Shown: positions 1 through 64,000 of the stretch, piece by piece | Layout of the letters: every line of letters starts with the position of its first letter | Position numbering within the stretch: the first letter of the stretch is position 1 | NCBI RefSeq assembly: GCF_014696435.1 | Contig: NZ_JACJQG010000010.1 | Location: 108,576 to 172,575 of the forward strand | DNA from: Calothrix anomala FACHB-343 | GTDB lineage: Bacteria > Cyanobacteriota > Cyanobacteriia > Cyanobacteriales > Nostocaceae | Length of the DNA: 64,000 bases | Direction: 5' to 3' | Position numbers and translations under genes: made by a program | The notes under the pieces: generated by a model | The model's input: the letters and a program-made list of their open reading frames with translations, nothing else | What the model was told of the DNA's origin: nothing | Databases searched by the model: none

Positions 1-2147
1 ATTTCTTCTCCTCGCCATGCTTGCAAGTCATTCATAATATCTTTAAGCGGAACAAAATCGACGACTGTTTCTCCTTGCTTTTGTGCCTCAGTTGCCTTAT
101 AAGTCATAATCTTGAAGTACATCTCTCGCTGATCGGCAATTGGTAACTTGCCGTTGTTCTCATTTATCCGTTGTAGAATTTCTTCATTGCCTTGATTCAT
201 TGCTCCTCCCCAGTCAGGGCCACCATGCTTGACCATATTTGCCCATTCCTTGGCGATGTAGGGGTGAACTGTAACAGGCAAATCGCCAACTGCTTGTATT
301 ACTCGTTGTTTGGGTGCAGATGCGGTGGTGGGAGTAGATTGTTCGTTACCAAAGATTTGTTCCAAGTTGAGTTTGCTGGCGTTTTGGGCAATAAACTTAA
401 TTTGGTTAATATCGTAGTCAGAGATGTTCATCTTGCTGACTTCTTTGGTAATGCTAGCTTCAGTTTTAGTTAGGTCAAAGCGGACAAGTTCCTGAGTACC
501 TTTTTCTTCGGTAGTTTTAAATAATTGCAAGCTGGCTCGATTTTTTTCGGGGTTGCGCGATCGCTTGATGGTAAATTCACTTACTGTAAGTTCTTCCTTA
601 TCAGCCTGGATGAGGACATTATTCAGGGTGTGCAACATCTCATTTTGTTTAAATACTTCCAGCGTTTTAATCGTGCCGGCAGGTGCAAGACTTCCTAAGC
701 TGTTTGCTACATCACGGATATCGGCATTATTGAGATCAGGTAGCTTACCATTGTCGCCTAAGTATTCTGCCACAATGAGAAACTCCTGACGTTCAATAGG
801 TAACATCTCTGTAGGCTTTTTCATGATTTTGGGTTCCTCTTTTTTGTTGAGTTTAAAATCCATCAAAGAGTTCTCCCACCCAAATAATTCATCACTGCGG
901 CGATGAATGCTAACAGTGTCTCCCTGTTGGCGAATCACAAATGTATCGCTACGGTAAATACGTGAACCATCTTGTTCAAGAGTGCCGTATTTTTTTAACA
1001 TTGCGATCGCAGTTTCAGCAATGTCTTTATTTTCCCCGTTGTAACGTTCTTCCCGCGCTTGTTTATTATTAATTTGATAAATAGGTACTTCAACCTGACG
1101 CGCCCACTGTTGCGCTGCTGGCTCTACATCTTGAGAATTAGCTACTTCTTGATAGGTAAATTCAGGTGCATATTTTTTTCGATTATTAGTTGCTTGCTCC
1201 TCTGGCTCTTGTATAAAAAACTGATTGGGAGTTACATTTTTATTTACCTCCTCTTCAGCTGGATTTTGAGATTGATGGTTACTAGTAACTATCCGTCGAA
1301 TTTGAATAGTTGCTTCGGACTGTGCGATTTCTTCTTGAAGATTATTGACCACAGCATCTTCAAAATTATTATCTACCTCTATTTCAACAGATGAGTTTAT
1401 TTCTTGATTTATGGGCGAACTGTTTTCATCTTGTATTAACTTATTGGTCGAAAATTGACTATCATCTAACGATGAATTGTCTTCTATAGCAGTTAAATTT
1501 TCATTATCATCTTTTGTATCTTTATAATTGTTAATCATGTCAGCAGATGGTGGTAGCAGCTTAATTAATGGTTCACTTGCCACATCTATTATTTCATCTG
1601 GAGTAAGTATTTCAGTGACGAGATTAGTTGTACATTTACCTTCGCTATTTTGTTCGTAGATAACGATTTGTTTTTCTGAACCATCTGACTCTAGATAAGC
1701 TGTAATTTTCAGAGTATTATCACTTGTTTGCTGATAATTATTATTTAAATTGGGTACATTTTCTACTAATCTTGCAGCAATTATTTGTGCTTGATAGTCA
1801 GTAAAAGGTTCAGTTTCTATTGTGTATTGACCTTCTACTAATACATCGGGCATTAACACAATATTAGTTTCTTGATTGCTTTTTATACTTTGACTGGTTA
1901 AATCTACCTTTTCCCATTTATATGCACCAGGGGTAGATTCATCAGGTACAAGATTGTAGATATCTTTGCCAACTTCAACGGCAATTTTACTTGCTTCTTG
2001 AGCTTCTTTGAGTTTTTCGAGAATTACTTTAGTTATCTTAGTAAGTACATTGATGAGGCTTTTACTTAATTCTCGACTTGTTTGAATTGCAGTATCGGCT
2101 GTACCTAAATATGATTCATTAATTTGAGTTTGTCTGGGATCAAACAT
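1..2147 (-). CDS. Large hypothetical protein of the conjugation operon, C-terminus beyond the window
   Basis: An uninterrupted frame runs from the ATG at 2147 to the left edge (at least 715 codons), so the C-terminus is missing. The protein starts MFDPRQTQINESYLG. The first 60 residues look helical, about 200-310 are acidic and Asn-rich and probably disordered, and from about 355 there is a compact region with the segment QINNKQAREERYNG followed by KKYGTLEQDGSRIYRS. I see no membrane helix and no nuclease or ATPase motif. It lies 86 bp after the VirD4-like gene on the same strand, so it is probably the distal gene of the transfer operon. A role in DNA processing or as a transferred substrate is a guess from position only. 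Confidence 0.75.
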   Translation of the reverse strand, partial: MFDPRQTQINESYLGTADTAIQTSRELSKSLINVLTKITKVILEKLKEAQEASKIAVEVGKDIYNLVPDESTPGAYKWEKVDLTSQSIKSNQETNIVLMPDVLVEGQYTIETEPFTDYQAQIIAARLVENVPNLNNNYQQTSDNTLKITAYLESDGSEKQIVIYEQNSEGKCTTNLVTEILTPDEIIDVASEPLIKLLPPSADMINNYKDTKDDNENLTAIEDNSSLDDSQFSTNKLIQDENSSPINQEINSSVEIEVDNNFEDAVVNNLQEEIAQSEATIQIRRIVTSNHQSQNPAEEEVNKNVTPNQFFIQEPEEQATNNRKKYAPEFTYQEVANSQDVEPAAQQWARQVEVPIYQINNKQAREERYNGENKDIAETAIAMLKKYGTLEQDGSRIYRSDTFVIRQQGDTVSIHRRSDELFGWENSLMDFKLNKKEEPKIMKKPTEMLPIERQEFLIVAEYLGDNGKLPDLNNADIRDVANSLGSLAPAGTIKTLEVFKQNEMLHTLNNVLIQADKEELTVSEFTIKRSRNPEKNRASLQLFKTTEEKGTQELVRFDLTKTEASITKEVSKMNISDYDINQIKFIAQNASKLNLEQIFGNEQSTPTTASAPKQRVIQAVGDLPVTVHPYIAKEWANMVKHGGPDWGGAMNQGNEEILQRINENNGKLPIADQREMYFKIMTYKATEAQKQGETVVDFVPLKDIMNDLQAWRGEE

Positions 2148-2233
2148 ATATTAAATGTGGTGAAAATAATCTATAAATTAAAACAGTCTGACTGTGCTTT
2201 ATAAAAACCAGTTGGTCATTAAACTTACAGTTT

Positions 2234-4060
2234 TTAGAAAAAGCTCTTGTACGCATCAACAGGTAAAGGTGCATTGCCCGCTTGTACGGGTGCTTGTGGG
2301 ATAGGAAACTTCCGATCTACTTCCTTGACTCGTAAATCTAAATCTTCCTGTGTGGGTTTTTTCTGGGTACTTTTCCTAGCAAGCTCTTTGATGAGTTTAT
2401 CCCAGTTAGCTTCATTTTCTTGTTCTAATCCAATGATATATTTGGGGATTTTGATGTTTTTTAATAGTGGTACTGAACCCTCATTTTTATTACTATAAGC
2501 TGGGTTGATAAATAGACATTTACCAGGTGGTAATTTGAGGAATTGGGCTGGCTCAAATAGCTTGCGAGTCCGTTCTTGTTCGCTGATAGATGTGCTGGAT
2601 TTACCCCCTCCCGTTGAGCGGGATTTTTGTTTATATTTAATTTCTTCTTCCCCTAAATATGCAGAAAATAATCGTGCTGATTCTTCTTCACCAGGATTAA
2701 AAACAAATTTTGTACCGCACGCACCAAGAATAGCTTTAGAGATTTCTTTACCATAAATCTTTTCAAGCTGACCCATATTTTGCCAACCCAGGATACCGCA
2801 GAATCCTTCGGAACGAGATTCATTAAGCCATCTAAATAAATCTGGAAGAAAAATACTTGGCAACTCGTCAAGACACACTACTAATGGGCCGTCTTCCTTA
2901 CGTTTTTTAGCAATACTACGGGAAACTACCATGTGAAGAATACTGGTCATCAGGGGGCTGACAGCATCGCGGCGTTCGCGGTCTAACCCGAAGATAATCA
3001 TCTGTTTGCGTTTTACCTCCAGGGGCAAGGTTGTTTTACCGACAAAGCATCCCAATGTACCCCTTGCCATGAACCGGGTGAACATCAATGAAGCACTACC
3101 AGCGATACCCGCTACAGTTTTCTCTGAGCTAGCCGAGCTAAATAATTGACCAAAAGCTATCCTAATCCAAGGGTTTAGTTCGGCTGCCATCAAGCGTTCG
3201 ACCATCTTCTCGCTGGAAAGTATTGCCGCAGCCGTCATAATATCAGCGCGATCGCCGAACTCTTTAGTTAGCATTAAAATAGCCTGCGTCAACTGGTCGC
3301 CGGCGGGGCCAAAGAAGGCATCCTCAGACGCATTACCTAACAGGCGGAAGTTTTTGTTAATTACCGTAGCTAACTGCCGTGCGGTTTCAGCATCGCTACT
3401 GTCGCGTAAAAAATCGATTGGGTTACATACCTCTGATTCGGGAAATCCCGGTGCAAAGATATGTACGTCATACCCCTTGGATTTGGCATAACTGGCGATT
3501 TTGGCTTGACTGGCATACTTAAAATCGTATAATACTATACCAAAATCTTGGTCAATTGCTGAGTAAATCATCGGGTTGATAGCTGAGAATGATTTACCAC
3601 TACCAGGTGCGCCAATTACAGCAGTTCCCCGTTGGACATCGGGTACATAAACTGGAACTCCCCCACTCCCCTTGGGTAATTTTTGACCCTTGTATTTGTG
3701 TACTCCAATATATAAACTGGCACTATCGCACTTAGGAGTGACGATTTGCTTGAGAGCTTTTTTCTTAGCTTGGGCGGTTTCCTTTGCTCCACCCCAATAG
3801 CTAGTAGCAAGCTTGCCTTTTTTACCATTACTAAAAAGCTGTAAAAGCAATAATAAGCCAATTCCCCCGGCCAGTGCCAAACCTTGAGGTGACATGAACT
3901 TATCTGTATACTTACTAAAGTCAGTATTGCTATTTTTATGAGCAGCTTTTACTTCTCTAACTGTCTTAGTTTTAGCAGTTGCAAACAGATAATTATTCAT
4001 AATAATTTGTATTAATTGCATGAGGAAATCGAAGAAATATGCGGTGAAGTGAAGTTGCAT
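2234..4060 (-). CDS. virD4: VirD4/TraD-type conjugation coupling ATPase
   Basis: T4CP family: a membrane-anchored hexameric ATPase that delivers the relaxase-DNA complex to the secretion channel. Numbering from the ATG at 4060, a single hydrophobic segment lies near residues 63-75 (LALAGGIGLLLLLQLF), Walker A GAPGSGKS near 150-157, and Walker B VVCLDELPSIFLPD near 395-408, followed by the FCGILGWQNMGQLEKIYG block typical of TraG/TraD proteins. The length of 608 residues is normal for VirD4. The start is uncertain: an internal ATG at 4000 (MNNYLFATAKT) is equally plausible and neither has a strong ribosome site. It closes the series of VirB homologues upstream. Confidence 0.85.
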   Translation of the reverse strand: MQLHFTAYFFDFLMQLIQIIMNNYLFATAKTKTVREVKAAHKNSNTDFSKYTDKFMSPQGLALAGGIGLLLLLQLFSNGKKGKLATSYWGGAKETAQAKKKALKQIVTPKCDSASLYIGVHKYKGQKLPKGSGGVPVYVPDVQRGTAVIGAPGSGKSFSAINPMIYSAIDQDFGIVLYDFKYASQAKIASYAKSKGYDVHIFAPGFPESEVCNPIDFLRDSSDAETARQLATVINKNFRLLGNASEDAFFGPAGDQLTQAILMLTKEFGDRADIMTAAAILSSEKMVERLMAAELNPWIRIAFGQLFSSASSEKTVAGIAGSASLMFTRFMARGTLGCFVGKTTLPLEVKRKQMIIFGLDRERRDAVSPLMTSILHMVVSRSIAKKRKEDGPLVVCLDELPSIFLPDLFRWLNESRSEGFCGILGWQNMGQLEKIYGKEISKAILGACGTKFVFNPGEEESARLFSAYLGEEEIKYKQKSRSTGGGKSSTSISEQERTRKLFEPAQFLKLPPGKCLFINPAYSNKNEGSVPLLKNIKIPKYIIGLEQENEANWDKLIKELARKSTQKKPTQEDLDLRVKEVDRKFPIPQAPVQAGNAPLPVDAYKSFF

Positions 4061-4143
4061 ATTTCTTCATTAGTTATCTGGTGTGTCCTCTCCAAGTCAA
4101 AAGTAAAAGAGGATAAATTCTTCTATGATTGCCTTTTTACTTG

Positions 4144-5577
4144 TTAATTTTTAGGTACGGTGAGGGGCGTACCAAGGATAATTGGGTCTATCTCGCGGTA
4201 GGTAAAGAAGGGAACTGGGCCAATGAAGTAGGGCGAGCAGCCCAAGTCAACCCACCCCCGCTTGCAGATACGAAAGAACATCGCGGTGGTGATACTGCCG
4301 TCCGCTTCGTTAATATCCCAGATGACTTGTTTAAATGATTTCCCAAAGGGGTGGCGACCTGTGGGTTCTTTGCCACCGTTGAGGCTGCCCAAGATGCCAA
4401 ATCCGCCTTTAACTTTTTGGTCTTTACCGGACATCCATTGTGCGCCAGTCACAATATCGCTACCCGAAACTTCGATGTGACCACACGTTTTCTCGCACGG
4501 GACATTAAACCCAGCTTGGTAACTACCACTTATTGACTTCCAGCGTCCGCTTTCAAGCGAACCGAGGGGTAAGTCTACTTTGCCGATAAAGCTAACATCG
4601 GGGATGGGAACGCTGGGGAACCGATCGAACGGTACATCAGCTAATCCCGGAACCTTACCAATTGTTGTGTTTTGCCAGTTAGTAAAGTCTTTTAGTTGTG
4701 CATCCTCAATACCAGGGATGCTGGTGAGTTTATATTTATCAAGTTTGACATACTCACCAAGTTCCACTTCTCCCAGCTGGGGATAATTGTCCAGCACCTC
4801 ACCAACAGTTTGGTAGCTTGCAGTGCTGCCTGTAACTTTGGTCACTAGTTCTTGAATTGGTAGGATGGCTCCGACTTCTGAATCTTCTAAATTAGGGATT
4901 GCTTCGGCGAGGTCTTCAAGTGTTTGCCAATCGAGTGTTTCAAAATCTGACAGTTTGAGATTTTTAAGTTGAATGCCCGTGATGTCTGCGATATCTCCAA
5001 GCGTGAAATCTTCAATATTGAACTCAGTTGCTTCAAAATCACCCAGTTCCATGACTTCGGCAAGGCTTTGCCCAGCACTCCAGGTGCGTGTTTCCTTCAT
5101 ACCAGGGTTTTTGATATTAGGGAATTCGACACTGCCAGCACCGCCAAATTTCATGTTTTTGAATGTGATACTGCTCCAATCGGGAGTAGGTGCGCCATTG
5201 ACGTATTTTGTTGCAACGGGCTGTGGCTGTTTGGTTTGTTTTGTCTTATCTATCGAAGTGTTCAAATTTGAATACTTCGATGGAACTGTTTGAGCTACCG
5301 CTTTTTCGCCGAATAAGAGACTGCCGATATTATAGCTACCTCCATATCGGATTAATCCGTGTAGGGCAAGCCCAGCAATAAGTCCTGCAACCATTAGGTA
5401 GCGTAATTTATTAAATTTTTCCATCCGATACTCAAGCCCTCGGTTGGTTTTGTTGTGAGTAGTTTCCTGGCTTGCAGCTCTCACTGGTACGATGGCTACG
5501 CCCGCCGAAGGCATCGCAGTTACCTCTGGTGTAGTGTCTAAAATTTGGTTGTTAGAGGTGAGATTTTCGGTATACAT
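4144..5577 (-). CDS. Conserved-type exported protein of the T4SS locus, unknown function
   Basis: I do not recognise a family. The protein has a cytoplasmic N-terminus of about 60 residues, one membrane segment (LRYLMVAGLIAGLALHGLI), then a periplasmic or extracellular part. Residues about 170-300 repeat short acidic motifs of the type LGDF/LSDF/LEDL, suggesting a solenoid-like fold. The C-terminal 120 residues contain five cysteines and many Gly and aromatic residues. The frame opens with GTG at 5580, but the ATG at 5577 is preferred. The gene lies between the VirB9-like gene, from which only 5 bp separate it, and virD4, so it probably contributes to the envelope part of the channel or pilus. 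A dispersed repeat at 5490-5519 is translated in frame near the N-terminus. Confidence 0.6.
   Translation of the reverse strand: MYTENLTSNNQILDTTPEVTAMPSAGVAIVPVRAASQETTHNKTNRGLEYRMEKFNKLRYLMVAGLIAGLALHGLIRYGGSYNIGSLLFGEKAVAQTVPSKYSNLNTSIDKTKQTKQPQPVATKYVNGAPTPDWSSITFKNMKFGGAGSVEFPNIKNPGMKETRTWSAGQSLAEVMELGDFEATEFNIEDFTLGDIADITGIQLKNLKLSDFETLDWQTLEDLAEAIPNLEDSEVGAILPIQELVTKVTGSTASYQTVGEVLDNYPQLGEVELGEYVKLDKYKLTSIPGIEDAQLKDFTNWQNTTIGKVPGLADVPFDRFPSVPIPDVSFIGKVDLPLGSLESGRWKSISGSYQAGFNVPCEKTCGHIEVSGSDIVTGAQWMSGKDQKVKGGFGILGSLNGGKEPTGRHPFGKSFKQVIWDINEADGSITTAMFFRICKRGWVDLGCSPYFIGPVPFFTYREIDPIILGTPLTVPKN
5490..5519. repeat. Small dispersed palindromic repeat inside a reading frame
   Basis: GATGGCTACGCCCGCCGAAG followed by GCATCGCAG has the GGCTACGCC/GCCGAAGGC style of small dispersed repeats familiar from Nostoc genomes (established knowledge). 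It lies in frame in the N-terminal cytoplasmic part of the 4144-5577 gene and encodes residues around MPSAGVAIVP, so it is tolerated in the protein. Confidence 0.5.
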
Positions 5578-5582
5578 CACTG

Positions 5583-6434
5583 TTATCTAAAACTTGTTTT
5601 ACCTGGATTTGTTGTTGTGAGAGGGTTATTGCGCTGTGGTGGTATTTCTAACAAGCGCTTTCCACCCAACAGCATGAGTTTTTCAACCAATTGCATTGAT
5701 ACTCCGGTGGTGCTGGCGGCGACGACAAGTTCCTCTCCTTGCGATCGCAACTCCACAAGTTGGTTCAGACGCTTCCAGAGCTTGCTGTCTGTCGTAACCC
5801 ACTGGTTTTTTAAAGCAACTTGCATTCCTCTGGCGATATGTCTGCTATCAGATAATGCGGTGTAACTGATCTTTGGTTTTACTTCTTCAGGTTTGCTGGG
5901 AGTGTCGCCAATAATTTCAATTTGGCTGTACTCTGGTGTGCCACTGCCCGCTACAATTCGGAAGTGATAGCTTTTCCTTGTTGAGCCAGATTCGGTAATC
6001 ACCGTCATGTGCGCCCCGTAAGGAGCTTGTGGTAAACCGGGGATTTTGACTGTCTCGATGCGGCGGATGTGAATTAGTCCAGCGCCCGTACTGTTACTAG
6101 AACACTTACCCAAGCCCTCAAGACATCCGTCTACATCAAAAACAAACCTAGATGGGTCATCCAGCCAGATTTTCTTGATGATTTCTCTGGTGTTGTAGAA
6201 CGATATTGATACCCCATGTCCAGGCCAGACCTTAACTGTCTGCAATTGAGCATTTTCCCCTGACACCTGGGACGCTGCAATTTGACGGATAGTACTTGCT
6301 AGTACAAGTTGGTTTGGTGCAAACACGGAAGCGATGGTGAGGCACCCACCAAAGGCGATTGCGCGGAGCGCAGTGCCAGAGGCAATCGCCCAAGGCATCC
6401 TTAAACTAAAATCGGCTATATCTCTTAGTTTCAC
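5583..6434 (-). CDS. VirB9-like exported T4SS core component (AMIN-like beta domain)
   Basis: Probable periplasmic or outer-membrane-associated partner of VirB10. It starts at GTG 6434, which overlaps the stop of the VirB10 gene as GTGA, indicating translational coupling. An N-terminal hydrophobic export segment (to about residue 47) is followed by a beta-rich domain: QTVKVWPGHGVSISFYNTREI, then DDPSRFVFDVDGCLEG and a further strand block to about 155, resembling AMIN/VirB9 N-domains. The C-terminal 100 residues are charged and probably less ordered. The assignment rests on the fold pattern plus synteny after VirB10, not on a diagnostic motif. A secretin-type AMIN protein is the alternative. 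A dispersed repeat (6354-6390) sits inside the export segment. Confidence 0.5.
   Translation of the reverse strand: MKLRDIADFSLRMPWAIASGTALRAIAFGGCLTIASVFAPNQLVLASTIRQIAASQVSGENAQLQTVKVWPGHGVSISFYNTREIIKKIWLDDPSRFVFDVDGCLEGLGKCSSNSTGAGLIHIRRIETVKIPGLPQAPYGAHMTVITESGSTRKSYHFRIVAGSGTPEYSQIEIIGDTPSKPEEVKPKISYTALSDSRHIARGMQVALKNQWVTTDSKLWKRLNQLVELRSQGEELVVAASTTGVSMQLVEKLMLLGGKRLLEIPPQRNNPLTTTNPGKTSFR
6354..6390. repeat. Dispersed palindrome inserted in the export signal of the VirB9-like gene
   Basis: The arms GGCGATTGC (6354-6362) and GCAATCGCC (6382-6390) enclose a GC-rich 19-nt centre. The element is translated in frame as roughly AIASGTALRAIA within the hydrophobic N-terminus of the VirB9-like protein. 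It looks like the dispersed repeats of heterocystous cyanobacteria rather than native coding sequence. Confidence 0.5.
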
Positions 6435-8260
6435 AGCTTGATTGACCTATCGACTTTGAGTGTAATTTTGGTGTCTTTAGGCACATACCAAACATTGGGA
6501 CGGCGGTTGATTTCGTCAGTAGCACGTTCTGTACGCTTGCTGACTGTTTCGCCAAGTTTGCTGAAGGCACCTTCAAGGAAAGCAGCTCCTAAGTTGCGGT
6601 TATTATTGCGGCTGCGGGTTCTTGTCCCACCTAAAGGCAAATCTTCTGTGACTTCTTCATCAGGCTGGTTGATAATTTCCCCTACCTTGGCAAGACCAGC
6701 TATTGTCCCTAATGTGGCATCATATTTAGCAATTTCAGATCCCTTGTCGTCGTAAGGTCTGGCGATTAGGGGCGAACCCGCCTCTCCCAAAACTGATATT
6801 GTTCCAGGTGATAGAGGATATTCTGTGCCGTCTTTGAGAATGGCCGTGACTTCGGCACGCACGCCTGATGTGCTATCAACCGAAATCATAGCGATAGTTA
6901 CCTGCGTTCCTGCGGGAATGGCTATTTCACCAGTATTGCTATAAAGCGGCTCGTCCAACCGGGCGACAAACCGTAATGTATTTGTCTGCTCCTGGGAACG
7001 AGCGTTATTACTGGTTTGGGGCATAACGAGCGGAGTTACCAGGGTTGCACTTGCAAACGAACCGACAACTAAATACTGCGGTTGTGTTTCTTGGAGTATC
7101 TGCGCTTCTTCTGGCAGGTAGTTATTTGCAACTTGTTCGATTTGCTGACGAGAGTTGTTTTCTTTATTACTAGCAAAACTGGATTCTACGGTCTTTTCTT
7201 TGTCAAGTTCTAAGCTAATTTGTGGCTCTTTCACCGAGAAACTATAAATAACTGGCACGGCTTGATTGTTATCTTTGTCATCAGTATTGCTATATTCAGG
7301 AGTACTATCATTTGTGGTTACCGGTTGCCAACGCGGGCGCAGTTCTTCAACTTGATTAGGAGTATTGGTAACTGTTTCCGTATTCTCGCTGCGTCGGCTA
7401 CGGCGACGACGGGAGCGATCGCTATTTTGTTCTGCTGGGCGTAATGTTTCTTCAGTTTTACCTGTAACTTCTTGTACTGTTGTGTTTGTAGGTTCACTGA
7501 CAGTGGTACTGGCTAGCATATACTCAACTCGACCAACCGAACCCAGGTTACGCAGGCGTTCGAGTTCGGCTATTGGATCTTTGGCGACACTCTGGTTGGT
7601 GGCAACTAATTGTTTGGCAAATTTTGGTAGAGGAGTGCTAGGACGCAGAGGTGGTATTGGCTGTGAAGCCACTACTCTACGTGTTGGTCTAACAGGTTCG
7701 GGTGTTTCTTCCCGGTATACACGTCTTCTGGAAGTAGGGGTAGTTCCTTGAGCAACTACCCTTCGTTGTCGAATAGAACGGGTTTTCTCTTGGTTTTTGG
7801 CTTGTTCTTCTTCAGTAGCTTCTTTTTTCTCCTCTTTGTCTCCCGTGTTAGCTTGACCATTTAGGGCATCAAGTTCTTCCTGTTGCTTGGCGAGAGCAAG
7901 CTTGGCATAAACATCGCCTTCTTTTTTCTCAGATGCGGCAACCGTGGGAGTTGGAGTAGCAGTTAATTCTGGTTTTTTGGCATTTTTACCACTCCCATTC
8001 ATCATGCCGTTGAGGACAACAAATATAACTAGAAACCCAGCACCAAATGCACCACCAATAATTCCTAATCTTGACCAGGGAGATGTAACAAAGTCGTGTT
8101 TAGTTTGGATTAACGCGGGGTCTTCTACTTCAGTTTCATCTTCTTCAACCACCTCAAATTGTGAATTTTCAACTTCATCTTCTTCTGACCTATCGATTGG
8201 TAAAAGACTATTTACGGAAGATATATGTTTATTGGAAGCCTCATTCTCTAGCTGTAACAT
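6431..8260 (-). CDS. virB10: VirB10/TrbI-like T4SS core-channel protein
   Basis: VirB10 spans the inner membrane and forms the outer-membrane cap of the secretion channel. The layout fits: an acidic cytoplasmic N-terminus, one membrane helix near residues 66-86 (LGIIGGAFGAGFLVIFVVLNG), a long Lys/Glu then Arg/Pro/Thr-rich linker (about 100-330), and a C-terminal TrbI-type beta domain (about 420-609) with LDEPLYSNTGEIAIPAGTQV and VRAEVTAILKDGTEYPL. The length of 609 residues is at the long end for the family because of the linker. It begins 24 bp after the VirB8-like gene and is translationally coupled to the VirB9-like gene. Confidence 0.8.
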   Translation of the reverse strand: MLQLENEASNKHISSVNSLLPIDRSEEDEVENSQFEVVEEDETEVEDPALIQTKHDFVTSPWSRLGIIGGAFGAGFLVIFVVLNGMMNGSGKNAKKPELTATPTPTVAASEKKEGDVYAKLALAKQQEELDALNGQANTGDKEEKKEATEEEQAKNQEKTRSIRQRRVVAQGTTPTSRRRVYREETPEPVRPTRRVVASQPIPPLRPSTPLPKFAKQLVATNQSVAKDPIAELERLRNLGSVGRVEYMLASTTVSEPTNTTVQEVTGKTEETLRPAEQNSDRSRRRRSRRSENTETVTNTPNQVEELRPRWQPVTTNDSTPEYSNTDDKDNNQAVPVIYSFSVKEPQISLELDKEKTVESSFASNKENNSRQQIEQVANNYLPEEAQILQETQPQYLVVGSFASATLVTPLVMPQTSNNARSQEQTNTLRFVARLDEPLYSNTGEIAIPAGTQVTIAMISVDSTSGVRAEVTAILKDGTEYPLSPGTISVLGEAGSPLIARPYDDKGSEIAKYDATLGTIAGLAKVGEIINQPDEEVTEDLPLGGTRTRSRNNNRNLGAAFLEGAFSKLGETVSKRTERATDEINRRPNVWYVPKDTKITLKVDRSIKL

Positions 8261-8284
8261 AGTTCTATGCTTGATTAATGATTT

Positions 8285-9061
8285 TTATTTCTTGCCGAGA
8301 GTATAATCAACAATTTGAGTAATTTCTAAACCTGGTTGTCGTACTAAATAAATTTTTTTATCGAGTTCAGTTGGCTTATTTGGTAACTTGGGAGTATCGA
8401 CAGCTTCGACAGTAATTGTTTTGTTAAAGGCGATTCCTTTGCCTTGGTTTTCGTTCCTATTAAAGCTGACGAGCGTAGCGATATAATCGACTTCCCACTG
8501 TCCATCCTTGATTTTTCTGGGTTCAGAGATATGGCGGGTGACAAGTGAAACTTGAACTTCACCGTTAAATACACCACTTGGAACGATTTCTGCTAATTTC
8601 TTGAGAAAATTTGCCCGAAAATCTTGATTTTCAGATAGTGCAAATGCAGCTTCCCAGGCTCTAGTCGGAATTTTTTTCCTACTATTTTTTGTTGTTTGAA
8701 TATCTATTCCCCTATCAGGTTTAGTGACGTTTTCGCCATTCTCTGTTGCTTCGATTATTCCGTTCCAGCCGAACATTTTAATCATGCTATCTGAGATAAA
8801 GCGTTTGATAGTTTCGGCTTCGCGTTCATTAGGAGCAGCAAATTTACCAGGTGAAATAGACCCATCTTGGAGTTGAACAATCGTCATGCCTTTGACATGA
8901 TGATTTGTGCTAGCACTCATGCCAATATTTATTATTTGCAATAGGGTAGATAAGATAGTTCCTCCTGCTGTTACGGCGATCGCCATTGCAATAGGTGTGG
9001 AGGTAGATTGACCATAACTGAGGAGCCGAGCCGGTTGAGATTTAGACTTAGGTTTAAGCAT
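8285..9061 (-). CDS. VirB8/TraE-like bitopic inner-membrane protein
   Basis: It has a short basic N-terminus, one hydrophobic segment (TPIAMAIAVTAGGTILSTLLQI, about residues 22-43), then a periplasmic domain of about 200 residues ending in an alternating strand pattern (QWEVDYIATLVSFNR, then FNKTITVEAVDTPKLP). This matches the NTF2-like periplasmic domain architecture of VirB8/TraE, the assembly scaffold of the channel. Sequence similarity is weak by eye. The call depends on topology and on its place between the VirB6-like and VirB10-like genes (13 and 24 bp gaps). Confidence 0.6.
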   Translation of the reverse strand: MLKPKSKSQPARLLSYGQSTSTPIAMAIAVTAGGTILSTLLQIINIGMSASTNHHVKGMTIVQLQDGSISPGKFAAPNEREAETIKRFISDSMIKMFGWNGIIEATENGENVTKPDRGIDIQTTKNSRKKIPTRAWEAAFALSENQDFRANFLKKLAEIVPSGVFNGEVQVSLVTRHISEPRKIKDGQWEVDYIATLVSFNRNENQGKGIAFNKTITVEAVDTPKLPNKPTELDKKIYLVRQPGLEITQIVDYTLGKK

Positions 9062-9074
9062 AATTATTTGTTAA

Positions 9075-10226
9075 TTACTTTTTAACTTTGATTTTGGAAC
9101 TAACAAATTTGGTGGCATTGACAGCAACCGTAGCAGTTGTACTTGCTCCACCTGTAGCGATTCCTGCTGCAATTTCAGAGCCAAATGCTACTGTTTTACC
9201 TAATCCTGTCCAAACAGCTATTCCACCACCTGCGGCTAATGCAGATGCCAGGATAGGAGAAACTAACCCAACAAAAAGCAGAAATATCATCGGTTGATTT
9301 TGTTCGGAATTAGCGATAAGTTGTCCGCACAAACCAATAATCATGTTGAAACAAAGTTTCGCCATTCCAACGGTGAAATAACCAGTTAGCCAAGCGAAAA
9401 TAGGTTTTGCGCCAAAGGGGAGTAGCGAACCGCCTATTGCCAACGGGCCAAGTAGGGCAGTTAAAAGCATCGTGAATTCGATACCCCACTGGTAAGCGTT
9501 ATTGAGGGCGAGGAGGATGACTGCGACAAATCCGGTAATCATCGAACCGATTGTACTGGTGATAGTATTACCAATCTTTTCGGCGATTTGACCAGGGGAG
9601 AGATTTTCGAGCGCGTCTTTAGCATCAGATAAAGCCTGAAGTGGATTAAATTCCCAACTACCGCTATCGGGGGCTTCTCCTTTAAATAGATCGGGCGCAG
9701 AGGTTTTAAGTTCTGCTTCTGCTTGTTGCAAGCAGGTGATTGAATCTTGCGTGTTACCAGGGATGGAACGGCATCTTTCCATTGCCGCTCCTACTTGCTG
9801 CTGGAGGGCAATATTGCCGACTGCGCGGTTGAATGCTACTTCTAGGTTGGCTCCGGCAGCAGTAAATTCCAGGATGTCATTATTAACAGTATTAATGTAT
9901 CCCCGGATGGCGAGTGTTCCACTTCTGAGTAAAGTGCCATTGTTAGCTAGTAGTCCGATAACCAGAATGGGCCATATCCAACTGGAGAGAGCTTTCATAT
10001 CTTCTTGATTTATCCAGTTTTTGCCTAACTCAACCATAAACAGGGTGAGTGTAGCGATCGCAAAAAACTGACCAACTTTGCACATCGAGCCGTACAAGTT
10101 ACCGTTGAGGGTTTCTTGCCAAAGTTCATTGAAACCTTCTGCTACTAGTTGCGCTCCAGCTGACGCATTTTCTAAAATGTCTTGCCCGAAGAATGGGTCG
10201 GTTGCAATTACAAGATGTTCTAACAT
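9075..10226 (-). CDS. VirB6/TrbL-like polytopic inner-membrane protein
   Basis: A channel component with several membrane helices. Hydrophobic segments appear near residues 50-65, 85-100, 225-245, 255-275 and 290-350 (MITGFVAVILLALNNAYQWG; FTMLLTALLGPLAIGGSLLPFG; MIFLLFVGLVSPILASALAAGG). A soluble loop lies between about 110 and 220. The helix pattern, length (383) and position match VirB6/TrbL. The C-terminus is Ala/Thr-rich and basic. The short N-terminal region before the first helix is acidic and Gly/Ala-rich, with no clear signal peptide. Confidence 0.7.
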   Translation of the reverse strand: MLEHLVIATDPFFGQDILENASAGAQLVAEGFNELWQETLNGNLYGSMCKVGQFFAIATLTLFMVELGKNWINQEDMKALSSWIWPILVIGLLANNGTLLRSGTLAIRGYINTVNNDILEFTAAGANLEVAFNRAVGNIALQQQVGAAMERCRSIPGNTQDSITCLQQAEAELKTSAPDLFKGEAPDSGSWEFNPLQALSDAKDALENLSPGQIAEKIGNTITSTIGSMITGFVAVILLALNNAYQWGIEFTMLLTALLGPLAIGGSLLPFGAKPIFAWLTGYFTVGMAKLCFNMIIGLCGQLIANSEQNQPMIFLLFVGLVSPILASALAAGGGIAVWTGLGKTVAFGSEIAAGIATGGASTTATVAVNATKFVSSKIKVKK

Positions 10227-10251
10227 GGTCTGTATTATGTACCTGATAGAG

Positions 10252-10284
10252 AGTTGGTCATCTCTGCAATTGAGATGACCAACT
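10252..10284. repeat. Perfect 13-bp hairpin between the VirB5-like and VirB6-like genes
   Basis: AGTTGGTCATCTC (10252-10264) and GAGATGACCAACT (10272-10284) are perfectly complementary around a 7-nt loop. On the operon transcript no U-run follows, so a classical terminator is unlikely. An attenuator, RNA-processing site or mRNA-stability element inside the operon is more likely. Confidence 0.6.
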
Positions 10285-10296
10285 AATTAGGGTGAA

Positions 10297-11028
10297 TTAT
10301 TCACCTGCGGTAGTTTTGAGACTGCTAAACCCACTGATTTCGACATACTGGGCACTGATACCGTCCATCATCAGGTTTTGACGGCGGCGATCGCTTGCCC
10401 CTTGTTCGGCAAGTTGAGATAGCATCAGGTTAGTTTGCTGGGCATCGTGCCGTGTTTGCAGTCCGTCAATGCGAGATTGACCTAACATTGAGACAATTTG
10501 CGAGTTTTGGGCAGCAATGACCTTGAGGATGTTTTGTGAAGCATCCATTGGTTGTGCAGATTCTGCGAGTTCTTTGGCATCAGCTACAGTTTGTTCAGTT
10601 GCTTCTATCTCATTTTTGGTACGTTCCTGACCGACTTCCCCTAAGACGCTGGCGATTGTGGCGCGGGTGGTTTCTCTCTCCAGTTCGTTAGCTGCACTGA
10701 CCGCAGCTTCAACTGTGTTGCTTTCATTCCAGTTACCCTTGCTCTTGAGTTGCTCTTTGAGTTTTTCGGCTGAGTTGACTGGATCTGGCATATCCATACT
10801 GCCAGTCTGAATAGCAGTTTTAGCTTCGCCTTTCATCCCACCCCATTTATTAGTTCCTGAAGTGAGTTCCTTTTTGGTTTCCTCAAAATAGTTATTGAAT
10901 TTCCCTAAAACCTTGAAGAAATCGTCAATTGAAAAGGCATAACTAGGTGCTGTACCGAGCAAAGTAACCAGACCAATTATTGACCCGATTATTACTCCTT
11001 TCTTAGTAAACTTGAATTTTGGTTTCAT
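10297..11028 (-). CDS. VirB5-like secreted minor pilin candidate
   Basis: A classical signal peptide is visible: KFTKKGVIIGSIIGLVTLLG then a TAPSYAF cleavage region, using the ATG at 11028 rather than the upstream TTG at 11052. The mature protein is about 215 residues, helical, Glu/Lys/Gln-rich and predicted coiled-coil (DAQQTNLMLSQLAEQG), as in VirB5/TraC-type pilus-tip proteins. The position between VirB4 and VirB6 homologues is canonical for VirB5. There is no enzymatic motif. Confidence 0.6.
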   Translation of the reverse strand: MKPKFKFTKKGVIIGSIIGLVTLLGTAPSYAFSIDDFFKVLGKFNNYFEETKKELTSGTNKWGGMKGEAKTAIQTGSMDMPDPVNSAEKLKEQLKSKGNWNESNTVEAAVSAANELERETTRATIASVLGEVGQERTKNEIEATEQTVADAKELAESAQPMDASQNILKVIAAQNSQIVSMLGQSRIDGLQTRHDAQQTNLMLSQLAEQGASDRRRQNLMMDGISAQYVEISGFSSLKTTAGE

Positions 11029-11140
11029 ACTTTTGGTGGATAAAATAATCAATGTGGCAATTAAATTTAAGCCACTTGTTTATGAGTTATTGATTCTTAT
11101 TTTTATAAATCCAGACTATTCTTAGGTTTTCTTCTATAAT

Positions 11141-13969
11141 TTATGCTGACTTTAATTGCTGATTGTTATTGTTATCCAGTAATTGTTGTGCTTCTTGACT
11201 TAACTCATCTCCCCGAAGCATTTGTATGTAGCTTTCTGTAAATCTCACCATACCCAGCATTGGATTATCCGCATATTTATTGAGAAATAGAGTGCGTAAT
11301 TCTTGCTCATTCGGGTTATTTGCTACTGCTGCAAGTAAGCAATAAGCAGGATAATACCTACAGAAAGTAAGTTTGCCATTATCGTCAAGTAACCACTGTG
11401 AATAAATACTTTCACGTTTTGGAAAGAATGCTTCGGTACTATTGCGTGAGATAATTTCATAAGGATATTTAAATCTATTCACAAATGGGTCAACTGCCGA
11501 TGTTTGAATCCGACCGATCAGGCGGGTTGTGATGTTAGCGAATATCTTGGCAGCAGACTTACTTTGGAAAATACTTTCTGGTTCTTGGGCAGATAAAATT
11601 ACACGTATACCTGCTTTTGCACCGTTAGCGCAAAGTCTACCAATTAGCTCGGCTATGCTCTCAAAATTGAATAAAATTGGTGCTTCATCTAAGAAAAATA
11701 TTGATACTTTAGATGATAAAGCTCTACGTAAGGCTGCGGAATAGGCACTAAGGGCAAGGACTGCGGCATCGGCTTCACTCCCAAGCGATCGCAGTGCGAA
11801 TACAAGCAATCGAGCATCAGTTCTAAAGCTAGATGGATTGGCGATTGATTGCCCAACTCGTGAATTTAACCAGAACTTTAATCGCAATCTGATTTGGTCA
11901 AGGGCATCGAGAATTTCTTTACTATTATTGGTGATGGAATCGAGCTTGATAAATCCAGGCGAACAATAATTATAGAAATCTTTAAGTGTGGGAATATCTG
12001 CCCATTCAGGTGTTCCCAGTCCATTTTCTAATGCTAGTTTATATCGAAGTTTGATATCTTCATCGTTGTAAAAAGTTTCAATTGTGATTGTAATGATACT
12101 TTCAATATTTGATACCGTTGTCGGACTTACCCCTACAGGATTTGTCCCTAACACCATTATCATTAATGTGGATTTCAAGAATTCCTTGAAATCGGTCATT
12201 CTCTCTTTAATAACTTCAGGTTCATATCCCCTTAAATCAGGTAATTCAAATAGATTGTTTGATTCTTTACTAATATCGAAATACGCCCCTTCCTCTCCCA
12301 TAAATTTGGTGTAGTCAGTAAACGTGCTAGTACCATCGGGTTTGGGATAATCAAGTGCAATTACAGGAATATTTTGAGCTAAGGCAGGTGTTAATAGACC
12401 TGCTACTAAGACAGATTTACCCGCACGAGTAGTACCAAAAATGGCAAGATTTTTGTGCTGCTTGTACAAGTCAAGATGTACTGGAGTTCCTCCCTCTTCA
12501 GCAATTAGCTCAAACCCAGATTTATCTCCTGTAGCTGTTCTGACTATCGGCATGAGTCCGGGAACTTCTGATGAGAAATAAGGCAGGCGACGGTTAAAGG
12601 GTCTTGTAAGTAGGTTTTCCCAAACAACAGGTACACATTGTAACCATGTTTTCCAGGCATACTCGATTTCTCGATCAACTACAGCAGGGCGTAAGAAGCA
12701 GCTAGAAAGGTATTGACAAGCTTCATCAAGTTTTTGACGACTGTGACTATGGACACAAAAAACAACAGCAGTATGAATTGGGAGACTGCCTCTGAGGATA
12801 GTTTCTTGTGCCTTAACTGCTTCCTCAATGTTCATATTGGCTTTTACGTCAATTGACCCCTTCTCTGAAGACATGGCACTGGAGGTAATTGACTGTTTGG
12901 TAATCCGTTGCAGAGCAGTTTTGGCAAGTCCCTGGTTGGCTTTAGATAGCTGGCAGATAATCTCGGTGTCGGAGATTTTTTCTTTAGATATTACCTCCCA
13001 GAGATATCGAAGCTGGGCATATTCGTCTACCCAGCCTTGGGGCTTTTCGCTAAACTGAAGAACACCGATATATTTGTCTTGCAGTCTTACCCAGCTGCGA
13101 TCAAGAAACGGGACAGATTTTTCATTCTCCAGCATCAGGTGGCGAATGTGGAAATCGCTAGTTTGAACTTCTCGAAGTCCCTCTTCATCTAATATGAGGG
13201 GATTGGGAATTTTAGGCGCATCGCTACGGTTAAATTGACTCCAAAGAATTGACCATATTTCCTCACTCGTGATTGCTCGTACTGAAAGCCCCATCGAGTT
13301 TGTCAAAAGTTGTTCCCACCGTTGAAATCCAGAGGTAAAACTATCCCGTAAAATTGTTTCGATTCTTTCTTGCCGAACACCGTGAATTTGTCCAGTAAAT
13401 TGGAACCAGGCATTTTGCAATTGTTTGATAGTTTTTTCAATTGCATCATTTGAGCGACTGTCTTCAGAAGCTAGGACACTATAGGTACACCAGAAACGTA
13501 AAAACTTATTTTTACGAGTTCCCGCTTTAGTGAGTTCTCTTGTTCGCAGACGTTCCGATCGCACTAATAAAGTTAGTTGCTCTAGGTCGCATTGATCCTC
13601 TATCTTTTTTAGTTCCTGCTGCCGGAGAAAATCATCAGTGAACGAACCAAGATGAATTGTTAAGGTTTCGCGTTCGGGAAGTTCTTTGAGTCCGCCCTCA
13701 ATATTTTCAAAAATCGGGAGAATCTGTTCTTCTGGTAAAGATGAGTGAATTCCCTGTACGTCGAAGCAGAACTTAATTTGAATATCTTCTTTTTTCTGGA
13801 GGATGAGTGCGCCGATATCTCTACGACCAGCAAGCGAGATACTTGCAATCCCGGCTAAATGAGTAATATCCTCGAACGGTGTCAGATTTTTGACAACACC
13901 TAATTGTTCGATATCGAGGGATTTTTTACCAATTTTGTCCTTTGTTTTCGTGAAGACGGTCGAACTCAT
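11141..13969 (-). CDS. virB4: VirB4/TraC-type T4SS ATPase
   Basis: The conserved energy-coupling ATPase of type IV secretion. The N-terminal half (about 1-450) is the VirB4 N-domain. Walker A FGTTRAGKS lies near residues 511-519, Walker B VSIFFLDEAPILFNFE near 760-775, then the ANITTRLIGRIQTSAVDPF region and a C-terminal helical end. At 942 residues it is within the VirB4/TraC range. The ATG at 13969 is a clear start. It is the most reliable assignment in the locus and anchors the reading of its smaller neighbours. Confidence 0.9.
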   Translation of the reverse strand: MSSTVFTKTKDKIGKKSLDIEQLGVVKNLTPFEDITHLAGIASISLAGRRDIGALILQKKEDIQIKFCFDVQGIHSSLPEEQILPIFENIEGGLKELPERETLTIHLGSFTDDFLRQQELKKIEDQCDLEQLTLLVRSERLRTRELTKAGTRKNKFLRFWCTYSVLASEDSRSNDAIEKTIKQLQNAWFQFTGQIHGVRQERIETILRDSFTSGFQRWEQLLTNSMGLSVRAITSEEIWSILWSQFNRSDAPKIPNPLILDEEGLREVQTSDFHIRHLMLENEKSVPFLDRSWVRLQDKYIGVLQFSEKPQGWVDEYAQLRYLWEVISKEKISDTEIICQLSKANQGLAKTALQRITKQSITSSAMSSEKGSIDVKANMNIEEAVKAQETILRGSLPIHTAVVFCVHSHSRQKLDEACQYLSSCFLRPAVVDREIEYAWKTWLQCVPVVWENLLTRPFNRRLPYFSSEVPGLMPIVRTATGDKSGFELIAEEGGTPVHLDLYKQHKNLAIFGTTRAGKSVLVAGLLTPALAQNIPVIALDYPKPDGTSTFTDYTKFMGEEGAYFDISKESNNLFELPDLRGYEPEVIKERMTDFKEFLKSTLMIMVLGTNPVGVSPTTVSNIESIITITIETFYNDEDIKLRYKLALENGLGTPEWADIPTLKDFYNYCSPGFIKLDSITNNSKEILDALDQIRLRLKFWLNSRVGQSIANPSSFRTDARLLVFALRSLGSEADAAVLALSAYSAALRRALSSKVSIFFLDEAPILFNFESIAELIGRLCANGAKAGIRVILSAQEPESIFQSKSAAKIFANITTRLIGRIQTSAVDPFVNRFKYPYEIISRNSTEAFFPKRESIYSQWLLDDNGKLTFCRYYPAYCLLAAVANNPNEQELRTLFLNKYADNPMLGMVRFTESYIQMLRGDELSQEAQQLLDNNNNQQLKSA

Positions 13970-14011
13970 AGCCTGTAGTTTCGTTCGGTGATATTTTTTA
14001 CTTGAGTAGCT

Positions 14012-14347
14012 TTATCTGTGTTTTTTCAGCTGGTGCTTTTTCTGGGATTGAGGTTGTAGAGGATTAACGAGAGAAACAAAAGGTTTATAGCCACGGGTGA
14101 TGCGCGGCGTGCCGACAAACTTACCCAAAAAAGCTTTGTTGGAACTTACCGTCCACCAGGTTGCCCATCCCCAAGCAGTTACAATTCCAGTTGCCAGCCA
14201 GGAAGCTTGCATAAAACCCTTGACTACCATGTAGGAGATGAGAGCGATCGCACTCCAAGGAACAATTTGGTCGGCGGGGAATGGCCCAAGGCGTGGTTGT
14301 TCTCCTAATACGCGGTTGACAGTACGAAATTCCCGTTCTCTGGCCAT
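14012..14347 (-). CDS. VirB3-like small inner-membrane protein
   Basis: About 111 residues from the ATG at 14347 (an upstream TTG at 14362 is less likely). A short N-terminus (MAREREFRTVNRVLG) precedes two close hydrophobic segments (IVPWSAIALISYMVVKGF; ASWLATGIVTAWGWATWW) and a basic tail (QPQSQKKHQLKKHR). VirB3/TraL proteins have this size and topology and are encoded immediately before virB4, as here. The call is from topology and synteny. Confidence 0.6.
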   Translation of the reverse strand: MAREREFRTVNRVLGEQPRLGPFPADQIVPWSAIALISYMVVKGFMQASWLATGIVTAWGWATWWTVSSNKAFLGKFVGTPRITRGYKPFVSLVNPLQPQSQKKHQLKKHR

Positions 14348-14440
14348 TATTACGAAAGACAAAAGTCAGTTTTTGAAATCTTGATGAGTGGCACTTGTGG
14401 AAGTGTGCCACTCGTGGTGGCTTTTTTGACGAGTGAAGTA

Positions 14441-15040
14441 TCAGCCTGTTACCAGTCCTGCAAGCAAGTCTCCGACTACAACTGTGAGGGCAACGATAAT
14501 TGGTGTACGGGCGATCGTTTGCCAATCTTCGTCGTTTCTGGCTGCTTGAACAACCCTAATAAGACCAATACCCAGGTAAATTAGGAACAAACCGCGCAGT
14601 ACCGCAAATACGTACCTAATAATATCTTCATTGACACCAGTAAAGTATTCTGTGAAGAAGTCCTCTGCGTTTTGCATGAACTGGGCATTTGCGGGTGCAG
14701 TGGCGATATCCAACATAAATACTACACCTACCAAGCAGAACAGAACAGTATAAATATTGATGCCATACTTGCGCTGCCATTTTTCAAAGTTGGAAAGTAG
14801 CAAGTTTGCTTCCTTGGGTAGTAACGCTACGATGCCAGTTCCAAACGCGAGTGATGCCATCACCATGTGGTGGAGTGAGATATCTGCAATCATCAAACCA
14901 GTACCAACTGCCATTAGTCCGGCGATGCTAGCGTTCTCTTTCCAGTTGCGCTTTTTGCGACGGGTGGAAGCGGGGTATCCGTATTCTTCGTGGGAAGGAA
15001 CGCGATCGCTACCAAAATCAGATTCGTAGTCTGTTCTCAT
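14441..15040 (-). CDS. VirB2-like pilin precursor candidate, first gene of the transfer operon
   Basis: 199 residues: a basic cytoplasmic N-terminus, a membrane region (about 38-75), a third hydrophobic segment ending in a signal-peptidase-like ATAPANAQ site near 120, and then a short mature part with two helices (YVFAVLRGLFLIYLGIGLI; PIIVALTVVVGDLLAGLVTG). The last part matches VirB2/TraA pilins, which are cleaved from a long leader and have two helices. The extra N-terminal membrane region is unusual for a plain pilin. It sits at the head of the VirB series and its promoter should be in 15041-15411. Confidence 0.55.
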   Translation of the reverse strand: MRTDYESDFGSDRVPSHEEYGYPASTRRKKRNWKENASIAGLMAVGTGLMIADISLHHMVMASLAFGTGIVALLPKEANLLLSNFEKWQRKYGINIYTVLFCLVGVVFMLDIATAPANAQFMQNAEDFFTEYFTGVNEDIIRYVFAVLRGLFLIYLGIGLIRVVQAARNDEDWQTIARTPIIVALTVVVGDLLAGLVTG

Positions 15041-15304
15041 AAAAAGATTATTTCAGAAATTAGTGGATGAAACTTTGTAGAGTAACTAAGGTCGAAACAC
15101 TGCTTTTTACCAAAGTTTTGATTGGAGTAAATATCTGCTCCAACTTCTCACTTGTGGAATTATTTTATGGGATTAATAACCGTAAAATCATCTAAAAATT
15201 TTCTATTTTTAGACACTATGTTTTTCAGTAAATCATTCAGTAAAAACTCAGACAAATTTGCTTGACAACTTCCAATAATTAAATCAGTGATTGATTTCAT
15301 AATG

Positions 15305-15339
15305 TTTGACCCCCGATATAAGCTATATCGGGGGTCAAA
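15305..15339. promoter_or_regulatory. Perfect 16-bp inverted repeat in the gap upstream of the transfer operon
   Basis: TTTGACCCCCGATATA (15305-15320) and TATATCGGGGGTCAAA (15324-15339) form a perfect palindrome with a 3-nt centre. It lies in the 371-bp gap (15041-15411) between the 3' end of the DUF192 gene and the start of the VirB2-like gene, both on the minus strand. No U-run follows on either strand, so an operator or stability hairpin is at least as likely as a terminator. The rest of the gap shows no gene. Confidence 0.55.
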
Positions 15340-15411
15340 GATTGATATATGAGGTAGCGTAATTACGGTTGTTTACCGCTAGGTTGCTGTGATTGATCAA
15401 CTCTCTGTCAA

Positions 15412-15978
15412 CTAATTCTGCGTTTTATTTGTATTGAAATCGAGTTGTATTTTCTTACCTACTTTGAGATTGAGGGTTTTAGTACTGTTAGCAGGTAATT
15501 CAATAACCTGGTTAACAGGATAGACTGAATCGTACTTAGGACAGGTTTTGGTTTTGCAAGGGGGAGCTGCTTCTACGATTGATTTGATAACTCCATCTTG
15601 GAGGAATATCATATCTAAAGGAATATACGTATCCTTCATCCAAAGTTTAACTTTTTCAGGTTTGTTGAGGACAAATAACATTCCGTGATTTTCAGGAATC
15701 GAATTACGAAATTTGAGTCCGTGGGCATATTCCTTTCTATCGTCTGCTAATTCGAGTTGAACTGTTTGATTGTTACTGGTAAAGGTTGCGCCAATAGGTA
15801 AATACTGGGGCTGGCGAGTCCAAAAGTATAGCGGTAGGGGTGAGAGGGCAGCAGTAAAACCAGCAATCGGCCCAACAAATTTGATAAATTTGATGAATTT
15901 GTAAAATAGGCTTTTTTCTGGATTTTGTGCTTGTTTAGTTTGAATGTTGGTTTGAGCAGTTTGTCTTGTGACTTCCAT
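15412..15978 (-). CDS. DUF192 family membrane-anchored protein
   Basis: The start at the ATG at 15978 (MEVTRQTAQTNIQ) is preferred over the TTG at 16020. One N-terminal hydrophobic segment (about residues 30-52) precedes a DUF192 domain with the diagnostic core HGLKFRNSIPENHGMLFVL, then KVKLWMKDTYIPLDMIFL and VIELPANSTKTLNLKVG. DUF192 is a small beta-barrel domain of unknown function, often exported. A CKTKTCPKY segment carries two cysteines. It sits at the upstream side of the transfer operon and is separated from it by the 15305 inverted repeat. Confidence 0.8.
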   Translation of the reverse strand: MEVTRQTAQTNIQTKQAQNPEKSLFYKFIKFIKFVGPIAGFTAALSPLPLYFWTRQPQYLPIGATFTSNNQTVQLELADDRKEYAHGLKFRNSIPENHGMLFVLNKPEKVKLWMKDTYIPLDMIFLQDGVIKSIVEAAPPCKTKTCPKYDSVYPVNQVIELPANSTKTLNLKVGKKIQLDFNTNKTQN

Positions 15979-16102
15979 AGTTTTAGATAAATAAAGTAAT
16001 AGAGTGGTTAAAAATGGCAAGCATTATGAACAGTTGAAATGTTTTGGTTACATTTGCTTTCGTCCAAACATGATGAAACTTTGAATTGATTTATGAAGTG
16101 TG

Positions 16103-17740
16103 CTAGCTAAAAATATCAATGTTGCCAACAGCAAATTTGCTTTCGTCTAGGGGACTACTAGGTAAAGCTTGTTGGTCAGCTTTGTTACGCATCGATTCGA
16201 CTCTATCGGCTTCGCGGATGGCAAGCGGGTTAATCTGCCGGCGTTCTTCTAGTAATGCCTCGATTGTTAGTTCGAGTGTGGGGAGTTGGCTTTCTGAGTA
16301 AGTATCTTCTGTTATGGTTTCGCAGAATATCGTACTAGCGGCGCGTTCTACAATTGTTTGGATTTCTGCACCTACACAGCGATTAGTGGCTTTAAGAATT
16401 CTCCGCCACTGTTCTTCACTCCAGGGGTCGCCGCCATTGCGAAAGCGTTCGTCAAACCGGGCAGCGTGCAGTTTGAAGATACTATATCTTTCCCCATTAT
16501 TGGGCAAGTCTACTTTAAATAAATAGTCAAACCGTCCAGCACGGGTGAGTTCGGGTGGCAGCCATTCCATGCGGTTAACTGACGCAATGACCAGTACATC
16601 TGACGTGCGTTCTTGCATCCACGTCAACAGCTGACCAGCCAGTCGTTTGGCGAGGTCATCATCCCCGGCGAAGCCTTTATCAAAGTCGTCGAAATACAAA
16701 ATTACTTGATTGAGCCTATCTGCCAGTCGCAACAAGCGTTTGAGTTTCATTTCTGCTTGGTTGCCAAAACTTCTAAAGTTGCCCCAATCGACCATGATGA
16801 GGGGAATACCCATGTTCTGGGAACAGGCTTTTGCTGAGTGTGATTTTCCCGTCCCCGGTGGCCCCACAAGCATAATCCCCTTGGGTACGCGCAGATTGTA
16901 TTGTTTGGCACGCGGAGTAAGCAATCGCTTGAACTTTTTGAATGACTGCTGCATGAGTTCTAACCCCCCAAGTTGTACTTTTGGTGGAGGTAAGAATTCG
17001 ATGTCATACAAGCGGTTGAGCAGTTGAATTTTTTTTGCTAGTAGAAGCTTTGCTATCTCACTGGAATTTCCTAAGTCATGATTTTTCCTAATATCGGTTA
17101 GGCAAGAAATAATATCAGAAATATACAGACCACCACTAGCTTTAGCAATTTCTAAATAGTCTTGTTCAGTATAAATTAAAGGAAATAAATTACTGCTAAT
17201 TAAACTAGCAATAATTTCTTTTGTATCTGGTAATTCTTGACTCCAAAGGGGGATTTCTGCTGCTATTTCGCTTGCTAACTCGGCATTGGCTCCTAGTAAT
17301 ATGGTATTCTTATCACTATTGTTTGTATGAAATTTTAGATTAATTAGCGATGACTTAATCCATTCTGATAGAAGAACAAATTCAGTATCTTTAGTTATGC
17401 TTTCTTGTAAACAAGGAAAAATATTCTCAACTATTAATACTCCAGTGCCAGAATAAACCCTCCAAAAATTGAGTACTTGAAAATAGTCTTCTGTATTTTG
17501 TTTGATAGAAGGTTTATAGTCATTACACTCTTGAAAAATAAGATTATTTTCGGTGCTGACGACCAATTCTTTAATACTGTCCTCGCTTAAATTCCATATA
17601 TAGACTTTTTTACCTACTTGCTGACAGGAAGTAGTAATACGAATGAGGAAGCGGTGGCGTTCTTGGAGGGGGGATTCACAGGCGATGATTGGATAATTGT
17701 CCGCAAGCAGGTCTTCTAGATACTCAAAGCTAGACTTCAT
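16103..17740 (-). CDS. AAA ATPase of the Ycf46/FtsH-like type
   Basis: The N-terminal 260 residues form a Ycf46-like region. The AAA module follows: Walker A GPPGTGKSHSAKA near residue 295, Walker B VILYFDDFDKGF near 355, sensor-1 DVLVIASVNRMEWLPPEL, and the arginine-finger region RAGRFDYLFKVDLP. There is no zinc protease motif, so it is not an FtsH protease. The ATG at 17740 (MKSSFEYLEDLL) is preferred to a TTG at 17770. It lies upstream of the T4SS genes on the same strand. Whether it serves transfer or is an independent remodelling ATPase cannot be told. It is not a VirB11. Confidence 0.8.
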   Translation of the reverse strand: MKSSFEYLEDLLADNYPIIACESPLQERHRFLIRITTSCQQVGKKVYIWNLSEDSIKELVVSTENNLIFQECNDYKPSIKQNTEDYFQVLNFWRVYSGTGVLIVENIFPCLQESITKDTEFVLLSEWIKSSLINLKFHTNNSDKNTILLGANAELASEIAAEIPLWSQELPDTKEIIASLISSNLFPLIYTEQDYLEIAKASGGLYISDIISCLTDIRKNHDLGNSSEIAKLLLAKKIQLLNRLYDIEFLPPPKVQLGGLELMQQSFKKFKRLLTPRAKQYNLRVPKGIMLVGPPGTGKSHSAKACSQNMGIPLIMVDWGNFRSFGNQAEMKLKRLLRLADRLNQVILYFDDFDKGFAGDDDLAKRLAGQLLTWMQERTSDVLVIASVNRMEWLPPELTRAGRFDYLFKVDLPNNGERYSIFKLHAARFDERFRNGGDPWSEEQWRRILKATNRCVGAEIQTIVERAASTIFCETITEDTYSESQLPTLELTIEALLEERRQINPLAIREADRVESMRNKADQQALPSSPLDESKFAVGNIDIFS

Positions 17741-17939
17741 CTTAATTGCTTGTAGCGTAATCAGAAGCAATCTTATCTAGAAGGGATGCTGTACGATAAC
17801 TGATAATTTTCTAATTTCTAAATCCAAAAAATTAGAAAAAAGTTGGTTTCTTTTCAGTATTTTGTTGATTGTGTAATGGTGTTGTGAATTTAGATAATTG
17901 CCAAGAGTTCTGATTTTCCAAGTTTTTCGATTTTCAGTT

Positions 17940-18518
17940 ATGGCCAAAACACCGGAATATCCAATCGTTGTTATTCCAGAGTTAGTTAAAGACAAAAAAC
18001 AGTTTACCCCTTTAGTTTTTCCGTCTGGGCAGGGAGATGCACCAATTGGGGCAAGTGAGGGGCTGTTTGAAAATGTTCTCAAACATTATTTTGGTGAAAT
18101 TGTTTCTCCTCAGCAGGTGATGTTTCCACCAGGGCATCAACTACCATTTACGGCTGATTTTCTGTTGATTGAACCAAATACTGGCTTACACATAGACTTG
18201 GAGGTTGATGAACCTATCTCATTTGCGACTGGGAAGCCCACTCACTGTATCGGCGATGATGACTATAGAAACAAGTGTTTTGTCGATGCAAACTGGCTGG
18301 TTATCCGCTTTGCAGAAGAACAAGTCTCATCTCAGCCAGAACGCTGCGCTCGATTTATCGCTGGTGCGATCGCCCAACTAACAGATAATAATACTTATCG
18401 CCAGAAGCTACTTCATGTAGAGAAAGTTACTCCTATGCGTCAGTGGTCTGCGCGTCAAGCTTCCAGATTAAAGAAAAGTGATTACCGCCAAGGCTATCTT
18501 GGCCAGAGAAGAAACTAA
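17940..18518 (+). CDS. Nuclease-like (DUF559/PD-(D/E)XK-type) hypothetical protein
   Basis: 192 residues from the ATG at 17940. The central block FTADFLLIEPNTGLHIDLEVDEP followed by CFVDANWLVIRFAEEQV resembles the D...ExD/VxRF core of small PD-(D/E)XK proteins such as DUF559 (Vsr-like). The C-terminus is basic (SRLKKSDYRQGYLGQRRN), consistent with nucleic-acid binding. It is divergent from the AAA gene. An inactive relative is possible, because the usual K after ExE is not obvious. Confidence 0.5.
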   Translation: MAKTPEYPIVVIPELVKDKKQFTPLVFPSGQGDAPIGASEGLFENVLKHYFGEIVSPQQVMFPPGHQLPFTADFLLIEPNTGLHIDLEVDEPISFATGKPTHCIGDDDYRNKCFVDANWLVIRFAEEQVSSQPERCARFIAGAIAQLTDNNTYRQKLLHVEKVTPMRQWSARQASRLKKSDYRQGYLGQRRN

Positions 18519-18701
18519 AGATATAAAAAAATATTCAATAGACAATTTGCTGAAAGCGATTAGCGTTCATCAGTTTTGAAATTTATCGGTTAGGGTTTTG
18601 TTTTAAGATTTTTGGTGGGCCGATCGCAAAGATCATCAAGTTGAGTTGTTAAGCTAAGCAGCAAAAACAATTTAATATCAGTTCAACTTGGTAGTTATAT
18701 A

Positions 18702-19295
18702 TCATGAATCAACTTTTTGAATATGTTGGATTGCAACTACTAATGCGTCTATCATCACCTCATAGCTAGCATCAGTAGAACGTTCTAATGTCATTAATCC
18801 AGCCTGTTCGATGGCGATAAAACCAGTAATTGCTGCGTTAACCATTCGCATTGCATCAATTAATTTTGTTTCGCTGAGATTGTAGGATTGCAGCACACGT
18901 TTAAGGAAGCGGAAGACTTCCTGAATCAGTGGGGAAGTTTCTGGATCTTGGAGATTGAGTTGAAATTGGGTCATAACTCGATAGCGGTTGGGGTAAGAGC
19001 GCGCAAAGTCACGCGTTGCACGTCCTCCTGCCCGTAGTAATGCTTGGGGATCTTCCAGTCCGTTGGTTTGTTGACGAGACCATTCAATATATTGCTGCCA
19101 AATGGTGAGTGCAACTGCCCGTCGCAAAGCTAAATTGCCATCTAGATGCTTGTAAATCGCAGGAGGCTTAATACCCAATTCCCTTGCAACCCGATTCACA
19201 CCTAAAGCAGCTTCCCCTTCTTGATCGAGACAGGCGATCGCAGCATTAATTACATCCTGCTGCGTCAAGGACTTTTCTTTGACTGGACGACCCAT
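18702..19295 (-). CDS. TetR-family repressor
   Basis: The N-terminal HTH covers about residues 10-55: TQQDVINAAIACLDQEG, LGVNRVARELGIKPPAIYKHL. The C-terminal ligand domain resembles the TetR_C group containing GGRATRDFARSYPNRYRVM. It is divergently transcribed from the amidase gene with a palindrome (19303-19323) immediately upstream of its start. It most likely represses itself and the amidase and responds to a small ligand. Confidence 0.9.
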   Translation of the reverse strand: MGRPVKEKSLTQQDVINAAIACLDQEGEAALGVNRVARELGIKPPAIYKHLDGNLALRRAVALTIWQQYIEWSRQQTNGLEDPQALLRAGGRATRDFARSYPNRYRVMTQFQLNLQDPETSPLIQEVFRFLKRVLQSYNLSETKLIDAMRMVNAAITGFIAIEQAGLMTLERSTDASYEVMIDALVVAIQHIQKVDS

Positions 19296-19302
19296 AAAGA
19301 AT

Positions 19303-19323
19303 TTAGTTAATGCAATTAACTAA
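19303..19323. promoter_or_regulatory. Palindromic operator for the adjacent TetR regulator
   Basis: TTAGTTAAT and ATTAACTAA are perfect 9-bp arms around GCA. The palindrome sits 8 bp upstream of the TetR start codon and 45 bp upstream of the amidase ATG. Position and symmetry are those of a TetR-family operator controlling a divergent pair. A related half-site, AATTAAC, recurs at 19333-19340. Confidence 0.7.
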
Positions 19324-19367
19324 AAGTGAATATAATTAACTTTATCAAGAACTACCTGTCTACGCCT

Positions 19368-20849
19368 ATGAGTAGCCTGACGTTTGCTCCTGCCCATCAG
19401 CTTGCGCGAATGATTCGTGAGCGTGAAGTTTCTGCCGTTGAAGTTCTCAATGCTTACTTGGCTCAAATCGCCAAACACAACTCGAAGTTGAATGCCATTT
19501 GCACGCTGGATGAGGAAAATGCTTATCTTAGGGCTAGGCTGGCTGATGAGGCTTTAGCTCAAGGCGAAAATTGGGGTGCTTTACATGGCGTTCCCATCAC
19601 GATTAAAGACATTTTTGAAACCGCAGGGTTGCTCACCACCGCAGGCTACATTCCTCTCAAAGACTACGTACCTCAACAAGATGCCACTGTCGTTGCCAGA
19701 CTTCGGACAGCAGGAGCAGTCATCCTGGGAAAAACAAACATGGCGGAACTGGCTGGCGATTACCAAAGTACAAATTCCCTGTTTCCACGAGTCAATAATC
19801 CTTGGAATCTTGACTACACTGCTGGCGGGAGTTCTGGGGGGAGTGCTGCGGCTGTTGCAGCAGGGCTATCGTCATTGGATTTAGGCAACGATATTGCGGG
19901 TTCAGTGCGTCAGCCTGCTCACTTCTGTGGCGTGTACGGTTTAAAGCCTACGGATCGCCGCATTTCTACAGCAGGGCAAATTCCAGAAGTGCCTGGAATG
20001 CCAGTGTGTCTTCGGCAAATGATGACAGTGGGTTGTTTTGCGCGCTCGCTCGAAGATATCCGGCTGTGCTTCTCATTAATTGCAGGCTCTGATATTCGCC
20101 GTCCTGATGTGCCGCCAATTCCTCTTGATAACCCTTCTGGTAGGTCTTTGCAGAATCTCAAAATTGCTTGGCTCGATGAATGGGTAGAGGTTCCTGTTGC
20201 GTCTGAAATTCGAGTGGCGATGAGTGCGATCGCACAAATCCTGACTCATGCAGGTGTCCAAATTGAACGCTGGTTTCCTCAAAATTTTGACCTATCAAAA
20301 ATACTGAACCTCTACGGGCGGATGGCTGCATACATCAACATTTACGCTCAACCCGTAGATCGATATAACTTGCGTCGCAGTTGGCAGCAGATTTTTCGCA
20401 CCGCTACCCAAGGGGAAAAAGAACTCCGCAAATTGGGGGATTTTAGCCGCCTTCTACCAGACCTGTTGAACCCGCGTCTGAAAGGATATTTTGAGGTGCT
20501 TACCGAGCGCGATCGCTTCACTGCCCAAATGGATGAGGCACTCCAAGCGTGGGATGCGTGGCTCACTCCTGTTGCTGCCACCCCTGCCTTTACACATCGT
20601 CCCGCTTGGAGTGCTATTGAGATTGATGGCCGAACCTATCCTCATGCCGTGGCAAATGGAGCTTACACTATGCCATTTAATCTGAGTGGACATCCTGCGG
20701 TAGTGATTCCGATTGGACAGACTCAAAATGGTCTACCGATGGGAATGCAAGTTGTTGGCAAACGGTGGCGTGAGATGGAGTTATTAGCGATCGCTCAGGA
20801 ACTTGATAAAGTAATCAATGCTTTCCGAAGCCCGTCTGAAATTATTTAA
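19368..20849 (+). CDS. Amidase-signature family hydrolase
   Basis: Amidase signature enzymes hydrolyse carboxamides with a Lys-cisSer-Ser triad. The Lys motif PITIKDIFETAGL lies near residue 80. The Gly/Ser core GGSSGGSAAAVAAG with the following LGNDIAGSVRQPAHFCGVYGLKP segment lies near 150-190. The end SGHPAVVIPIGQTQNGLP is typical. It is 493 residues from the ATG at 19368; an upstream in-frame GTG at 19326 overlaps the promoter and is unlikely. GatA-like sequence features exist, but no gatB or gatC is adjacent, so a catabolic or detoxifying amidase under TetR control is favoured. Confidence 0.88.
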   Translation: MSSLTFAPAHQLARMIREREVSAVEVLNAYLAQIAKHNSKLNAICTLDEENAYLRARLADEALAQGENWGALHGVPITIKDIFETAGLLTTAGYIPLKDYVPQQDATVVARLRTAGAVILGKTNMAELAGDYQSTNSLFPRVNNPWNLDYTAGGSSGGSAAAVAAGLSSLDLGNDIAGSVRQPAHFCGVYGLKPTDRRISTAGQIPEVPGMPVCLRQMMTVGCFARSLEDIRLCFSLIAGSDIRRPDVPPIPLDNPSGRSLQNLKIAWLDEWVEVPVASEIRVAMSAIAQILTHAGVQIERWFPQNFDLSKILNLYGRMAAYINIYAQPVDRYNLRRSWQQIFRTATQGEKELRKLGDFSRLLPDLLNPRLKGYFEVLTERDRFTAQMDEALQAWDAWLTPVAATPAFTHRPAWSAIEIDGRTYPHAVANGAYTMPFNLSGHPAVVIPIGQTQNGLPMGMQVVGKRWREMELLAIAQELDKVINAFRSPSEII

Positions 20850-20982
20850 CTAAAAAGCGCAATCACATCTACGCACCAAATGTACACGGCATTGGCTGCT
20901 GAAACCCTTGTCAATCAAGCTTTTGAGCAAGTAACTTCAAAATTAAAAAAAGATTTTGTTGAGCAGCTGCCAATCATCTCAA

Positions 20983-21020
20983 ACTCAGGACTCAGGACTC
21001 AGGACTCAGGACTCAGGACT
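20983..21020. repeat. Heptanucleotide tandem repeat (ACTCAGG)n, about 5.4 copies
   Basis: Five perfect copies of ACTCAGG plus a partial one lie in the intergenic gap 20850-21060. Such STRR heptamers are a hallmark of heterocystous cyanobacteria (established knowledge). There are no spacers, so this is not CRISPR. Confidence 0.85.
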
Positions 21021-21060
21021 AGAGAAATTTGACAGTCCGCACTCTCAAAATCTGCTCTGA

Positions 21061-21621
21061 TTAAGAAACTGGCGCAGGTTTTGACCAAACGTAAGGTTGA
21101 AAAGCCTTATCTAAAGGAGTTTTAGCAATGTGGTTAGTGTAGTTGTGAATAATTTTTACAGCAATTCCTAAAATGACTTCCAAAACCTGCTGCTTCGTGT
21201 AACCTGCTGCTAGGAACTCTTCAATTTCTGGCTCACTCACCCAACCTCGCGTCTCAATCATCTGCTTAGTAAACAGCCGCAACGCCTGTAACTTCTGATC
21301 TGCTAAAGGTTGCCCGTGACGCAGAGCCTCAATGTCTTCCTGAGTCATCCCGATCATTTTTGCTAAACCTGAATGAGCTGCCATGCAGTAGCGACAGTCA
21401 TGTTCGTAATTAGCAGTCAGATAGATGACCTGTTGTTCGATAGGCGTAAAACTAGTTGTTTCAAATAAATCCCACAATGCCATGCCTCCGTTCAAGGTGG
21501 CGGGAGATTCCGCAAGAATCCCCTCTAGATTTGGAATCAAACCAAAAGTCTCTTTGGCATGGAGCAGAGCTTCCTTCGAGGCTTCTTTTGCAGTTTCAAT
21601 GGTATAAATCGTAAAATCCAT
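21061..21621 (-). CDS. AhpD-like/carboxymuconolactone decarboxylase-family protein
   Basis: 187 residues from the ATG at 21621, preceded by a good AGAGGAG ribosome site. The family signature is clear: the helix LTANYEHDCRYCMAAHSGLAK near residues 85-110 carries the CxxC-like EHDCRYCMAAH redox/proton-relay motif, followed by EDIEALRHGQPL and a C-terminal KIIHNYTNHIAKTPLD. Members reduce peroxides or act in aromatic degradation. It is divergent from a TetR gene with two shared operator palindromes, so it is probably an inducible stress-response gene. Confidence 0.85.
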   Translation of the reverse strand: MDFTIYTIETAKEASKEALLHAKETFGLIPNLEGILAESPATLNGGMALWDLFETTSFTPIEQQVIYLTANYEHDCRYCMAAHSGLAKMIGMTQEDIEALRHGQPLADQKLQALRLFTKQMIETRGWVSEPEIEEFLAAGYTKQQVLEVILGIAVKIIHNYTNHIAKTPLDKAFQPYVWSKPAPVS

Positions 21622-21649
21622 TACTTTACTCCTCTTAATCACCTCCCAA

Positions 21650-21712
21650 GTAGACAACATTGTCTACTGAGAACAGGTGCTAGTATATCTCTATGGAGAC
21701 AAAGTTGTCTAC
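21650..21712. promoter_or_regulatory. Two TetR operator palindromes between the AhpD-like and TetR genes
   Basis: GTAGACAA-CA-TTGTCTAC at 21650-21667 is a perfect 8-2-8 palindrome. A near-identical site, GGAGACAA-AG-TTGTCTAC, lies at 21695-21712, 9 bp before the tetR ATG. Centre-to-centre distance is 45 bp. They most likely bind the TetR product encoded at 21721. Confidence 0.8.
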
Positions 21713-21720
21713 CTAAATTT

Positions 21721-22293
21721 ATGACTACTGAATCAAGTGCTGCACGTCAACAAATTTTAGAAACTGCTTCTCTCCTGTTTTATCAGAAGGGAATTCAACA
21801 CGTAGGAATAAATGAAGTCATTGCCGCGTCTGGTGTAGCAAAAAGAACTCTTTACCGATGGTTTTCTTCCAAAGACCAACTAATTGAAGAAGTGATGAAA
21901 TATCGTGCCGCTCAATGGTTACGTTGGTTTGAAAATGCAGTTGCAGATCAAGGAAACACTCCTAAAGAGCGTTTACTGGCAACCTTTGATGTTCTCCAGG
22001 GTTGGTACGCTTTGCCTGACTTTCGCGGTTGTCCATTTATCAATGCGGTCTTAGAAATTGCTGATGCTTCTCATCCAGCTCATCAAGTTTCAGTTCAGTT
22101 GAGAGAATCTATCCGCACTTATATCATGCAGATAGCATCCCAAGCAGGTGTGCGCGACCCGGAATCGTTTTCACAGCAGTATTTGCTTTTAATTGGGGGA
22201 GCTAGTTTAATGGCAACGATTGAGGGCAATCCCATTGGAGCGCAATATGCCAGAAATGCTTTGTCTGTATTGATTGATGCTAGTGGTACTTAG
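21721..22293 (+). CDS. TetR-family regulator
   Basis: The HTH covers residues 6-50 (ARQQILETASLLFYQKG, INEVIAASGVAKRTLYRWF), followed by an acrR-like ligand domain with FRGCPFINAVLEIAD. It starts at the ATG at 21721, just after its operators. The upstream extension of the open frame runs through the operator and the neighbouring gene and is not credible. It probably controls the AhpD-like gene and itself. Confidence 0.9.
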   Translation: MTTESSAARQQILETASLLFYQKGIQHVGINEVIAASGVAKRTLYRWFSSKDQLIEEVMKYRAAQWLRWFENAVADQGNTPKERLLATFDVLQGWYALPDFRGCPFINAVLEIADASHPAHQVSVQLRESIRTYIMQIASQAGVRDPESFSQQYLLLIGGASLMATIEGNPIGAQYARNALSVLIDASGT

Positions 22294-22432
22294 ACACAAA
22301 ATCTAGAAAAATACTCTCACACTCAATATTTTTCCTAAATCGCTCATGCAAGTAGGAAATTTCTCAAGGATGCGATTGCCCTTCCAGGTGCGCGGAAGCG
22401 CAAGTGCTCTATTTTAGTCTAAAGTCCAGTTG

Positions 22433-23155
22433 TTAATTGCACACCCTACTTAATTGCAACCGTGCAACCATTTCCGCTCTTGCAGATACATCCAGCTTCC
22501 GAAAAATACGTTTTAAAGTCTGCTTAACAGTATTTTGACTAATCCATAACTCGGCTGCAATTTCTGCATTTGTCAGACCTTTGGCTACCAAAGCAGCTAT
22601 TTGCAATTCTCGTGCTGTTAAAGAAATTTCATGTTTGGGCAGAAATAACTCGTGTTGCGAGCGTAAAAGTGCTAATTTTGCAGAAATATGGGCGCAGATG
22701 GCACTCAATTGCAACAAGTCTTGCGTATTATAAGCTGGATTTCCACTGGTGCGGGCAAATTGAACTGTACCAACTAACTTTCCGTCTCCTACAATCGGTC
22801 CAGTCATAATATGTTCGTGGTCATATATTTTGCCACAACCAATTTGATACAGTTCACTTTGCTTCCAAGTGGCTTCGGTGAAAATAATTTGTTCGTGGGC
22901 GGGTGCATGATGGCAAACAACATACTCCATCACTTTATCTAAAGCTGCACCAAGCGTAGAGTAGTAATCAATAAAACTATCTGGTAAGCCTTTGAGATAA
23001 ATACTGCTTTTTTGTCCAGCCCAGCTATGTATATAAATACCCCAATGTTGACTACCAAACAACTCTCCTGCTGCATCCATATAATATCCACATAGTTGGT
23101 TCACTGATGAAGCATTTGTGACTTTTTGAATCAACGTTGGTAAAGTATGAAACAT
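22433..23155 (-). CDS. LuxR-type regulator with an N-terminal sensor domain
   Basis: 241 residues from the ATG at 23155. The C-terminal LuxR HTH (about 180-240) is unmistakable: LTARELQIAALVAKGLTN, AEIAAELWISQNTVKQTL, KRIFRKLDVSARAEMVARL. The N-terminal 170 residues look like a GAF-type sensor (GPIVGDGKLVGTVQFAR). It is divergent from the DJ-1-like gene, 88 bp apart, which is its probable target. Confidence 0.85.
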   Translation of the reverse strand: MFHTLPTLIQKVTNASSVNQLCGYYMDAAGELFGSQHWGIYIHSWAGQKSSIYLKGLPDSFIDYYSTLGAALDKVMEYVVCHHAPAHEQIIFTEATWKQSELYQIGCGKIYDHEHIMTGPIVGDGKLVGTVQFARTSGNPAYNTQDLLQLSAICAHISAKLALLRSQHELFLPKHEISLTARELQIAALVAKGLTNAEIAAELWISQNTVKQTLKRIFRKLDVSARAEMVARLQLSRVCN

Positions 23156-23243
23156 GAGCAAAAATGTACTCAACTGGGTAATTGGCAGCTAACATATTCA
23201 ATTCTAGGATAACTGTAATCATTACAGCGACTGGAATTGAAGT

Positions 23244-23924
23244 ATGGAAACGATGCCTCAACATACAATTGGTTTAGTCATTTATCCTGATATGACCCAA
23301 CTAGACATTACTGGGCCACATCAAGTGTTTACATCCATACCCAATACTCAAGTTTTGCTATTGTGGAAAACCCTCGAACCAGTTGTTAGTAACGGCGGAC
23401 TAACGATTTTACCGACTACTACCTTTGATGAATGTCCGCAACTCGATGTATTGTGTGTTCCTGGCGGTGTTTTTGGGGCTGTAGAAATGATGCAGGATGC
23501 CCAAATGTTAGCTTTTTTACAAAAGCAAGCACAGTCCGCTAAGTATGTGACTGCTGTGTGTACTGGTTCTTTAATCTTGGCAGCTGCGGGATTACTCAAA
23601 GGATACCGTGCAGCTTGTCATTGGGCGTTTCGAGAGCAGCTGACATTAATGGGTGTAGAAGTAAGTAACGAAAGAGTAGTAGTAGATAGTAACCGGATCA
23701 CAGGTGGTGGCGTAACAGCAGGAATTGATTTTGCTTTAACTATTGCGGCTATGTTGTGTGGAGAATATACAGCCAAATTTATTGAATTGATGTTAGAGTA
23801 TAATCCAGCACCTCCTTTTGGCGTTGGTTCACCAGAAAAAGCCCCTTCTAGTTTGGTACAAGCTGTGTTAAAGGTTGCCAAACCTTTGATTGAAGCATCA
23901 CATACAGCTAGCCATGTGACTTGA
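23244..23924 (+). CDS. DJ-1/PfpI family protein, isonitrile-hydratase-like
   Basis: Glutamine-amidotransferase-like fold: LVIYPDMTQLDITGPHQVF near residues 11-30 with the conserved acidic position, DVLCVPGGVFG near 72-82, the nucleophile elbow VTAVCTGSLILAAAG near 101-115 with Cys, and GGGVTAGIDFALTIAA near 150-165. This pattern matches the InhA/isonitrile hydratase and ThiJ group rather than AraC-fused forms, because no HTH follows. Substrate unknown. Paired with the divergent LuxR regulator. Confidence 0.85.
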   Translation: METMPQHTIGLVIYPDMTQLDITGPHQVFTSIPNTQVLLLWKTLEPVVSNGGLTILPTTTFDECPQLDVLCVPGGVFGAVEMMQDAQMLAFLQKQAQSAKYVTAVCTGSLILAAAGLLKGYRAACHWAFREQLTLMGVEVSNERVVVDSNRITGGGVTAGIDFALTIAAMLCGEYTAKFIELMLEYNPAPPFGVGSPEKAPSSLVQAVLKVAKPLIEASHTASHVT

Positions 23925-23989
23925 ATGAAAAAATGGGCTTTTAGCTCACGTTATGGGGTAGCCACTGAGATACCCGAATGAGATGAGAT

Positions 23990-24090
23990 ACCTGCGGCGT
24001 ATTGCTAAAGCGAAAGCTCCGCTAACGCGCAGTGTCTCGAAGAGAAGAGAGCGAAGCTATCGCTAAACCTGGGCGTAGCCATCGCCCAGG
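23990..24090. repeat. Dispersed palindromic repeat cluster replacing the end of a gene
   Basis: The segment contains nested palindromic units such as CCTGGGCG-TAGCCAT-CGCCCAGG (24068-24090) and AGCGAAAGCTCCGCT-like pieces, typical of Nostocales small dispersed repeats. It overlaps the 3' part of the frame at 24005-24265. Confidence 0.55.
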
Positions 24091-24265
24091 ATTGTCCTTG
24101 TCGTCCTTGAGGATTACCGTATTCTGCATTGCAGTACTGTCGCGCAAATAAAGCACTTCCAGCACCATGTCTTCCTTCTGTGTTGCTGCCAAATACAAAA
24201 ATCTGATTTTCTGCTAGTTTGGTAATTCTGTCAGGAATAATTTTGTAGGGATGATTATTTGACAT
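24005..24265 (-). pseudogene. Truncated A1S_2505-like phage-type protein, 3' part replaced by a repeat
   Basis: The first 60 residues (ITKLAENQIFVFGSNTEGRHG, then AGSALFARQYCNAEYG and GRQGQSW) match the N-terminus of a family of phage/plasmid proteins with a macro-domain-like start. After GQSWA the sequence switches to unrelated low-complexity residues encoded by the dispersed repeat at 23990-24090 and stops. Loss of the C-terminal half suggests a broken gene. It overlaps the upstream small gene by 11 bp. Confidence 0.6.
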
Positions 24266-24476
24266 TTGGTTCTTTTACCCAAAAGAAAAGATTGGGATAT
24301 CTGTGATTAAATTTTTTTACTTCTGATTGAGCAGCAGTTAGGTTATCCCATAATTCCATCTCTCCATAATCACCTTTCATCATTGCTTCTTGTCTAGAAT
24401 TTGGATGATTGAAAATTAGGGGTGATGCGTCTTTACTAGAATTTTTTCTTCGCCAACAAATACAATACTTGTCCAT
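24255..24476 (-). CDS. Small hypothetical protein
   Basis: 73 residues, soluble, with a basic/aromatic start (MDKYCICWRRKNSSKD) and end (HRYPNLFFWVKEPNVK). No family recognised. The ATG at 24476 is directly preceded by a perfect 12-bp inverted repeat (24481-24518), supporting a real, regulated gene. It overlaps the truncated gene downstream. Confidence 0.5.
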   Translation of the reverse strand: MDKYCICWRRKNSSKDASPLIFNHPNSRQEAMMKGDYGEMELWDNLTAAQSEVKKFNHRYPNLFFWVKEPNVK

Positions 24477-24480
24477 TTTA

Positions 24481-24518
24481 TATAAACTGATAATAAAAGT
24501 AATTACTATCAGTTTATA
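24481..24518. promoter_or_regulatory. 12-bp inverted repeat upstream of a small gene
   Basis: TATAAACTGATA (24481-24492) and TATCAGTTTATA (24507-24518) are perfectly complementary with 14 nt between. The repeat is 4 bp from the ATG at 24476, so it is a candidate operator or the end of the preceding gene's transcript. Confidence 0.5.
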
Positions 24519-24524
24519 TTTTTA

Positions 24525-24893
24525 TTATGCTGACTGTTTCATTTGGCTTAGAGCTATTAACATTTCTTCTCGATTCAGATGTCGTTTCTTGCCTGTTTTA
24601 GGTACTTGGATAGCGTAACTCCATTTTATTCCAGCTTGTGAGCATCTTTTTCTTAACTGTTGAACAGTGATATGTTTGTTTGTAGATACTTGATTTTTGT
24701 TGGATATCTGAAGTTTGGATTTATCAGTTAAGTTTTCAATTTTACTTACAGTGGGTTTTATCGATGTAGTGCAATTGCAGTGCTTTTCAAAAGCGATAGA
24801 TATCTCTAGCAAGAATTGGAAAATGAAGAGAGTAGAAAATCCGTAAATAAGAATGTAGAGAAGCCCTGTTAGCATATACTGTGCAAATTCCAT
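24525..24893 (-). CDS. Small membrane-anchored protein with a basic C-terminal domain
   Basis: 122 residues: one N-terminal membrane helix (LTGLLYILIYGFSTLFIFQF), a linker, and a C-terminal basic helical segment (KHITVQQLRKRCSQAGIKW, then KTGKKRHLNREEMLIALSQM) resembling a SAP/Rho-N-like or small DNA-binding helix pair. No family name can be given. The flanks are AT-rich. Confidence 0.5.
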   Translation of the reverse strand: MEFAQYMLTGLLYILIYGFSTLFIFQFLLEISIAFEKHCNCTTSIKPTVSKIENLTDKSKLQISNKNQVSTNKHITVQQLRKRCSQAGIKWSYAIQVPKTGKKRHLNREEMLIALSQMKQSA

Positions 24894-25076
24894 TGTTTTA
24901 ACTCCTGTTGATATAATTAGTAACTGGTTCTTGAATGAAGCGGTATACCAGCTTTCTATTTATATCAAAGCGTTAGCTTGTGTAAATTTACTCTAAAGTA
25001 AAGACTCAATAATAAATTAATGATGTAACAGTGATGAAATATCTTGAGCTTGGTTTACTTAAATAAAGATGTCGCT

Positions 25077-25526
25077 CTACATATATCTAACAACTGTTCT
25101 AATATTATCAACTAACTGTAGTATCATTCCCAAAATAGCTTTCCATCCAAGTATCATTCCCCAAAATCCGCTAACAAATAGACCAAGTACTGATTTCAGG
25201 AAGATAACTCCCCTGTAATTTATCTCGACATTTGATTCGACTTTGGCATAGATAACACCATCCTCAATTTTATTTTTCAAATTTTTCATTTTTTGTTCTT
25301 CTTCTCTAATCCTTCTTTCTTCTTGCACTTTCCAGCCCCAAGGAACAAATCCCAAAATAATCGAAATTGGAAGGTAGAATGGCCAGTTATATATGTAGCC
25401 AAGAGAAGCATATATGATGAAAAAGGTTAGCCCCAAACCAGTACGCCAAATTAAACACCAAATAATAAACAAACTGTTGATAATAGCGTTACGGATAACT
25501 ATACTTCGATTTTGATGATATGACAT
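25077..25526 (-). CDS. Small integral membrane protein, unknown function
   Basis: 149 residues with hydrophobic stretches near 10-60 (FIIWCLIWRTGLGLTFFIIYA; PFYLPISIILGFVPWGW) and near 108-132 (LGLFVSGFWGMILGWKAILGM), separated by a charged coiled segment (EERRIREEEQKMKNLKNK). No family recognised. Confidence 0.5.
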   Translation of the reverse strand: MSYHQNRSIVIRNAIINSLFIIWCLIWRTGLGLTFFIIYASLGYIYNWPFYLPISIILGFVPWGWKVQEERRIREEEQKMKNLKNKIEDGVIYAKVESNVEINYRGVIFLKSVLGLFVSGFWGMILGWKAILGMILQLVDNIRTVVRYM

Positions 25527-25950
25527 TTGAAGGTTGCTCCCGATAGCTAATATTTAATTTTTATTTATGGTGATTGCATACCTTAAGATTAAACTTAAGG
25601 CTAGTTTGAATTATCATCTTGATAGTTGGAAATTAGAAAATACATAATAAATTGCAATTACTTATTGAACCACACCAAATAAGGTTAAATCTACCAACCT
25701 ATCGTAACAATGTTTGTACTTAGCCCGGTATAGTTACTGTTGCTAAAATTAACATTTACTGTTTTACCGATTATATCTTCACTGACTTTAAATCTAAGCA
25801 AAGTTTTGATGATTTTTTTAATAAGTTTAAAATGGTATAGTTTTTAAAAAAATAAAAATGATTAAGATTTGACTCTTAACCATTTGATGATATATTTGTA
25901 AAATGATGGGATATACCTATGTTTGATTTACATGGTTGAGGCGTATGCCA
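25527..25950. other. AT-rich intergenic gap with a short inverted repeat
   Basis: No credible gene. CCTTAAG-ATTAAA-CTTAAGG at 25581-25600 is a 7-bp inverted repeat upstream of the 25526 gene start and may be an operator. Nothing else stands out. Confidence 0.5.
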
Positions 25951-26553
25951 TTAGTTGTGGTTTTTCTTGTTGCGCCCCTTAGTAGCTGATTGCACCTTAA
26001 ACCGTACCTGTTTCCCAATAGTTATCTCAGCAACATCGCTAATATCTTTACCAGATTTATAGGCTTCAAGAATCGCCTTATTATTAGCTTGGTACTTAAT
26101 AACTCTAAATTCATCAGGAAATTCTTGATCATCTACCTCTACTAGTAAGTTAGCGACTTTGGGTGGGTTATCCCTGATTTCAATTACTCTTTCTTTACCA
26201 ATATTTTTGTCACTGATTAATCCAATCTCGTGCAGATGGATCAGGGTACGCTTGATTTGTTCAAGTTGAGTTTTACGACGTGAGATTACCTGGTCGTGGA
26301 GTTCGGCTACTCGCACTTTTCTTTCTTCCCAGGTTTCAAGGTCAAGATTTAACTGGTCAACTACCCAGGCGATCGCATCAATTTTGGTTTCGATACCATC
26401 TTGAACACCCATAAGTTCTTGTACGAGTTGTTTTACTTTACCTTCTTCGCCTAACTCGCTTGCTTCCTCTATCTGTGACCAGAGTTTAGCAGCATCTAAG
26501 CTTAACTCTTTGAGCGTGAGTTGATTGATTTCGCGTTCAATTGCTTGAGTCAT
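25951..26553 (-). CDS. Siphovirus Gp157-like protein
   Basis: 200 residues. A long N-terminal coiled coil (TLKELSLDAAKLWSQIEE and following, to about 110) precedes the C-terminal Gp157 block: IRDNPPKVANLLVEVDDQEF, PDEFRVIKYQANNKAILEAYKSG, ending in basic GKQVRFKV. Gp157 proteins occur on phages and plasmids and were linked to phage resistance in streptococci. Their biochemical role is unclear. It is part of a minus-strand series of phage/plasmid-type small genes. Confidence 0.75.
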   Translation of the reverse strand: MTQAIEREINQLTLKELSLDAAKLWSQIEEASELGEEGKVKQLVQELMGVQDGIETKIDAIAWVVDQLNLDLETWEERKVRVAELHDQVISRRKTQLEQIKRTLIHLHEIGLISDKNIGKERVIEIRDNPPKVANLLVEVDDQEFPDEFRVIKYQANNKAILEAYKSGKDISDVAEITIGKQVRFKVQSATKGRNKKNHN

Positions 26554-26649
26554 GATTTACTTTTTGATATGAAAAGCCAGTAGCAGTTACCTAGTTACCT
26601 GCTACTGCTTGTTGACTAGGAAGAGTTGATGCTTGAAGGGAGATTGAAT

Positions 26650-26817
26650 CTAGTACCCGTACCGCAAGTGATAGTAATCTGACTTTTCTTGTGCTAATCC
26701 CGCTTCGTAGTCATAGTAATCCGCCTCGCTTAGTAAGGTGCTTATTTGTTGAATTTGCTGGGCAGAGGTTACTAATTTTTTGTTAGCTTTTAGATTAGAA
26801 TTAGTAGTAGTTTTCAT
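26650..26817 (-). CDS. Small hypothetical protein (55 residues)
   Basis: The ATG at 26817 opens a 55-codon frame ending at the TAG at 26652-26650. The translation starts MKTTTNSNLKANKKLVTSAQ and ends in a Tyr-rich tail (SDYYHLRYGY). It is hydrophilic and helical in the middle (QIQQISTLLSEADYYDYEAG). Placement in an otherwise empty stretch on the strand of its neighbours supports coding. No family known. Confidence 0.5.
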   Translation of the reverse strand: MKTTTNSNLKANKKLVTSAQQIQQISTLLSEADYYDYEAGLAQEKSDYYHLRYGY

Positions 26818-26951
26818 GTCTATACAACTTCAATTTTTCAATGAAGTTATTGCGTCAGCAAATGTTGTGATCTTGACTTAGAAAGATAATATTTCTCTTT
26901 TACCTTTCTTATAACTATCTACTATTGATTTTTCTTTAACTACTGGCTTTT

Positions 26952-27251
26952 TTACCACAAAGATAGTTGTCCTGGTGATATGTTTCCCCGTCGTCGCGTA
27001 TGGAACAGCAGATGACAAGCTGTGCATAAAGCCGCGAGATTCTCGACTCGATTATCTTCTGGCAGATAATTCCAGTGGTGAACCACTAAAGTTTTAATAC
27101 TGCGTTCTCTACGATTTAACCCATCTCTATTATCAGTTGGGCGTAAGCATTGTATACCACAGCGCGTGCATTTCCAGTCGGATTTTGATTTGACCTCAAG
27201 TGCGATAGTATCCCAGTTTGAAGAATAGCGACTGCGGGTTTTGCTAGTCAT
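26952..27251 (-). CDS. HNH endonuclease domain protein
   Basis: 99 residues forming a single HNH domain: WKCTRCGIQC zinc knuckle, LVVHHWNYLPEDNRVENLAA with the catalytic His pair and Asn, then LCTACHLLFH. Small stand-alone HNH proteins are common on phages and plasmids as nicking or restriction enzymes. It is on the same strand as the Gp157-like gene. Confidence 0.85.
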   Translation of the reverse strand: MTSKTRSRYSSNWDTIALEVKSKSDWKCTRCGIQCLRPTDNRDGLNRRERSIKTLVVHHWNYLPEDNRVENLAALCTACHLLFHTRRRGNISPGQLSLW

Positions 27252-27572
27252 TAATCAGTCCTTTTGGGTTACACAAAAATAATTTTGATTATATCGTTAA
27301 TGTTTATCATAAAATACTTAATTTTTTATATTCAGTTTGGTTTTTAAATTTATTTACGTATTTAAGGAACTCTTGACTTTTAAAAAAGGATAGATATGCA
27401 CTGATTATTGTAATTAAATAACGCAGTTTACGCCAAAAAATAAAATATAAGTCTTTGATATCGATATGGATTTCTAGCGGAGCAAGCTAATTATTGACGC
27501 AGAGGATCTACTACTCTTGCGGTTGCTCCTTTGATGAATTTGATGCAATATTGTTGTTTTTATATTGAGTAT
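27252..27572. other. Intergenic gap, no gene seen
   Basis: 321 bp, AT-rich in the right-hand promoter-proximal part of the HNH gene. I see no coding frame, strong hairpin or repeat. Confidence 0.4.
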
Positions 27573-28112
27573 TTAAGCAGAAAGTTTTTCGGAAAAATTC
27601 ACCTGCGACATAACTTGTGCGCGTATTGAATTAGCAGCCGTCTCTGCAATTTCTGCTCTATCAGAATCAGTAAGCAGTACTGCAAGTAGCGATTTGAGAG
27701 CTTCGCGGTTAGATATAAACTCTTCACCGTATAAATCATCTTGCAGCAGGGTGGCTTCTAAGTAAGGTAATAGCTCAGGCGCAGGAGATAACAACCGTTC
27801 TTTAATGCGTCTCCTTGCAGTCTCTGTTGCCGAAGAAGTACCTACACCTAAATCCCATGTTTCAATTATTAGCCTGATTTCACGGTTAAGTGATACACGC
27901 AGCGTTGATAGGCGACCAAATAAAGGAAGGTTAAGCATTAAAGGTGGTAGTGCATTACCCCAATCCAAACCAGCACCAATAGTGCAATTGGCTTCATCTT
28001 CGATACGAACAGCTTCATCGAGCCATCCTTCCCCAAAAAGTAAATCTATAGCTTCTTGGGTTGTTACTGGCTCATTCACCTGAGAATTATTATTTTGCTG
28101 TTGATGATTCAT
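27573..28112 (-). CDS. Hypothetical protein, unknown function
   Basis: 179 residues, soluble, acidic, mostly helical. A Gln/Asn-rich start (MNHQQQNNNSQVNE) precedes TTQEAIDLLFGEGWLDEAV and a Leu-rich C-terminal half (REALKSLLAVLLTDSDRAEI). No motif recognised. It is 11 bp downstream of the GNAT gene and presumably co-transcribed with it. Confidence 0.55.
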   Translation of the reverse strand: MNHQQQNNNSQVNEPVTTQEAIDLLFGEGWLDEAVRIEDEANCTIGAGLDWGNALPPLMLNLPLFGRLSTLRVSLNREIRLIIETWDLGVGTSSATETARRRIKERLLSPAPELLPYLEATLLQDDLYGEEFISNREALKSLLAVLLTDSDRAEIAETAANSIRAQVMSQVNFSEKLSA

Positions 28113-28123
28113 AAATTGTTACT

Positions 28124-28672
28124 TTATCTCCGTCTCAATGCCCCATACTCAAAGTAAACCAAATTATCGTATTCTTCTTCAGGCCCGCAGTTAAACATAT
28201 TTTGTTTTTCGTAAAATCCTACAGACCTTGGTAAAGAATGCAACCCAACTCTACCTTCATACCCTAGCTCAACACTTCTAATTCTTGCAAAATTTAAAAG
28301 TGCTTGACCAACACCTTTGAATTGAGGCGGACGCTGAATTTCAATTCGGTTAGTGGGGGCAGTTGCAATACCATCAACATAAACTAGTCTCTTACCAATA
28401 TTCAACCGTGAACCGTGCATTTGTGTTTCTATTATCATTAAACCTTGAGTCGTGTTTCCGCACTCAACTGCATAACCTTCAAGATTTTCTTGATTGGCAA
28501 TATATCTTAATTTAAATATCCAGTCCCAGTATTTATCTTCTTGAGTAAATAACCTTAAATTTTCGACCCAATCATTGACATAATCATCAATATGTTTTTG
28601 TCCTAAATCTATTAGATAGGCTTCAACAGGTGTATTATCAACACCCCTTTTTAACTCGATTTTTCGCTGCAC
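28124..28672 (-). CDS. GNAT-family N-acetyltransferase
   Basis: It starts with GTG at 28672 behind an AGGAG site six bases away. The C-terminal GNAT core is visible: VYVDGIATAPTNR (beta 4), QFKGVGQALLNFARIRSVELG (acetyl-CoA loop and helix), VGLHSLPRSVGFYEKQNMF (beta 5 and following). The N-terminal 60 residues are atypical. Substrate unknown. Middle gene of a three-gene minus-strand run (29221 to 27573). Confidence 0.75.
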   Translation of the reverse strand: MQRKIELKRGVDNTPVEAYLIDLGQKHIDDYVNDWVENLRLFTQEDKYWDWIFKLRYIANQENLEGYAVECGNTTQGLMIIETQMHGSRLNIGKRLVYVDGIATAPTNRIEIQRPPQFKGVGQALLNFARIRSVELGYEGRVGLHSLPRSVGFYEKQNMFNCGPEEEYDNLVYFEYGALRRR

Positions 28673-28699
28673 CTAAAGCTCCTAATTGTCAACTGATTG

Positions 28700-29221
28700 T
28701 TAAAGCTTGTGACTGCTATTTGACTGGTAGATAAAAGAGTAAATGTGAATGCGTATATCAATAGCTTTATGCCAACCAGCAAGCACAGCATCATCTGAAA
28801 TGTCTCCAAGAACTACCAAACTATCTTCTTTATCCACATAGTAAGGTAAAGGTTCAGCCTCTAACCAACCATAAGCGATCGCTTGGGAGTTTTGCTCGTC
28901 AAAAACTGAAACTTTTAAGCACTGCTCGTACCTGAAGTAGTAATAGGGTAAATAGCAAGCTGGATATTCTCTTAAAGATTCGCGATTAACTGTGTATGAT
29001 TGCCAACGTAGTCGCTCACCCTTAATTTCTTTTGGATTAGCTTCTAGCCAATCATAAAGTTTTTTAGCTTGCCGCAATGCGTGGTCTTTGCCTTCAAAAA
29101 CAACGCTGGGAAGAAAAATATCGCCGTCAAAATGTACCGCAACTTCAAATAAATCTTCATCCTCATCTTCGGCTTCTGCTTCTGTTACCTCAATGATTCC
29201 AGCCTTATATAGTTCGCTCAT
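28700..29221 (-). CDS. Hypothetical acidic protein
   Basis: 173 residues with an acidic N-terminus (VTEAEAEDEDEDLFEV) and many Tyr residues (YPACYLPYYYFRYEQC). No family recognised. It is 27 bp upstream of the GNAT gene on the same strand, suggesting co-expression. Confidence 0.5.
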   Translation of the reverse strand: MSELYKAGIIEVTEAEAEDEDEDLFEVAVHFDGDIFLPSVVFEGKDHALRQAKKLYDWLEANPKEIKGERLRWQSYTVNRESLREYPACYLPYYYFRYEQCLKVSVFDEQNSQAIAYGWLEAEPLPYYVDKEDSLVVLGDISDDAVLAGWHKAIDIRIHIYSFIYQSNSSHKL

Positions 29222-29339
29222 TTCCTAGCATTGCTTCGTCAGATATACCCCTACATTATTAAAATTTTAGCTTTCAGTTACAAAATAATCAGAACGCTCT
29301 GTTGCTTCTAATACCTTATCTGGAAGGAAATTTTGTTTG

Positions 29340-29514
29340 TGTACACGAGCTAGTGCTGTGGTGTTAGCGCGGTTCGGCAGTCCGGTTTTGGAGGTTTTCT
29401 CCTGGAGGAACTGCCGTGCATGGTTTCCTACTCCAGTCCCCACAATGGAGCTTCCCCCGGCAAGCGATTGGCTCGACTTGAGGCGACTGGCGTGCGGTTT
29501 ATAACCACACTTTT
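29340..29514 (+). ncRNA. Candidate structured RNA, possibly HEARO/omega-RNA-like
   Basis: A GC-rich block in the otherwise gene-free stretch 29222-29672. It shows nested complementarity: AGTGCTGTGGT (29352-29362) with ACCACACT (29504-29511) closing the fold with a bulge; GGCAGT (29376-29381) with ACTGCC (29410-29415); GGAG (29390-29393) with CTCC (29399-29402); CTCCA (29431-29435) with TGGAG (29446-29450). A TTTT run follows the closing stem. A small HNH gene lies 159 bp downstream on the same strand. HNH-associated HEARO RNAs are common in cyanobacteria, but I cannot confirm the family. The strand is inferred from the T-run and the neighbour. Confidence 0.45.
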
Positions 29515-29672
29515 AAGGTTAATTTGGCACTAATAAGCTACCGTTGCATCCAAACAAGAACTGCTATAGTTTCTGCTTTTTACAACGCCCTTAAAAATTT
29601 TGCGTCATTTTTTAATACTGCCCTGTTAAGCAAGTGAACACCCTCAAACCTTGAAACTCAGGCAGCTGAATT

Positions 29673-29933
29673 ATGGCTAATATGTCTCCAGCCTCTAAGC
29701 GTCGCAAGAGACACCAACTACTACAAATGTATGGAAACCATTGTTGCTGGTGTGGTAAGCAAATGACCAAATCGGAAAGAACCATTGAACACTTGCTTCC
29801 CAAGAGCCTGGGTGGATCTAATAGTCTCTCGAATTTGCGTTTGGCTTGTTTCAGTTGCAATAATTCCCGTGGTAACAGTCTGTTACCTCCACGGTTAAGA
29901 AATGTTTTTGATCTGGCAAATAAAACTTCCTAA
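29673..29933 (+). CDS. Small stand-alone HNH endonuclease
   Basis: 86 residues: basic start (ASKRRKRHQLLQMYG), zinc knuckle HCCWCGKQM, the HNH motif TIEHLLPKSLGGSNSLSNLRLAC, then FSCNNSRGN. There is no RuvC-like or bridge-helix sequence, so it is not IscB. It follows the structured RNA candidate and precedes the sigma-like gene on the same strand. Function could be nicking, homing or defence. Confidence 0.8.
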   Translation: MANMSPASKRRKRHQLLQMYGNHCCWCGKQMTKSERTIEHLLPKSLGGSNSLSNLRLACFSCNNSRGNSLLPPRLRNVFDLANKTS

Positions 29934-30046
29934 GAACAAGCATCCAGTTGAATTTTATGAAAAGATGCCCCCGAAAATTATTAGATATCGCTATCTAGCC
30001 AAATGCCATAATAGCGATCGCAAAAACCGCCTGTTAAAAAAGTGGC

Positions 30047-30742
30047 ATGGATGACCTAGAGCAACAGTTGATCGGTTTAATTACGCAGATACGTCAACAC
30101 GTACCTAAGAGCCTACAATGGCGATTAGCCATGAATCGATTACTACTTGAAATCCAGCAATTTCCAGGATTACGCAAATCCTCTCATCCTGATTATCCAG
30201 AAGCCCTAAATCGTACATTCGAGTGGGTTAGCAATAATATTTCTGAATTTGAGCCTTATTCTGACTCGGTTGCAGAAAGTTTGGTGAGATGGGTTAACGG
30301 TTACCTTCGCTGGCGAATTCAAGATTTATACTCTCCTGATAAAAATGCTCCACTCAGCTTAGATGTGAACATTGCTTCAGACTTTGGAGAAATAACTCTG
30401 TTAGATAAATTACCCAATTCTACTTTGAGTGGTTTGGATGCTCTAATTGAAAATTCTCAGAGAGAAAGTAAGCAACGAATTGGTCTAGAATTAAAGCTTT
30501 ATATTGAGCAAGATCCCGAAGAAAAGCTCAAAAATAGTTATCTTCGTTCTTCTGTTGAGTGTAATTGCCAATTTCTCAGCCAAAGATTAGTACTCAAAGA
30601 ACCACCTGACAAAGTTACAGATATAGCGCGAGACTTGAGCATTCCTAGAACAACTGTCAATTCGCATTGGAACAGAAATTGCAAACCGATGTTGCAAAAA
30701 ATTGCTGAAGATTTGGGATATAAACAGGAGCAATCGTTATGA
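30047..30742 (+). CDS. Sigma-70-like/ECF-type regulatory protein paired with DUF1822 and CHAT genes
   Basis: 231 residues. The C-terminal 60 residues look like a sigma region-4 HTH (PDKVTDIARDLSIPRTTVNSHWNRNC). The N-terminal part has a region-2-like helix (SVAESLVRWVNGYLRWRIQDLY). Such proteins are encoded directly upstream of DUF1822 and TPR-CHAT genes in filamentous cyanobacteria (established observation; mechanism unknown). The stop overlaps the DUF1822 start as ATGA, so the two are translationally coupled. Whether it is an active sigma factor or only a DNA-binding relative is unclear. Confidence 0.65.
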   Translation: MDDLEQQLIGLITQIRQHVPKSLQWRLAMNRLLLEIQQFPGLRKSSHPDYPEALNRTFEWVSNNISEFEPYSDSVAESLVRWVNGYLRWRIQDLYSPDKNAPLSLDVNIASDFGEITLLDKLPNSTLSGLDALIENSQRESKQRIGLELKLYIEQDPEEKLKNSYLRSSVECNCQFLSQRLVLKEPPDKVTDIARDLSIPRTTVNSHWNRNCKPMLQKIAEDLGYKQEQSL

Positions 30743-31497
30743 GTAGCACAACTTCCCCTTTATTAATGGTTCCGCTAGATTTAGAAATTCATTCTAGAGC
30801 CAGACATTTAGCGGCTCAACAAAGCACAGTAGAAAAAGGTAAGCGAGTTTATTTGAATGCGTTAGCAGTTTACGCAGTTCATAGCTATTTAAAATGGTTG
30901 CAAATACCAACCAATTTTCAGGAATCAGATTGTTGGAATTCAGTAAAAGCAGTTTTATCGAATGCAGCCGATTTGGTAATTCCAAATGTGGGGATAGTAG
31001 AATGCTGTCCAGTTTTACCCCAAGAAACTGTCATATTATTACCAAGCACTAACGAAAATCGGATTGGCTATGTAGCTATACAGTTTCAGGAAAGCCTAGA
31101 TTCAGTGCAACTATTGGGATTTGCACCTGCCTTTGATGAAGTAAATCTGCCAGCACAGCTAGAAGTGTCACAACTCCAACCTATTGACGCTCTCCTACAG
31201 CAAATCACCCGTCTTGAAGAAGCGATCGCTTTTCTACAAACTGATGACTCAGTGGCAGTACAAGTACGTTCTGTTTTAGACAATAAACCTTTATCAGAGA
31301 TTGTGGCAAAATTTGAGCTTCTTTACCGAACTGGCGATGAATTTGAGTGGCGGTACGCCGGAGGAGAAATATTAGCTGGAGATACTCTTGCTGTTGGTGC
31401 TACCCGTGAAACAATTCAGCAAGATGATAGCGAATTACAAGATTTAGCCGAAATGCTATTGGAGAAGTTAGCCCAAATTTGGGGAAATGTTGCGTAG
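30739..31497 (+). CDS. DUF1822 family protein
   Basis: 252 residues matching the cyanobacterial DUF1822 pattern: LLMVPLDLEIHSRARHLAAQQ at the start, KRVYLNALAVYAVHSYLKWL near 35-55, IGYVAIQFQESLDSVQLLGF near 96-115, and an acidic helical C-terminus. DUF1822 is a domain of unknown function, almost confined to cyanobacteria. It lies between the sigma-like and CHAT genes with ATGA coupling upstream, implying stoichiometric partners in one signalling or immunity module. Confidence 0.75.
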   Translation: MSSTTSPLLMVPLDLEIHSRARHLAAQQSTVEKGKRVYLNALAVYAVHSYLKWLQIPTNFQESDCWNSVKAVLSNAADLVIPNVGIVECCPVLPQETVILLPSTNENRIGYVAIQFQESLDSVQLLGFAPAFDEVNLPAQLEVSQLQPIDALLQQITRLEEAIAFLQTDDSVAVQVRSVLDNKPLSEIVAKFELLYRTGDEFEWRYAGGEILAGDTLAVGATRETIQQDDSELQDLAEMLLEKLAQIWGNVA

Positions 31498-31547
31498 TTT
31501 TTGGGGCAGGGAATGATGTATATAATCACCCAAAACATTTAATTGTC

Positions 31548-34500
31548 ATGGCGAAAGGCTTCGGTTCTCAGAAATCACCAGATTTTACTCAACGCCAAAA
31601 AGCTTATTTCAGATTGATTAAACAGCTACTCAACTGTCCTCATGGCAGAGAAATGAAGATTTTCAGGAAACATGCACACTTGGTTGATGCTGGGTTCGTA
31701 GAAACTTTGGAAATGGTAGCTCAAATCCGGTTTAATCAAGGAGATATTCGTTCTGCTTACTTTTTGAGAAATTTAGCTCATTGGCTAGTTGAAGAACTGG
31801 AATTATATAGAGATGAGCCTTCAGCAACAGCCAATTTTATCAGACCTCCAGCTTTTTTGGGTGAAATCTTGTCGGCGATTGCACAAAATAAAAGCAACCC
31901 ACAAGCCGTTTACAGCCTACTTCAAGCTAACTTAGATCAACTCAATGATAATTTTTATGAACAGTTTTGTAGTTGGATAAACTTAACGTTTATTAGTAGC
32001 GAGTCAAAAAAAGAACAATTATCACTAGGATTACTCCTGATAGATTTCTGTACGTTGCTTTGGCAGTTTCCCTTGGGGAAGAGGGCAATTAACCTAGAAA
32101 TTGTAATTACAGGTTTAGAAGCAGTTGCCAAGATTTTTATTCCTGATGTTGTCCCAGAAATTTGGGCTAATATTCAATTAAATTTAGCACCAGCCTACCG
32201 TAATCGAATACGAGGAAATCGCGCCGATAATCAAGAAAAGGCAATTGCTGCTTGTAATAATGCACTACTTATCTACACCCGTGACAGTTTTCTCCAACAA
32301 TGGGCAACACTACAAAATAATCTCGGCCTTGTCTATACAGACAGAATTACAGGAGACAAAGCTGAAAATATAGAAAAGTCAATTGCCTGCTATGAAACTG
32401 CTTTAAAAGTTGTTAACCGCGCTCAATTTTCTGAACTTTGGGGTAGCCTTCAAAATAATTTGGGGAATGCCTACCTTGTTAGAATTCAAGGCGACGAAGC
32501 ACAGAATTTAGAAAAGGCGATCGCTTGCTATCAAGTAGCACTACAAGTACGTACCCGTTCCACATCACCCTATTATTGGGCTAGTAGTCAATTTACTCTT
32601 GGCACTGCCTATACTCGAAGGATTCTAGGCAATAAACAACAGAATTTAGAAAGGGCAATTTCAGCATATATTAATGCTTTAGAAGTTTACACAATTTCTG
32701 ATTATCCTGAACGATGGGCAAGAGCAAAAAGCAATCTGGGAAATGCCTATTATGAAGCCAGTCAAATTACTGAGGCACTTGACTGTCTCCGCGCTGCTTT
32801 GCAAGTGTTCACTCCTACCGATTACCCCAGAGATTGCATACAAACCGGATTAATTTTAGGTAAAACAGCCTTGGCTGCTGGCATGAAAACAGAAGCTTTT
32901 GCAGGTTATGTCGTTGCCATTGAAGCTGTTGATCAAAGCCGAATTTGGGCAGGTATTTCTCATCAACAAGAGATTCCAGAAGAGATACTTGCCTATACAA
33001 ATATGGTGGTATTTTGCATTACTAATGGGCAACGAGATAAAGCCAGGGAGTATGCCGAACGTTCTGGTTATCAACACCTTTTAAATCTTTTAGATAGTAA
33101 TGAAATTCAACAAATTTCCTTAAATTCGCAATTTCTTGAGCAGGTATTACAAGCAACGAGCGAAAGCAATGGTGACTCACAAGCTGTATATCAAATACTA
33201 GAAAATAACCTGAATCAATTAGACGAACAATTTGTTCATTACTTGCAAAGGCTTGAGGATGTTTGCAAAGAGATGACATCAGGGCAAGCCATTCAACTTG
33301 CTGCAACTACTTTAAGTTTTAGCAATTTAATTCGGGAGTTTCCCCAAGGCGATACAGCAATTAACTTAAGAATTGCTGCTACAGGTTATGAGGTAGCGGC
33401 TAGTGTTTTTACTAAGAAAGATTTTCCTGAACAATGGGAACAGATTGAAGATGCGAGCCGCGAACTATTTCAGATTCAGCTATTTGAAGCAGTTTTCAAG
33501 AACCTAGACAATCCTAAAGCTGTTGTATATCCATTACTGGAAGCAAATAAACACAAACTTGATGAACGCTTTGCGACTGTATTGCGTTTGAAGACAGAAG
33601 CTATGCTGTCTGAAGCACCGCCAGAATATGCACAAGACCTTGCTGCAAGCCTTGTAGGTTTGAGCCTTCTGATTAAAGAATTTCGACAGGGTAGTGAGGC
33701 GAATAATTTAGAGATTGCCATTACAGGGTATGAACTTGCCTCTAAAGTATTGACTTACGAAGATTCACCAGAAGTATGGTGTCTGTGTCAAAGTATGCTG
33801 GGCAATGCTTACCACCGTCGAATAAAGGGTGAGCAAGCAGAAAACCTGGAACAATCACTGTCTTACTTACACAATGCTTTGCAAGTGTGTAACTGTGAAC
33901 AGTTTCCTGAACTCTGGGCAACAATTCAAAATAGTTTGGTCATTACTTATGGTTATAGAATTCGTGGCGATCAAGTAGAGAATGCAGAACTAGCAATTCA
34001 GGCTGGTGAAGCTGCGATGCAGGTTTTCACATACGATCAAGATCCTGAACAATGGGCGCAAATACAAAACAATCTAGGTCTTGTTTACCGCGATCGCCTT
34101 GCAGGTGACAAGGCTGAGAATTTAGAAAAAGCGATCGCTTGTTATCAAAATGCTCTTTCCATTCGTACTCGTGAAGACTTCCCGGAACTTTGGGCGCAAA
34201 CTCAATTCAACATTGGCTCTGCTTATCGTCAGAGACTCAGAGGTGATGCAGCAGAAAATGTGGAAATGGCGATCGCGGCCAATCAAAGAGCTTTACAAGT
34301 CTACACAAAAACAGCCTTTCCCCAAGATTGGGCGCAAGTACATATAAATTTGGCTAATGCCTATCTTCACCGAATTTATGGAGATAGAAGCCAGAACTTA
34401 AAAAAGGCGATCGCTGCTCATCAAGGAGCTTTACAAGTCTTAACCAAAGAAGAATTTCCGCGACAGTGGGCTATGGCTCAGATGAATTTAGGAAATGTCT

Positions 34501-36392
34501 TCTTAGAACAAGAGCTTCTAGAAGAAGCGATTAGCTGTTATCGTTCAGCTTTAAAGATATTCACTCCCACAGCTTTTCCCCCAGATTGCCTAAAAGCAGG
34601 ACAAATGCTGGGAAACACTGCTTTTAACATTGGTGATTGGGCTGAAGCGATTAGGGGCTATAGTGTGGCAATTGAAGCTGTAGAAACCAGTCGCACTTGG
34701 GCAAGTTCAGAATCACGCCGTCAAGAAATCTTAGCTGATTCTCTCCATGTTTATGAAAATATGGTGCAAGCTTGTATTAATAATAAACAACTGAATAAAG
34801 CTATTGAATATGTCGAACGTTCTCGCTCAAAACGACTCGTAGATTTAATAGTCAGTAATGACCTTTATTCAGATGGTGAAATTCCTGATGAAATTCAACA
34901 GTATTTACAAGATTTTGAAGCTATACAGCGGCAAATTGATAATGAACTAAGACAGCATAATAATAGCAGTAACTTTGATGGTAGTAAGCTCGGTAAAAGC
35001 CCACAGAACCGTGCTGCTATCGAAGCTCATAACAAAATAATTGCAGATTTGGAAGCTGACAAACAGCAAATTTGGGAACAAATGCGCCGTCTAGATCCTG
35101 TCCTGGCTGGTCAAATTCAAGTAAGCCCTATGAATTTATCATCCATACAGCAGTTAATTGACCTACCCACCACAGCTATTCTGAGCTTTTTTACTACCTC
35201 GCATGACACTCATATCTTTATCATCCGGCAGAGTCAAATTACTTTGCACACTTGTACTGACTTGGGATTTGAAACTTTACAAGAATCGATTTTAACTCAC
35301 TGGTTAGGGCAATATCTTAATAATCAAGATACTTGGAAAGAGCAATTTAGTTTTTTAATAGCAGAACTAGCTGAAGTCTTAAAGTTAAATGATTTAATTG
35401 CACAACATCTGAAAAATATTGATGAATTGATTCTTGTTCCTCATCTGGCATTACATCAAATTCCTTTTGCTGCTTTACCAACTGGAGAAAATCAATATTT
35501 GGGAGATAAATTTCTCATTCGTTATGTTCCTAACTGCCAAATTTTAGAATTTTGTCACAACCGCCCCACAGTAAGTAGTCTTATGAATTACGGTATTGTT
35601 GAAGATGCTACTGAAGATTTACCCTACGCTAGTTGGGAAGGAGAACAACTAGCAAATTTATATAATATTCCCAATAATCAACGTTTAAAAGGTAGTCAAG
35701 AAGCTAGTGTCAGCAACTATCGTCAACTGATACAAAAAGTCCAAATAATTCATTCTAGTCATCATGCGCGCTCGCGGCTCGATAATCCTCTAGAATCCGC
35801 ATTATTTTTAGGAGATGGCTGTATTACATTAAGTCAGTTATTAACTCCCAGTTGGCGCAATCCCCAGTTAGAAGATGTATTTCTATCTTGCTGTGAAACT
35901 GGTTTAAGTGTGACTGAAATAACTGACGATATTCTCACTTTTTCAACAGCTTTCCTTTGTGCTGGTGCTAAAAGTGTTATCAGTACACTCTGGGCAGTAA
36001 ATGACTTGGCAACAGCACTCTTTTCAGTATTTTACTATCAATCCCGACATCAGGGAAACAAGCGACTGCAATCAATCAGACAAGCTCAATTTGAACTGCG
36101 TATCCTTACAGGTGAAACTCTTACCACAATTTACAAACCTAAGTTAAGTTCTTTTTTGACACAGAAAGGCAAGGAAACCGACACGCTGCGTAAAAAAATT
36201 CAAAAAGAACGGGATAGTCATCCCCATAGTTCCCTATTATATGAACAATGCAATGAAGAATACAAAAAATACGACAAAATCGGAAAATTGATTTATCAAG
36301 CAAAAAAAGATTTAGAACTTTTTTGTCGAGAATCTAAACCTTTCTCTCACCCTTATTATTGGGCAGCTTTCACCTGTTCCGGGTTAAATTGA
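31548..36392 (+). CDS. TPR-CHAT caspase-like protease
   Basis: 1614 residues from the ATG at 31548; the open frame begins further upstream, overlapping DUF1822. Two long blocks of tetratricopeptide-like repeats (about 200-480 and 720-1090) carry the recurring unit NNLGLVYxDRxxGDKAENLEKAIACY. The C-terminal CHAT domain (about 1250-1600) has the catalytic His in IIHSSHHARS (about 1405) and the Cys in FLSCCETGLS (about 1448), followed by the GAKSVISTLWAVND core. CHAT proteases cut partner proteins on activation, as with gasdermins or Csx30 in known systems. TPRs probably sense or bind the target. The internal duplication of the TPR block is notable. Confidence 0.85.
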   Translation: MAKGFGSQKSPDFTQRQKAYFRLIKQLLNCPHGREMKIFRKHAHLVDAGFVETLEMVAQIRFNQGDIRSAYFLRNLAHWLVEELELYRDEPSATANFIRPPAFLGEILSAIAQNKSNPQAVYSLLQANLDQLNDNFYEQFCSWINLTFISSESKKEQLSLGLLLIDFCTLLWQFPLGKRAINLEIVITGLEAVAKIFIPDVVPEIWANIQLNLAPAYRNRIRGNRADNQEKAIAACNNALLIYTRDSFLQQWATLQNNLGLVYTDRITGDKAENIEKSIACYETALKVVNRAQFSELWGSLQNNLGNAYLVRIQGDEAQNLEKAIACYQVALQVRTRSTSPYYWASSQFTLGTAYTRRILGNKQQNLERAISAYINALEVYTISDYPERWARAKSNLGNAYYEASQITEALDCLRAALQVFTPTDYPRDCIQTGLILGKTALAAGMKTEAFAGYVVAIEAVDQSRIWAGISHQQEIPEEILAYTNMVVFCITNGQRDKAREYAERSGYQHLLNLLDSNEIQQISLNSQFLEQVLQATSESNGDSQAVYQILENNLNQLDEQFVHYLQRLEDVCKEMTSGQAIQLAATTLSFSNLIREFPQGDTAINLRIAATGYEVAASVFTKKDFPEQWEQIEDASRELFQIQLFEAVFKNLDNPKAVVYPLLEANKHKLDERFATVLRLKTEAMLSEAPPEYAQDLAASLVGLSLLIKEFRQGSEANNLEIAITGYELASKVLTYEDSPEVWCLCQSMLGNAYHRRIKGEQAENLEQSLSYLHNALQVCNCEQFPELWATIQNSLVITYGYRIRGDQVENAELAIQAGEAAMQVFTYDQDPEQWAQIQNNLGLVYRDRLAGDKAENLEKAIACYQNALSIRTREDFPELWAQTQFNIGSAYRQRLRGDAAENVEMAIAANQRALQVYTKTAFPQDWAQVHINLANAYLHRIYGDRSQNLKKAIAAHQGALQVLTKEEFPRQWAMAQMNLGNVFLEQELLEEAISCYRSALKIFTPTAFPPDCLKAGQMLGNTAFNIGDWAEAIRGYSVAIEAVETSRTWASSESRRQEILADSLHVYENMVQACINNKQLNKAIEYVERSRSKRLVDLIVSNDLYSDGEIPDEIQQYLQDFEAIQRQIDNELRQHNNSSNFDGSKLGKSPQNRAAIEAHNKIIADLEADKQQIWEQMRRLDPVLAGQIQVSPMNLSSIQQLIDLPTTAILSFFTTSHDTHIFIIRQSQITLHTCTDLGFETLQESILTHWLGQYLNNQDTWKEQFSFLIAELAEVLKLNDLIAQHLKNIDELILVPHLALHQIPFAALPTGENQYLGDKFLIRYVPNCQILEFCHNRPTVSSLMNYGIVEDATEDLPYASWEGEQLANLYNIPNNQRLKGSQEASVSNYRQLIQKVQIIHSSHHARSRLDNPLESALFLGDGCITLSQLLTPSWRNPQLEDVFLSCCETGLSVTEITDDILTFSTAFLCAGAKSVISTLWAVNDLATALFSVFYYQSRHQGNKRLQSIRQAQFELRILTGETLTTIYKPKLSSFLTQKGKETDTLRKKIQKERDSHPHSSLLYEQCNEEYKKYDKIGKLIYQAKKDLELFCRESKPFSHPYYWAAFTCSGLN

Positions 36393-36452
36393 TAACTGCA
36401 ATCTCTGAAGTATTCAGTCTAAATTCAGAAATTATTAAAATTAATAAAAATT

Positions 36453-36977
36453 CTAACTTGCCGGATGATATAATCCCGTATCCTGATTAAATTCCCATCC
36501 TAACCCTGCTCTATCCTTGCCTTTGCACCATCCCACAAAAAGCGGTGGTGGCAGATTAATTCGCTGCTCGCGTATAGTTTCTACACTTACACCAAGTCTT
36601 GAAGCTAAACCTTCTTCCGTTAGCGGTTGGATTCGAGGAGTTTGCCCTTGATAATATGAATTATTGTTGTACGATTTCTTCTGCCGTTTCGGTTGGTTGT
36701 TGAGATAATTTTGAATTTTAATAATCGCCTCAGCAAATTGTTTCATTTGGGCTGTTATCTCTTCAGTTTTTTGTTCTAAAGAGTCCAGGCGTTTATCTTC
36801 ATTACCAGCAATTGCATCAAGGTCATCTAGAGAACCATCTAGGTATAGCTCAATAAAACGGGTGAGCGTTGCTGTTGCCGTCGTGCCTTTCGAGTTGCAA
36901 CGGGCGATAAACTGCTCCCACATTTTTTGATCACAGTTGAAAGATGCCAGCTTCTTTGTTCTCCCTGTATTGCTCAT
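36453..36977 (-). CDS. Ribbon-helix-helix-like plasmid regulator, putatively autoregulated
   Basis: 174 residues. The N-terminus (KLASFNCDQKMWEQFIARCN, then TATATLTRFIELYLDGSL) fits an RHH fold of a strand plus two helices. A coiled segment (about 60-95), a Gln/Asn/Tyr-rich linker and a C-terminal domain containing an HTH-like EEGLASRLGVSVETIREQR and GWCKGKDRAGLGWEFN follow. Three 11-bp direct repeats abut its start codon (36979-37011), consistent with autoregulation as for plasmid partition or copy-control RHH proteins. Likely plasmid maintenance. Confidence 0.6.
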   Translation of the reverse strand: MSNTGRTKKLASFNCDQKMWEQFIARCNSKGTTATATLTRFIELYLDGSLDDLDAIAGNEDKRLDSLEQKTEEITAQMKQFAEAIIKIQNYLNNQPKRQKKSYNNNSYYQGQTPRIQPLTEEGLASRLGVSVETIREQRINLPPPLFVGWCKGKDRAGLGWEFNQDTGLYHPAS

Positions 36978-36978
36978 A

Positions 36979-37011
36979 TCTAGGTAATGTCTAGGTAATA
37001 TCTAGGTAAAC
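36979..37011. promoter_or_regulatory. Three 11-bp direct repeats at the RHH gene start
   Basis: On the plus strand TCTAGGTAATG, TCTAGGTAATA and TCTAGGTAAAC follow one another with exact 11-bp period. The first ends two bases from the ATG at 36977. One repeat per helical turn directly at the start codon is the layout of an RHH operator, or of short iterons. Confidence 0.75.
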
Positions 37012-37084
37012 TAGTCCGCGGACAGGAACAACTGAGCGTGTTTCCATCTTGATAACTACCTTGACACTATCATGATGAGCGTAT

Positions 37085-37135
37085 GAGTGCGATGGCCTAA
37101 CCGCCCGGCGGAGGCGATACCTTCTGGAGGGAGAC
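37085..37135. repeat. Dispersed GC-rich repeat downstream of the integrase gene
   Basis: GAGTGCGATGGCCTAACCGC followed by CCGGCGGAGGCGATACC and GGAGGGAGACGC is a composite of palindromic dispersed repeats of the Nostocales type, in the gap 36978-37148. No U-run follows on the minus strand, so it is not an obvious terminator for the integrase. Confidence 0.4.
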
Positions 37136-37148
37136 GCTTTTTTATTTT

Positions 37149-38231
37149 TTACCGATGTTTGCTTTTTCTACGCAGTGCGTGAGAAGTCCCAACACGCCCG
37201 ACATGGTGAATGTACTTTGCAGTTGTCGCCGGGGAAGCGTGGCCCAAATCTGCTTGCAAGTCAAAATCAGAAGCTCCATTTTTTTTAGCCAGCGTTGCGT
37301 GGGTGTGGCGCAGAAAGTGGGCGCTGAACTTAATTCCCGCACAAGTAGAAATTTCCTCCATCATCAGTCGCAACCCGCGATCGCTTAAAGGTTTACCCCT
37401 ATCCCGCCGACTGGGACTAGGAAACACCGGCCGATCATTGCTGGCATCCCCACGATAATCCAGTAACACCTCACTCGTCTCCGGATCGAGACTAATAGTT
37501 CTAGTTTTATTTCGTTTCCCCGTCACAGTTAACAACAGACAATCTCCATCCTCCCGAAACTGCCGCCAAAATAACCCCGGCGTAATTACGCGCTTACCAT
37601 AATCAGAAGTTTGCCGGGCAATTTCTCCCGCCCTCACCCCACTGTAAAAGATGAGAGTAAACAGCAGCCAATGCATCTTATTAGTATTGTGTTGCAAGTC
37701 TACTTCAATCGCCGCTTTTTCCAACTTAGCAATCTCGCGTTCCGAGAGAATCCGCTCTGCGAGCTTATCATCCCACTGGATGCTTAAGTCCTTGCCCAAG
37801 TCGATAGCAAAATAACCAATAGAAGCTCTAGTACCCCACTCCCACAAACTTTTAATCGCCGCCGTGTATTTAGCCGCAGTATTTTTACTAATTCCATAAG
37901 TATTTTTCTTTCCCCGTACTGGCTTTTCATCCTTGAGCCAAGCCAGATAAGCGTGTAGATGGAATAACGTTACCATCCTTAAATCAGATATCCCAAACCG
38001 CGACTGCATATAATCGACAAGCTCATAACCAATTTGCCGATATGCCCGTCGCGTTTGGTCGCTTTTGATAGTGACAGAATGTACCCATAGCTCAATTAGC
38101 TGTTGTGTCGAATTAATTTTCTGGCGGTTGGGAAAATAATAATCCACAAGCGCGACACGAGCTTCATCAAGCGGTAGAGTCACCACCTCCACAGCAAGTG
38201 ATTCCACGCTTAGTACGGGTAAATTTTCCAT
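37149..38231 (-). CDS. Tyrosine recombinase/integrase
   Basis: 360 residues with an N-terminal SAM-like core-binding domain (about 45-140) and a catalytic domain: the first Arg in FYSGVRAGEIARQT, HFLRHTHATLAKKNG (H-x-x-R), LGHASPATTAKYIHH with the nucleophile Tyr. It acts in site-specific recombination, either integrating the element or resolving plasmid multimers. It lies beside the RHH gene and about 1 kb from a tRNA-3'-end-like sequence (39233-39262) that may be an attachment site. The start at 38231 gives the usual length. Confidence 0.9.
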   Translation of the reverse strand: MENLPVLSVESLAVEVVTLPLDEARVALVDYYFPNRQKINSTQQLIELWVHSVTIKSDQTRRAYRQIGYELVDYMQSRFGISDLRMVTLFHLHAYLAWLKDEKPVRGKKNTYGISKNTAAKYTAAIKSLWEWGTRASIGYFAIDLGKDLSIQWDDKLAERILSEREIAKLEKAAIEVDLQHNTNKMHWLLFTLIFYSGVRAGEIARQTSDYGKRVITPGLFWRQFREDGDCLLLTVTGKRNKTRTISLDPETSEVLLDYRGDASNDRPVFPSPSRRDRGKPLSDRGLRLMMEEISTCAGIKFSAHFLRHTHATLAKKNGASDFDLQADLGHASPATTAKYIHHVGRVGTSHALRRKSKHR

Positions 38232-38510
38232 AATCTAAATCCCCAACCCCCACTGATAATTATGATGCCGAGAACTGTAATTCCCGGTATCTTTATGATA
38301 ATTCTTTCCCAGACACCACAAAATTACTCATTGAAAATAATCTATATCGTATATACGCGGATATCCCTTATGCGATGATGGAAGTGAGAAGAGTAAAGGA
38401 AGTAGAGGTAGATGGGGAGGTAGGGGGAGTAAGTAAATATTAGAACTCGAAGCAAATGGTTAAAGAACTGGTTAAAAATCACTTCTCCACAACAAAAGCG
38501 CGAGGGACTG

Positions 38511-39005
38511 GTGGAATATTCGCAGATAAATATAAAACTTCTGTCTGAAGAAGACCGGGAGTTGGTGAAGCAGGCCAAGCAGCGTGCTGAGGAGTTGCGC
38601 CTCACTTTTAAGGAGTTTGTGCTCTCTTGTATTAGAAATGCACTTGTAGAAGAGAGTCCGGATGATGCAGATAGTGCAACTGCTGCTGAAATTGAAGCTT
38701 TGAAAGCTCAAATCGCCGCCCTGGAAGAGAAGGTGAATATTCCTTCTGCGACCAAAACGGAAGTACATACCCTCCAGGAGCGGTTAAATCAATTGCGGGT
38801 GGGGATTTCAAATGAAATTAAGAAGGATAGGGAGCAACTTGCTTCTTTAACGCTGGCGATCTCCCGACTTGAAAGCCAAATTGAACAGTTGATACCTTCC
38901 TTAAATCTTCAGGTGGATGGCGAAGGTAATGCCGACAGTGATAGCGACTGGCTTTTTGGGGAAGGCTCAGGCAGTTTGGGAGGAGAAGATGTTGAGGGTT
39001 TTTGA
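38511..39005 (+). CDS. RHH-like/coiled-coil protein, probable plasmid maintenance
   Basis: It starts with GTG at 38511 behind GAGGG four bases away. The N-terminus MEYSQINIKLLSEEDRELVKQ and RLTFKEFVLSCIRNAL has the RHH pattern. A coiled coil (about 60-130; EIEALKAQIAALEEKV) and an acidic Gly/Ser tail (DSDSDWLFGEGSGSLGGEDVEGF) follow. Divergent from the integrase gene. Function inferred only from fold and neighbours. Confidence 0.55.
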   Translation: MEYSQINIKLLSEEDRELVKQAKQRAEELRLTFKEFVLSCIRNALVEESPDDADSATAAEIEALKAQIAALEEKVNIPSATKTEVHTLQERLNQLRVGISNEIKKDREQLASLTLAISRLESQIEQLIPSLNLQVDGEGNADSDSDWLFGEGSGSLGGEDVEGF

Positions 39006-39232
39006 AATTCGCTATAAAACAATTGTCTTGACCCAAAATAAGCCCCAATAAATTGAGATGCGCTAGTTTTAGTTGTGGATTTTCCCGTGATTGTTTCTTC
39101 CCACTCAGCCACAGATTCCAGAAACACTTTAGTTTATATCGTTGGCAGCGGTTTCATCAGGTACGAGAGAGCAACTGTGAATGCCTTGTGATGAAGACTG
39201 TCTGACCGCCGTATTCGGGAAAACTGAACGTA

Positions 39233-39262
39233 CGCTGGGATGGGAAGGGATCGAACCCTACT
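39233..39262 (-). other. tRNA 3'-end-like sequence, possible attachment site
   Basis: On the minus strand TAGGGTTCGATCCCTTCCCA with ...TCCCAGCG after it resembles the T arm and acceptor 3' strand of a tRNA. I find no matching D arm, anticodon arm or 5' acceptor strand, so it is at best a fragment. It could be an att site left or used by the nearby integrase. Confidence 0.3.
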
Positions 39263-39303
39263 GAAATTATATACTTTTTTATTTATTTACGTTTGGTGGG
39301 TTG

Positions 39304-39335
39304 AGTCGATGGTGGGTTTTATCCAGTCATCGACT
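39304..39335. repeat. 8-bp inverted repeat hairpin in the gap before the biosynthetic cluster
   Basis: AGTCGATG (39304-39311) and CATCGACT (39328-39335) are perfectly complementary with 16 nt between, flanked by GGGTTG and AGGGTAGCCC that add to the structure. It lies in the 375-bp gap 39006-39380. It could be the terminator of cysC on the minus strand, although no U-run follows, or part of an att site. Confidence 0.4.
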
Positions 39336-39380
39336 AGGGTAGCCCCGAACCCGGATAACTTTGTCATCAAAATATTTTGG

Positions 39381-39917
39381 CTATGGGAGATATCCCAAAT
39401 CTGCCAGCTTGGCTAAAACCTTATTCGCACTTTCAACGATGCTTTCAGAATCAGTTTTGCATTCGACTTCAGGATTAAGGGGTGGTTCATAGGGATCATC
39501 TATACCTGTGAAGTTCTTGATTTCACCTGCACGTGCCTTTTTATATAAGCCCTTGACATCTCGTTGTTCACAAACGTTAAGCGGTGCATGAACATAAACT
39601 TCAATAAAGTTGCCTATCAGCTGCCGCACCTCTTGGCGAATGGCATAATATGGTGAGATAGCACAAACTATGACAATAACATCATTTTTAGTTAGTAGGT
39701 GAGCGACAAAGCCAATTCGGCGAATATTCTCATCTCTATCTTCTTTACTGAAGCCTAACTCCTTGCACAAGTTTTTACGCACTATATCGCCATCAAGCAC
39801 TTGTACTTTATATCCTGAGCATCGCAATTGTTGTTCTAGAGAACGACTGATAGTGGTTTTACCTGCACCACTTAAACCAGTTAACCATACTGTTACACCG
39901 CGCTGTGGCAACTTCAC
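39381..39917 (-). CDS. cysC: Adenylyl-sulfate (APS) kinase
   Basis: 178 residues (GTG start). It phosphorylates APS to PAPS, the donor for sulfotransferases. All family landmarks are present: P-loop LTGLSGAGKTT near residues 13-23, LDGDIVRKNL near 41-50, FSKEDRDENIRRIGFVA, the catalytic serine in AISPYYAIRQ near 88, and the lid FTGIDDPYEPPLNPEV. The length equals single-domain CysC. It is divergent from the aldolase operon. Because a sulfotransferase is encoded at 50682, it probably supplies PAPS to the cluster product rather than to general assimilation. Confidence 0.93.
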   Translation of the reverse strand: MKLPQRGVTVWLTGLSGAGKTTISRSLEQQLRCSGYKVQVLDGDIVRKNLCKELGFSKEDRDENIRRIGFVAHLLTKNDVIVIVCAISPYYAIRQEVRQLIGNFIEVYVHAPLNVCEQRDVKGLYKKARAGEIKNFTGIDDPYEPPLNPEVECKTDSESIVESANKVLAKLADLGYLP

Positions 39918-40287
39918 TTAACTATCCGCAAATTTTTATAACCATCTATTTTAAGATGCAAGCACATAGAAAATCTACTATGACAAACACCTAATACTGT
40001 TTCACTTTAAGGTTAATACATTTGGGCAACTGGGATTATTACTATACTTGGTAGTTGATCTAGTTATAGTTAAAAAACTTCCTGAAATGCCAACTTCGAG
40101 TCGTGGGCTTCGTTTATAACCATAAACCGAAAGCATAAATGTATGTGATAAAGTATATTACAGTGGATGCTGGAAAAGCTTAATTTTGCGTTGATGTAGC
40201 TTGGTCATTGTAATTGCCCCAATCACCAAAAATGAGACAGTTGCTCTTAGCGACCAAAATTTCCCCACTCCTATACAAAGGCAAACC
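39918..40287. promoter_or_regulatory. Divergent promoter region of the biosynthetic cluster
   Basis: 370 bp between the cysC and aldolase start codons, AT-rich and without a gene. AAAGG at 40277-40281 is the ribosome site of the aldolase ATG at 40288. No strong palindrome was noticed. Confidence 0.4.
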
Positions 40288-41328
40288 ATGACTAAAACCC
40301 ACCAGATTACTATCCATGATTCGACCCTGCGAGATGGACAGCACGCTGTTCACCATCAACTAACCCTAGAGCAGATGCGTCTCTATGCTGAAGCTGCTAA
40401 TGCCGCGGGTGTACCCGTCATAGAGGTTGGGCATGGTAATGGTTTGGGTGCATCATCGCTACAGGTCGGACTAGCGGTTAGCAGCGATCTAGATATGATG
40501 AAAACTGTACGGCAGGCACTTAACCAGAGCCGCATGGCGGTATTTATGTTACCTGGATGGGGGACAACTCGTGACTTGGATCAAGCCATTGCAGAGGGAG
40601 CGGATGTGATCCGAATCGGCGCACATTGCACGGAGTATAGTGTTACTGAGCGATATCTAGAACACGCTCGAAAAGCTGGTGTAGAGGCACAAGGAATCCT
40701 TCTGATGAGCCACATGGCTTCACCTAAACAACTGGCAGATGCCTGTGTAAATATGCAGAATTATGGGGCACAAGCCGTCGGCATTTTTGACTCTTCTGGG
40801 CACTATCTTCCCGATGATGTAACAAAACGCATTGCCGCGATCCGAGAAGCAGTTGACGTTTCTATAATATACCACAGCCACAACAACCTTTGCATGGCTG
40901 TTGCTAATTCTATTGCTGCGTCTAAAGCAGGTGCAAATATTCTTGATGCCTGCGCCCGTGGCTTTGGTGCAGGTGCAGGCAATACTCAAATTGAGGTGTT
41001 AGTTCCTGTACTTCATCGGCTTGGCTTTGAAACAGGAATTGAGCTTTATGGATTGCTTGATGCTGCTGATATTGCAGAGTGCGAGCTAATGCCTACCCCA
41101 TCGACTGTTACTTCGACAAGTATCGTCAGCGGGTTGGCAGGTGTATTCTCCGGATTTAAGTCAAAGGTCACGGCAGTTGCAACTGAGATGGGTATCGACC
41201 CACGTGATATATTTTTTGAGCTAGGGCGACTTCAAGTGATCGCAGGTCAAGAAGATTTGATTATTGATGTAGCACTAGCATTATCTAAACGCCAGAAAAA
41301 TGCAGATGAACAAACTTGCCAAAATTAA
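40288..41328 (+). CDS. DmpG-type 4-hydroxy-2-oxovalerate aldolase
   Basis: HMG-CoA-lyase-like TIM-barrel aldolase. DmpG/BphI cleaves 4-hydroxy-2-oxoacids to pyruvate and an aldehyde that is channelled to DmpF. The N-terminus carries [20 protein letters not shown] and [36 protein letters not shown] holds the metal-binding HxH and is followed by [20 protein letters not shown]. It is 346 residues from the ATG at 40288, which has a good AAAGG site; a further upstream start lacks one. It overlaps the ArgRS gene by 29 bp. The matching dehydrogenase is in the same cluster but on the opposite strand (45680). Confidence 0.9.
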
Positions 41329-43348
41329 TGCAGTTCGTCGTCGGGAGGTTGAAGCTTTCCGGGATGAGCAAATTGCGATCCACAAGAAAAAATCGCTGCC
41401 CAATTTCGGAGATTACCCGTTAGTAAAGCTGAGAAAGCGGATTGCAGATGCTTTGTCAAAAAGGTGGGGACAGGGACACTTGGAACCTCAGTTTGAGCTG
41501 ATTGAGCGAGAAAAGTTTGGTGGCGACGTTGCGCTGAAGCTTGAGCAGCTTCTGAAAAATGGTGGTCCTAAACGCTTCATTAAGGAGTATCAACCCTGGA
41601 TTGTGGAAGTGCTGAAGGGAGAGGAATTCTCCGACTCCATAGCACAAGTTCAAACAAAGGGGATGTACATTAATCTCACGCTTTCGGATCACTGGTTCTT
41701 AAAGTCTGCTCAGACCATTTTTGACATGGGCAGCAGTTTTGGACTGAGCGATATCCAGGCAAACCGCACTATTATCGTCGATTATTCATCGCCGAATGTG
41801 GCAAAAGTTCTGCATGCAGGACATATTCGGTCAACAATTATTGGACATGTGCTGTCCAATTTGCACGAAGCTTGCGGAGCTTTAGTCTATCGGATCAACC
41901 ATATCAATGATTTTGGTGGATTTGGCTTTAACTTAGAAGGTTATCGCAGGTTCAAGGATCAATTTCCATCCACGATGGGAAATAATGATCGCCTCTTGGA
42001 GATCTATCGGATTCGCCGGACAACAGAGCGGATTGTCGCAGAGGATCTATCCCTGAATACTCTCAGCGAGGAAGAGCAAGCTCTTTTAGGTCGCTATTTT
42101 CCGAACATTCAGGACGAACAAGGTTTAAAGACAGCATTTGCGGAATTTGTAGCTGCCTCTGATCGCCGCTTTGCTGCACTAGAAGCAGGAGTCGAAGAGG
42201 AAGTCGATCTCTGGGCAGCAATGGTAAAGTGGAGCCTTGAGGATTTTGATCGTTTTTACAATGCTCTCGGCATCCACATCGACTTCGTTCTTGGTGAAAG
42301 TTTCTATTTCTATGCGGGCGATGCGCTGATCGATGAATGCCTCGCGTCTGGCCAGGCTGTCGTCTACACTCAGACTTTAGCAGCGCAGGACATCCAGGAA
42401 TTAGACTTGCTTCTGGCTCTGGAGAAAATGACTCAGTCTGAGCATGACAGCCGTGTTGAATTAATCCGAAAGGATATTGGCGCGGTCGTTGTGCCTCTGG
42501 AAGATGGCGAACGGTATGTCGTGCGCCGCGCTGATGGTCGGAGCATTTATGCCACCCGCGATATTGGAGCGATCGCTCTGCGCTGTGAGCTATTCTCTCC
42601 AACCAATATCACCTACGTTGTTGGACAGGAACAGAAGGTTCATTTTTCTCGCCTGTTCAAGGCAGCCTACAAAATTGGTATTGCCCCCCCTGACCTGCGG
42701 CTCAAGCACTTGTACTTTGGTTTCTACATTGATGCTCAAACAGGCAAGAAGTTATCAAGTCGTGACACGGTGTCAGGTGTTAATCAATTGCTGACCGAGT
42801 CGTTTAAATATTTCAGATCTCGTCTGAGCGATCGCGCAAATCAAACCGAAGCGGAATTAAATCACGCTGCCCGCCAGCTCGCTGTGGGCTCGCTGGTGTT
42901 CAACGACCTAAAGCAGGACATGAAAGGATCGGTCGATATTGATTCGACCACTCTGGAAAATACGATCACGGGCTTTGAGAAATCTGGCGGCGCATATATG
43001 GTATACTCTGCTTGTCGTGCAAGGAGCATTATGCGAAAATATGGCAAGGAGCCAATTCCTGCAGACCAGATAGAGCAGTTTGAGATTAATGAACAGGAGG
43101 CGATGCTTCTTCTCAAGCTTCAACAGATTCCTGAAAAAATCGCAGCCTCTGCGGATCAAGCCAACCCTTCTCTCTTGATTCGCCATTTGCTTGAGACGGC
43201 AATGCTTTACAATTCCTACTACACTCGTGCGCCCGTAATCACAGATGGGGTTGCTAATCCAGCACGGCTACTTATTACCGTGGCAGTTCAGCAATCGCTG
43301 ATCAATAGTCTCAAGCTTTGCCATGTTGACTGTCCACCAACAATATAG
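41300..43348 (+). CDS. argS: Arginyl-tRNA synthetase paralogue in the biosynthetic cluster
   Basis: Class I synthetase: HIGH motif as HAGH at residues 172-175 within [24 protein letters not shown] counterpart KKLSSR near 483-488, [16 protein letters not shown] in the core, and a DALR anticodon domain at the C-terminus ([20 protein letters not shown]). It is 682 residues against roughly 550-600 for ordinary bacterial enzymes, with a longer N-terminus and insertions. The frame starts inside the aldolase gene, so it is translated from the same message. It may charge tRNA-Arg as a resistant duplicate or feed Arg-tRNA to a biosynthetic step. The housekeeping role is unlikely in this setting. Confidence 0.9.
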
Positions 43349-43357
43349 AATGGGAAA

Positions 43358-44122
43358 ATGGTAGAGAGGCTGAGGGGTAAGAGATCAATCATTACGGGTG
43401 GTGCAAATGGTATTGGGAAGGCGATTGCAGAAGCATTTGCATCTGAAGGATCAGATATTTTCCTGACAGCTCAAACAGACGAAGCAGCAGCTCATAACCT
43501 TTGTGAGCATCTTTCATCATTCGGTGTTAGAACGTCTTATACTCTGCTTGATGCCCAAGAACCCGATGCAGTATCCCACCTTTTTGCTGCAAGCCATAAA
43601 CTTTTTGGCTGTGCAGATATTCTTGTCAACAATGCGGCGACAGCCACTCGAACAGCATTCGTTAATTTCTCACTAGAGGAGTATAATCGTACACTTGAAG
43701 TCAATCTACGCTTTCCCTTCTTCACCACTCAATATTTCGCTCGTGCCTGTATTGCAGACAGCCGCCAAGGTAGCATAATCAACATCTCATCGATCAGTGC
43801 AACGAAAGCTATTAGCAAAATGAGCGCATATCAGTGTAGTAAAGCTGGCTTGCTGATGCTGAGTAAGGGTGCTGCATACGAACTAGCATCTCACGGTATT
43901 CGAGTAAATACTATTTCTCCTGGGCTGACTGCAACGAAGGCAAATTCGGATCAGTGGCTGCACAACCCATCAGTTTGGGATGAACGGGGCAAAGACATCC
44001 CTCTTGGTCGTACCGGGCAACCAGAAGACATTGCCGGAGCAGCCATATTTCTGGCATCTGAAGAGTCCAATTGGATAACTGGTGCCAATATTGTTGTTGA
44101 TGGAGGAGACAGCGTGATTTGA
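43358..44122 (+). CDS. Short-chain dehydrogenase/reductase
   Basis: Classical SDR of 254 residues. NAD(P)-binding GGANGIGKAI near 17-26, NNAAT near 91, catalytic Ser in INISSISAT near 145, YQCSK with Tyr-x-x-x-Lys near 158-162, and a C-terminal GANIVVDGGDS. The substrate cannot be told. In this cluster it would reduce or oxidise a ketone or alcohol intermediate. It starts 9 bp after argS and runs into the next gene, so it is part of the same operon. Confidence 0.92.
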   Translation: MVERLRGKRSIITGGANGIGKAIAEAFASEGSDIFLTAQTDEAAAHNLCEHLSSFGVRTSYTLLDAQEPDAVSHLFAASHKLFGCADILVNNAATATRTAFVNFSLEEYNRTLEVNLRFPFFTTQYFARACIADSRQGSIINISSISATKAISKMSAYQCSKAGLLMLSKGAAYELASHGIRVNTISPGLTATKANSDQWLHNPSVWDERGKDIPLGRTGQPEDIAGAAIFLASEESNWITGANIVVDGGDSVI

Positions 44123-44127
44123 CTACA

Positions 44128-45099
44128 ATGCAAACTCCCTTTTTATCTGCTTCAGATCTTAATGATCCTGCTCTGGTTCCTTATGCGATTGATGCTTTAC
44201 GGGAAATATTTCCTGCTTTATTAAATTCTAAATTAGAAATGCCGGAGCGAACGTTGTTGACCACAGCGGATGGTCTTCAGCAGCGGCAAATGCTAGTAAG
44301 CCCTATTGCTTGGCCCGACGCAAATATCGCGTCTGTAAAGATCACGACTTTGACACCAACGAATCGAGATCGTGGGCTGCAGTTGATTCAAGGATTAGTA
44401 ATTTTGATGGATTTGGTAAATGGTCGTCCACAGATCATTATTGATGGTGGAGCATTAACAGCACTGAGAACTGGTGCAGTAGTAGGGCTAGCAGCGGATT
44501 TACTCTCCCCACCTTTTGCTCATCGTCTTTCGGTAATAGGAACGGGCATTCAGGCTCGATCTGTCATCGATGCGATTCTGACAGTTCGTCCAATTGAGCA
44601 GATCAATCTTGCATCTAGGACTAGAACGGGAGCTGAAGTCTTGGCGGCATGGATATATGAGCGATGGGGAAAGAATATTACTGTGCATGTGCAAGATTCT
44701 GTGGAATTAGCTGTCACAAACACAGATATTATCTGCACGGCTACATCAACTGATTCTACCATCCCGATAGTAAAGGCGGATTGGGGGGGCAATGCAGCTT
44801 TTTATGCCGTTATTGGTGGTATAAACGAGGATGCTTGTGAGGTTGAGCCAGTGTTATTTGAATCAGCCATAGCAGTTGTTGAGACACGCGAAGGGGCATT
44901 AGCTGAAGCAGGTGAAATTCGTGCTGCTATAAAAGCAAATCATTTGAATCCGGATGATCTTATTGAACTCGGTACTGTAGTTGATAACCCATCAGCATTC
45001 AATAAGGCACATCAAAAGGTTATCTTTCGGTCAGTTGGTAATGCTGCAGAGGATCTTGCTGTAGCATATTCTCTCCTTCATAAGATTGAAATTACTTAG
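44128..45099 (+). CDS. Ornithine cyclodeaminase/mu-crystallin family protein
   Basis: 323 residues from the ATG at 44128, a better start than the TTG at 44119 that overlaps the SDR stop. GGALTALRTGAVVGLAADLL near 110-130 is the family signature, LSVIGTGIQARSVIDAI near 138 the NAD(P) loop, and NTDIICTATSTDSTIP near 200. Members cyclise ornithine to proline or arginine to citrulline-like products, or make or reduce imines (as in SbnB). Fits an arginine- or ornithine-derived pathway. Last plus-strand gene before IS debris. Confidence 0.88.
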   Translation: MQTPFLSASDLNDPALVPYAIDALREIFPALLNSKLEMPERTLLTTADGLQQRQMLVSPIAWPDANIASVKITTLTPTNRDRGLQLIQGLVILMDLVNGRPQIIIDGGALTALRTGAVVGLAADLLSPPFAHRLSVIGTGIQARSVIDAILTVRPIEQINLASRTRTGAEVLAAWIYERWGKNITVHVQDSVELAVTNTDIICTATSTDSTIPIVKADWGGNAAFYAVIGGINEDACEVEPVLFESAIAVVETREGALAEAGEIRAAIKANHLNPDDLIELGTVVDNPSAFNKAHQKVIFRSVGNAAEDLAVAYSLLHKIEIT

Positions 45100-45680
45100 G
45101 CGTTGCATAAATGCGAGAGCGAAAAATTTTAAGGGAGATGGGCATTAATCATCCCAAAGCCCTTTAAATCTGACAGATGCAAGTTGGGGGAGATATAGCA
45201 GTGCGATGTAGAAGTTGAGTGTTAAAGGATTAAACTGAACTTCCCTGTTTGACAAAATTAGTATGCGATGCATAGCAAGGGTTTTAAGGATTTTGAGTTG
45301 GACGACAAAAGTGCATTGGTCTTTTTGCTCCACAGGACGAGCCAAACCCACTCTCACTTCACGCCACTCCGTTGGTCGCTGACATCTTTTAATTCGGCGA
45401 ATGGGAGTTAATTCTTCTTTTTCGCTTGGGACACAGATGCCAGTACGAATCTGACAACTATCTAGTTCTACTAAAATGCGGTTCCAACCATCTCTTTTAG
45501 ACGCTGGAAACAAAAACCTATCCTACTAATAATATTTGCGCTATGAAGCTTAAGCTGATTGAGAATTAAAAACCAAAAATCAAGGTTCTCAGACACATTT
45601 TACGACAAGAATTAGGGATTTTTAGAATAGTGGGATAGGTTAATTTTTCAAAAATTGGGATGCTCCCTTCGAAATAGTGT
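45099..45680. mobile_element. IS debris inside the biosynthetic cluster
   Basis: GGCGTTGCATAAATG at 45099 matches the end of the element at 48749, and CAAAAATTGGGATGCTCCC at about 45653 looks like another IS terminus. Between them lies a degraded transposase (45145-45513). It separates the plus-strand aldolase/ArgRS operon from the minus-strand DmpF/carbamoyltransferase operon. Confidence 0.5.
45145..45513 (-). pseudogene. Fragment of an ISKra4-type transposase
   Basis: The frame contains VELDSCQIRTGICVPSEKEE and TEWREVRVGLARPVEQKD, which match an internal segment of ISKra4-family transposases common in cyanobacteria. Both ends are missing and the sequence after FVVQL diverges, implying a frameshift. 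No intact transposase or terminal repeats are present. Confidence 0.65.
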
Positions 45681-46564
45681 TATTGACATGATGCAGCCGC
45701 CCTGGTCGCGTAACGTTCAGCAACCATGATGGCAGCAGCATTGATAATGTCCAAATTGCCTGCATAAGATGGCAGATAGTCACCTCGTCCCTGAACCTCG
45801 ACTGCAACAAAAACCTGTCCGCTTTTAAACACCTCACAAGCGGTTATATGGTAGCCCGGAACAAAGGTAACAACTTGTGCTGCGGCTTTTCTAACGGCTG
45901 CCTTCACAGTAGTTGGGTCGGCTTCGTCTGTCATCATAGAAATAGCAACTCGAAATATCGGTGGCGGCTTTGCTGGACTAAGATTAACAATTGCCTTAAC
46001 CTGCGATGCTTTTGAAAAAGTAGAGATCGCTATCTCTGTGATCTCAATATACTCATCTAAGTTGAGTCGGGTGCCACGACCAACACTTGGACTCGCTGCG
46101 GTGGTTACTACCTCAATATAAGGAATGGATGGAAATAAACCCGAAAGTGCGTTAACTATAGGTACACTAGCCTGACCTCCACAGCTGATTAGACTGATGT
46201 TAGCATGATTCAATATTTCATCGCCATTTATGCTTGGCGCAATCATGTGGCCGCTCCGACTAGGAGTCAGATTAATCATCACCTTACCCAATGGCTTAAG
46301 CTGGTTCCAGTGTTCCTGGTGGGAATGGGCATCTGTAGCATCAAAAACCAGGTCAAAGGTATGAGACTGATCAACCAGTGCAGCAATACCACCATCGGTA
46401 ATTGAATATCCCATTTTAAGGGCTCGTCTAAGTCCAGCTGAGACTTGATTGCGACCCACAACCAGAACGCATTGGAGATGGAGCGATCGCTGGATTTTTA
46501 TCAGAAGGTCAGTACCAATATAACCAGCGCCAAGAATCGCTACCCTGAGAGGCTGAGATTTCAT
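45680..46564 (-). CDS. DmpF-type acylating acetaldehyde dehydrogenase
   Basis: It oxidises an aldehyde to an acyl-CoA, taking the product of the DmpG aldolase. VAILGAGYIGTDLLIKI near residues 8-24 is the NAD site, SLISCGGQASVPIVNAL near 125-140 holds the nucleophile Cys, GRGTRLNLDEYIEIT near 167 and VNLSPAKPPPIFRVA near 200 match the DmpF/MhpF family. 294 residues is a normal length. It is 12 bp after the carbamoyltransferase with an AGAGGA site, so they form an operon. That it is on the other strand from its usual partner aldolase shows reassembly of the pair. Confidence 0.9.
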   Translation of the reverse strand: MKSQPLRVAILGAGYIGTDLLIKIQRSLHLQCVLVVGRNQVSAGLRRALKMGYSITDGGIAALVDQSHTFDLVFDATDAHSHQEHWNQLKPLGKVMINLTPSRSGHMIAPSINGDEILNHANISLISCGGQASVPIVNALSGLFPSIPYIEVVTTAASPSVGRGTRLNLDEYIEITEIAISTFSKASQVKAIVNLSPAKPPPIFRVAISMMTDEADPTTVKAAVRKAAAQVVTFVPGYHITACEVFKSGQVFVAVEVQGRGDYLPSYAGNLDIINAAAIMVAERYATRAAASCQ

Positions 46565-46576
46565 AATTGTTCCTCT

Positions 46577-48586
46577 TTAGGATTTTGCTGCATCAGAAAC
46601 AATCAGTACTAGCCGCTGCTGCACGAGCTCCTGAAAGCGCGAGATTGCATCCATTCGTGCTTGCCCAACGAGTCCATGCTGATTCAGTAAAAGGTGAAGG
46701 GGTTGGTGTCCGTCTGCATCAGCAAGCAACTTGAAGAGAGATTGTGAAATTTCTACTGCTTGACTACCCTGAGCTTGGCAAATTAAGAAGAAGCTTAATT
46801 TAGAACTGTTACCGCTTGCCTGTAGGTGTACCTGCGGACCCAGAGTAAAATGCATTGTTTCAAAACGTTGTTTAGTAATTGAAAGGGGACAGAGCAATTG
46901 ATCGCCCAGAACCAAAGCATCCATTTTGGTTGAGAGGAGCATGATAATGGCTTGTTCTGGTGTTTCAACAATTGGTTCACCACGTACATTCATACTGGTA
47001 TTAACTAGAACAGGAACTCCAGTTATCTGAGCAAAGACTGTCAGAAGAGTATGCAGGTCTGGGGTCCGTTTGCGATCCACAGTTTGTACCCGCGCTGTTC
47101 CATCTTCATGAGTCACCGCCTGCAACCGATTTCTCCATTCATCTCGTACCTTGACGACGCGCAGCATATAGGGGCTTTCAGGATCGGAACCCATCTGAAA
47201 ATAAGTTTCAGCTGCTTCAGCAAGCACAAGAGGAGCGTAGGGTCGAAACTCTTCCCTGTACTTAATTGCATGATTTAGGTGACGCCAAGTCTCCCGTTCA
47301 AAGGGCGAAGCAAGAATCGAGCGATGCCCTAGAGCACGAGGTCCAAATTCAGATCCGCCATAGAACCAACCCACAACCTGACCAGCAACAAGACGTTTAG
47401 CAACCTCCACGAAGTCTGCTGATGCAACATCTAGACGAGTGCAATAAGCATTAATAGCGACTGAAATTTCTGCTGGGCTATACGAACGACCAAGAAAGTC
47501 GTGTTCCAGTAAGGCACCTTTTGTACACCCGGATGAGAAGTAGTGAGCTGCTGCTGCTGCTCCAATACAAATACCAGCATCATTACTGGCAGGCATAATG
47601 TAAAAAGCTTCTACTCCAGACTGCTCAAGAATCTTTTGATTAGCAACGCTATTTAGAGCGACCCCACCTGAGTAAGCAAGCTGCCGATTACCAGTCGAAT
47701 TAATTGCTTGGCGGGCACGCTCTACAAGAGCGATTTCTAAATCACGCTGAATCCGGGCAGCAAGATTACTATAAACTATCGGTGTCTGACGGGAGTTTGC
47801 CTTGCATAAGCCAACCTTCCAAGATACTCCAAATTGGAGTCGTCCTGTGTCATCACGTGTTAAGAGAGAAGGACTAAACAGAGCGGCTTTACCATAAGGC
47901 GCAAGACCCATGAGTTTCCCACCTTCCTGCCAATCTCCAAAGATATATTGGGAAACAGCGGCATAGGTCTCGCCTAATGAAGAACTGCCGCACATGGGAT
48001 GAAAAGAACGTGCAACATTCCGTGACACGAGCCGATAGCTATGTTTGTTGAACTCATAGACTGACTCAGCGTGATAAGGAGGACGTGGAACCGGAACTGG
48101 TCGTTCAATGTAATAGGCTAGCTCCATCCCATCCAAAATCAGGTCGTCTGCACCAATCACAGTGCCACCAGAGCCGTCAATCACCATCACCGTAGCACTA
48201 TCAAACGGTGAGCAGTAAAATGCTGCAAATGCATGGGCGAGATGATGTGATACGTAGACTGACTTAGGTCCTAGCGGATCGAACAAATCAAACTCTTCGT
48301 CGGCAAGAGGAAATCCAAGACCAACCTGACCAGGTAGCAAATTCTGAATGTTGAATGCAAACAGGTTAACGTCATCGGCTGAAATACCTACTGCGTCGAG
48401 ACAGTAGTCTACTGCCTGCCGTGTACTGAGATAGGGACGTCCATCGTGCTTAATCCGTGTTAATCTTTCGAGTTGCACCGCGACTTCGATACGCCCGTTT
48501 ATAAATACACAAGCTGATGCATCGTGACTGCAAGAGATGCCAACAATGATCTGGGAATCTTCTTTCGTAGACTGAGTGAGCGACAT
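46577..48586 (-). CDS. NodU/CmcH-type O-carbamoyltransferase with a C-terminal extension
   Basis: It transfers a carbamoyl group from carbamoyl phosphate to a hydroxyl via a carbamoyl-adenylate. The Kae1-like N-domain shows IIVGISCSHDASACVF near residue 12, VSHHLAHAFAAFYCSPFDSA near 110-130, TVMVIDGSGGTVI and the LAYSGGVALNSVANQKI block near 305. The C-domain contains WFYGGSEFGPRALGHRSIL and VLVNTSMNVRGEPIV. At 669 residues it exceeds the usual 550-600 by a C-terminal region of about 95 that I do not recognise. Family members include SxtI, TobZ and NodU. It heads the minus-strand operon with dmpF. Confidence 0.92.
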   Translation of the reverse strand: MSLTQSTKEDSQIIVGISCSHDASACVFINGRIEVAVQLERLTRIKHDGRPYLSTRQAVDYCLDAVGISADDVNLFAFNIQNLLPGQVGLGFPLADEEFDLFDPLGPKSVYVSHHLAHAFAAFYCSPFDSATVMVIDGSGGTVIGADDLILDGMELAYYIERPVPVPRPPYHAESVYEFNKHSYRLVSRNVARSFHPMCGSSSLGETYAAVSQYIFGDWQEGGKLMGLAPYGKAALFSPSLLTRDDTGRLQFGVSWKVGLCKANSRQTPIVYSNLAARIQRDLEIALVERARQAINSTGNRQLAYSGGVALNSVANQKILEQSGVEAFYIMPASNDAGICIGAAAAAHYFSSGCTKGALLEHDFLGRSYSPAEISVAINAYCTRLDVASADFVEVAKRLVAGQVVGWFYGGSEFGPRALGHRSILASPFERETWRHLNHAIKYREEFRPYAPLVLAEAAETYFQMGSDPESPYMLRVVKVRDEWRNRLQAVTHEDGTARVQTVDRKRTPDLHTLLTVFAQITGVPVLVNTSMNVRGEPIVETPEQAIIMLLSTKMDALVLGDQLLCPLSITKQRFETMHFTLGPQVHLQASGNSSKLSFFLICQAQGSQAVEISQSLFKLLADADGHQPLHLLLNQHGLVGQARMDAISRFQELVQQRLVLIVSDAAKS

Positions 48587-48748
48587 AAGAAGAATTAAAG
48601 GGCGATTGAAGAACTTAAACAGGCAAGTTATTGAAGAATCGATAACATTTAGTCTTTAGAAACTAACTGTAAACGTTATTCAATCAAAAGTTGCACATCG
48701 CATGATCGTTGTAAAAAGTTGGCATTGCACATTAGCGGGATTACTTCA

Positions 48749-48902
48749 GGCGTTGCATCATCAAAGGATGAACTGCCTTGCTGAGAGGTGAGCGAGACGG
48801 ATTGCTTCGCGAATCTAAAGAACACACGAGCCGATGAATTCCAGGCTTGGGAACTGGAGTGGGATGCTCACGTTCTGAAATATCCCTTGATTGTGCAACG
48901 CC
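48749..48902. repeat. 154-bp element bounded by 9-bp inverted repeats (MITE-like)
   Basis: GGCGTTGCA (48749-48757) and TGCAACGCC (48894-48902) are perfect inverted ends, with no coding frame inside. The end sequence also occurs at 45099 and, as GGCGTTGCTGAAT, at 56590. It fills most of the 322-bp gap 48587-48908. Confidence 0.5.
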
Positions 48903-48908
48903 AAAAAT

Positions 48909-49310
48909 TTAACTAAAAACTAAGCGTACTCCAAGGAGTGAAAATAACCCTGCAAGCCTTGCTTCTACTTGATCGTCTGTATAGTTAGCGTAAGATGCCC
49001 TACGTTCATTAATTCGGGATATTTCTCTTTCAAGGGGTATAATGTCTCCCTTGTCAGACGCAACATCTATCAACAAGTCATCTACTCCAATATCACTTAG
49101 ATATTTAACATCAATGAGTTTTTCTATTGGAATACCCTTTATTTCATGCCCATAGAAGCCCATAGCGCATAAAAGACTTTCACTAACAGCCAAAAAAATT
49201 GATTCCTGCGCTTCTTGACCAGATTTCATGGAAAAAGATTCTGCACCATTCCTAGAGATACGAAGCCACTTATCACGTGAAATATTGAGCGACTGTAGCT
49301 CTTTTGGCAT
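48909..49310 (-). CDS. Hypothetical protein inside the biosynthetic region
   Basis: 133 residues, soluble, mixed alpha/beta; no family recognised. MPKELQSLNISRDKWLRISR starts it, and ERRASYANYTDDQVEARLAG lies near the end. It directly adjoins the MITE-like element and is separated from the next biosynthetic gene by 558 bp, so its membership in the pathway is doubtful. Confidence 0.45.
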   Translation of the reverse strand: MPKELQSLNISRDKWLRISRNGAESFSMKSGQEAQESIFLAVSESLLCAMGFYGHEIKGIPIEKLIDVKYLSDIGVDDLLIDVASDKGDIIPLEREISRINERRASYANYTDDQVEARLAGLFSLLGVRLVFS

Positions 49311-49868
49311 AGGACAACTCCATTTATATTATTGATGAAAATTTTTTCAGAGGTCATTTATAAAGTAAAAATAAAATTCTTGTAGGGTGTGTTATGGCTA
49401 AAATAGTGCAGAAATATAACTCTTGTGGGACGGGCATCTTGCCCATCCCACAAGAAAGTGATAATGCAACATTTTAGCCTTGCCACGCCACTACTTAAGA
49501 TTTACTTTATAAATAGTCTCTCAAAGACTATATCAAAACTATGCTTCTATGCTTTTAGTTTAAATTATTTTTTAGGTTTTATGTTAAAAAACTAATATAA
49601 ATTTTAAGATATTGTAAATAATGAAAATTTTGTTTGTCATAGTATCACAAACTCCGATTGATTACCTATATTTTATAGGGTAATAAAATATGTATTTAAT
49701 GGAAGTTTTGCATATTGCGTGATAGAGAAGAAATTGCCCTGAAACCTACTATCCTATATACCACAACATATATACTGCCGCACTTATAGCCAATTTCTCA
49801 CTCTGTATTTCTAAAATATTCCTACAGAATCAATGTTCTTGTTCCACTAATTAATTAAGTAGATTGCC
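49311..49868. other. Gap with a dispersed hairpin and the promoter of the second operon
   Basis: TCTTGTGGGA (49421-49430) and TCCCACAAGA (49446-49455) bracket an inner GGGCA/TGCCC stem, a strong hairpin of the dispersed-repeat type. The rest, especially 49540-49700, is very AT-rich and presumably holds the promoter for the plus-strand operon starting at 49869. No gene seen. Confidence 0.55.
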
Positions 49869-50639
49869 ATGTCCTTGTATTCACTTACATCAAGTGAGTT
49901 AGAAGCTTACGAAAAAGATGGCTTTTGCGTAGTTGCTGGTCTTTTGTCAGTAGATGAGCTTGAAGTAGTCTACTCTCTACTTGATGAAGCCAAATCTTTA
50001 GTTGCCAGAGGTGAGGTTTCTAAAAGTTGGCAAACAGACATAACAGCTTGGGAGCGAGACTCGACTTCTGATTCCTTAATTGTAAGAAAAGTTCCAGCGC
50101 CCTTTGATCACTCGGAACGGTTTCGCAGTATTTTCAGTAGTCCAGTATTACTGGACCGGGTTGAGCAACTGATTGGTTCAGAAATTTTTCTACACTCATC
50201 GAAACTTATCTTTAAGCCACCTCAGATAGGACGACGTAAGCCTCTACACCAAGACCTAGCTTATTGGGAGGACATGCCAGCTCGGCAAGTCACTGTTTGG
50301 TGTGCAATTGATCCTGCAACACCAGAGAATGGTTGCTTGGAAGTGATACCTGGATCTCATAAGCAAGGTTTAATTCCACACGCTGAGTTAGAGGACTGGC
50401 AGATCGATGAGCATACTTTAGAGAACCGACCAGTTTGTATACCAATGAATGCAGGCGATGTCATGTTTTTAGATGTTCTAACAATTCACGCCAGTCTCGC
50501 GAATCGATCAAATTGTGGGCGCTTAGCAGCAATTGTAAATTACTACTCTGAACCGCGTCGTCCTGATCAGCGCTCTAAATATGGCTCAGAAATTCCTCTC
50601 AGGACATGTAGTTTATTGTCTGCAACTACTTCAAATTAA
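49869..50639 (+). CDS. PhyH-type Fe(II)/2-oxoglutarate dioxygenase
   Basis: 256 residues. Metal triad: HQD at 127-129 (KPLHQDLAYW) and His207 (IHASLANRS), with Arg213 for 2-oxoglutarate. WCAIDPATPENGCLEVIPGS precedes the C-terminal strand, as in phytanoyl-CoA dioxygenase relatives. It hydroxylates or desaturates an unknown small molecule. SxtS in the saxitoxin pathway belongs to the same broad family. First gene of the second plus-strand operon. Confidence 0.88.
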   Translation: MSLYSLTSSELEAYEKDGFCVVAGLLSVDELEVVYSLLDEAKSLVARGEVSKSWQTDITAWERDSTSDSLIVRKVPAPFDHSERFRSIFSSPVLLDRVEQLIGSEIFLHSSKLIFKPPQIGRRKPLHQDLAYWEDMPARQVTVWCAIDPATPENGCLEVIPGSHKQGLIPHAELEDWQIDEHTLENRPVCIPMNAGDVMFLDVLTIHASLANRSNCGRLAAIVNYYSEPRRPDQRSKYGSEIPLRTCSLLSATTSN

Positions 50640-50681
50640 CGATCAACAAGAAATCAAAGCTCAACGATTTGAAAAAAGGCT

Positions 50682-51725
50682 ATGCGGTACAATATGCACT
50701 TCATATCTCAGCATCTCGATGACGACCTTGAACGTCTAATTCATACGGTTGCGATGACACAGCCAGCCCAAGTGCTTGACTCTCTTCTTACAGCCATTGA
50801 AGGATGTGATCCTGGGCTACGGTACAAGGGTGTTCTTACAGCAGCTCTCTCCTTTCAGACATGCGTCTTAGATACAATGCGTCGTGGTCAGCTAACCCGC
50901 GAGGCTCTGAATCAAATTCTACAGGAAGGGATAGGTACTAATACAGACTCCAGTACAAATTTAAACTGCATTTTTGATCGTGCAATCCTTCTTTTTGGAA
51001 TCCGTAGGTCAGGAAACCATGCGCTCATTGAGTGGTTGAAAGGACATTTTGATCCAAATGCAGTTCTTTTTCTAAATAGTGCTGAACCATCACTCTTTCG
51101 CACAACAGCAAGCGAACTGAGTGTTGATGCTTGTACCTATGGAGCAGTTCCAATCCGAGAACACCAAACTTGCCTCATTGTGTCCTATGAGAACTGTGAC
51201 CCACGCCTTTATCCGCTGGTATATAATTCCGGTATTGCAAGTAGAACTGACGCACTGCTTCTGCTGAGGGACTTTCCAAACACTGCGGCTTCGATTGCGC
51301 GAGCAGCACATGACCAACCTGCATTTGGCTATCGCTATCGCATCCGCGACTTTCCCGCTCTATGGTGTATCTATGCCAAATTTATTTTGGATGGGGCACC
51401 GAATTTTCATCCAGTTCTCTATAACGATTGGTTTAAGAGCATCGACAAACGATTTCAGTTAGAAACCACCTTGAAACTTCGGCGATCAGATGCAGGACTT
51501 AACCGAGTTAGTCATTTTGGGCAAGGCAGCTCTTTTGATGCAGTTACTTACGACGGAAACGCCCAAGATATGGACGTCTTGAATCGGTGGGCAACAATGC
51601 TTGAAGACCCGCTGTTTCAATTTCTACTACTAGCAGAAGAGGAAGCTTTACCCTTGAACGATATATTGTTTGGCGGTTTTGACCGAAGTTATTCAGATAT
51701 CTTGGCTATTTGGCAAAAGCGTTAA
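50682..51725 (+). CDS. Sulfotransferase-like protein (PAPS-dependent)
   Basis: 347 residues. FGIRRSGNHALIEWL at 105-119 fits the 5'-phosphosulfate-binding loop, and LLLRDFPNTAASIARA at 192-207 the 3'-phosphate-binding RDxxNxxxS motif. GQGSSF near 280-285 matches a GxGSSF loop seen in bacterial sulfotransferases. The N-terminal 95 residues are an added domain of unknown role. With cysC in the same cluster it implies a sulfated product. The start (50682 or the ATG at 50694) is uncertain. Confidence 0.7.
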   Translation: MRYNMHFISQHLDDDLERLIHTVAMTQPAQVLDSLLTAIEGCDPGLRYKGVLTAALSFQTCVLDTMRRGQLTREALNQILQEGIGTNTDSSTNLNCIFDRAILLFGIRRSGNHALIEWLKGHFDPNAVLFLNSAEPSLFRTTASELSVDACTYGAVPIREHQTCLIVSYENCDPRLYPLVYNSGIASRTDALLLLRDFPNTAASIARAAHDQPAFGYRYRIRDFPALWCIYAKFILDGAPNFHPVLYNDWFKSIDKRFQLETTLKLRRSDAGLNRVSHFGQGSSFDAVTYDGNAQDMDVLNRWATMLEDPLFQFLLLAEEEALPLNDILFGGFDRSYSDILAIWQKR

Positions 51726-52945
51726 CAACTATGAATGTTCTTCATGTTATTCGCCGAGTTACGAATGGTGGAGCTAGTCTTGGTATGCTTCGCCAATGTA
51801 TTGATGGTCCTGAAGGGGTTTGCCAGAAAGTTGTTTCGCTTTGCGAACCAGATTTAAAAGCACTGTCTCGATTTGTTTCAGCAAACGTAGAGGTGATTTG
51901 GAAACGGGAAGACATTCCATCAGCCGTGCTTGCATCCGATATCGTACAGGTTGAATGGTGGAACAATCCAGAAGTTAACGCATTCCTGGTGCAAACTGAT
52001 CTTCCTCCCTGCCGCATTCAAATGCACGCACGCGGACATTTTAGTGCTCCTTGGATGTGCCCAACTGTGTCCCTGCTATCGCGAGTAGATCTTTGCAGTG
52101 TCACAACTCCAAGTGCAGCAAAAAACCCCACTTTTGCAAGAGCGTGCAAGCAGGCTGCTTTGCCTTATCCTCCCTGTATTTTCTCAGCAGCTCCGTTGTT
52201 ATCACTACCACTTGAAACAAGTCAATCCAAAATGAAATTTGGTATTACGTTCGGGTATCTTGGTACAGTTGAGCCAATCAAAATGCATAGTGCTGCTATG
52301 AAAATGGCAGCCGAGATTCTAAAAGCAATTCCAACTGCACGCTTTCGTTTTGCTGGGGAAGGTTCTTTGGATTATTATCGTGAAGAGTGCCAAGCACTAG
52401 GCATAGCGAACCAAGTAGAATTCGATGGCTTCGTTGATAGTCCAGCTAGCTTTCTTTCTGAATTAGATATATTTTTTTACCCGCTCAATCCTTTTACTTA
52501 TGCAACGAGCGAGAAAGCCTTACAAGAGGCAATGGGCATGGGCTTACCGTGCGTCGTGTTTCCGTATGGAGGTATCCAAGATCTTGTAACTCCGCACTGC
52601 GCTGCCATTGCCTCAATCGAGTCTGACTTTGTAGCTGCCTGCATAGCGTTAGGGTTAGATGCAGATCGACGTGCCAAAATTGCTGCGGCTGCAGTACAGC
52701 GCATTCACACTTTCGCTTATATCAGTGATTGGCGAACGCACCTGTACAACACCTGGACTGACCTTATGGGGCATAAAAAGTCTACACGGAATGCGTTGTC
52801 TGTTGCGGATTCCGATCTCTTTACCCATTGTACTAATACATCAGCTATCAATCGTGATGCACTTGAACCTGCACTGCAAGCTGACTTTGATAGAGTTGCT
52901 GCTTTTGTTGAGGAAGGCTATGCGGAATGGATTGAGACAAAGTAG
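51710..52945 (+). CDS. GT4-type glycosyltransferase
   Basis: GT-B fold. A Gly-rich N-terminus (VLHVIRRVTNGGASLGMLRQ), acceptor domain, then the C-terminal donor half with YLGTVEPIKMHSAAMKMAAE and FRFAGEGSLDYYREECQALG, and the EX7E region SEKALQEAMGMGLPCVVFP near 265-283. The frame opens at 51710 inside the sulfotransferase gene; the ATG at 51731 (MNVLHVIRR) is the likelier start. A C-terminal 60-residue tail is extra. It suggests a glycosylated intermediate or product, or a sugar unit carrying the carbamoyl. Confidence 0.85.
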   Translation: MAKALTTMNVLHVIRRVTNGGASLGMLRQCIDGPEGVCQKVVSLCEPDLKALSRFVSANVEVIWKREDIPSAVLASDIVQVEWWNNPEVNAFLVQTDLPPCRIQMHARGHFSAPWMCPTVSLLSRVDLCSVTTPSAAKNPTFARACKQAALPYPPCIFSAAPLLSLPLETSQSKMKFGITFGYLGTVEPIKMHSAAMKMAAEILKAIPTARFRFAGEGSLDYYREECQALGIANQVEFDGFVDSPASFLSELDIFFYPLNPFTYATSEKALQEAMGMGLPCVVFPYGGIQDLVTPHCAAIASIESDFVAACIALGLDADRRAKIAAAAVQRIHTFAYISDWRTHLYNTWTDLMGHKKSTRNALSVADSDLFTHCTNTSAINRDALEPALQADFDRVAAFVEEGYAEWIETK

Positions 52946-53011
52946 GTGTCACTGACTATGACGAAGAAATAACAGAATTAATGATTATCAAGGAACAATA
53001 GGAATCAAGAG

Positions 53012-53929
53012 GTGGAATCGTTAGAAGTGCTTAATCTTGAAACTAAAGAGGTGCCACGAATATCTCGTACGGCTTTTCTTGAACTAACACCAGCTACGAT
53101 AATGAAGTTTGATCGGCCCATCGTTGTGGACTTTCTTGAACCTCCTGAACCAGGTACTATTACTAATCTAATTCGTTCAGAGATTGGTGATCTTCCAGCA
53201 GCTCTGTTTAAGAAATCGCGTGATCCAGAGGCACCTGGGCGATCACAGGTTACAAAAATTCCACTTAACAGCTTCTTCAAAACACCTCTTTATAGTTCAT
53301 CTTCTCACAAAACTATCTACCGGATTGTTACTAATATAAAGTACCAAACTGAATTGATTGATCGAATTATTGGTATGAAAGCAAATCAGTTATTTCCATA
53401 TCAGCAAAGGGGTAACTCTGCTAATCTTTGGATCAATTACGAGGGGCAATTTGGTCGTGCACATTTTGATGAACTCGAGAATTTTAATTTGCAACTGGAA
53501 GGTACAAAGCGTTTTGTCTGCTTACCACCTGGGCGAAGCAACTTTTATATTCGTTCTTTCTGGCGTGGTTTTGGTCATCATTCCCAAGCGGTTAATTTCG
53601 ATGCAGTTGATGAAGCTCGCTTTCCAAAACTTATGAAAGAACTAAGTGCCCGTCGAGAGATTATTCTTCGACCCGGACAGTTACTTTATATCCCTTTAGG
53701 CTGGTGGCATCAGGTTGAGCCTTTGGGAGAAATTAACATCAATTTAAATTTTTGGCTTCATAGTTGGAAAGCCCTGCGTCGTCCCTATGTTTTTATTGAT
53801 GGAGTTTATAAGGTGGTGCTCCGGCAATTACTTGGTCTTTACGATTATCAGCCGGAGCAGAGGCATCAAGTTCCAACCTTCAAGACAACTTTAGAGGGCA
53901 ATACTAATGATAGAGAAGCTCAAAGTTAA
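53012..53929 (+). CDS. JmjC/cupin-8-type Fe(II)/2-oxoglutarate oxygenase
   Basis: 305 residues, GTG start. NLWINYEGQFGRAHFDEL with the HxD at 151 and 153, NFNLQLEGTKRFVCLPP with the substrate Lys/Arg region, and IPLGWWHQVEPL with His233 form the FIH-like metal site. Such proteins hydroxylate small molecules or protein side chains. Second dioxygenase of the cluster. The 3' end overlaps the AONS gene by 23 bp. Confidence 0.85.
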   Translation: MESLEVLNLETKEVPRISRTAFLELTPATIMKFDRPIVVDFLEPPEPGTITNLIRSEIGDLPAALFKKSRDPEAPGRSQVTKIPLNSFFKTPLYSSSSHKTIYRIVTNIKYQTELIDRIIGMKANQLFPYQQRGNSANLWINYEGQFGRAHFDELENFNLQLEGTKRFVCLPPGRSNFYIRSFWRGFGHHSQAVNFDAVDEARFPKLMKELSARREIILRPGQLLYIPLGWWHQVEPLGEININLNFWLHSWKALRRPYVFIDGVYKVVLRQLLGLYDYQPEQRHQVPTFKTTLEGNTNDREAQS

Positions 53930-55142
53930 GCCCACCAATCGCTACCGCAATAACGCAAAAGCGATCGGTATCGGCAATACCTTTTGGGACAATTCTGAGC
54001 ATCATGGACTTGCTGGTATTGTTGCGGATCTTCAGCGGGGTCGCCTGTATACTCAGGAAGGACACAGCTTTGTTAATTTCAGCTGCTGTTCCTATCTTGA
54101 TCTCGACTCACATATTCAAGTTATTGAAGGCGCAATTACAGCATTACGTAAGTTTGGAGTGCTCGATCATTGTATTCCAAGAACTCGAGTTCAAATTCCG
54201 GCTCTCCTTGAATTAGAAGCATCTTTGAGTGAACTGTTCGAGGCACAAGTAGTCAGTGCAATCTCAGCTAGCGTTGCGACCAGTGGCATCCTTCCGTTAA
54301 TTGCATCTGGGCATTTGACGGATGATGAGCGACCATTAATGATTTTTGACAAGAACTGCCATGTTTCAATGCAGCAGGTAAAACCAATTTGTGCCGATGA
54401 GACAGAGATTGTGACCTGTTCTCACCATGATCTGGATTTCATAGAAGATCAGTGCAAGCTTTATGAACGTGTTTGCTATATCTGTGATGGTAGCGACAGT
54501 TTAGGGGGGTATGCGCCAGTTAAGGAGTTAACGCAGCTTCAAGAGTGTTATGGTCTTTATATTTACTACGATGATTCTCATTCAATTTCAGCCTATGGTA
54601 AAAGAGGCGTTGGCTATGTCCGATCGCATATTGATTGCCTCAATGACCATACAATTATTACCGCCACCCTAAATAAGGCGTTTGGAGCCAGTGGCGCAGC
54701 CATTCTGCTTGGTGATCGTTCCCGCGAAACCTTGCGCATTATCGAGCGATTTGCTGGTGCAATCAGCTATTCACAGCCGATGAATATAGCTGCGATCGGT
54801 GCTTGCCTTGCTTCAGCCGACATTCACCGTACCAAAGAACTGCATACTTTGCAGTACAAGCTTCAGAGTAAGATCGCCTTGTTTGACAGTTTGGTGCCTA
54901 CTGCACAGGCAGGGTCTACCTTTCCCATTCGGTTAGTTCCAGCTGCAGACAGCGAAGTGATTACGCTAGGGAAACTTCTCTTTGAAGCGGGCTATTATGT
55001 TTCCCCAGTATTCTTTCCGATTGTTGCTCGCGGTACTGCAGGTTTAAGGGTGATGATGCGAACCGGGCAAACAGATGACGATATTCGAGGTCTCGCGCAA
55101 GTCATCATTAACAATCGCCTCTTATCGGAGGTTGCAAAATGA
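53907..55142 (+). CDS. Alpha-oxoamine synthase (AONS/KBL-type PLP enzyme)
   Basis: Condenses an amino acid with an acyl-CoA (or acyl-ACP) with loss of CO2. 411 residues. FSCCSYLDLDSHIQVIEGA at the N-terminus, FDKNCHVSMQQVKPIC, ICDGSDSLGGYAPVKEL with the cofactor Asp, YYDDSHSISAYGKRGVGYV, and the Schiff-base Lys257 in ATLNKAFGASGAA. The closest functional analogues by context are the AONS domain of SxtA, CqsA and biotin BioF; sequence alone does not choose. GAGGG lies 8-10 bp before the ATG. Its stop overlaps the next start as ATGA. Confidence 0.9.
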   Translation: MIEKLKVKPTNRYRNNAKAIGIGNTFWDNSEHHGLAGIVADLQRGRLYTQEGHSFVNFSCCSYLDLDSHIQVIEGAITALRKFGVLDHCIPRTRVQIPALLELEASLSELFEAQVVSAISASVATSGILPLIASGHLTDDERPLMIFDKNCHVSMQQVKPICADETEIVTCSHHDLDFIEDQCKLYERVCYICDGSDSLGGYAPVKELTQLQECYGLYIYYDDSHSISAYGKRGVGYVRSHIDCLNDHTIITATLNKAFGASGAAILLGDRSRETLRIIERFAGAISYSQPMNIAAIGACLASADIHRTKELHTLQYKLQSKIALFDSLVPTAQAGSTFPIRLVPAADSEVITLGKLLFEAGYYVSPVFFPIVARGTAGLRVMMRTGQTDDDIRGLAQVIINNRLLSEVAK

Positions 55143-56023
55143 TGGCATTATCTGTGACTGGTCGCGCCATTCCCCGCAGCGTACTCTACACGCCTGCTCT
55201 CGATCCTCAGCGTCTAGCCAAGGCACTCCAATACGACAGCGATCTTCACCTGATCGATCTAGAAGACTCAGTGCCTCGAATGAAAAAAGAATACGCACGT
55301 AGTTTGTGTAGGAATGCGTTGATGGCTGCTCCTGTTCCACAACTGATGGCGGTGCGTATCAACCCCATACATAGTGCAGAGGTCTATCGGGATTTAGTCA
55401 TGCTGCTGGATGCGCCAATACGTCCGGGCTTTCTCTTCATGACAATGGTTGAAACTGAGTCTGAGGTTGATTGTCTGCGGCGATCACTTGCAGAGGTCAA
55501 TTGGCAACCGCAGATTTATGCTACTATTGAGACCGTAGCTGCGATTCAGAATATCGCTACGCTAGTCACAAAACTGGATGGTATAATTCTTGGCTCAGCT
55601 GATTTAGCAGCTACACTGGGTGTACCAATCTCTCAAAGTGCTCTAAGGTCAGCACGCCAAGCAATGGCTCTAGCAGCTGCTGGTGCTGGGATCGGCTGTT
55701 TAGACACAGGCAACTTTCACCTCGACAAGCCTGAGCTTCTCGAAGCTGAGATTACTGAGGCAAAAGCAATGGGTTTTCATGGAAAGGGTACTGTTCATCC
55801 AAAAGAGTTGCCAGCAATTAATGCAGCCTTTCGCCCAGATCAGGAAGAACTTTTTCAAGCAAGACGTATTATCGAAGCCTCTGAAGCCTCAGCAGAAGGT
55901 GTTTGTATACTCGATGGCTCCATGATTGGACCTCCTTTCATCCGCAAAGCAAAACAACTACTTGCTGATAACTTAGCTTGGCAGAGCTTCTTTAGAAGAA
56001 CTACAACGGAGACGAGGAGATGA
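55139..56023 (+). CDS. CitE/HpcH-type CoA-ester lyase
   Basis: 294 residues. RSVLYTPALDPQRLAKALQY, LHLIDLEDSVP with the acidic metal-binding region, MAVRINPIHSAEVYRDL, TMVETESEVDCLRRSL and a C-terminal GFHGKGTVHPKELPAINAAF match malyl-/citramalyl-/methylmalyl-CoA lyases. It cleaves or forms a 3-hydroxyacyl-CoA by an aldol-type reaction. Behind a GGAGG site and coupled by ATGA to AONS and, on the other side, to the MaoC gene. Likely makes or trims the acyl-CoA used by AONS. Confidence 0.88.
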   Translation: MMALSVTGRAIPRSVLYTPALDPQRLAKALQYDSDLHLIDLEDSVPRMKKEYARSLCRNALMAAPVPQLMAVRINPIHSAEVYRDLVMLLDAPIRPGFLFMTMVETESEVDCLRRSLAEVNWQPQIYATIETVAAIQNIATLVTKLDGIILGSADLAATLGVPISQSALRSARQAMALAAAGAGIGCLDTGNFHLDKPELLEAEITEAKAMGFHGKGTVHPKELPAINAAFRPDQEELFQARRIIEASEASAEGVCILDGSMIGPPFIRKAKQLLADNLAWQSFFRRTTTETRR

Positions 56024-56532
56024 CTCTGATTCGTACTGGCGAGAATGAATATACTGAACGTCACGGCGGAGACTACGAAGATTTTGAGCCGGGAATGGTA
56101 ATTAACCATTGGCCGGGTCGAACATTAACAGAAAGTGATAATACTTGGTTAACTTTGCTGTTGATGAATCAACATCCACTGCACTTTGACCAGACATATG
56201 CGGCTCAAACTACTTATGGTCGAGTGTTGGTTAACAGTTCCATTACCTTAGCCTTAGTTGGCGGCATGACTGTACAGGCGCTATCTGCTCGCGCAATTGC
56301 TAATCTAGGTTGGGACAAAGTGCGACTTTCAGCACCAGTATTTGTTGGTGATACACTATATGCCCGCAGTCGTATCTTGTCGAAGCGCTTATCTCGGTCT
56401 CGTCCTGGTCAGGGAATTATCACTGTCGAGACAACTGGATTAAAAGCAGATGGGGATGTTGTTATAGTTTTTGAGAGAGCTTTTCTAGTACATTGTCGCG
56501 ATAAATCTGTATCAGAGTGTAATAAAGAGTAA
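56020..56532 (+). CDS. MaoC-like enoyl-CoA hydratase/dehydratase
   Basis: 170-residue hot-dog fold. YEDFEPGMVINHWPGRTLTE, then MNQHPLHFDQTYAAQTTYG with the D-x4-H active-site region and RVLVNSSITLALVGGMTVQ. Mesaconyl-CoA hydratase-type enzymes share it, and CoA lyase plus MaoC pairs occur in methylmalyl-CoA and similar routes. Preceded by GAGGAG, ATGA-coupled to the lyase. Last gene of the cluster. Confidence 0.88.
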   Translation: MTLIRTGENEYTERHGGDYEDFEPGMVINHWPGRTLTESDNTWLTLLLMNQHPLHFDQTYAAQTTYGRVLVNSSITLALVGGMTVQALSARAIANLGWDKVRLSAPVFVGDTLYARSRILSKRLSRSRPGQGIITVETTGLKADGDVVIVFERAFLVHCRDKSVSECNKE

Positions 56533-56589
56533 GGATTAACAGTCTACTCACTTCAGATCCTACTCATATCCTTGAATGACTTCATTACT

Positions 56590-56631
56590 GGCGTTGCTGA
56601 ATCACAATTCATATTGTGATTCAGCAACGCC
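56590..56631. repeat. Perfect 19-bp palindrome with GGCGTTGC ends (MITE-like or terminator)
   Basis: GGCGTTGCTGAATCACAAT (56590-56608) and its exact complement (56613-56631) flank TCAT. CTTTT follows, so it can act as a terminator of the AONS-lyase-MaoC operon. The outer GGCGTTGC matches repeats at 45099 and 48749, suggesting fused IS termini. Confidence 0.7.
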
Positions 56632-56766
56632 CTTTTGGAAGTAAGGGATTGATGTGATAGTTCCTGGTATGATAAAATTCTCTTTAAATTAATCTCGTTG
56701 GTCTTAAAAGGGTTTGCACTCAACAGTTAGATCCTTGACTTACCTATTTCAGTCAGCGCAAATAAT

Positions 56767-57357
56767 TCAGGCTGCTTGTTTGTCCCAAGCTTTTGATGAT
56801 TTGGAGATAGCAGCCAAAGCATAGCCCAAGGTGTGCTTGTGAATTTTGGGCATTTTGTGAAACGACATATCTTGACCCCAATCTTGGACTGACTTGGTGC
56901 CAATATGTAATACTTGCGTGAGAGTTTTGACACAAGTTGCGCGAAAATTGGCGTGGGAAACAGTTTGCAGTATTTGCTGTTCAGTTAACCCTTTAAGGAG
57001 TATTTTTTCTAGAAAGGTTTGAGCATTTACTTCCGGTGCGTTGTATTCTCCTGTCAAGATGCTCTTTAGCTGGTTTGGTATGATTTCGGCCGCGTGAATG
57101 TAAGCAAGTGAAATTTTGCAGTAGTTGGGTATTCCGTCAAAGTTGAGATCGCTTCCCCACTTACGGACTGTCGGTCTTTGCACACCTAAGACTGCACATA
57201 GTACAGTGATACATTTTTTGCGGTATTGCGAATCTGTTTCTTCTTCAAGAAGTTCTGGGGGGCTGAGTTCGGCTATACCGAAGCAGTAGCGTAGAAATTG
57301 TCTGGGTTCTAATCCTTGCTTTGGTAGTATTTCTACCACTTTGTAGTTCTTTTGCAT
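56767..57357 (-). CDS. Hypothetical protein with an internal HTH-like duplication
   Basis: 196 residues. Two copies of a unit of about 45 residues are visible: CITVLCAVLGVQRPTVRKWG...FDGIPNYCKISLAYIHAA (about 50-92) and CVKTLTQVLHIGTKSVQDWG...FHKMPKIHKHTLGYALAA (about 142-184). Each unit ends with the helix shape of a DNA-binding HTH. No known family. It is divergent from the 57663 gene, with the 57452-57522 repeats between them as likely operators. Confidence 0.6.
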   Translation of the reverse strand: MQKNYKVVEILPKQGLEPRQFLRYCFGIAELSPPELLEEETDSQYRKKCITVLCAVLGVQRPTVRKWGSDLNFDGIPNYCKISLAYIHAAEIIPNQLKSILTGEYNAPEVNAQTFLEKILLKGLTEQQILQTVSHANFRATCVKTLTQVLHIGTKSVQDWGQDMSFHKMPKIHKHTLGYALAAISKSSKAWDKQAA

Positions 57358-57451
57358 CTTTATTAGCTCTTACAGGATTTTTACCGAGTTAGCTTGATTT
57401 ATCTCAAGCCCTTGTTTTGTGCTTTTTAGGTAAAGTTTACCGATTCGCAAA

Positions 57452-57522
57452 GTTAGTGATGTATTAACTTAATATTATTTAATATTTAGTGATGCACTAA
57501 TTTAACCTAGTGCATCACTAAA
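57452..57522. promoter_or_regulatory. Three TTAGTGATG boxes, two forming a 15-bp inverted repeat
   Basis: TTTAGTGATGCACTA (57485-57499) and TAGTGCATCACTAAA (57508-57522) are exact complements around ATTTAACC. A third, near-copy GTTAGTGATGTATTAAC lies at 57452-57468, 33 bp upstream of the second. They occupy the divergent promoter gap 57358-57662. Confidence 0.75.
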
Positions 57523-57662
57523 TTCAAAGGGTTTATTGAGGGCAAGTCATTTAGTTGTTGTAGTGATATGGGTTTTGATATAAAAGTTAATATTTGTAAC
57601 TAAACACCCTGTTGTTTCTATAAACTGAAGAGAAACCTAAATAAACCAAGTTCAAAAAACGT

Positions 57663-58604
57663 GTGTCAAATCAGCGCGAACGCTTTTCTGGAGGGGATAC
57701 TGACCGGGTATCCTTTACCCTTGCACCCGGTGTGCGGCAAAAGGTAGATGATGTACTGCCGATATTGGGTGGCACTTTAGCAAAAACTCTAAGGCGTTTA
57801 GTTGATTTGGGTTTGGATTTAGTTGACCTAGCTCAAAAAAGTGGTAAACCAGTTCCTCAACCGGGTAATTTGGAGCAGATGTTTTCGGGCTATACCTCTT
57901 TGGGTATAGAACTAATATTTGCGTGCGAATCCTTGGGTTTACCAGTACCTGAAGTGGGTCAGGTGGGAGTTTGGTTTGTAGATCATCTCTCCCTTGGTTT
58001 GGGTGATATTGAGGGGATTAAGAAAGATAATGATTTTCGGGCATCACGTATATTTCGTTTAAGTCGAGAAATTCAGAAGTTTTTTCAGCAGCAGCTTAAT
58101 GTACTATCAGAAGATGAGTATGCTGCATTTTTGAGAAATCTGCATCGGGAAGCTATTATTGGGCAAGAGTTTGTAGCTGCTTGTCAGACGCTGGGTTTGC
58201 AGTTACCAGAGACAGGAAAACTACAGGAATGGTTACAAGATTTGGTGGAGCGATCGCGCAGCCTGTCTACAGTATCGCAATTATCAAATGAGTTATTAGA
58301 AGAATGTGAGCGATTGGGGATAGATCCGCCAAAACCTGGTGAGGTTGGAGCGTGGCTACAAAATACCCGCCCTGCGGTATTTGAGGAGCCACTGCACGAA
58401 CATAGGTTACCTTTTACAGATGATGGTTTGCCTTTAGGGGGGTCACAACCGTTTTTGGAGCATTTACTGACACTAAATGCACCGCCAACTGAAGATGAGG
58501 AGTATGACATTGCTCATAGGTTTGGTGTAGACCCAGCGCATCTGAAGGAACTCATATCCCGTATGAGATTTGACAGGAACGGACAGACAAATAATTGTCA
58601 TTAA
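57663..58604 (+). CDS. Hypothetical protein with three repeated motifs
   Basis: 313 residues, GTG start (MSNQRERFSGG). A short basic N-terminus with RHH-like LAPGVRQKVDDVLPILGGT is followed by three related units, ACESLGLPVPEVGQVGVW, ACQTLGLQLPETGKLQEWL and ECERLGIDPPKPGEVGAWL, about 85 and 75 residues apart. The C-terminus is acidic. No family recognised. A plasmid-maintenance role is suggested by neighbours only. Confidence 0.55.
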   Translation: MSNQRERFSGGDTDRVSFTLAPGVRQKVDDVLPILGGTLAKTLRRLVDLGLDLVDLAQKSGKPVPQPGNLEQMFSGYTSLGIELIFACESLGLPVPEVGQVGVWFVDHLSLGLGDIEGIKKDNDFRASRIFRLSREIQKFFQQQLNVLSEDEYAAFLRNLHREAIIGQEFVAACQTLGLQLPETGKLQEWLQDLVERSRSLSTVSQLSNELLEECERLGIDPPKPGEVGAWLQNTRPAVFEEPLHEHRLPFTDDGLPLGGSQPFLEHLLTLNAPPTEDEEYDIAHRFGVDPAHLKELISRMRFDRNGQTNNCH

Positions 58605-58624
58605 TAAGCTTCGGGGATAAATGC

Positions 58625-59425
58625 ATGGATGCCATTGAAGATTCCTCAACATTGTGGACTTTATTATCTAGACCTGGATGGGAGATTAAGCCGAACCCAG
58701 TAAAGCATTTACTCAAAATTAAAGCTCCTGACTATCAGGAAGCATTAATACTTTATACTAACTATCGAAAATTTCTAGCGACGTGGGCAGCGTCTCTCAA
58801 CTGTACCTGTGCTTTGATTGGAATTCAGGGGATGCGCGGATCTGCATTTAAAATTCTTGCAGCAACGCCAGCATCGCAGCAGAAGTTATACGAAGACTTA
58901 ATTTTTGCGAGCTTACAAAAGTCAGTTCGTTTCAAATGTGATGGACTTGCCAGAAGCGATCACTACTTTGAGGATAATATCTACGAATCTCCAGGCTTTT
59001 ACATTGCCGAAACTTTTTTGTACCCTGAACTCAGACCAATTGTTGATGAAGTATTTTCAAACCCAGACAAGAAACTTGCTCTAACACGAATGTCTGACAA
59101 TTTTCAATTGATCGTGTCTGCATCAGCAGCACGGGCAATGAGTTCTGACTCACAAGATGTGGTGCGTCGTCGAACCACAGATTTTTGGCACGCTAGAGAC
59201 TACCAGATTTTCATACAGAAGTTTAAGCAAGATGGTAGCACAGGTTTTGAAATCACTTACCAGGCAACGACAAATCTGCCCAAGACTAATCCTTTAGCAG
59301 CGTGGGCACAGTTTACTACGAGCTATAGGTTTTTTGAGATTGATATAGGCGGGTACAGGGAAGTGTACCGTTTGGGCGAAGGTAAGGATATTACACCCAT
59401 CAGTCGTCCCAAGGTTGTTTCATAA
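58625..59425 (+). CDS. Hypothetical protein, unknown function
   Basis: 266 residues from the ATG at 58625, with GGGG seven bases upstream. Mixed alpha/beta, no membrane helix. The C-terminal third (YQIFIQKFKQDGSTGFEITY, YRFFEIDIGGYREVYRLGEG) has an alternating beta pattern of a sensor-like fold; a PAS-type fold is possible but unproven. It follows the 57663 gene by about 20 bp and precedes the next by 14 bp, so all three may be one operon. Confidence 0.5.
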   Translation: MDAIEDSSTLWTLLSRPGWEIKPNPVKHLLKIKAPDYQEALILYTNYRKFLATWAASLNCTCALIGIQGMRGSAFKILAATPASQQKLYEDLIFASLQKSVRFKCDGLARSDHYFEDNIYESPGFYIAETFLYPELRPIVDEVFSNPDKKLALTRMSDNFQLIVSASAARAMSSDSQDVVRRRTTDFWHARDYQIFIQKFKQDGSTGFEITYQATTNLPKTNPLAAWAQFTTSYRFFEIDIGGYREVYRLGEGKDITPISRPKVVS

Positions 59426-59439
59426 TATAGTGAGGTTTT

Positions 59440-60291
59440 ATGGCAGTAAGATTCCTAGAAAATAAGGGCAGTGGCAACATCCTAGAGATTAGTAAAGCTA
59501 GGCTTTTAGAACTTACTCCTAATGTTTATCCCCTCACCTGGGAAGCCATTCTTTCAGGTCAAGGTGATAGTGTAGCTATCTTGGGTGCAGGTTTTGCCGA
59601 GCGAGAAGTTTTTTTTGGTTTTGAAGGAGTTGACCTAACGCGCTACCAACTTCCGACAATTGACTGTTACGACATTGCTACTAATCCACCAGAAAAGTTT
59701 TTAGCTTTACGCAGCCAATACCCAAATTTACAGTTAAATTATTTTTGCGATCGCAATCTAGCAGAACTAGAACTGACAAAACTTTACGCTCCTAATGGCC
59801 TACGGCTAGTCTCAGTTCATGGAGTCTTAGATTACTTACAACCACATACAGTTACAAGAACATTACTTGATATTGTGAAAGTACAGCCAGAGGCAATATC
59901 GATACGCCTATTTTTAATAGGTAACCCGTGGTCGCGGAATTTTGCAAGTATAGAGCAACTGGCAATGGAATTAAATTCAATTGAAATGGCTATAAGTGGC
60001 TTAGTTAAGTCGATTGATTTTGATATATTGTGTCGTACAGGTATTGTGCAATTAAATATTTTAGACAAGGATAAAATTGAACATAATTTATTACCAAGTT
60101 ACGGTGCATCTCATATAATGCCTGATAAATTAGTTGGTTATTTAATTAGTCAAGGTTATCAGCTTGTTGCGGCTGACGTGTACTCACTTTCAAATCAGGA
60201 TTTACAAGGTGACGGCTCAAAAAATCATAGTAGTAATAAAAATGTATTTTTAGATAATCCACATGGAATGTTGTTATTCTTTAAAAGATAA
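59440..60291 (+). CDS. Hypothetical Rossmann-like protein
   Basis: 283 residues. SVAILGAGFAEREVFFGF near 46-64 and LVSVHGVLDYLQPHTVTRTL near 120-140 look like a Rossmann-type nucleotide loop and following strand, as in methyltransferase-like proteins, but no diagnostic motif allows naming. Third gene of the 57663 operon. The codon use is AT-richer in the last third. Confidence 0.45.
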   Translation: MAVRFLENKGSGNILEISKARLLELTPNVYPLTWEAILSGQGDSVAILGAGFAEREVFFGFEGVDLTRYQLPTIDCYDIATNPPEKFLALRSQYPNLQLNYFCDRNLAELELTKLYAPNGLRLVSVHGVLDYLQPHTVTRTLLDIVKVQPEAISIRLFLIGNPWSRNFASIEQLAMELNSIEMAISGLVKSIDFDILCRTGIVQLNILDKDKIEHNLLPSYGASHIMPDKLVGYLISQGYQLVAADVYSLSNQDLQGDGSKNHSSNKNVFLDNPHGMLLFFKR

Positions 60292-60690
60292 AATGCTTAT
60301 TTGAATCGAGCTAATTAATGAAGATAAACTTGTTGACAATAATAGTTAATAAAATAATGTTATTGCAAAAACTCTATATTGCTCAAAATAAAAGAATGTA
60401 ACTACATTAACATTGCAGATAATGTAGTGACGAACTGAATCAAAAAATCAAAACTCCTACAAATATAGTATTGCTTTATTCCAAGAAGAGGCATAAAGCA
60501 AGACTTTTGCTTACCAACTTAATCTTTGCAGTGGGTGTTATATTTACTAAGTTTGTGGGAACACTAAGAATACGGGTTTTAATACCGTTATAAAAATATA
60601 AGCACAATTATTATACACAAACGATACGGCAAGTGCAAAAAATGACCCGTGTAATCAGAAGAAAATTAACTAAAAGGCAAGATATAGAAT
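60292..60690. other. AT-rich gap before the helicase operon
   Basis: 399 bp with no credible gene. A frame from ATG 60642 encodes only 21 residues and is not considered real. No strong repeat seen. Composition changes to AT-rich here and stays so to about 63740. Confidence 0.4.
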
Positions 60691-61665
60691 ATGTATTATC
60701 CCAATGATATTGAAAAAATTTGTTATGAGCAAAATCATATTGAAAAGGTATGGGATGAAATGAAACAAGTTATCCCGACTTACTTTCAACAATATATTGA
60801 TACAGAAAGTGGATACTCAATCCCAGAAAGCGAAATTGAAAAGCTCGCTGTTAAATTTGGTTCTACCTGCAAACCAAAAAGTGAGCCAAAAGATACAAAA
60901 AAAATTCTGGAAAGGCTTTTGAAAGAATCAATCAAGGATTATGAAAAAGACCGCCAACGTTATCAAGATATTCTTGATTTAGAATCATTGGCAGAATACA
61001 AAATCGATGTAAGTGCCTTCAAGAATACAATTTTAAGAAATCAAATTCCGATTATTAATAAAACACTGAAAAATATACATGCAAAGGAACTTGACAAGTT
61101 CCGTGCTGCATTTAATACTACACAACCGGGAGACTTGTTTAAAGTAATTTATAACATTGTTCAATTAGCAAATGAATGGCATAATGAGTGGTATAAAGAA
61201 AAAGAATTTGAAGAAATTGATACCTGCGATGGCTTGGAATATTATGAGTTAGATAAAGAAGCCTACATAGCATATGGAGTAATTGGCGGGGGAATTAAAA
61301 GTCATTTCATTTACAAGCTTTTTCCTGAAATGTATCCAAATAGAAGCAGAGAAGCTGTTTGGGCATTATATTATTTAAGCAGTAAGAAAAAGTTTGGTTG
61401 TAAAGAAGACTCTCAGTTTCTTATGATCAATGCGAGAGAAGGAACAACTCAGCAAAATTATTTTTATCCATATGCCTTGTTTTCATTTTACGCTATTAGA
61501 ATTTATCGGCAACTAAAAGAGCTTTATGCAAAGCATGGAGTAAGCTTACCTATTGAATATAGATTTGTTCTAGTGGATAGCTTTCTCTCATTTGTCGCAA
61601 GAACTCATCAGTCTGAAATTGACGATTTAAAGAAGAAAGCAGAAAGCTATCATTATGAATACTAA
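60691..61665 (+). CDS. Unknown partner protein of a RecQ-like helicase
   Basis: 324 residues, Lys/Glu/Tyr-rich, AT-rich codons. Helical N-terminal half (IKDYEKDRQRYQDILDLESL) and a C-terminal half with YIAYGVIGGGIKSHFIYKL and AREGTTQQNYFYPYALFSFY. No family recognised. Its end overlaps the helicase start by 11 bp, implying a tightly paired two-gene unit. Confidence 0.6.
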   Translation: MYYPNDIEKICYEQNHIEKVWDEMKQVIPTYFQQYIDTESGYSIPESEIEKLAVKFGSTCKPKSEPKDTKKILERLLKESIKDYEKDRQRYQDILDLESLAEYKIDVSAFKNTILRNQIPIINKTLKNIHAKELDKFRAAFNTTQPGDLFKVIYNIVQLANEWHNEWYKEKEFEEIDTCDGLEYYELDKEAYIAYGVIGGGIKSHFIYKLFPEMYPNRSREAVWALYYLSSKKKFGCKEDSQFLMINAREGTTQQNYFYPYALFSFYAIRIYRQLKELYAKHGVSLPIEYRFVLVDSFLSFVARTHQSEIDDLKKKAESYHYEY

Positions 61666-63643
61666 AGCAAAAGAAGTTTTTGAAAAAGAGTTTCCTGCTT
61701 TAGCAGGTGTGTTTTCTTTAAAACCATTTCAAGAGAAAGTAATTAACCATCTTATAGAGAATGGTTCAACATTAGCAGTAATGCCGACAGGTGGTGGAAA
61801 ATCCCTCATTTATTGGGTTACTGCAAAAGCACTAAAAGGAACTTGTTTAGTTATTTCACCATTGATAGCACTTATTGACGAACAGGCAGAAAAACTTGAA
61901 AAAGAAGGTTTTGAAGTCTTAGCTATTCACAGTGGTATGGGAGCTTCAGAACAAATGAAGCAATTAAAAAAATTTGCTCAAGGTGAATCTAAACCTGATT
62001 TCATTTTTGCTAGTCCAGAAAGGATGGCGACAGACGGATTTTTTGAATACTGTATTTCATTGCAGATAAATAAAATCAAATTAGTCGTTATTGATGAAGT
62101 CCATTGTATAAGCCAATGGGGATTTGATTTCCGACCATTTTACAAGCATATACCAACTTTTCTTAATTCAGTCTTTTCAGATAAATGGCCAACAATTTTA
62201 GGTTTGACAGCCACAATAAATCCAAAAGAGCTTATCGATATTACTACTGATTTTAAAATTAAAAAAAGTTCTATCATCAAAGATGATGTATTGTTAAGAT
62301 TTGATATTGATTTGAAAGTTGAGAAGCTATCAAACGAAGAAGAAAAGAAAGCTCGTCTTTGGCAAATAATAGATAACCACACCAACGAGAAAGTATTGGT
62401 TTATTTATATCGTAAATACCACAAAGGTGGTGTGGAAGATTTGTGTGAAACTGCAAATCAAAAGGGACTAAAGGCATTATCATTTCATGGAGATATGAGT
62501 AGCTCCGAACGGCAAAGTGTTCTAAACGAATTTAGAGATGGTTCAATTAATTTAGTTTTTGCAACAAATGCCTTTGGAATGGGTATTGATATTCCCAATA
62601 TTCGAGTTGTAATTCATTTTATGATACCCGAATCTATTGAGCAATATTATCAAGAAATTGGACGCTCAGGAAGAGACAAAAATGGTGCTATTTCCTATAT
62701 GCTTTATTCTAATAAAAATGTTCAGGTAAGAAAAACACACTTTATCGACAAATCATTTCCTCAAGGGGATCAAATCAAAGAATTGTTCAAAAAGGCAACT
62801 AACAATGAAGTTGGTAAAAAGACTTTGCAATATTTTGCAGAAGAAGAATTACAATCGGCTCTACCTTATTTTTTGAATTGCGGTGCAATTACGATAGAAG
62901 GCAAAGGCTTTACAGGCTTAAAAGTTTTCAAAACTAACTCAAACCCTATGTTGAAGTCAATAATTGAATCTTCAAGAACGGGAATGGTTGTTCCTGTATT
63001 GTTAAAACCCGAATTTTCAAAACTTACTTGTCGAGAATTTTTTAACATAACCTATAAAGCATTAGTTGATAATGAGGCAAAATTAGCTAAAAATCTTGAC
63101 AAATGCTTAATTATTGAAGCAACAGAAGAATATCTTACTGATGAGCAAATTGAAACAATTAGTAATGAAACTGCAAGTAAAAGAGAGTATAAACATAATC
63201 TATTAGATTATCTCGTTTATCTCCTTGATAACTTTGACAGTTCAATTTCAATGCACCAAGATATTGGAAGATATTTAGGTGTAAGTAAACATTCACTAAA
63301 TAAGATACATCAAACTGAAAATGGGATTTGGGTTCGTTCAAAATCAGAAGTGATAATTGCAAATATTCTTTATCGTTCAAATATTGATTTTCAATATGAA
63401 GAAAAACTTTTTTATAATGAAACTCAATGGAAAGAACCTGACTTTACAATAAGACATAATAACAATGTTTGGTATTGGGAACACCTTGGGCTTTTGGGTA
63501 ACGAGCAATATAACGAAAATTGGCAGGAGAAAAAGCAAATTTACAAAAAACTTGGAGTACTTGACAAAGTATTAACGACAAAAGAAAGTACGGTTTTGAG
63601 CAATCAAGTGAATGAGTTAATTAAAAAAATTAAAATGTCATAA
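61655..63643 (+). CDS. RecQ-like helicase with C-terminal PD-(D/E)XK-like nuclease region
   Basis: 662 residues. SF2 motifs: LAVMPTGGGKSL at 40-51, VVIDEVHCISQWGFDFRP near 147-164, LGLTATINP, FHGDMSSSERQSVL, FATNAFGMGIDIP and YQEIGRSGRDKNG. After about residue 400 the RecQ zinc/HRDC domains are absent. The C-terminus (about 560-640) reads SKSEVIIANILY, KEPDFTIRHNN, WYWEHLGLLG and WQEKKQIYKKLGV: an E...PD...E...K arrangement. Fused helicase-nuclease with an unknown partner in a transferred, AT-rich block is typical of defence systems; no named system matches. Confidence 0.8.
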   Translation: MNTKAKEVFEKEFPALAGVFSLKPFQEKVINHLIENGSTLAVMPTGGGKSLIYWVTAKALKGTCLVISPLIALIDEQAEKLEKEGFEVLAIHSGMGASEQMKQLKKFAQGESKPDFIFASPERMATDGFFEYCISLQINKIKLVVIDEVHCISQWGFDFRPFYKHIPTFLNSVFSDKWPTILGLTATINPKELIDITTDFKIKKSSIIKDDVLLRFDIDLKVEKLSNEEEKKARLWQIIDNHTNEKVLVYLYRKYHKGGVEDLCETANQKGLKALSFHGDMSSSERQSVLNEFRDGSINLVFATNAFGMGIDIPNIRVVIHFMIPESIEQYYQEIGRSGRDKNGAISYMLYSNKNVQVRKTHFIDKSFPQGDQIKELFKKATNNEVGKKTLQYFAEEELQSALPYFLNCGAITIEGKGFTGLKVFKTNSNPMLKSIIESSRTGMVVPVLLKPEFSKLTCREFFNITYKALVDNEAKLAKNLDKCLIIEATEEYLTDEQIETISNETASKREYKHNLLDYLVYLLDNFDSSISMHQDIGRYLGVSKHSLNKIHQTENGIWVRSKSEVIIANILYRSNIDFQYEEKLFYNETQWKEPDFTIRHNNNVWYWEHLGLLGNEQYNENWQEKKQIYKKLGVLDKVLTTKESTVLSNQVNELIKKIKMS

Positions 63644-63750
63644 TAACAAAACCTAGAATTATATTTGGTAAATTTCTATATTTAGAAATGGTGGATTATG
63701 TGGTAAAACTAAATTTGTTTTTTGTCAAATCATATTAGTGGAATAGCTCT

Positions 63751-64000
63751 TTAGGTGTTCTGCGTTGCTTGGCTTATCGCATCCAACAAAAACAAACCTA
63801 AATCTTTATGCAGTGCTTCATTATGCTGCGGACAACCAGTTGAATGTAGACACCTTGGACAACCAGCTTCACAATCACATTCAGCTGCTAGCGCATATGC
63901 TTTAGCAGCGAAATTGGTCAAGTCAGAAAAGATAGCTTCTGCTGCTCCATTACCACCTTCACAAGTGTCAAAAAAGTAGCCAATTGTTCTAGTTTCTTTT
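63751..64000 (-). CDS. C-terminus of a DEAD/DEAH helicase with DUF1998 (MrfA/YprA-like), N-terminus beyond the window
   Basis: An open minus-strand frame from the right edge to the TAA at 63753-63751. It reads IGYFFDTCEGGNGAAEAIFS, then AAECDCEAGCPRCLHSTGCP and HNEALHKDLGLFLLDAIS. The four-cysteine metal site and the DTxxGGxG loop are the DUF1998 hallmark of MrfA-type helicases, which act in DNA repair and in defence islands. At least 82 residues are visible. It converges with the RecQ-like gene, 107 bp apart. Confidence 0.85.
   Translation of the reverse strand, partial: KETRTIGYFFDTCEGGNGAAEAIFSDLTNFAAKAYALAAECDCEAGCPRCLHSTGCPQHNEALHKDLGLFLLDAISQATQNT

Follow-up and report, generated by a model that had tools for sequence, protein, structure and literature searches.

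The locus analysed here raises the question of what is made by 14 genes of very different enzyme classes that lie together in one part of a plasmid of Calothrix anomala FACHB-343. The original prediction saw an uncharacterised biosynthetic cluster with a saxitoxin-like toolkit. Our results suggest that the product is probably a small molecule of peptide-like character that carries decorations. In a ketomethylene-type pseudopeptide, an amino acid is joined via C-C(=O)-CH2 in place of an amide. We see about an even chance that the locus is a mobile, self-contained cluster for such a compound, which would then be oxidised, carbamoylated and glycosylated, and that an extra arginyl-tRNA synthetase (ArgRS) protects the producer.

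All of the predicted genes are intact ORFs at the positions given for them, and 13 of the 14 are backed by Pfam or NCBIfam HMMs, the exception being the "sulfotransferase" at 50682-51725. The features below are numbered within the window, the whole stretch of 64,000 nucleotides that was analysed.

39133..56631, no strand: cargo block with the complete cluster; content differs from the four related plasmids compared
39381..39917, minus: CysC, adenylylsulfate kinase (PAPS supply); PF01583 225.8 bits, NF002059 298.6
40201..41328, plus: DmpG-type 4-hydroxy-2-oxo acid aldolase; TIGR03217 366.3, above the cutoff of 286; PDB relatives 8ih7 and 1nvm
41300..43348, plus: second, divergent ArgRS; PF00750 and PF05746
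43358..44122, plus: SDR oxidoreductase; PF13561 207.4 bits
44119..45099, plus: OCD/mu-crystallin-family reductase; PF02423 144.7; closest solved structure 6t3e
45680..46564, minus: DmpF-type acylating aldehyde dehydrogenase; TIGR03215 316.2, above the cutoff of 282.25; PDB 7z3s among relatives
46577..48586, minus: O-carbamoyltransferase, NodU/TobZ-type; PF16861 and PF02543
48909..49310, minus: 133-aa ORF within the cargo; no Pfam match at E<=10
49869..50639, plus: PhyH-type Fe(II)/2-oxoglutarate oxygenase; PF05721 128.7
50682..51725, plus: putative sulfotransferase; P-loop-like RRSGNHA and RDFPNTAAS motifs, read by eye
51710..52945, plus: GT4 glycosyltransferase; PF13692 60.5
53012..53929, plus: Cupin_8/JmjC oxygenase; PF13621 95.6
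53907..55142, plus: AONS-type alpha-oxoamine synthase; PF00155 43.2, unnamed subfamily NF005697 532.8
55139..56023, plus: HpcH/HpaI aldolase or lyase, CitE/RipC-like; PF03328 85.5
56020..56532, plus: MaoC/RipB-like dehydratase or hydratase; PF19315 71.2, PF01575 62.1
56590..56631, no strand: perfect 19-bp inverted repeat with a 4-nt loop, abutting the right cargo edge

Plasmid cargo and recurrence of the gene set

The gene set is the cargo of a conjugative Nostocales plasmid and forms one block. In blastn comparisons with plasmids of Aulosira laxa, Tolypothrix, Nostoc linckia and Trichormus, the shared backbone stops at 39006, 39013, 39092 and 39132, and restarts at 56633, 56633, 56632 and 56760, respectively. 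These four plasmids carry other genes at the site. In this respect the locus resembles the 18 biosynthetic gene clusters on 15 possibly conjugative cyanobacterial plasmids reported in PMC8600333, the available text of which does not name the present cluster type. It differs in that the cluster fills a site with other cargo in the four relatives compared. A search of plasmids with the carbamoyltransferase gave a best match of 48%, and going by the annotation around that match, the other cluster genes are absent there.

Comparison with other genomes, as the original prediction had proposed, showed that the gene set recurs. In Streptomyces chumphonensis, 13 of the 14 genes lie within about 16 kb with sub-orders kept, and the MaoC proteins are 84% identical; CysC was not found in that locus. 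A core of seven genes (JmjC, AONS, CitE, DmpF, DmpG, OCD and MaoC) is present in S. chumphonensis, in two Nostocaceae (this plasmid and Nostoc mirabile) and in all 12 further Streptomyces loci, which were picked by AONS similarity; the JmjC gene adjoins AONS in each of these 12. A Rhizobium plasmid has 8 of the 14 genes together, including six of the core. Compared to N. mirabile, dN/dS was 0.08-0.28 for 13 cluster genes, and CysC was merely 64% identical, with saturated dS.

The compact Streptomyces locus with 13 of the 14 genes, together with the exact fit of the block to a cargo site, shows that the cluster genes are not chance neighbours. The different cargo in the relatives, and the different gene order in the two Nostocaceae, might suggest unrelated genes assembled by plasmid rearrangement. 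However, the recurrence with sub-orders kept refutes this for the 13 shared genes; it could apply to CysC and the 133-aa ORF, and as an explanation of the locus it is scarcely credible. The predicted biosynthetic unit, which includes both an alpha-oxoamine synthase and a carbamoyltransferase, is thus genuine and conserved. Gene families, linkage, conservation and cargo borders are all direct observations.

Saxitoxin and ketomethylene chemistry

The cluster has AONS, NodU-type carbamoyltransferase, PhyH, SDR and APS kinase in common with saxitoxin biosynthesis, as a comparison of enzyme classes. SxtA is a multidomain protein with an AONS domain. In contrast, the cluster AONS is stand-alone (411 aa, a single Pfam family), and no SxtA-type fusion was seen. 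The cluster also has CitE, MaoC, DmpF, DmpG, ArgRS and GT4; to our knowledge, the first four have no role in the saxitoxin pathway. As predicted, neither amidinotransferase nor Rieske families were found among the cargo proteins scanned, which further argues against a saxitoxin-like route to an arginine-based amino ketone that is carbamoylated and sulfated. We consider that route very improbable, and saxitoxin is a weak model for the cluster.

The absence of NRPS and PKS, also predicted, applies to the cargo proteins scanned, but in the relative from N. mirabile the cluster adjoins an NRPS. An NRPS partner elsewhere in the Calothrix genome was considered and rejected, as the N. mirabile NRPS part matched only NRPSs of at most 61% identity.

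The AONS scored 114.3 against the BioF model, below its cutoff, and its best solved relatives are structures of Alb29 (316 bits), from the albogrisin system of Streptomyces albogriseolus. Nevertheless, another AONS, at locus L062, scores higher with Alb29 (442 bits), and belongs with L051, L060 and L063 to a clade separate from that of the cluster. No CitE, MaoC, DmpF or DmpG was seen near the four AONS genes of this other clade. The AONS tree, which leaves out L064, has a supported clade (100/98) of 16 rows that are exactly the rows with DmpF and DmpG nearby, among them the cluster. DmpF and DmpG were not found near AONS in the other 12 rows, some of which have neighbourhoods that are short or at contig ends.

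The AONS, CitE and MaoC genes are consecutive and overlapping. By enzyme class and gene order, rather than by protein alignment, they match ktmB, ktmA and ktmC of ketomemicin, as given in the available text of PMC11943689. By this analogy, the trio points to ketomethylene-pseudopeptide chemistry. AONS matches at 39-47% led to ktm-like neighbourhoods at three loci (L049, L055 and L061). In two of them, the Streptomyces loci L049 and L061, a PGM1-like ATP-grasp gene comes after CitE-AONS-MaoC. None of the three is a proven ktm locus, and no amidinotransferase was found among the neighbouring proteins scanned. Among the cargo proteins scanned there was likewise no ATP-grasp family, as in ktmD, and no amidinotransferase family, as in ktmE; the L049 PGM1 and two ATP-grasp-like Streptomyces proteins had no tblastn match in the window at E<=1e-3. 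The slot of the ktmF dehydrogenase could be taken by the OCD or SDR reductase, a comparison by family. Beyond ktm, the cluster adds DmpF, DmpG, OCD, SDR, two oxygenases, a carbamoyltransferase, GT4 and ArgRS.

In NCBIfam, the top-ranking name is RipB for MaoC and RipC for CitE, and DmpF and DmpG are classically catabolic. Hence, the locus might be read as a catabolic island for RipB/RipC-like itaconate degradation with a DmpFG meta-cleavage tail. However, both matches are far below their cutoffs (RipB 207.5 versus 340, RipC 176.6 versus 375), and a pathway of this kind has no place for the carbamoyltransferase, GT4 or ArgRS. Moreover, MFS transporter genes adjoin the S. chumphonensis, Rhizobium and core Streptomyces loci, and we regard a catabolic role as highly unlikely. 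A precedent for a DmpF/DmpG-type pair in biosynthesis rather than catabolism is SanN/SanM of nikkomycin, a peptidyl nucleoside.

Proposed building blocks and tailoring steps

Our best reading is that the cluster encodes a new version of the ketomethylene-pseudopeptide pathway, with DmpF and DmpG as the source of a hydroxylated 2-oxo acid. From the enzyme families we infer the following substrates, order of steps and product. DmpF would reduce an acyl-CoA to an aldehyde, which DmpG would join with pyruvate to a 4-hydroxy-2-oxo acid. The CitE-like enzyme may condense this oxo acid with acetyl- or malonyl-CoA, after which MaoC would dehydrate the adduct and the OCD or SDR enzyme would reduce it. 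In a decarboxylating step, AONS would then couple the resulting acyl-CoA with an amino acid. In the available text of PMC11943689, ketomemicins and arphamenines are the sole known natural ketomethylene pseudopeptides, and their C-terminal residue derives from Phe or Tyr. Where 8ih7 has the Tyr of its GVYSSF motif, the DmpG encoded here has Phe, and 7 of 7 aligned DmpGs from such clusters show the latter residue. Alternatively to DmpG feeding CitE, the two enzymes may make separate parts.

The OCD protein suggests another product for the DmpF-DmpG-OCD set, namely a cyclic hydroxylated amino acid, with CitE, MaoC and AONS making a separate part. An aminoacyl thioester would be converted to an amino aldehyde and joined with pyruvate, and the 2-oxo acid would close to a pyrroline-2-carboxylate, which OCD would reduce to a substituted 4-hydroxyproline. 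In line with this, 6t3e is a delta1-pyrroline-2-carboxylate reductase acting on a cyclic imine, and pyrroline/piperideine-2-carboxylate reductases rank second and third in NCBIfam, below cutoff. In addition, M24 Xaa-Pro-aminopeptidase-type genes occur in 7 of the 12 Streptomyces core loci and in L056, as if proline-like residues were involved; this count comes from crude ORF picks, used for recurring neighbours alone, with Pfam run on one. Conversely, the search for an M24 homologue in the window came back empty, the solved matches of the OCD protein also include alanine dehydrogenases and an iminosuccinate reductase, no aminoacyl-CoA source was seen, and the usual substrate of DmpF is a short acyl-CoA. 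A cyclic amino acid is therefore conceivable but unlikely. Bulgecinine was rejected as the product of these enzymes and is kept merely as an analogy for this cyclic route; the available text of PMC5472815 (2017) gives the route to its core as not known.

For the ketomethylene compound, JmjC and PhyH would be the candidate hydroxylating enzymes, the NodU-type enzyme would add a carbamoyl group, and GT4 a sugar. The solved relatives of the carbamoyltransferase include TobZ, GdmN and novobiocin carbamoyltransferase. A further step could be sulfation by the putative sulfotransferase, with PAPS from CysC. The sulfotransferase candidate lacked Pfam matches up to E<=10, and a PDB sequence search gave no solved relative. 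AlphaFold, attempted on three sequences, gave a poor model (pLDDT 52.8), and hhalign against one Paracoccus sulfotransferase gave 0.5%; neither confirmed a sulfotransferase, nor did tblastn in plasmids, with five weak matches of 25-31%, of which two are annotated as 'hypothetical protein' and the other three come from unannotated records. S. chumphonensis has a 44% homologue. The predicted gene inventory is thus upheld apart from this one name, and, with CysC also missing from the S. chumphonensis locus as searched, a product described earlier as 'probably sulfated' is better described as one that may be sulfated.

The second arginyl-tRNA synthetase and the proposed family

The cluster ArgRS is 29-32% identical to the other ArgRS of the genome, and scored 253.2 against TIGR00456, slightly under the cutoff of 261.65. 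Both the catalytic and the DALR anticodon domain are present. Aligned to the yeast enzyme and its own genomic counterpart, it conserves SSPN, HAGH, Y-x-x-x-D and Q-x-x-H, which we take to be catalytic and arginine-contact residues. Of 392 Streptomyces genomes, a single one had it at E<=1e-60, namely the genome in which the extended cluster occurs. A plasmid search gave 16 records, with 15 matches listed at 26-28%. In N. mirabile, ArgRS and AONS are on different contigs.

Judged from its sequence, the cluster ArgRS is probably a resistance copy, perhaps for self-protection. If it shields the producer, the product or a breakdown product would mimic arginine. Such mimicry is unlikely for the core product, because ArgRS is missing from the 12 core loci in Streptomyces, whose AONS genes are close to that of the cluster. 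An alternative explanation might be that ArgRS is biosynthetic, supplying Arg-tRNA to a tRNA-dependent transferase that adds arginine to the product. The conserved residues and anticodon domain would be consistent with this, and the Rhizobium cluster has a FemAB-like protein, of a class able to use aminoacyl-tRNA. Yet no ArgRS match was found in that Rhizobium locus, and the scanned cargo proteins matched neither a FemAB-like nor a GNAT family, which leaves a biosynthetic ArgRS rather doubtful.

No described product was found for this gene set in the literature searched, in agreement with the prediction of a new metabolite. A more far-reaching proposal, which we put forward only tentatively, is a ketomethylene pseudopeptide family, spread across Cyanobacteriota, Actinomycetota and Pseudomonadota, in which a repurposed DmpF/DmpG aldol pair makes a hydroxylated residue of aliphatic type. 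Its extended, carbamoylated and glycosylated version would be an arginine-mimicking ArgRS inhibitor, to which the producer ArgRS is resistant, moved between Nostocales by a conjugative plasmid.

Given that two Nostocaceae, S. chumphonensis and the 12 other Streptomyces loci have the whole core, and Rhizobium six of its seven genes, the branch seems to be larger than has been recognised and to obtain its building blocks differently. According to the available text of PMC9239090, which ties stand-alone PLP acyltransferases to arginine-containing pseudopeptides, a cluster around such an enzyme was missed by standard finders of biosynthetic gene clusters. The present branch may therefore have escaped notice in other places too. 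The cluster-specific ArgRS offers a testable lead to the mode of action ahead of knowing the molecule.

Cargo of a plasmid site

The biosynthetic cluster is flanked by plasmid genes, which encode a tyrosine recombinase, a coupling protein of the TraG/TrwB type and a TrbI-like protein. A megablast search with 36,400-57,400 matched 30 plasmid records, none of which (0/30) covered over 80% of the query; among the matches listed (15 of 30), all fall in the first 2.7 kb of the query. A second search, with 56,400-64,000, matched 13 records, and the genera named in both searches were filamentous cyanobacteria throughout. We compared four related plasmids, all typed as conjugative, rep_cluster_1671 and MOBP; they come from Aulosira laxa NIES-50, Tolypothrix sp. 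PCC 7712, Nostoc linckia NIES-25 and Trichormus variabilis ATCC 29413. Homology with these plasmids, in this order, ends on the left at window positions 39,006, 39,013, 39,092 and 39,132, and restarts at 56,633, 56,633, 56,632 and 56,760. One feature exactly abuts the right border of the cargo (39133-56631):

56,590-56,631, perfect 19-bp inverted repeat

At the same site, the four relatives (L069-L072) carry genes for helicases, caspase-family proteins, a DNA methyltransferase and many hypothetical proteins instead. Because the genes at this site differ in the relatives, the cluster is cargo of a variable site on Nostocales conjugative plasmids, and hence its borders are defined without reference to gene function. 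The GC content is 0.444 in the cargo, compared to 0.392 and 0.361 in the flanks. Farther along from the cargo site, the T. variabilis plasmid carries a DISARM-type system. The 1637-aa TPR-CHAT protein (31479-36392) adjoining the tyrosine recombinase belongs to the plasmid backbone, in common with Aulosira laxa.

Gene content and related clusters

The contig is 172,575 bases long, in a genome of 9.2 Mb, and the window comprises its final 64 kb. In line with the original prediction, all 14 genes of the set are present between 39,381 and 56,532 as open reading frames. Curated HMMs back the family assignment of 13 of the 14, while the sulfotransferase (ST) is unproven. Tight units are formed by DmpG-ArgRS-SDR-OCD (the latter an OCD/mu-crystallin reductase), by NodU (O-carbamoyltransferase)-DmpF, and by PhyH-ST-GT4-JmjC-AONS-CitE-MaoC, where AONS is an alpha-oxoamine synthase and CitE an HpcH/HpaI lyase. 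Two further, small cargo reading frames (45145-45513 and 48909-49310) gave no family match. The unproven member is:

50682-51725, putative ST, without a Pfam match (E<=10), a solved relative or a usable model

By eye, its RRSGNHA stretch is P-loop-like and RDFPNTAAS forms an R...S motif; we take both to resemble PAPS-binding motifs.

A contig search of genomes with AONS yielded four loci, in Nostoc mirabile, Streptomyces chumphonensis, Psychrobium and Algicola. In N. mirabile CHAB5784 (AONS 96%), one contig carries PhyH, ST, GT4, JmjC, AONS, CitE, MaoC, NodU, DmpF, a DmpG fragment adjoining DmpF, and OCD; a second contig holds SDR, ArgRS, full-length DmpG and CysC (67%), as well as an ABC transporter. 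The N. mirabile cluster adjoins a 2229-aa reading frame with NRPS domains and an Asp/Arg-type hydroxylase (OlsC-like, below cutoff). Between the window and N. mirabile, dN/dS was 0.08-0.28 in 13 genes, with CysC saturated. The dS values were higher for NodU, DmpF and OCD (0.69-0.76) than for the other ten genes (0.12-0.42), and hence the cluster looks mosaic.

In S. chumphonensis (AONS 72%), 13 of the 14 genes lie within about 16.2 kb (L035-L036), CysC being the sole gene without a match there. The orders NodU-DmpF, DmpG-ArgRS-SDR-OCD and ST-GT4-AONS-CitE-MaoC are kept. This cluster also has a KAS III (ACP_syn_III) gene, placed between PhyH and JmjC (L035 18536-19570), with no counterpart named in the window cargo. 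A Rhizobium lusitanum plasmid carries 8 of the 14 genes (DmpG, DmpF, NodU, AONS, CitE, MaoC, OCD and SDR) on one strand within 8.6 kb, encoding proteins 34-61% identical to those of the window; no JmjC match was found in this cluster. The Psychrobium and Algicola loci combine AONS with MaoC, plus CitE or OCD, and DmpF/DmpG were not found in the DNA examined.

Distribution of AONS and a seven-gene core

AONS is rare outside Streptomyces. It was detected in 1 of 59 relatives (E<=1e-60) and 1 of 386 cyanobacterial genomes (E<=1e-80), in both cases the window's own genome, in 2 of 218 genomes of the family (its own and N. mirabile), and in 3 of 396 Actinomycetota genomes, including S. chumphonensis. 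Among plasmids, 164 records matched at E<=1e-30, all below 60% identity; two of these loci were inspected, the R. lusitanum cluster and a R. leguminosarum AONS without cluster genes as annotated.

Within Streptomyces, 21 of 392 genomes contain AONS at E<=1e-90, with 63-72% identity in 13 of the 21, including S. chumphonensis. The other 12 loci all combine a core of JmjC, AONS, CitE, DmpF, DmpG, OCD and MaoC; ArgRS, NodU, SDR, ST and GT4 matched in none of them (E<=1e-10, 20 kb each). By manual picking of reading frames, a 452-aa protein, c1, stands beside the core in 12/12 (L037-L048) and an M24 gene, a Pfam result on one member, in 7/12. Pfam and NCBIfam gave no match for c1, which by our own reading is ATP-grasp-like. 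MFS transporter genes also recur at these loci, and none of the c1, M24 and MFS proteins had a tblastn match in the window at E<=1e-3. M24 Xaa-Pro-aminopeptidase-type genes recur near AONS-OCD clusters of Actinomycetota (loci L038, L040-L043, L045, L046, L056 and L065), where they possibly serve in maturation or as a resistant copy of the target. At nine weaker Streptomyces AONS places (40-47%), two of them short contigs, CitE and MaoC occur in four and DmpF/DmpG in none. In the AONS tree (28 rows), a supported 16-row clade (100/98) unites the window, N. mirabile, S. chumphonensis, the 12 Streptomyces and R. lusitanum, and exactly these 16 rows have both DmpF and DmpG.

Proposed chemistry and possible role of ArgRS

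PMC11943689 describes an aldolase, a dehydratase and a PLP-dependent C-acyltransferase in the ketomemicin cluster, which CitE, MaoC and AONS of the window match by class. AONS-type enzymes join an amino acid and an acyl-CoA decarboxylatively, according to PMC11906848, which also names structure 8XHA as Alb29. The nearest solved relatives of the window AONS are Alb29 structures. Judged from gene co-occurrence, DmpF and DmpG would provide the 2-oxo acid. In 7/7 cluster DmpGs, the Tyr of the GVYSSF motif (solved 8ih7) is replaced by Phe, at a position that tunes aldehyde handling in BphI. Alternatively, DmpF, DmpG and OCD might make a cyclic hydroxylated amino acid via pyrroline-2-carboxylate, an explanation that we retain because the nearest solved relative of the OCD enzyme is a delta1-pyrroline-2-carboxylate reductase.

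With the other ArgRS of the genome, the window ArgRS shares 29-32% identity across two pieces, compared to 93% with the N. mirabile copy and 55% with that of S. chumphonensis, the one Streptomyces genome of 392 with a match at E<=1e-60. It retains HAGH, SSPN, the Y-x-x-x-D pair and Q-x-x-H, whose roles we assume from yeast ArgRS. These features would fit a resistance copy. It is possible that it supplies Arg-tRNA to a transferase, although no Arg-tRNA-using transferase was seen among the cargo proteins scanned.

Among the papers listed from the open-access PMC library, we found no described product for this gene set. The original prediction of a carbamoylated aminoketone-type pathway without a described product is retained in part, without saxitoxin as its model. 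The cluster is a genuine pathway of this type, with a product undescribed as far as we know, and it is modelled better on ketomethylene pseudopeptides than on saxitoxin.
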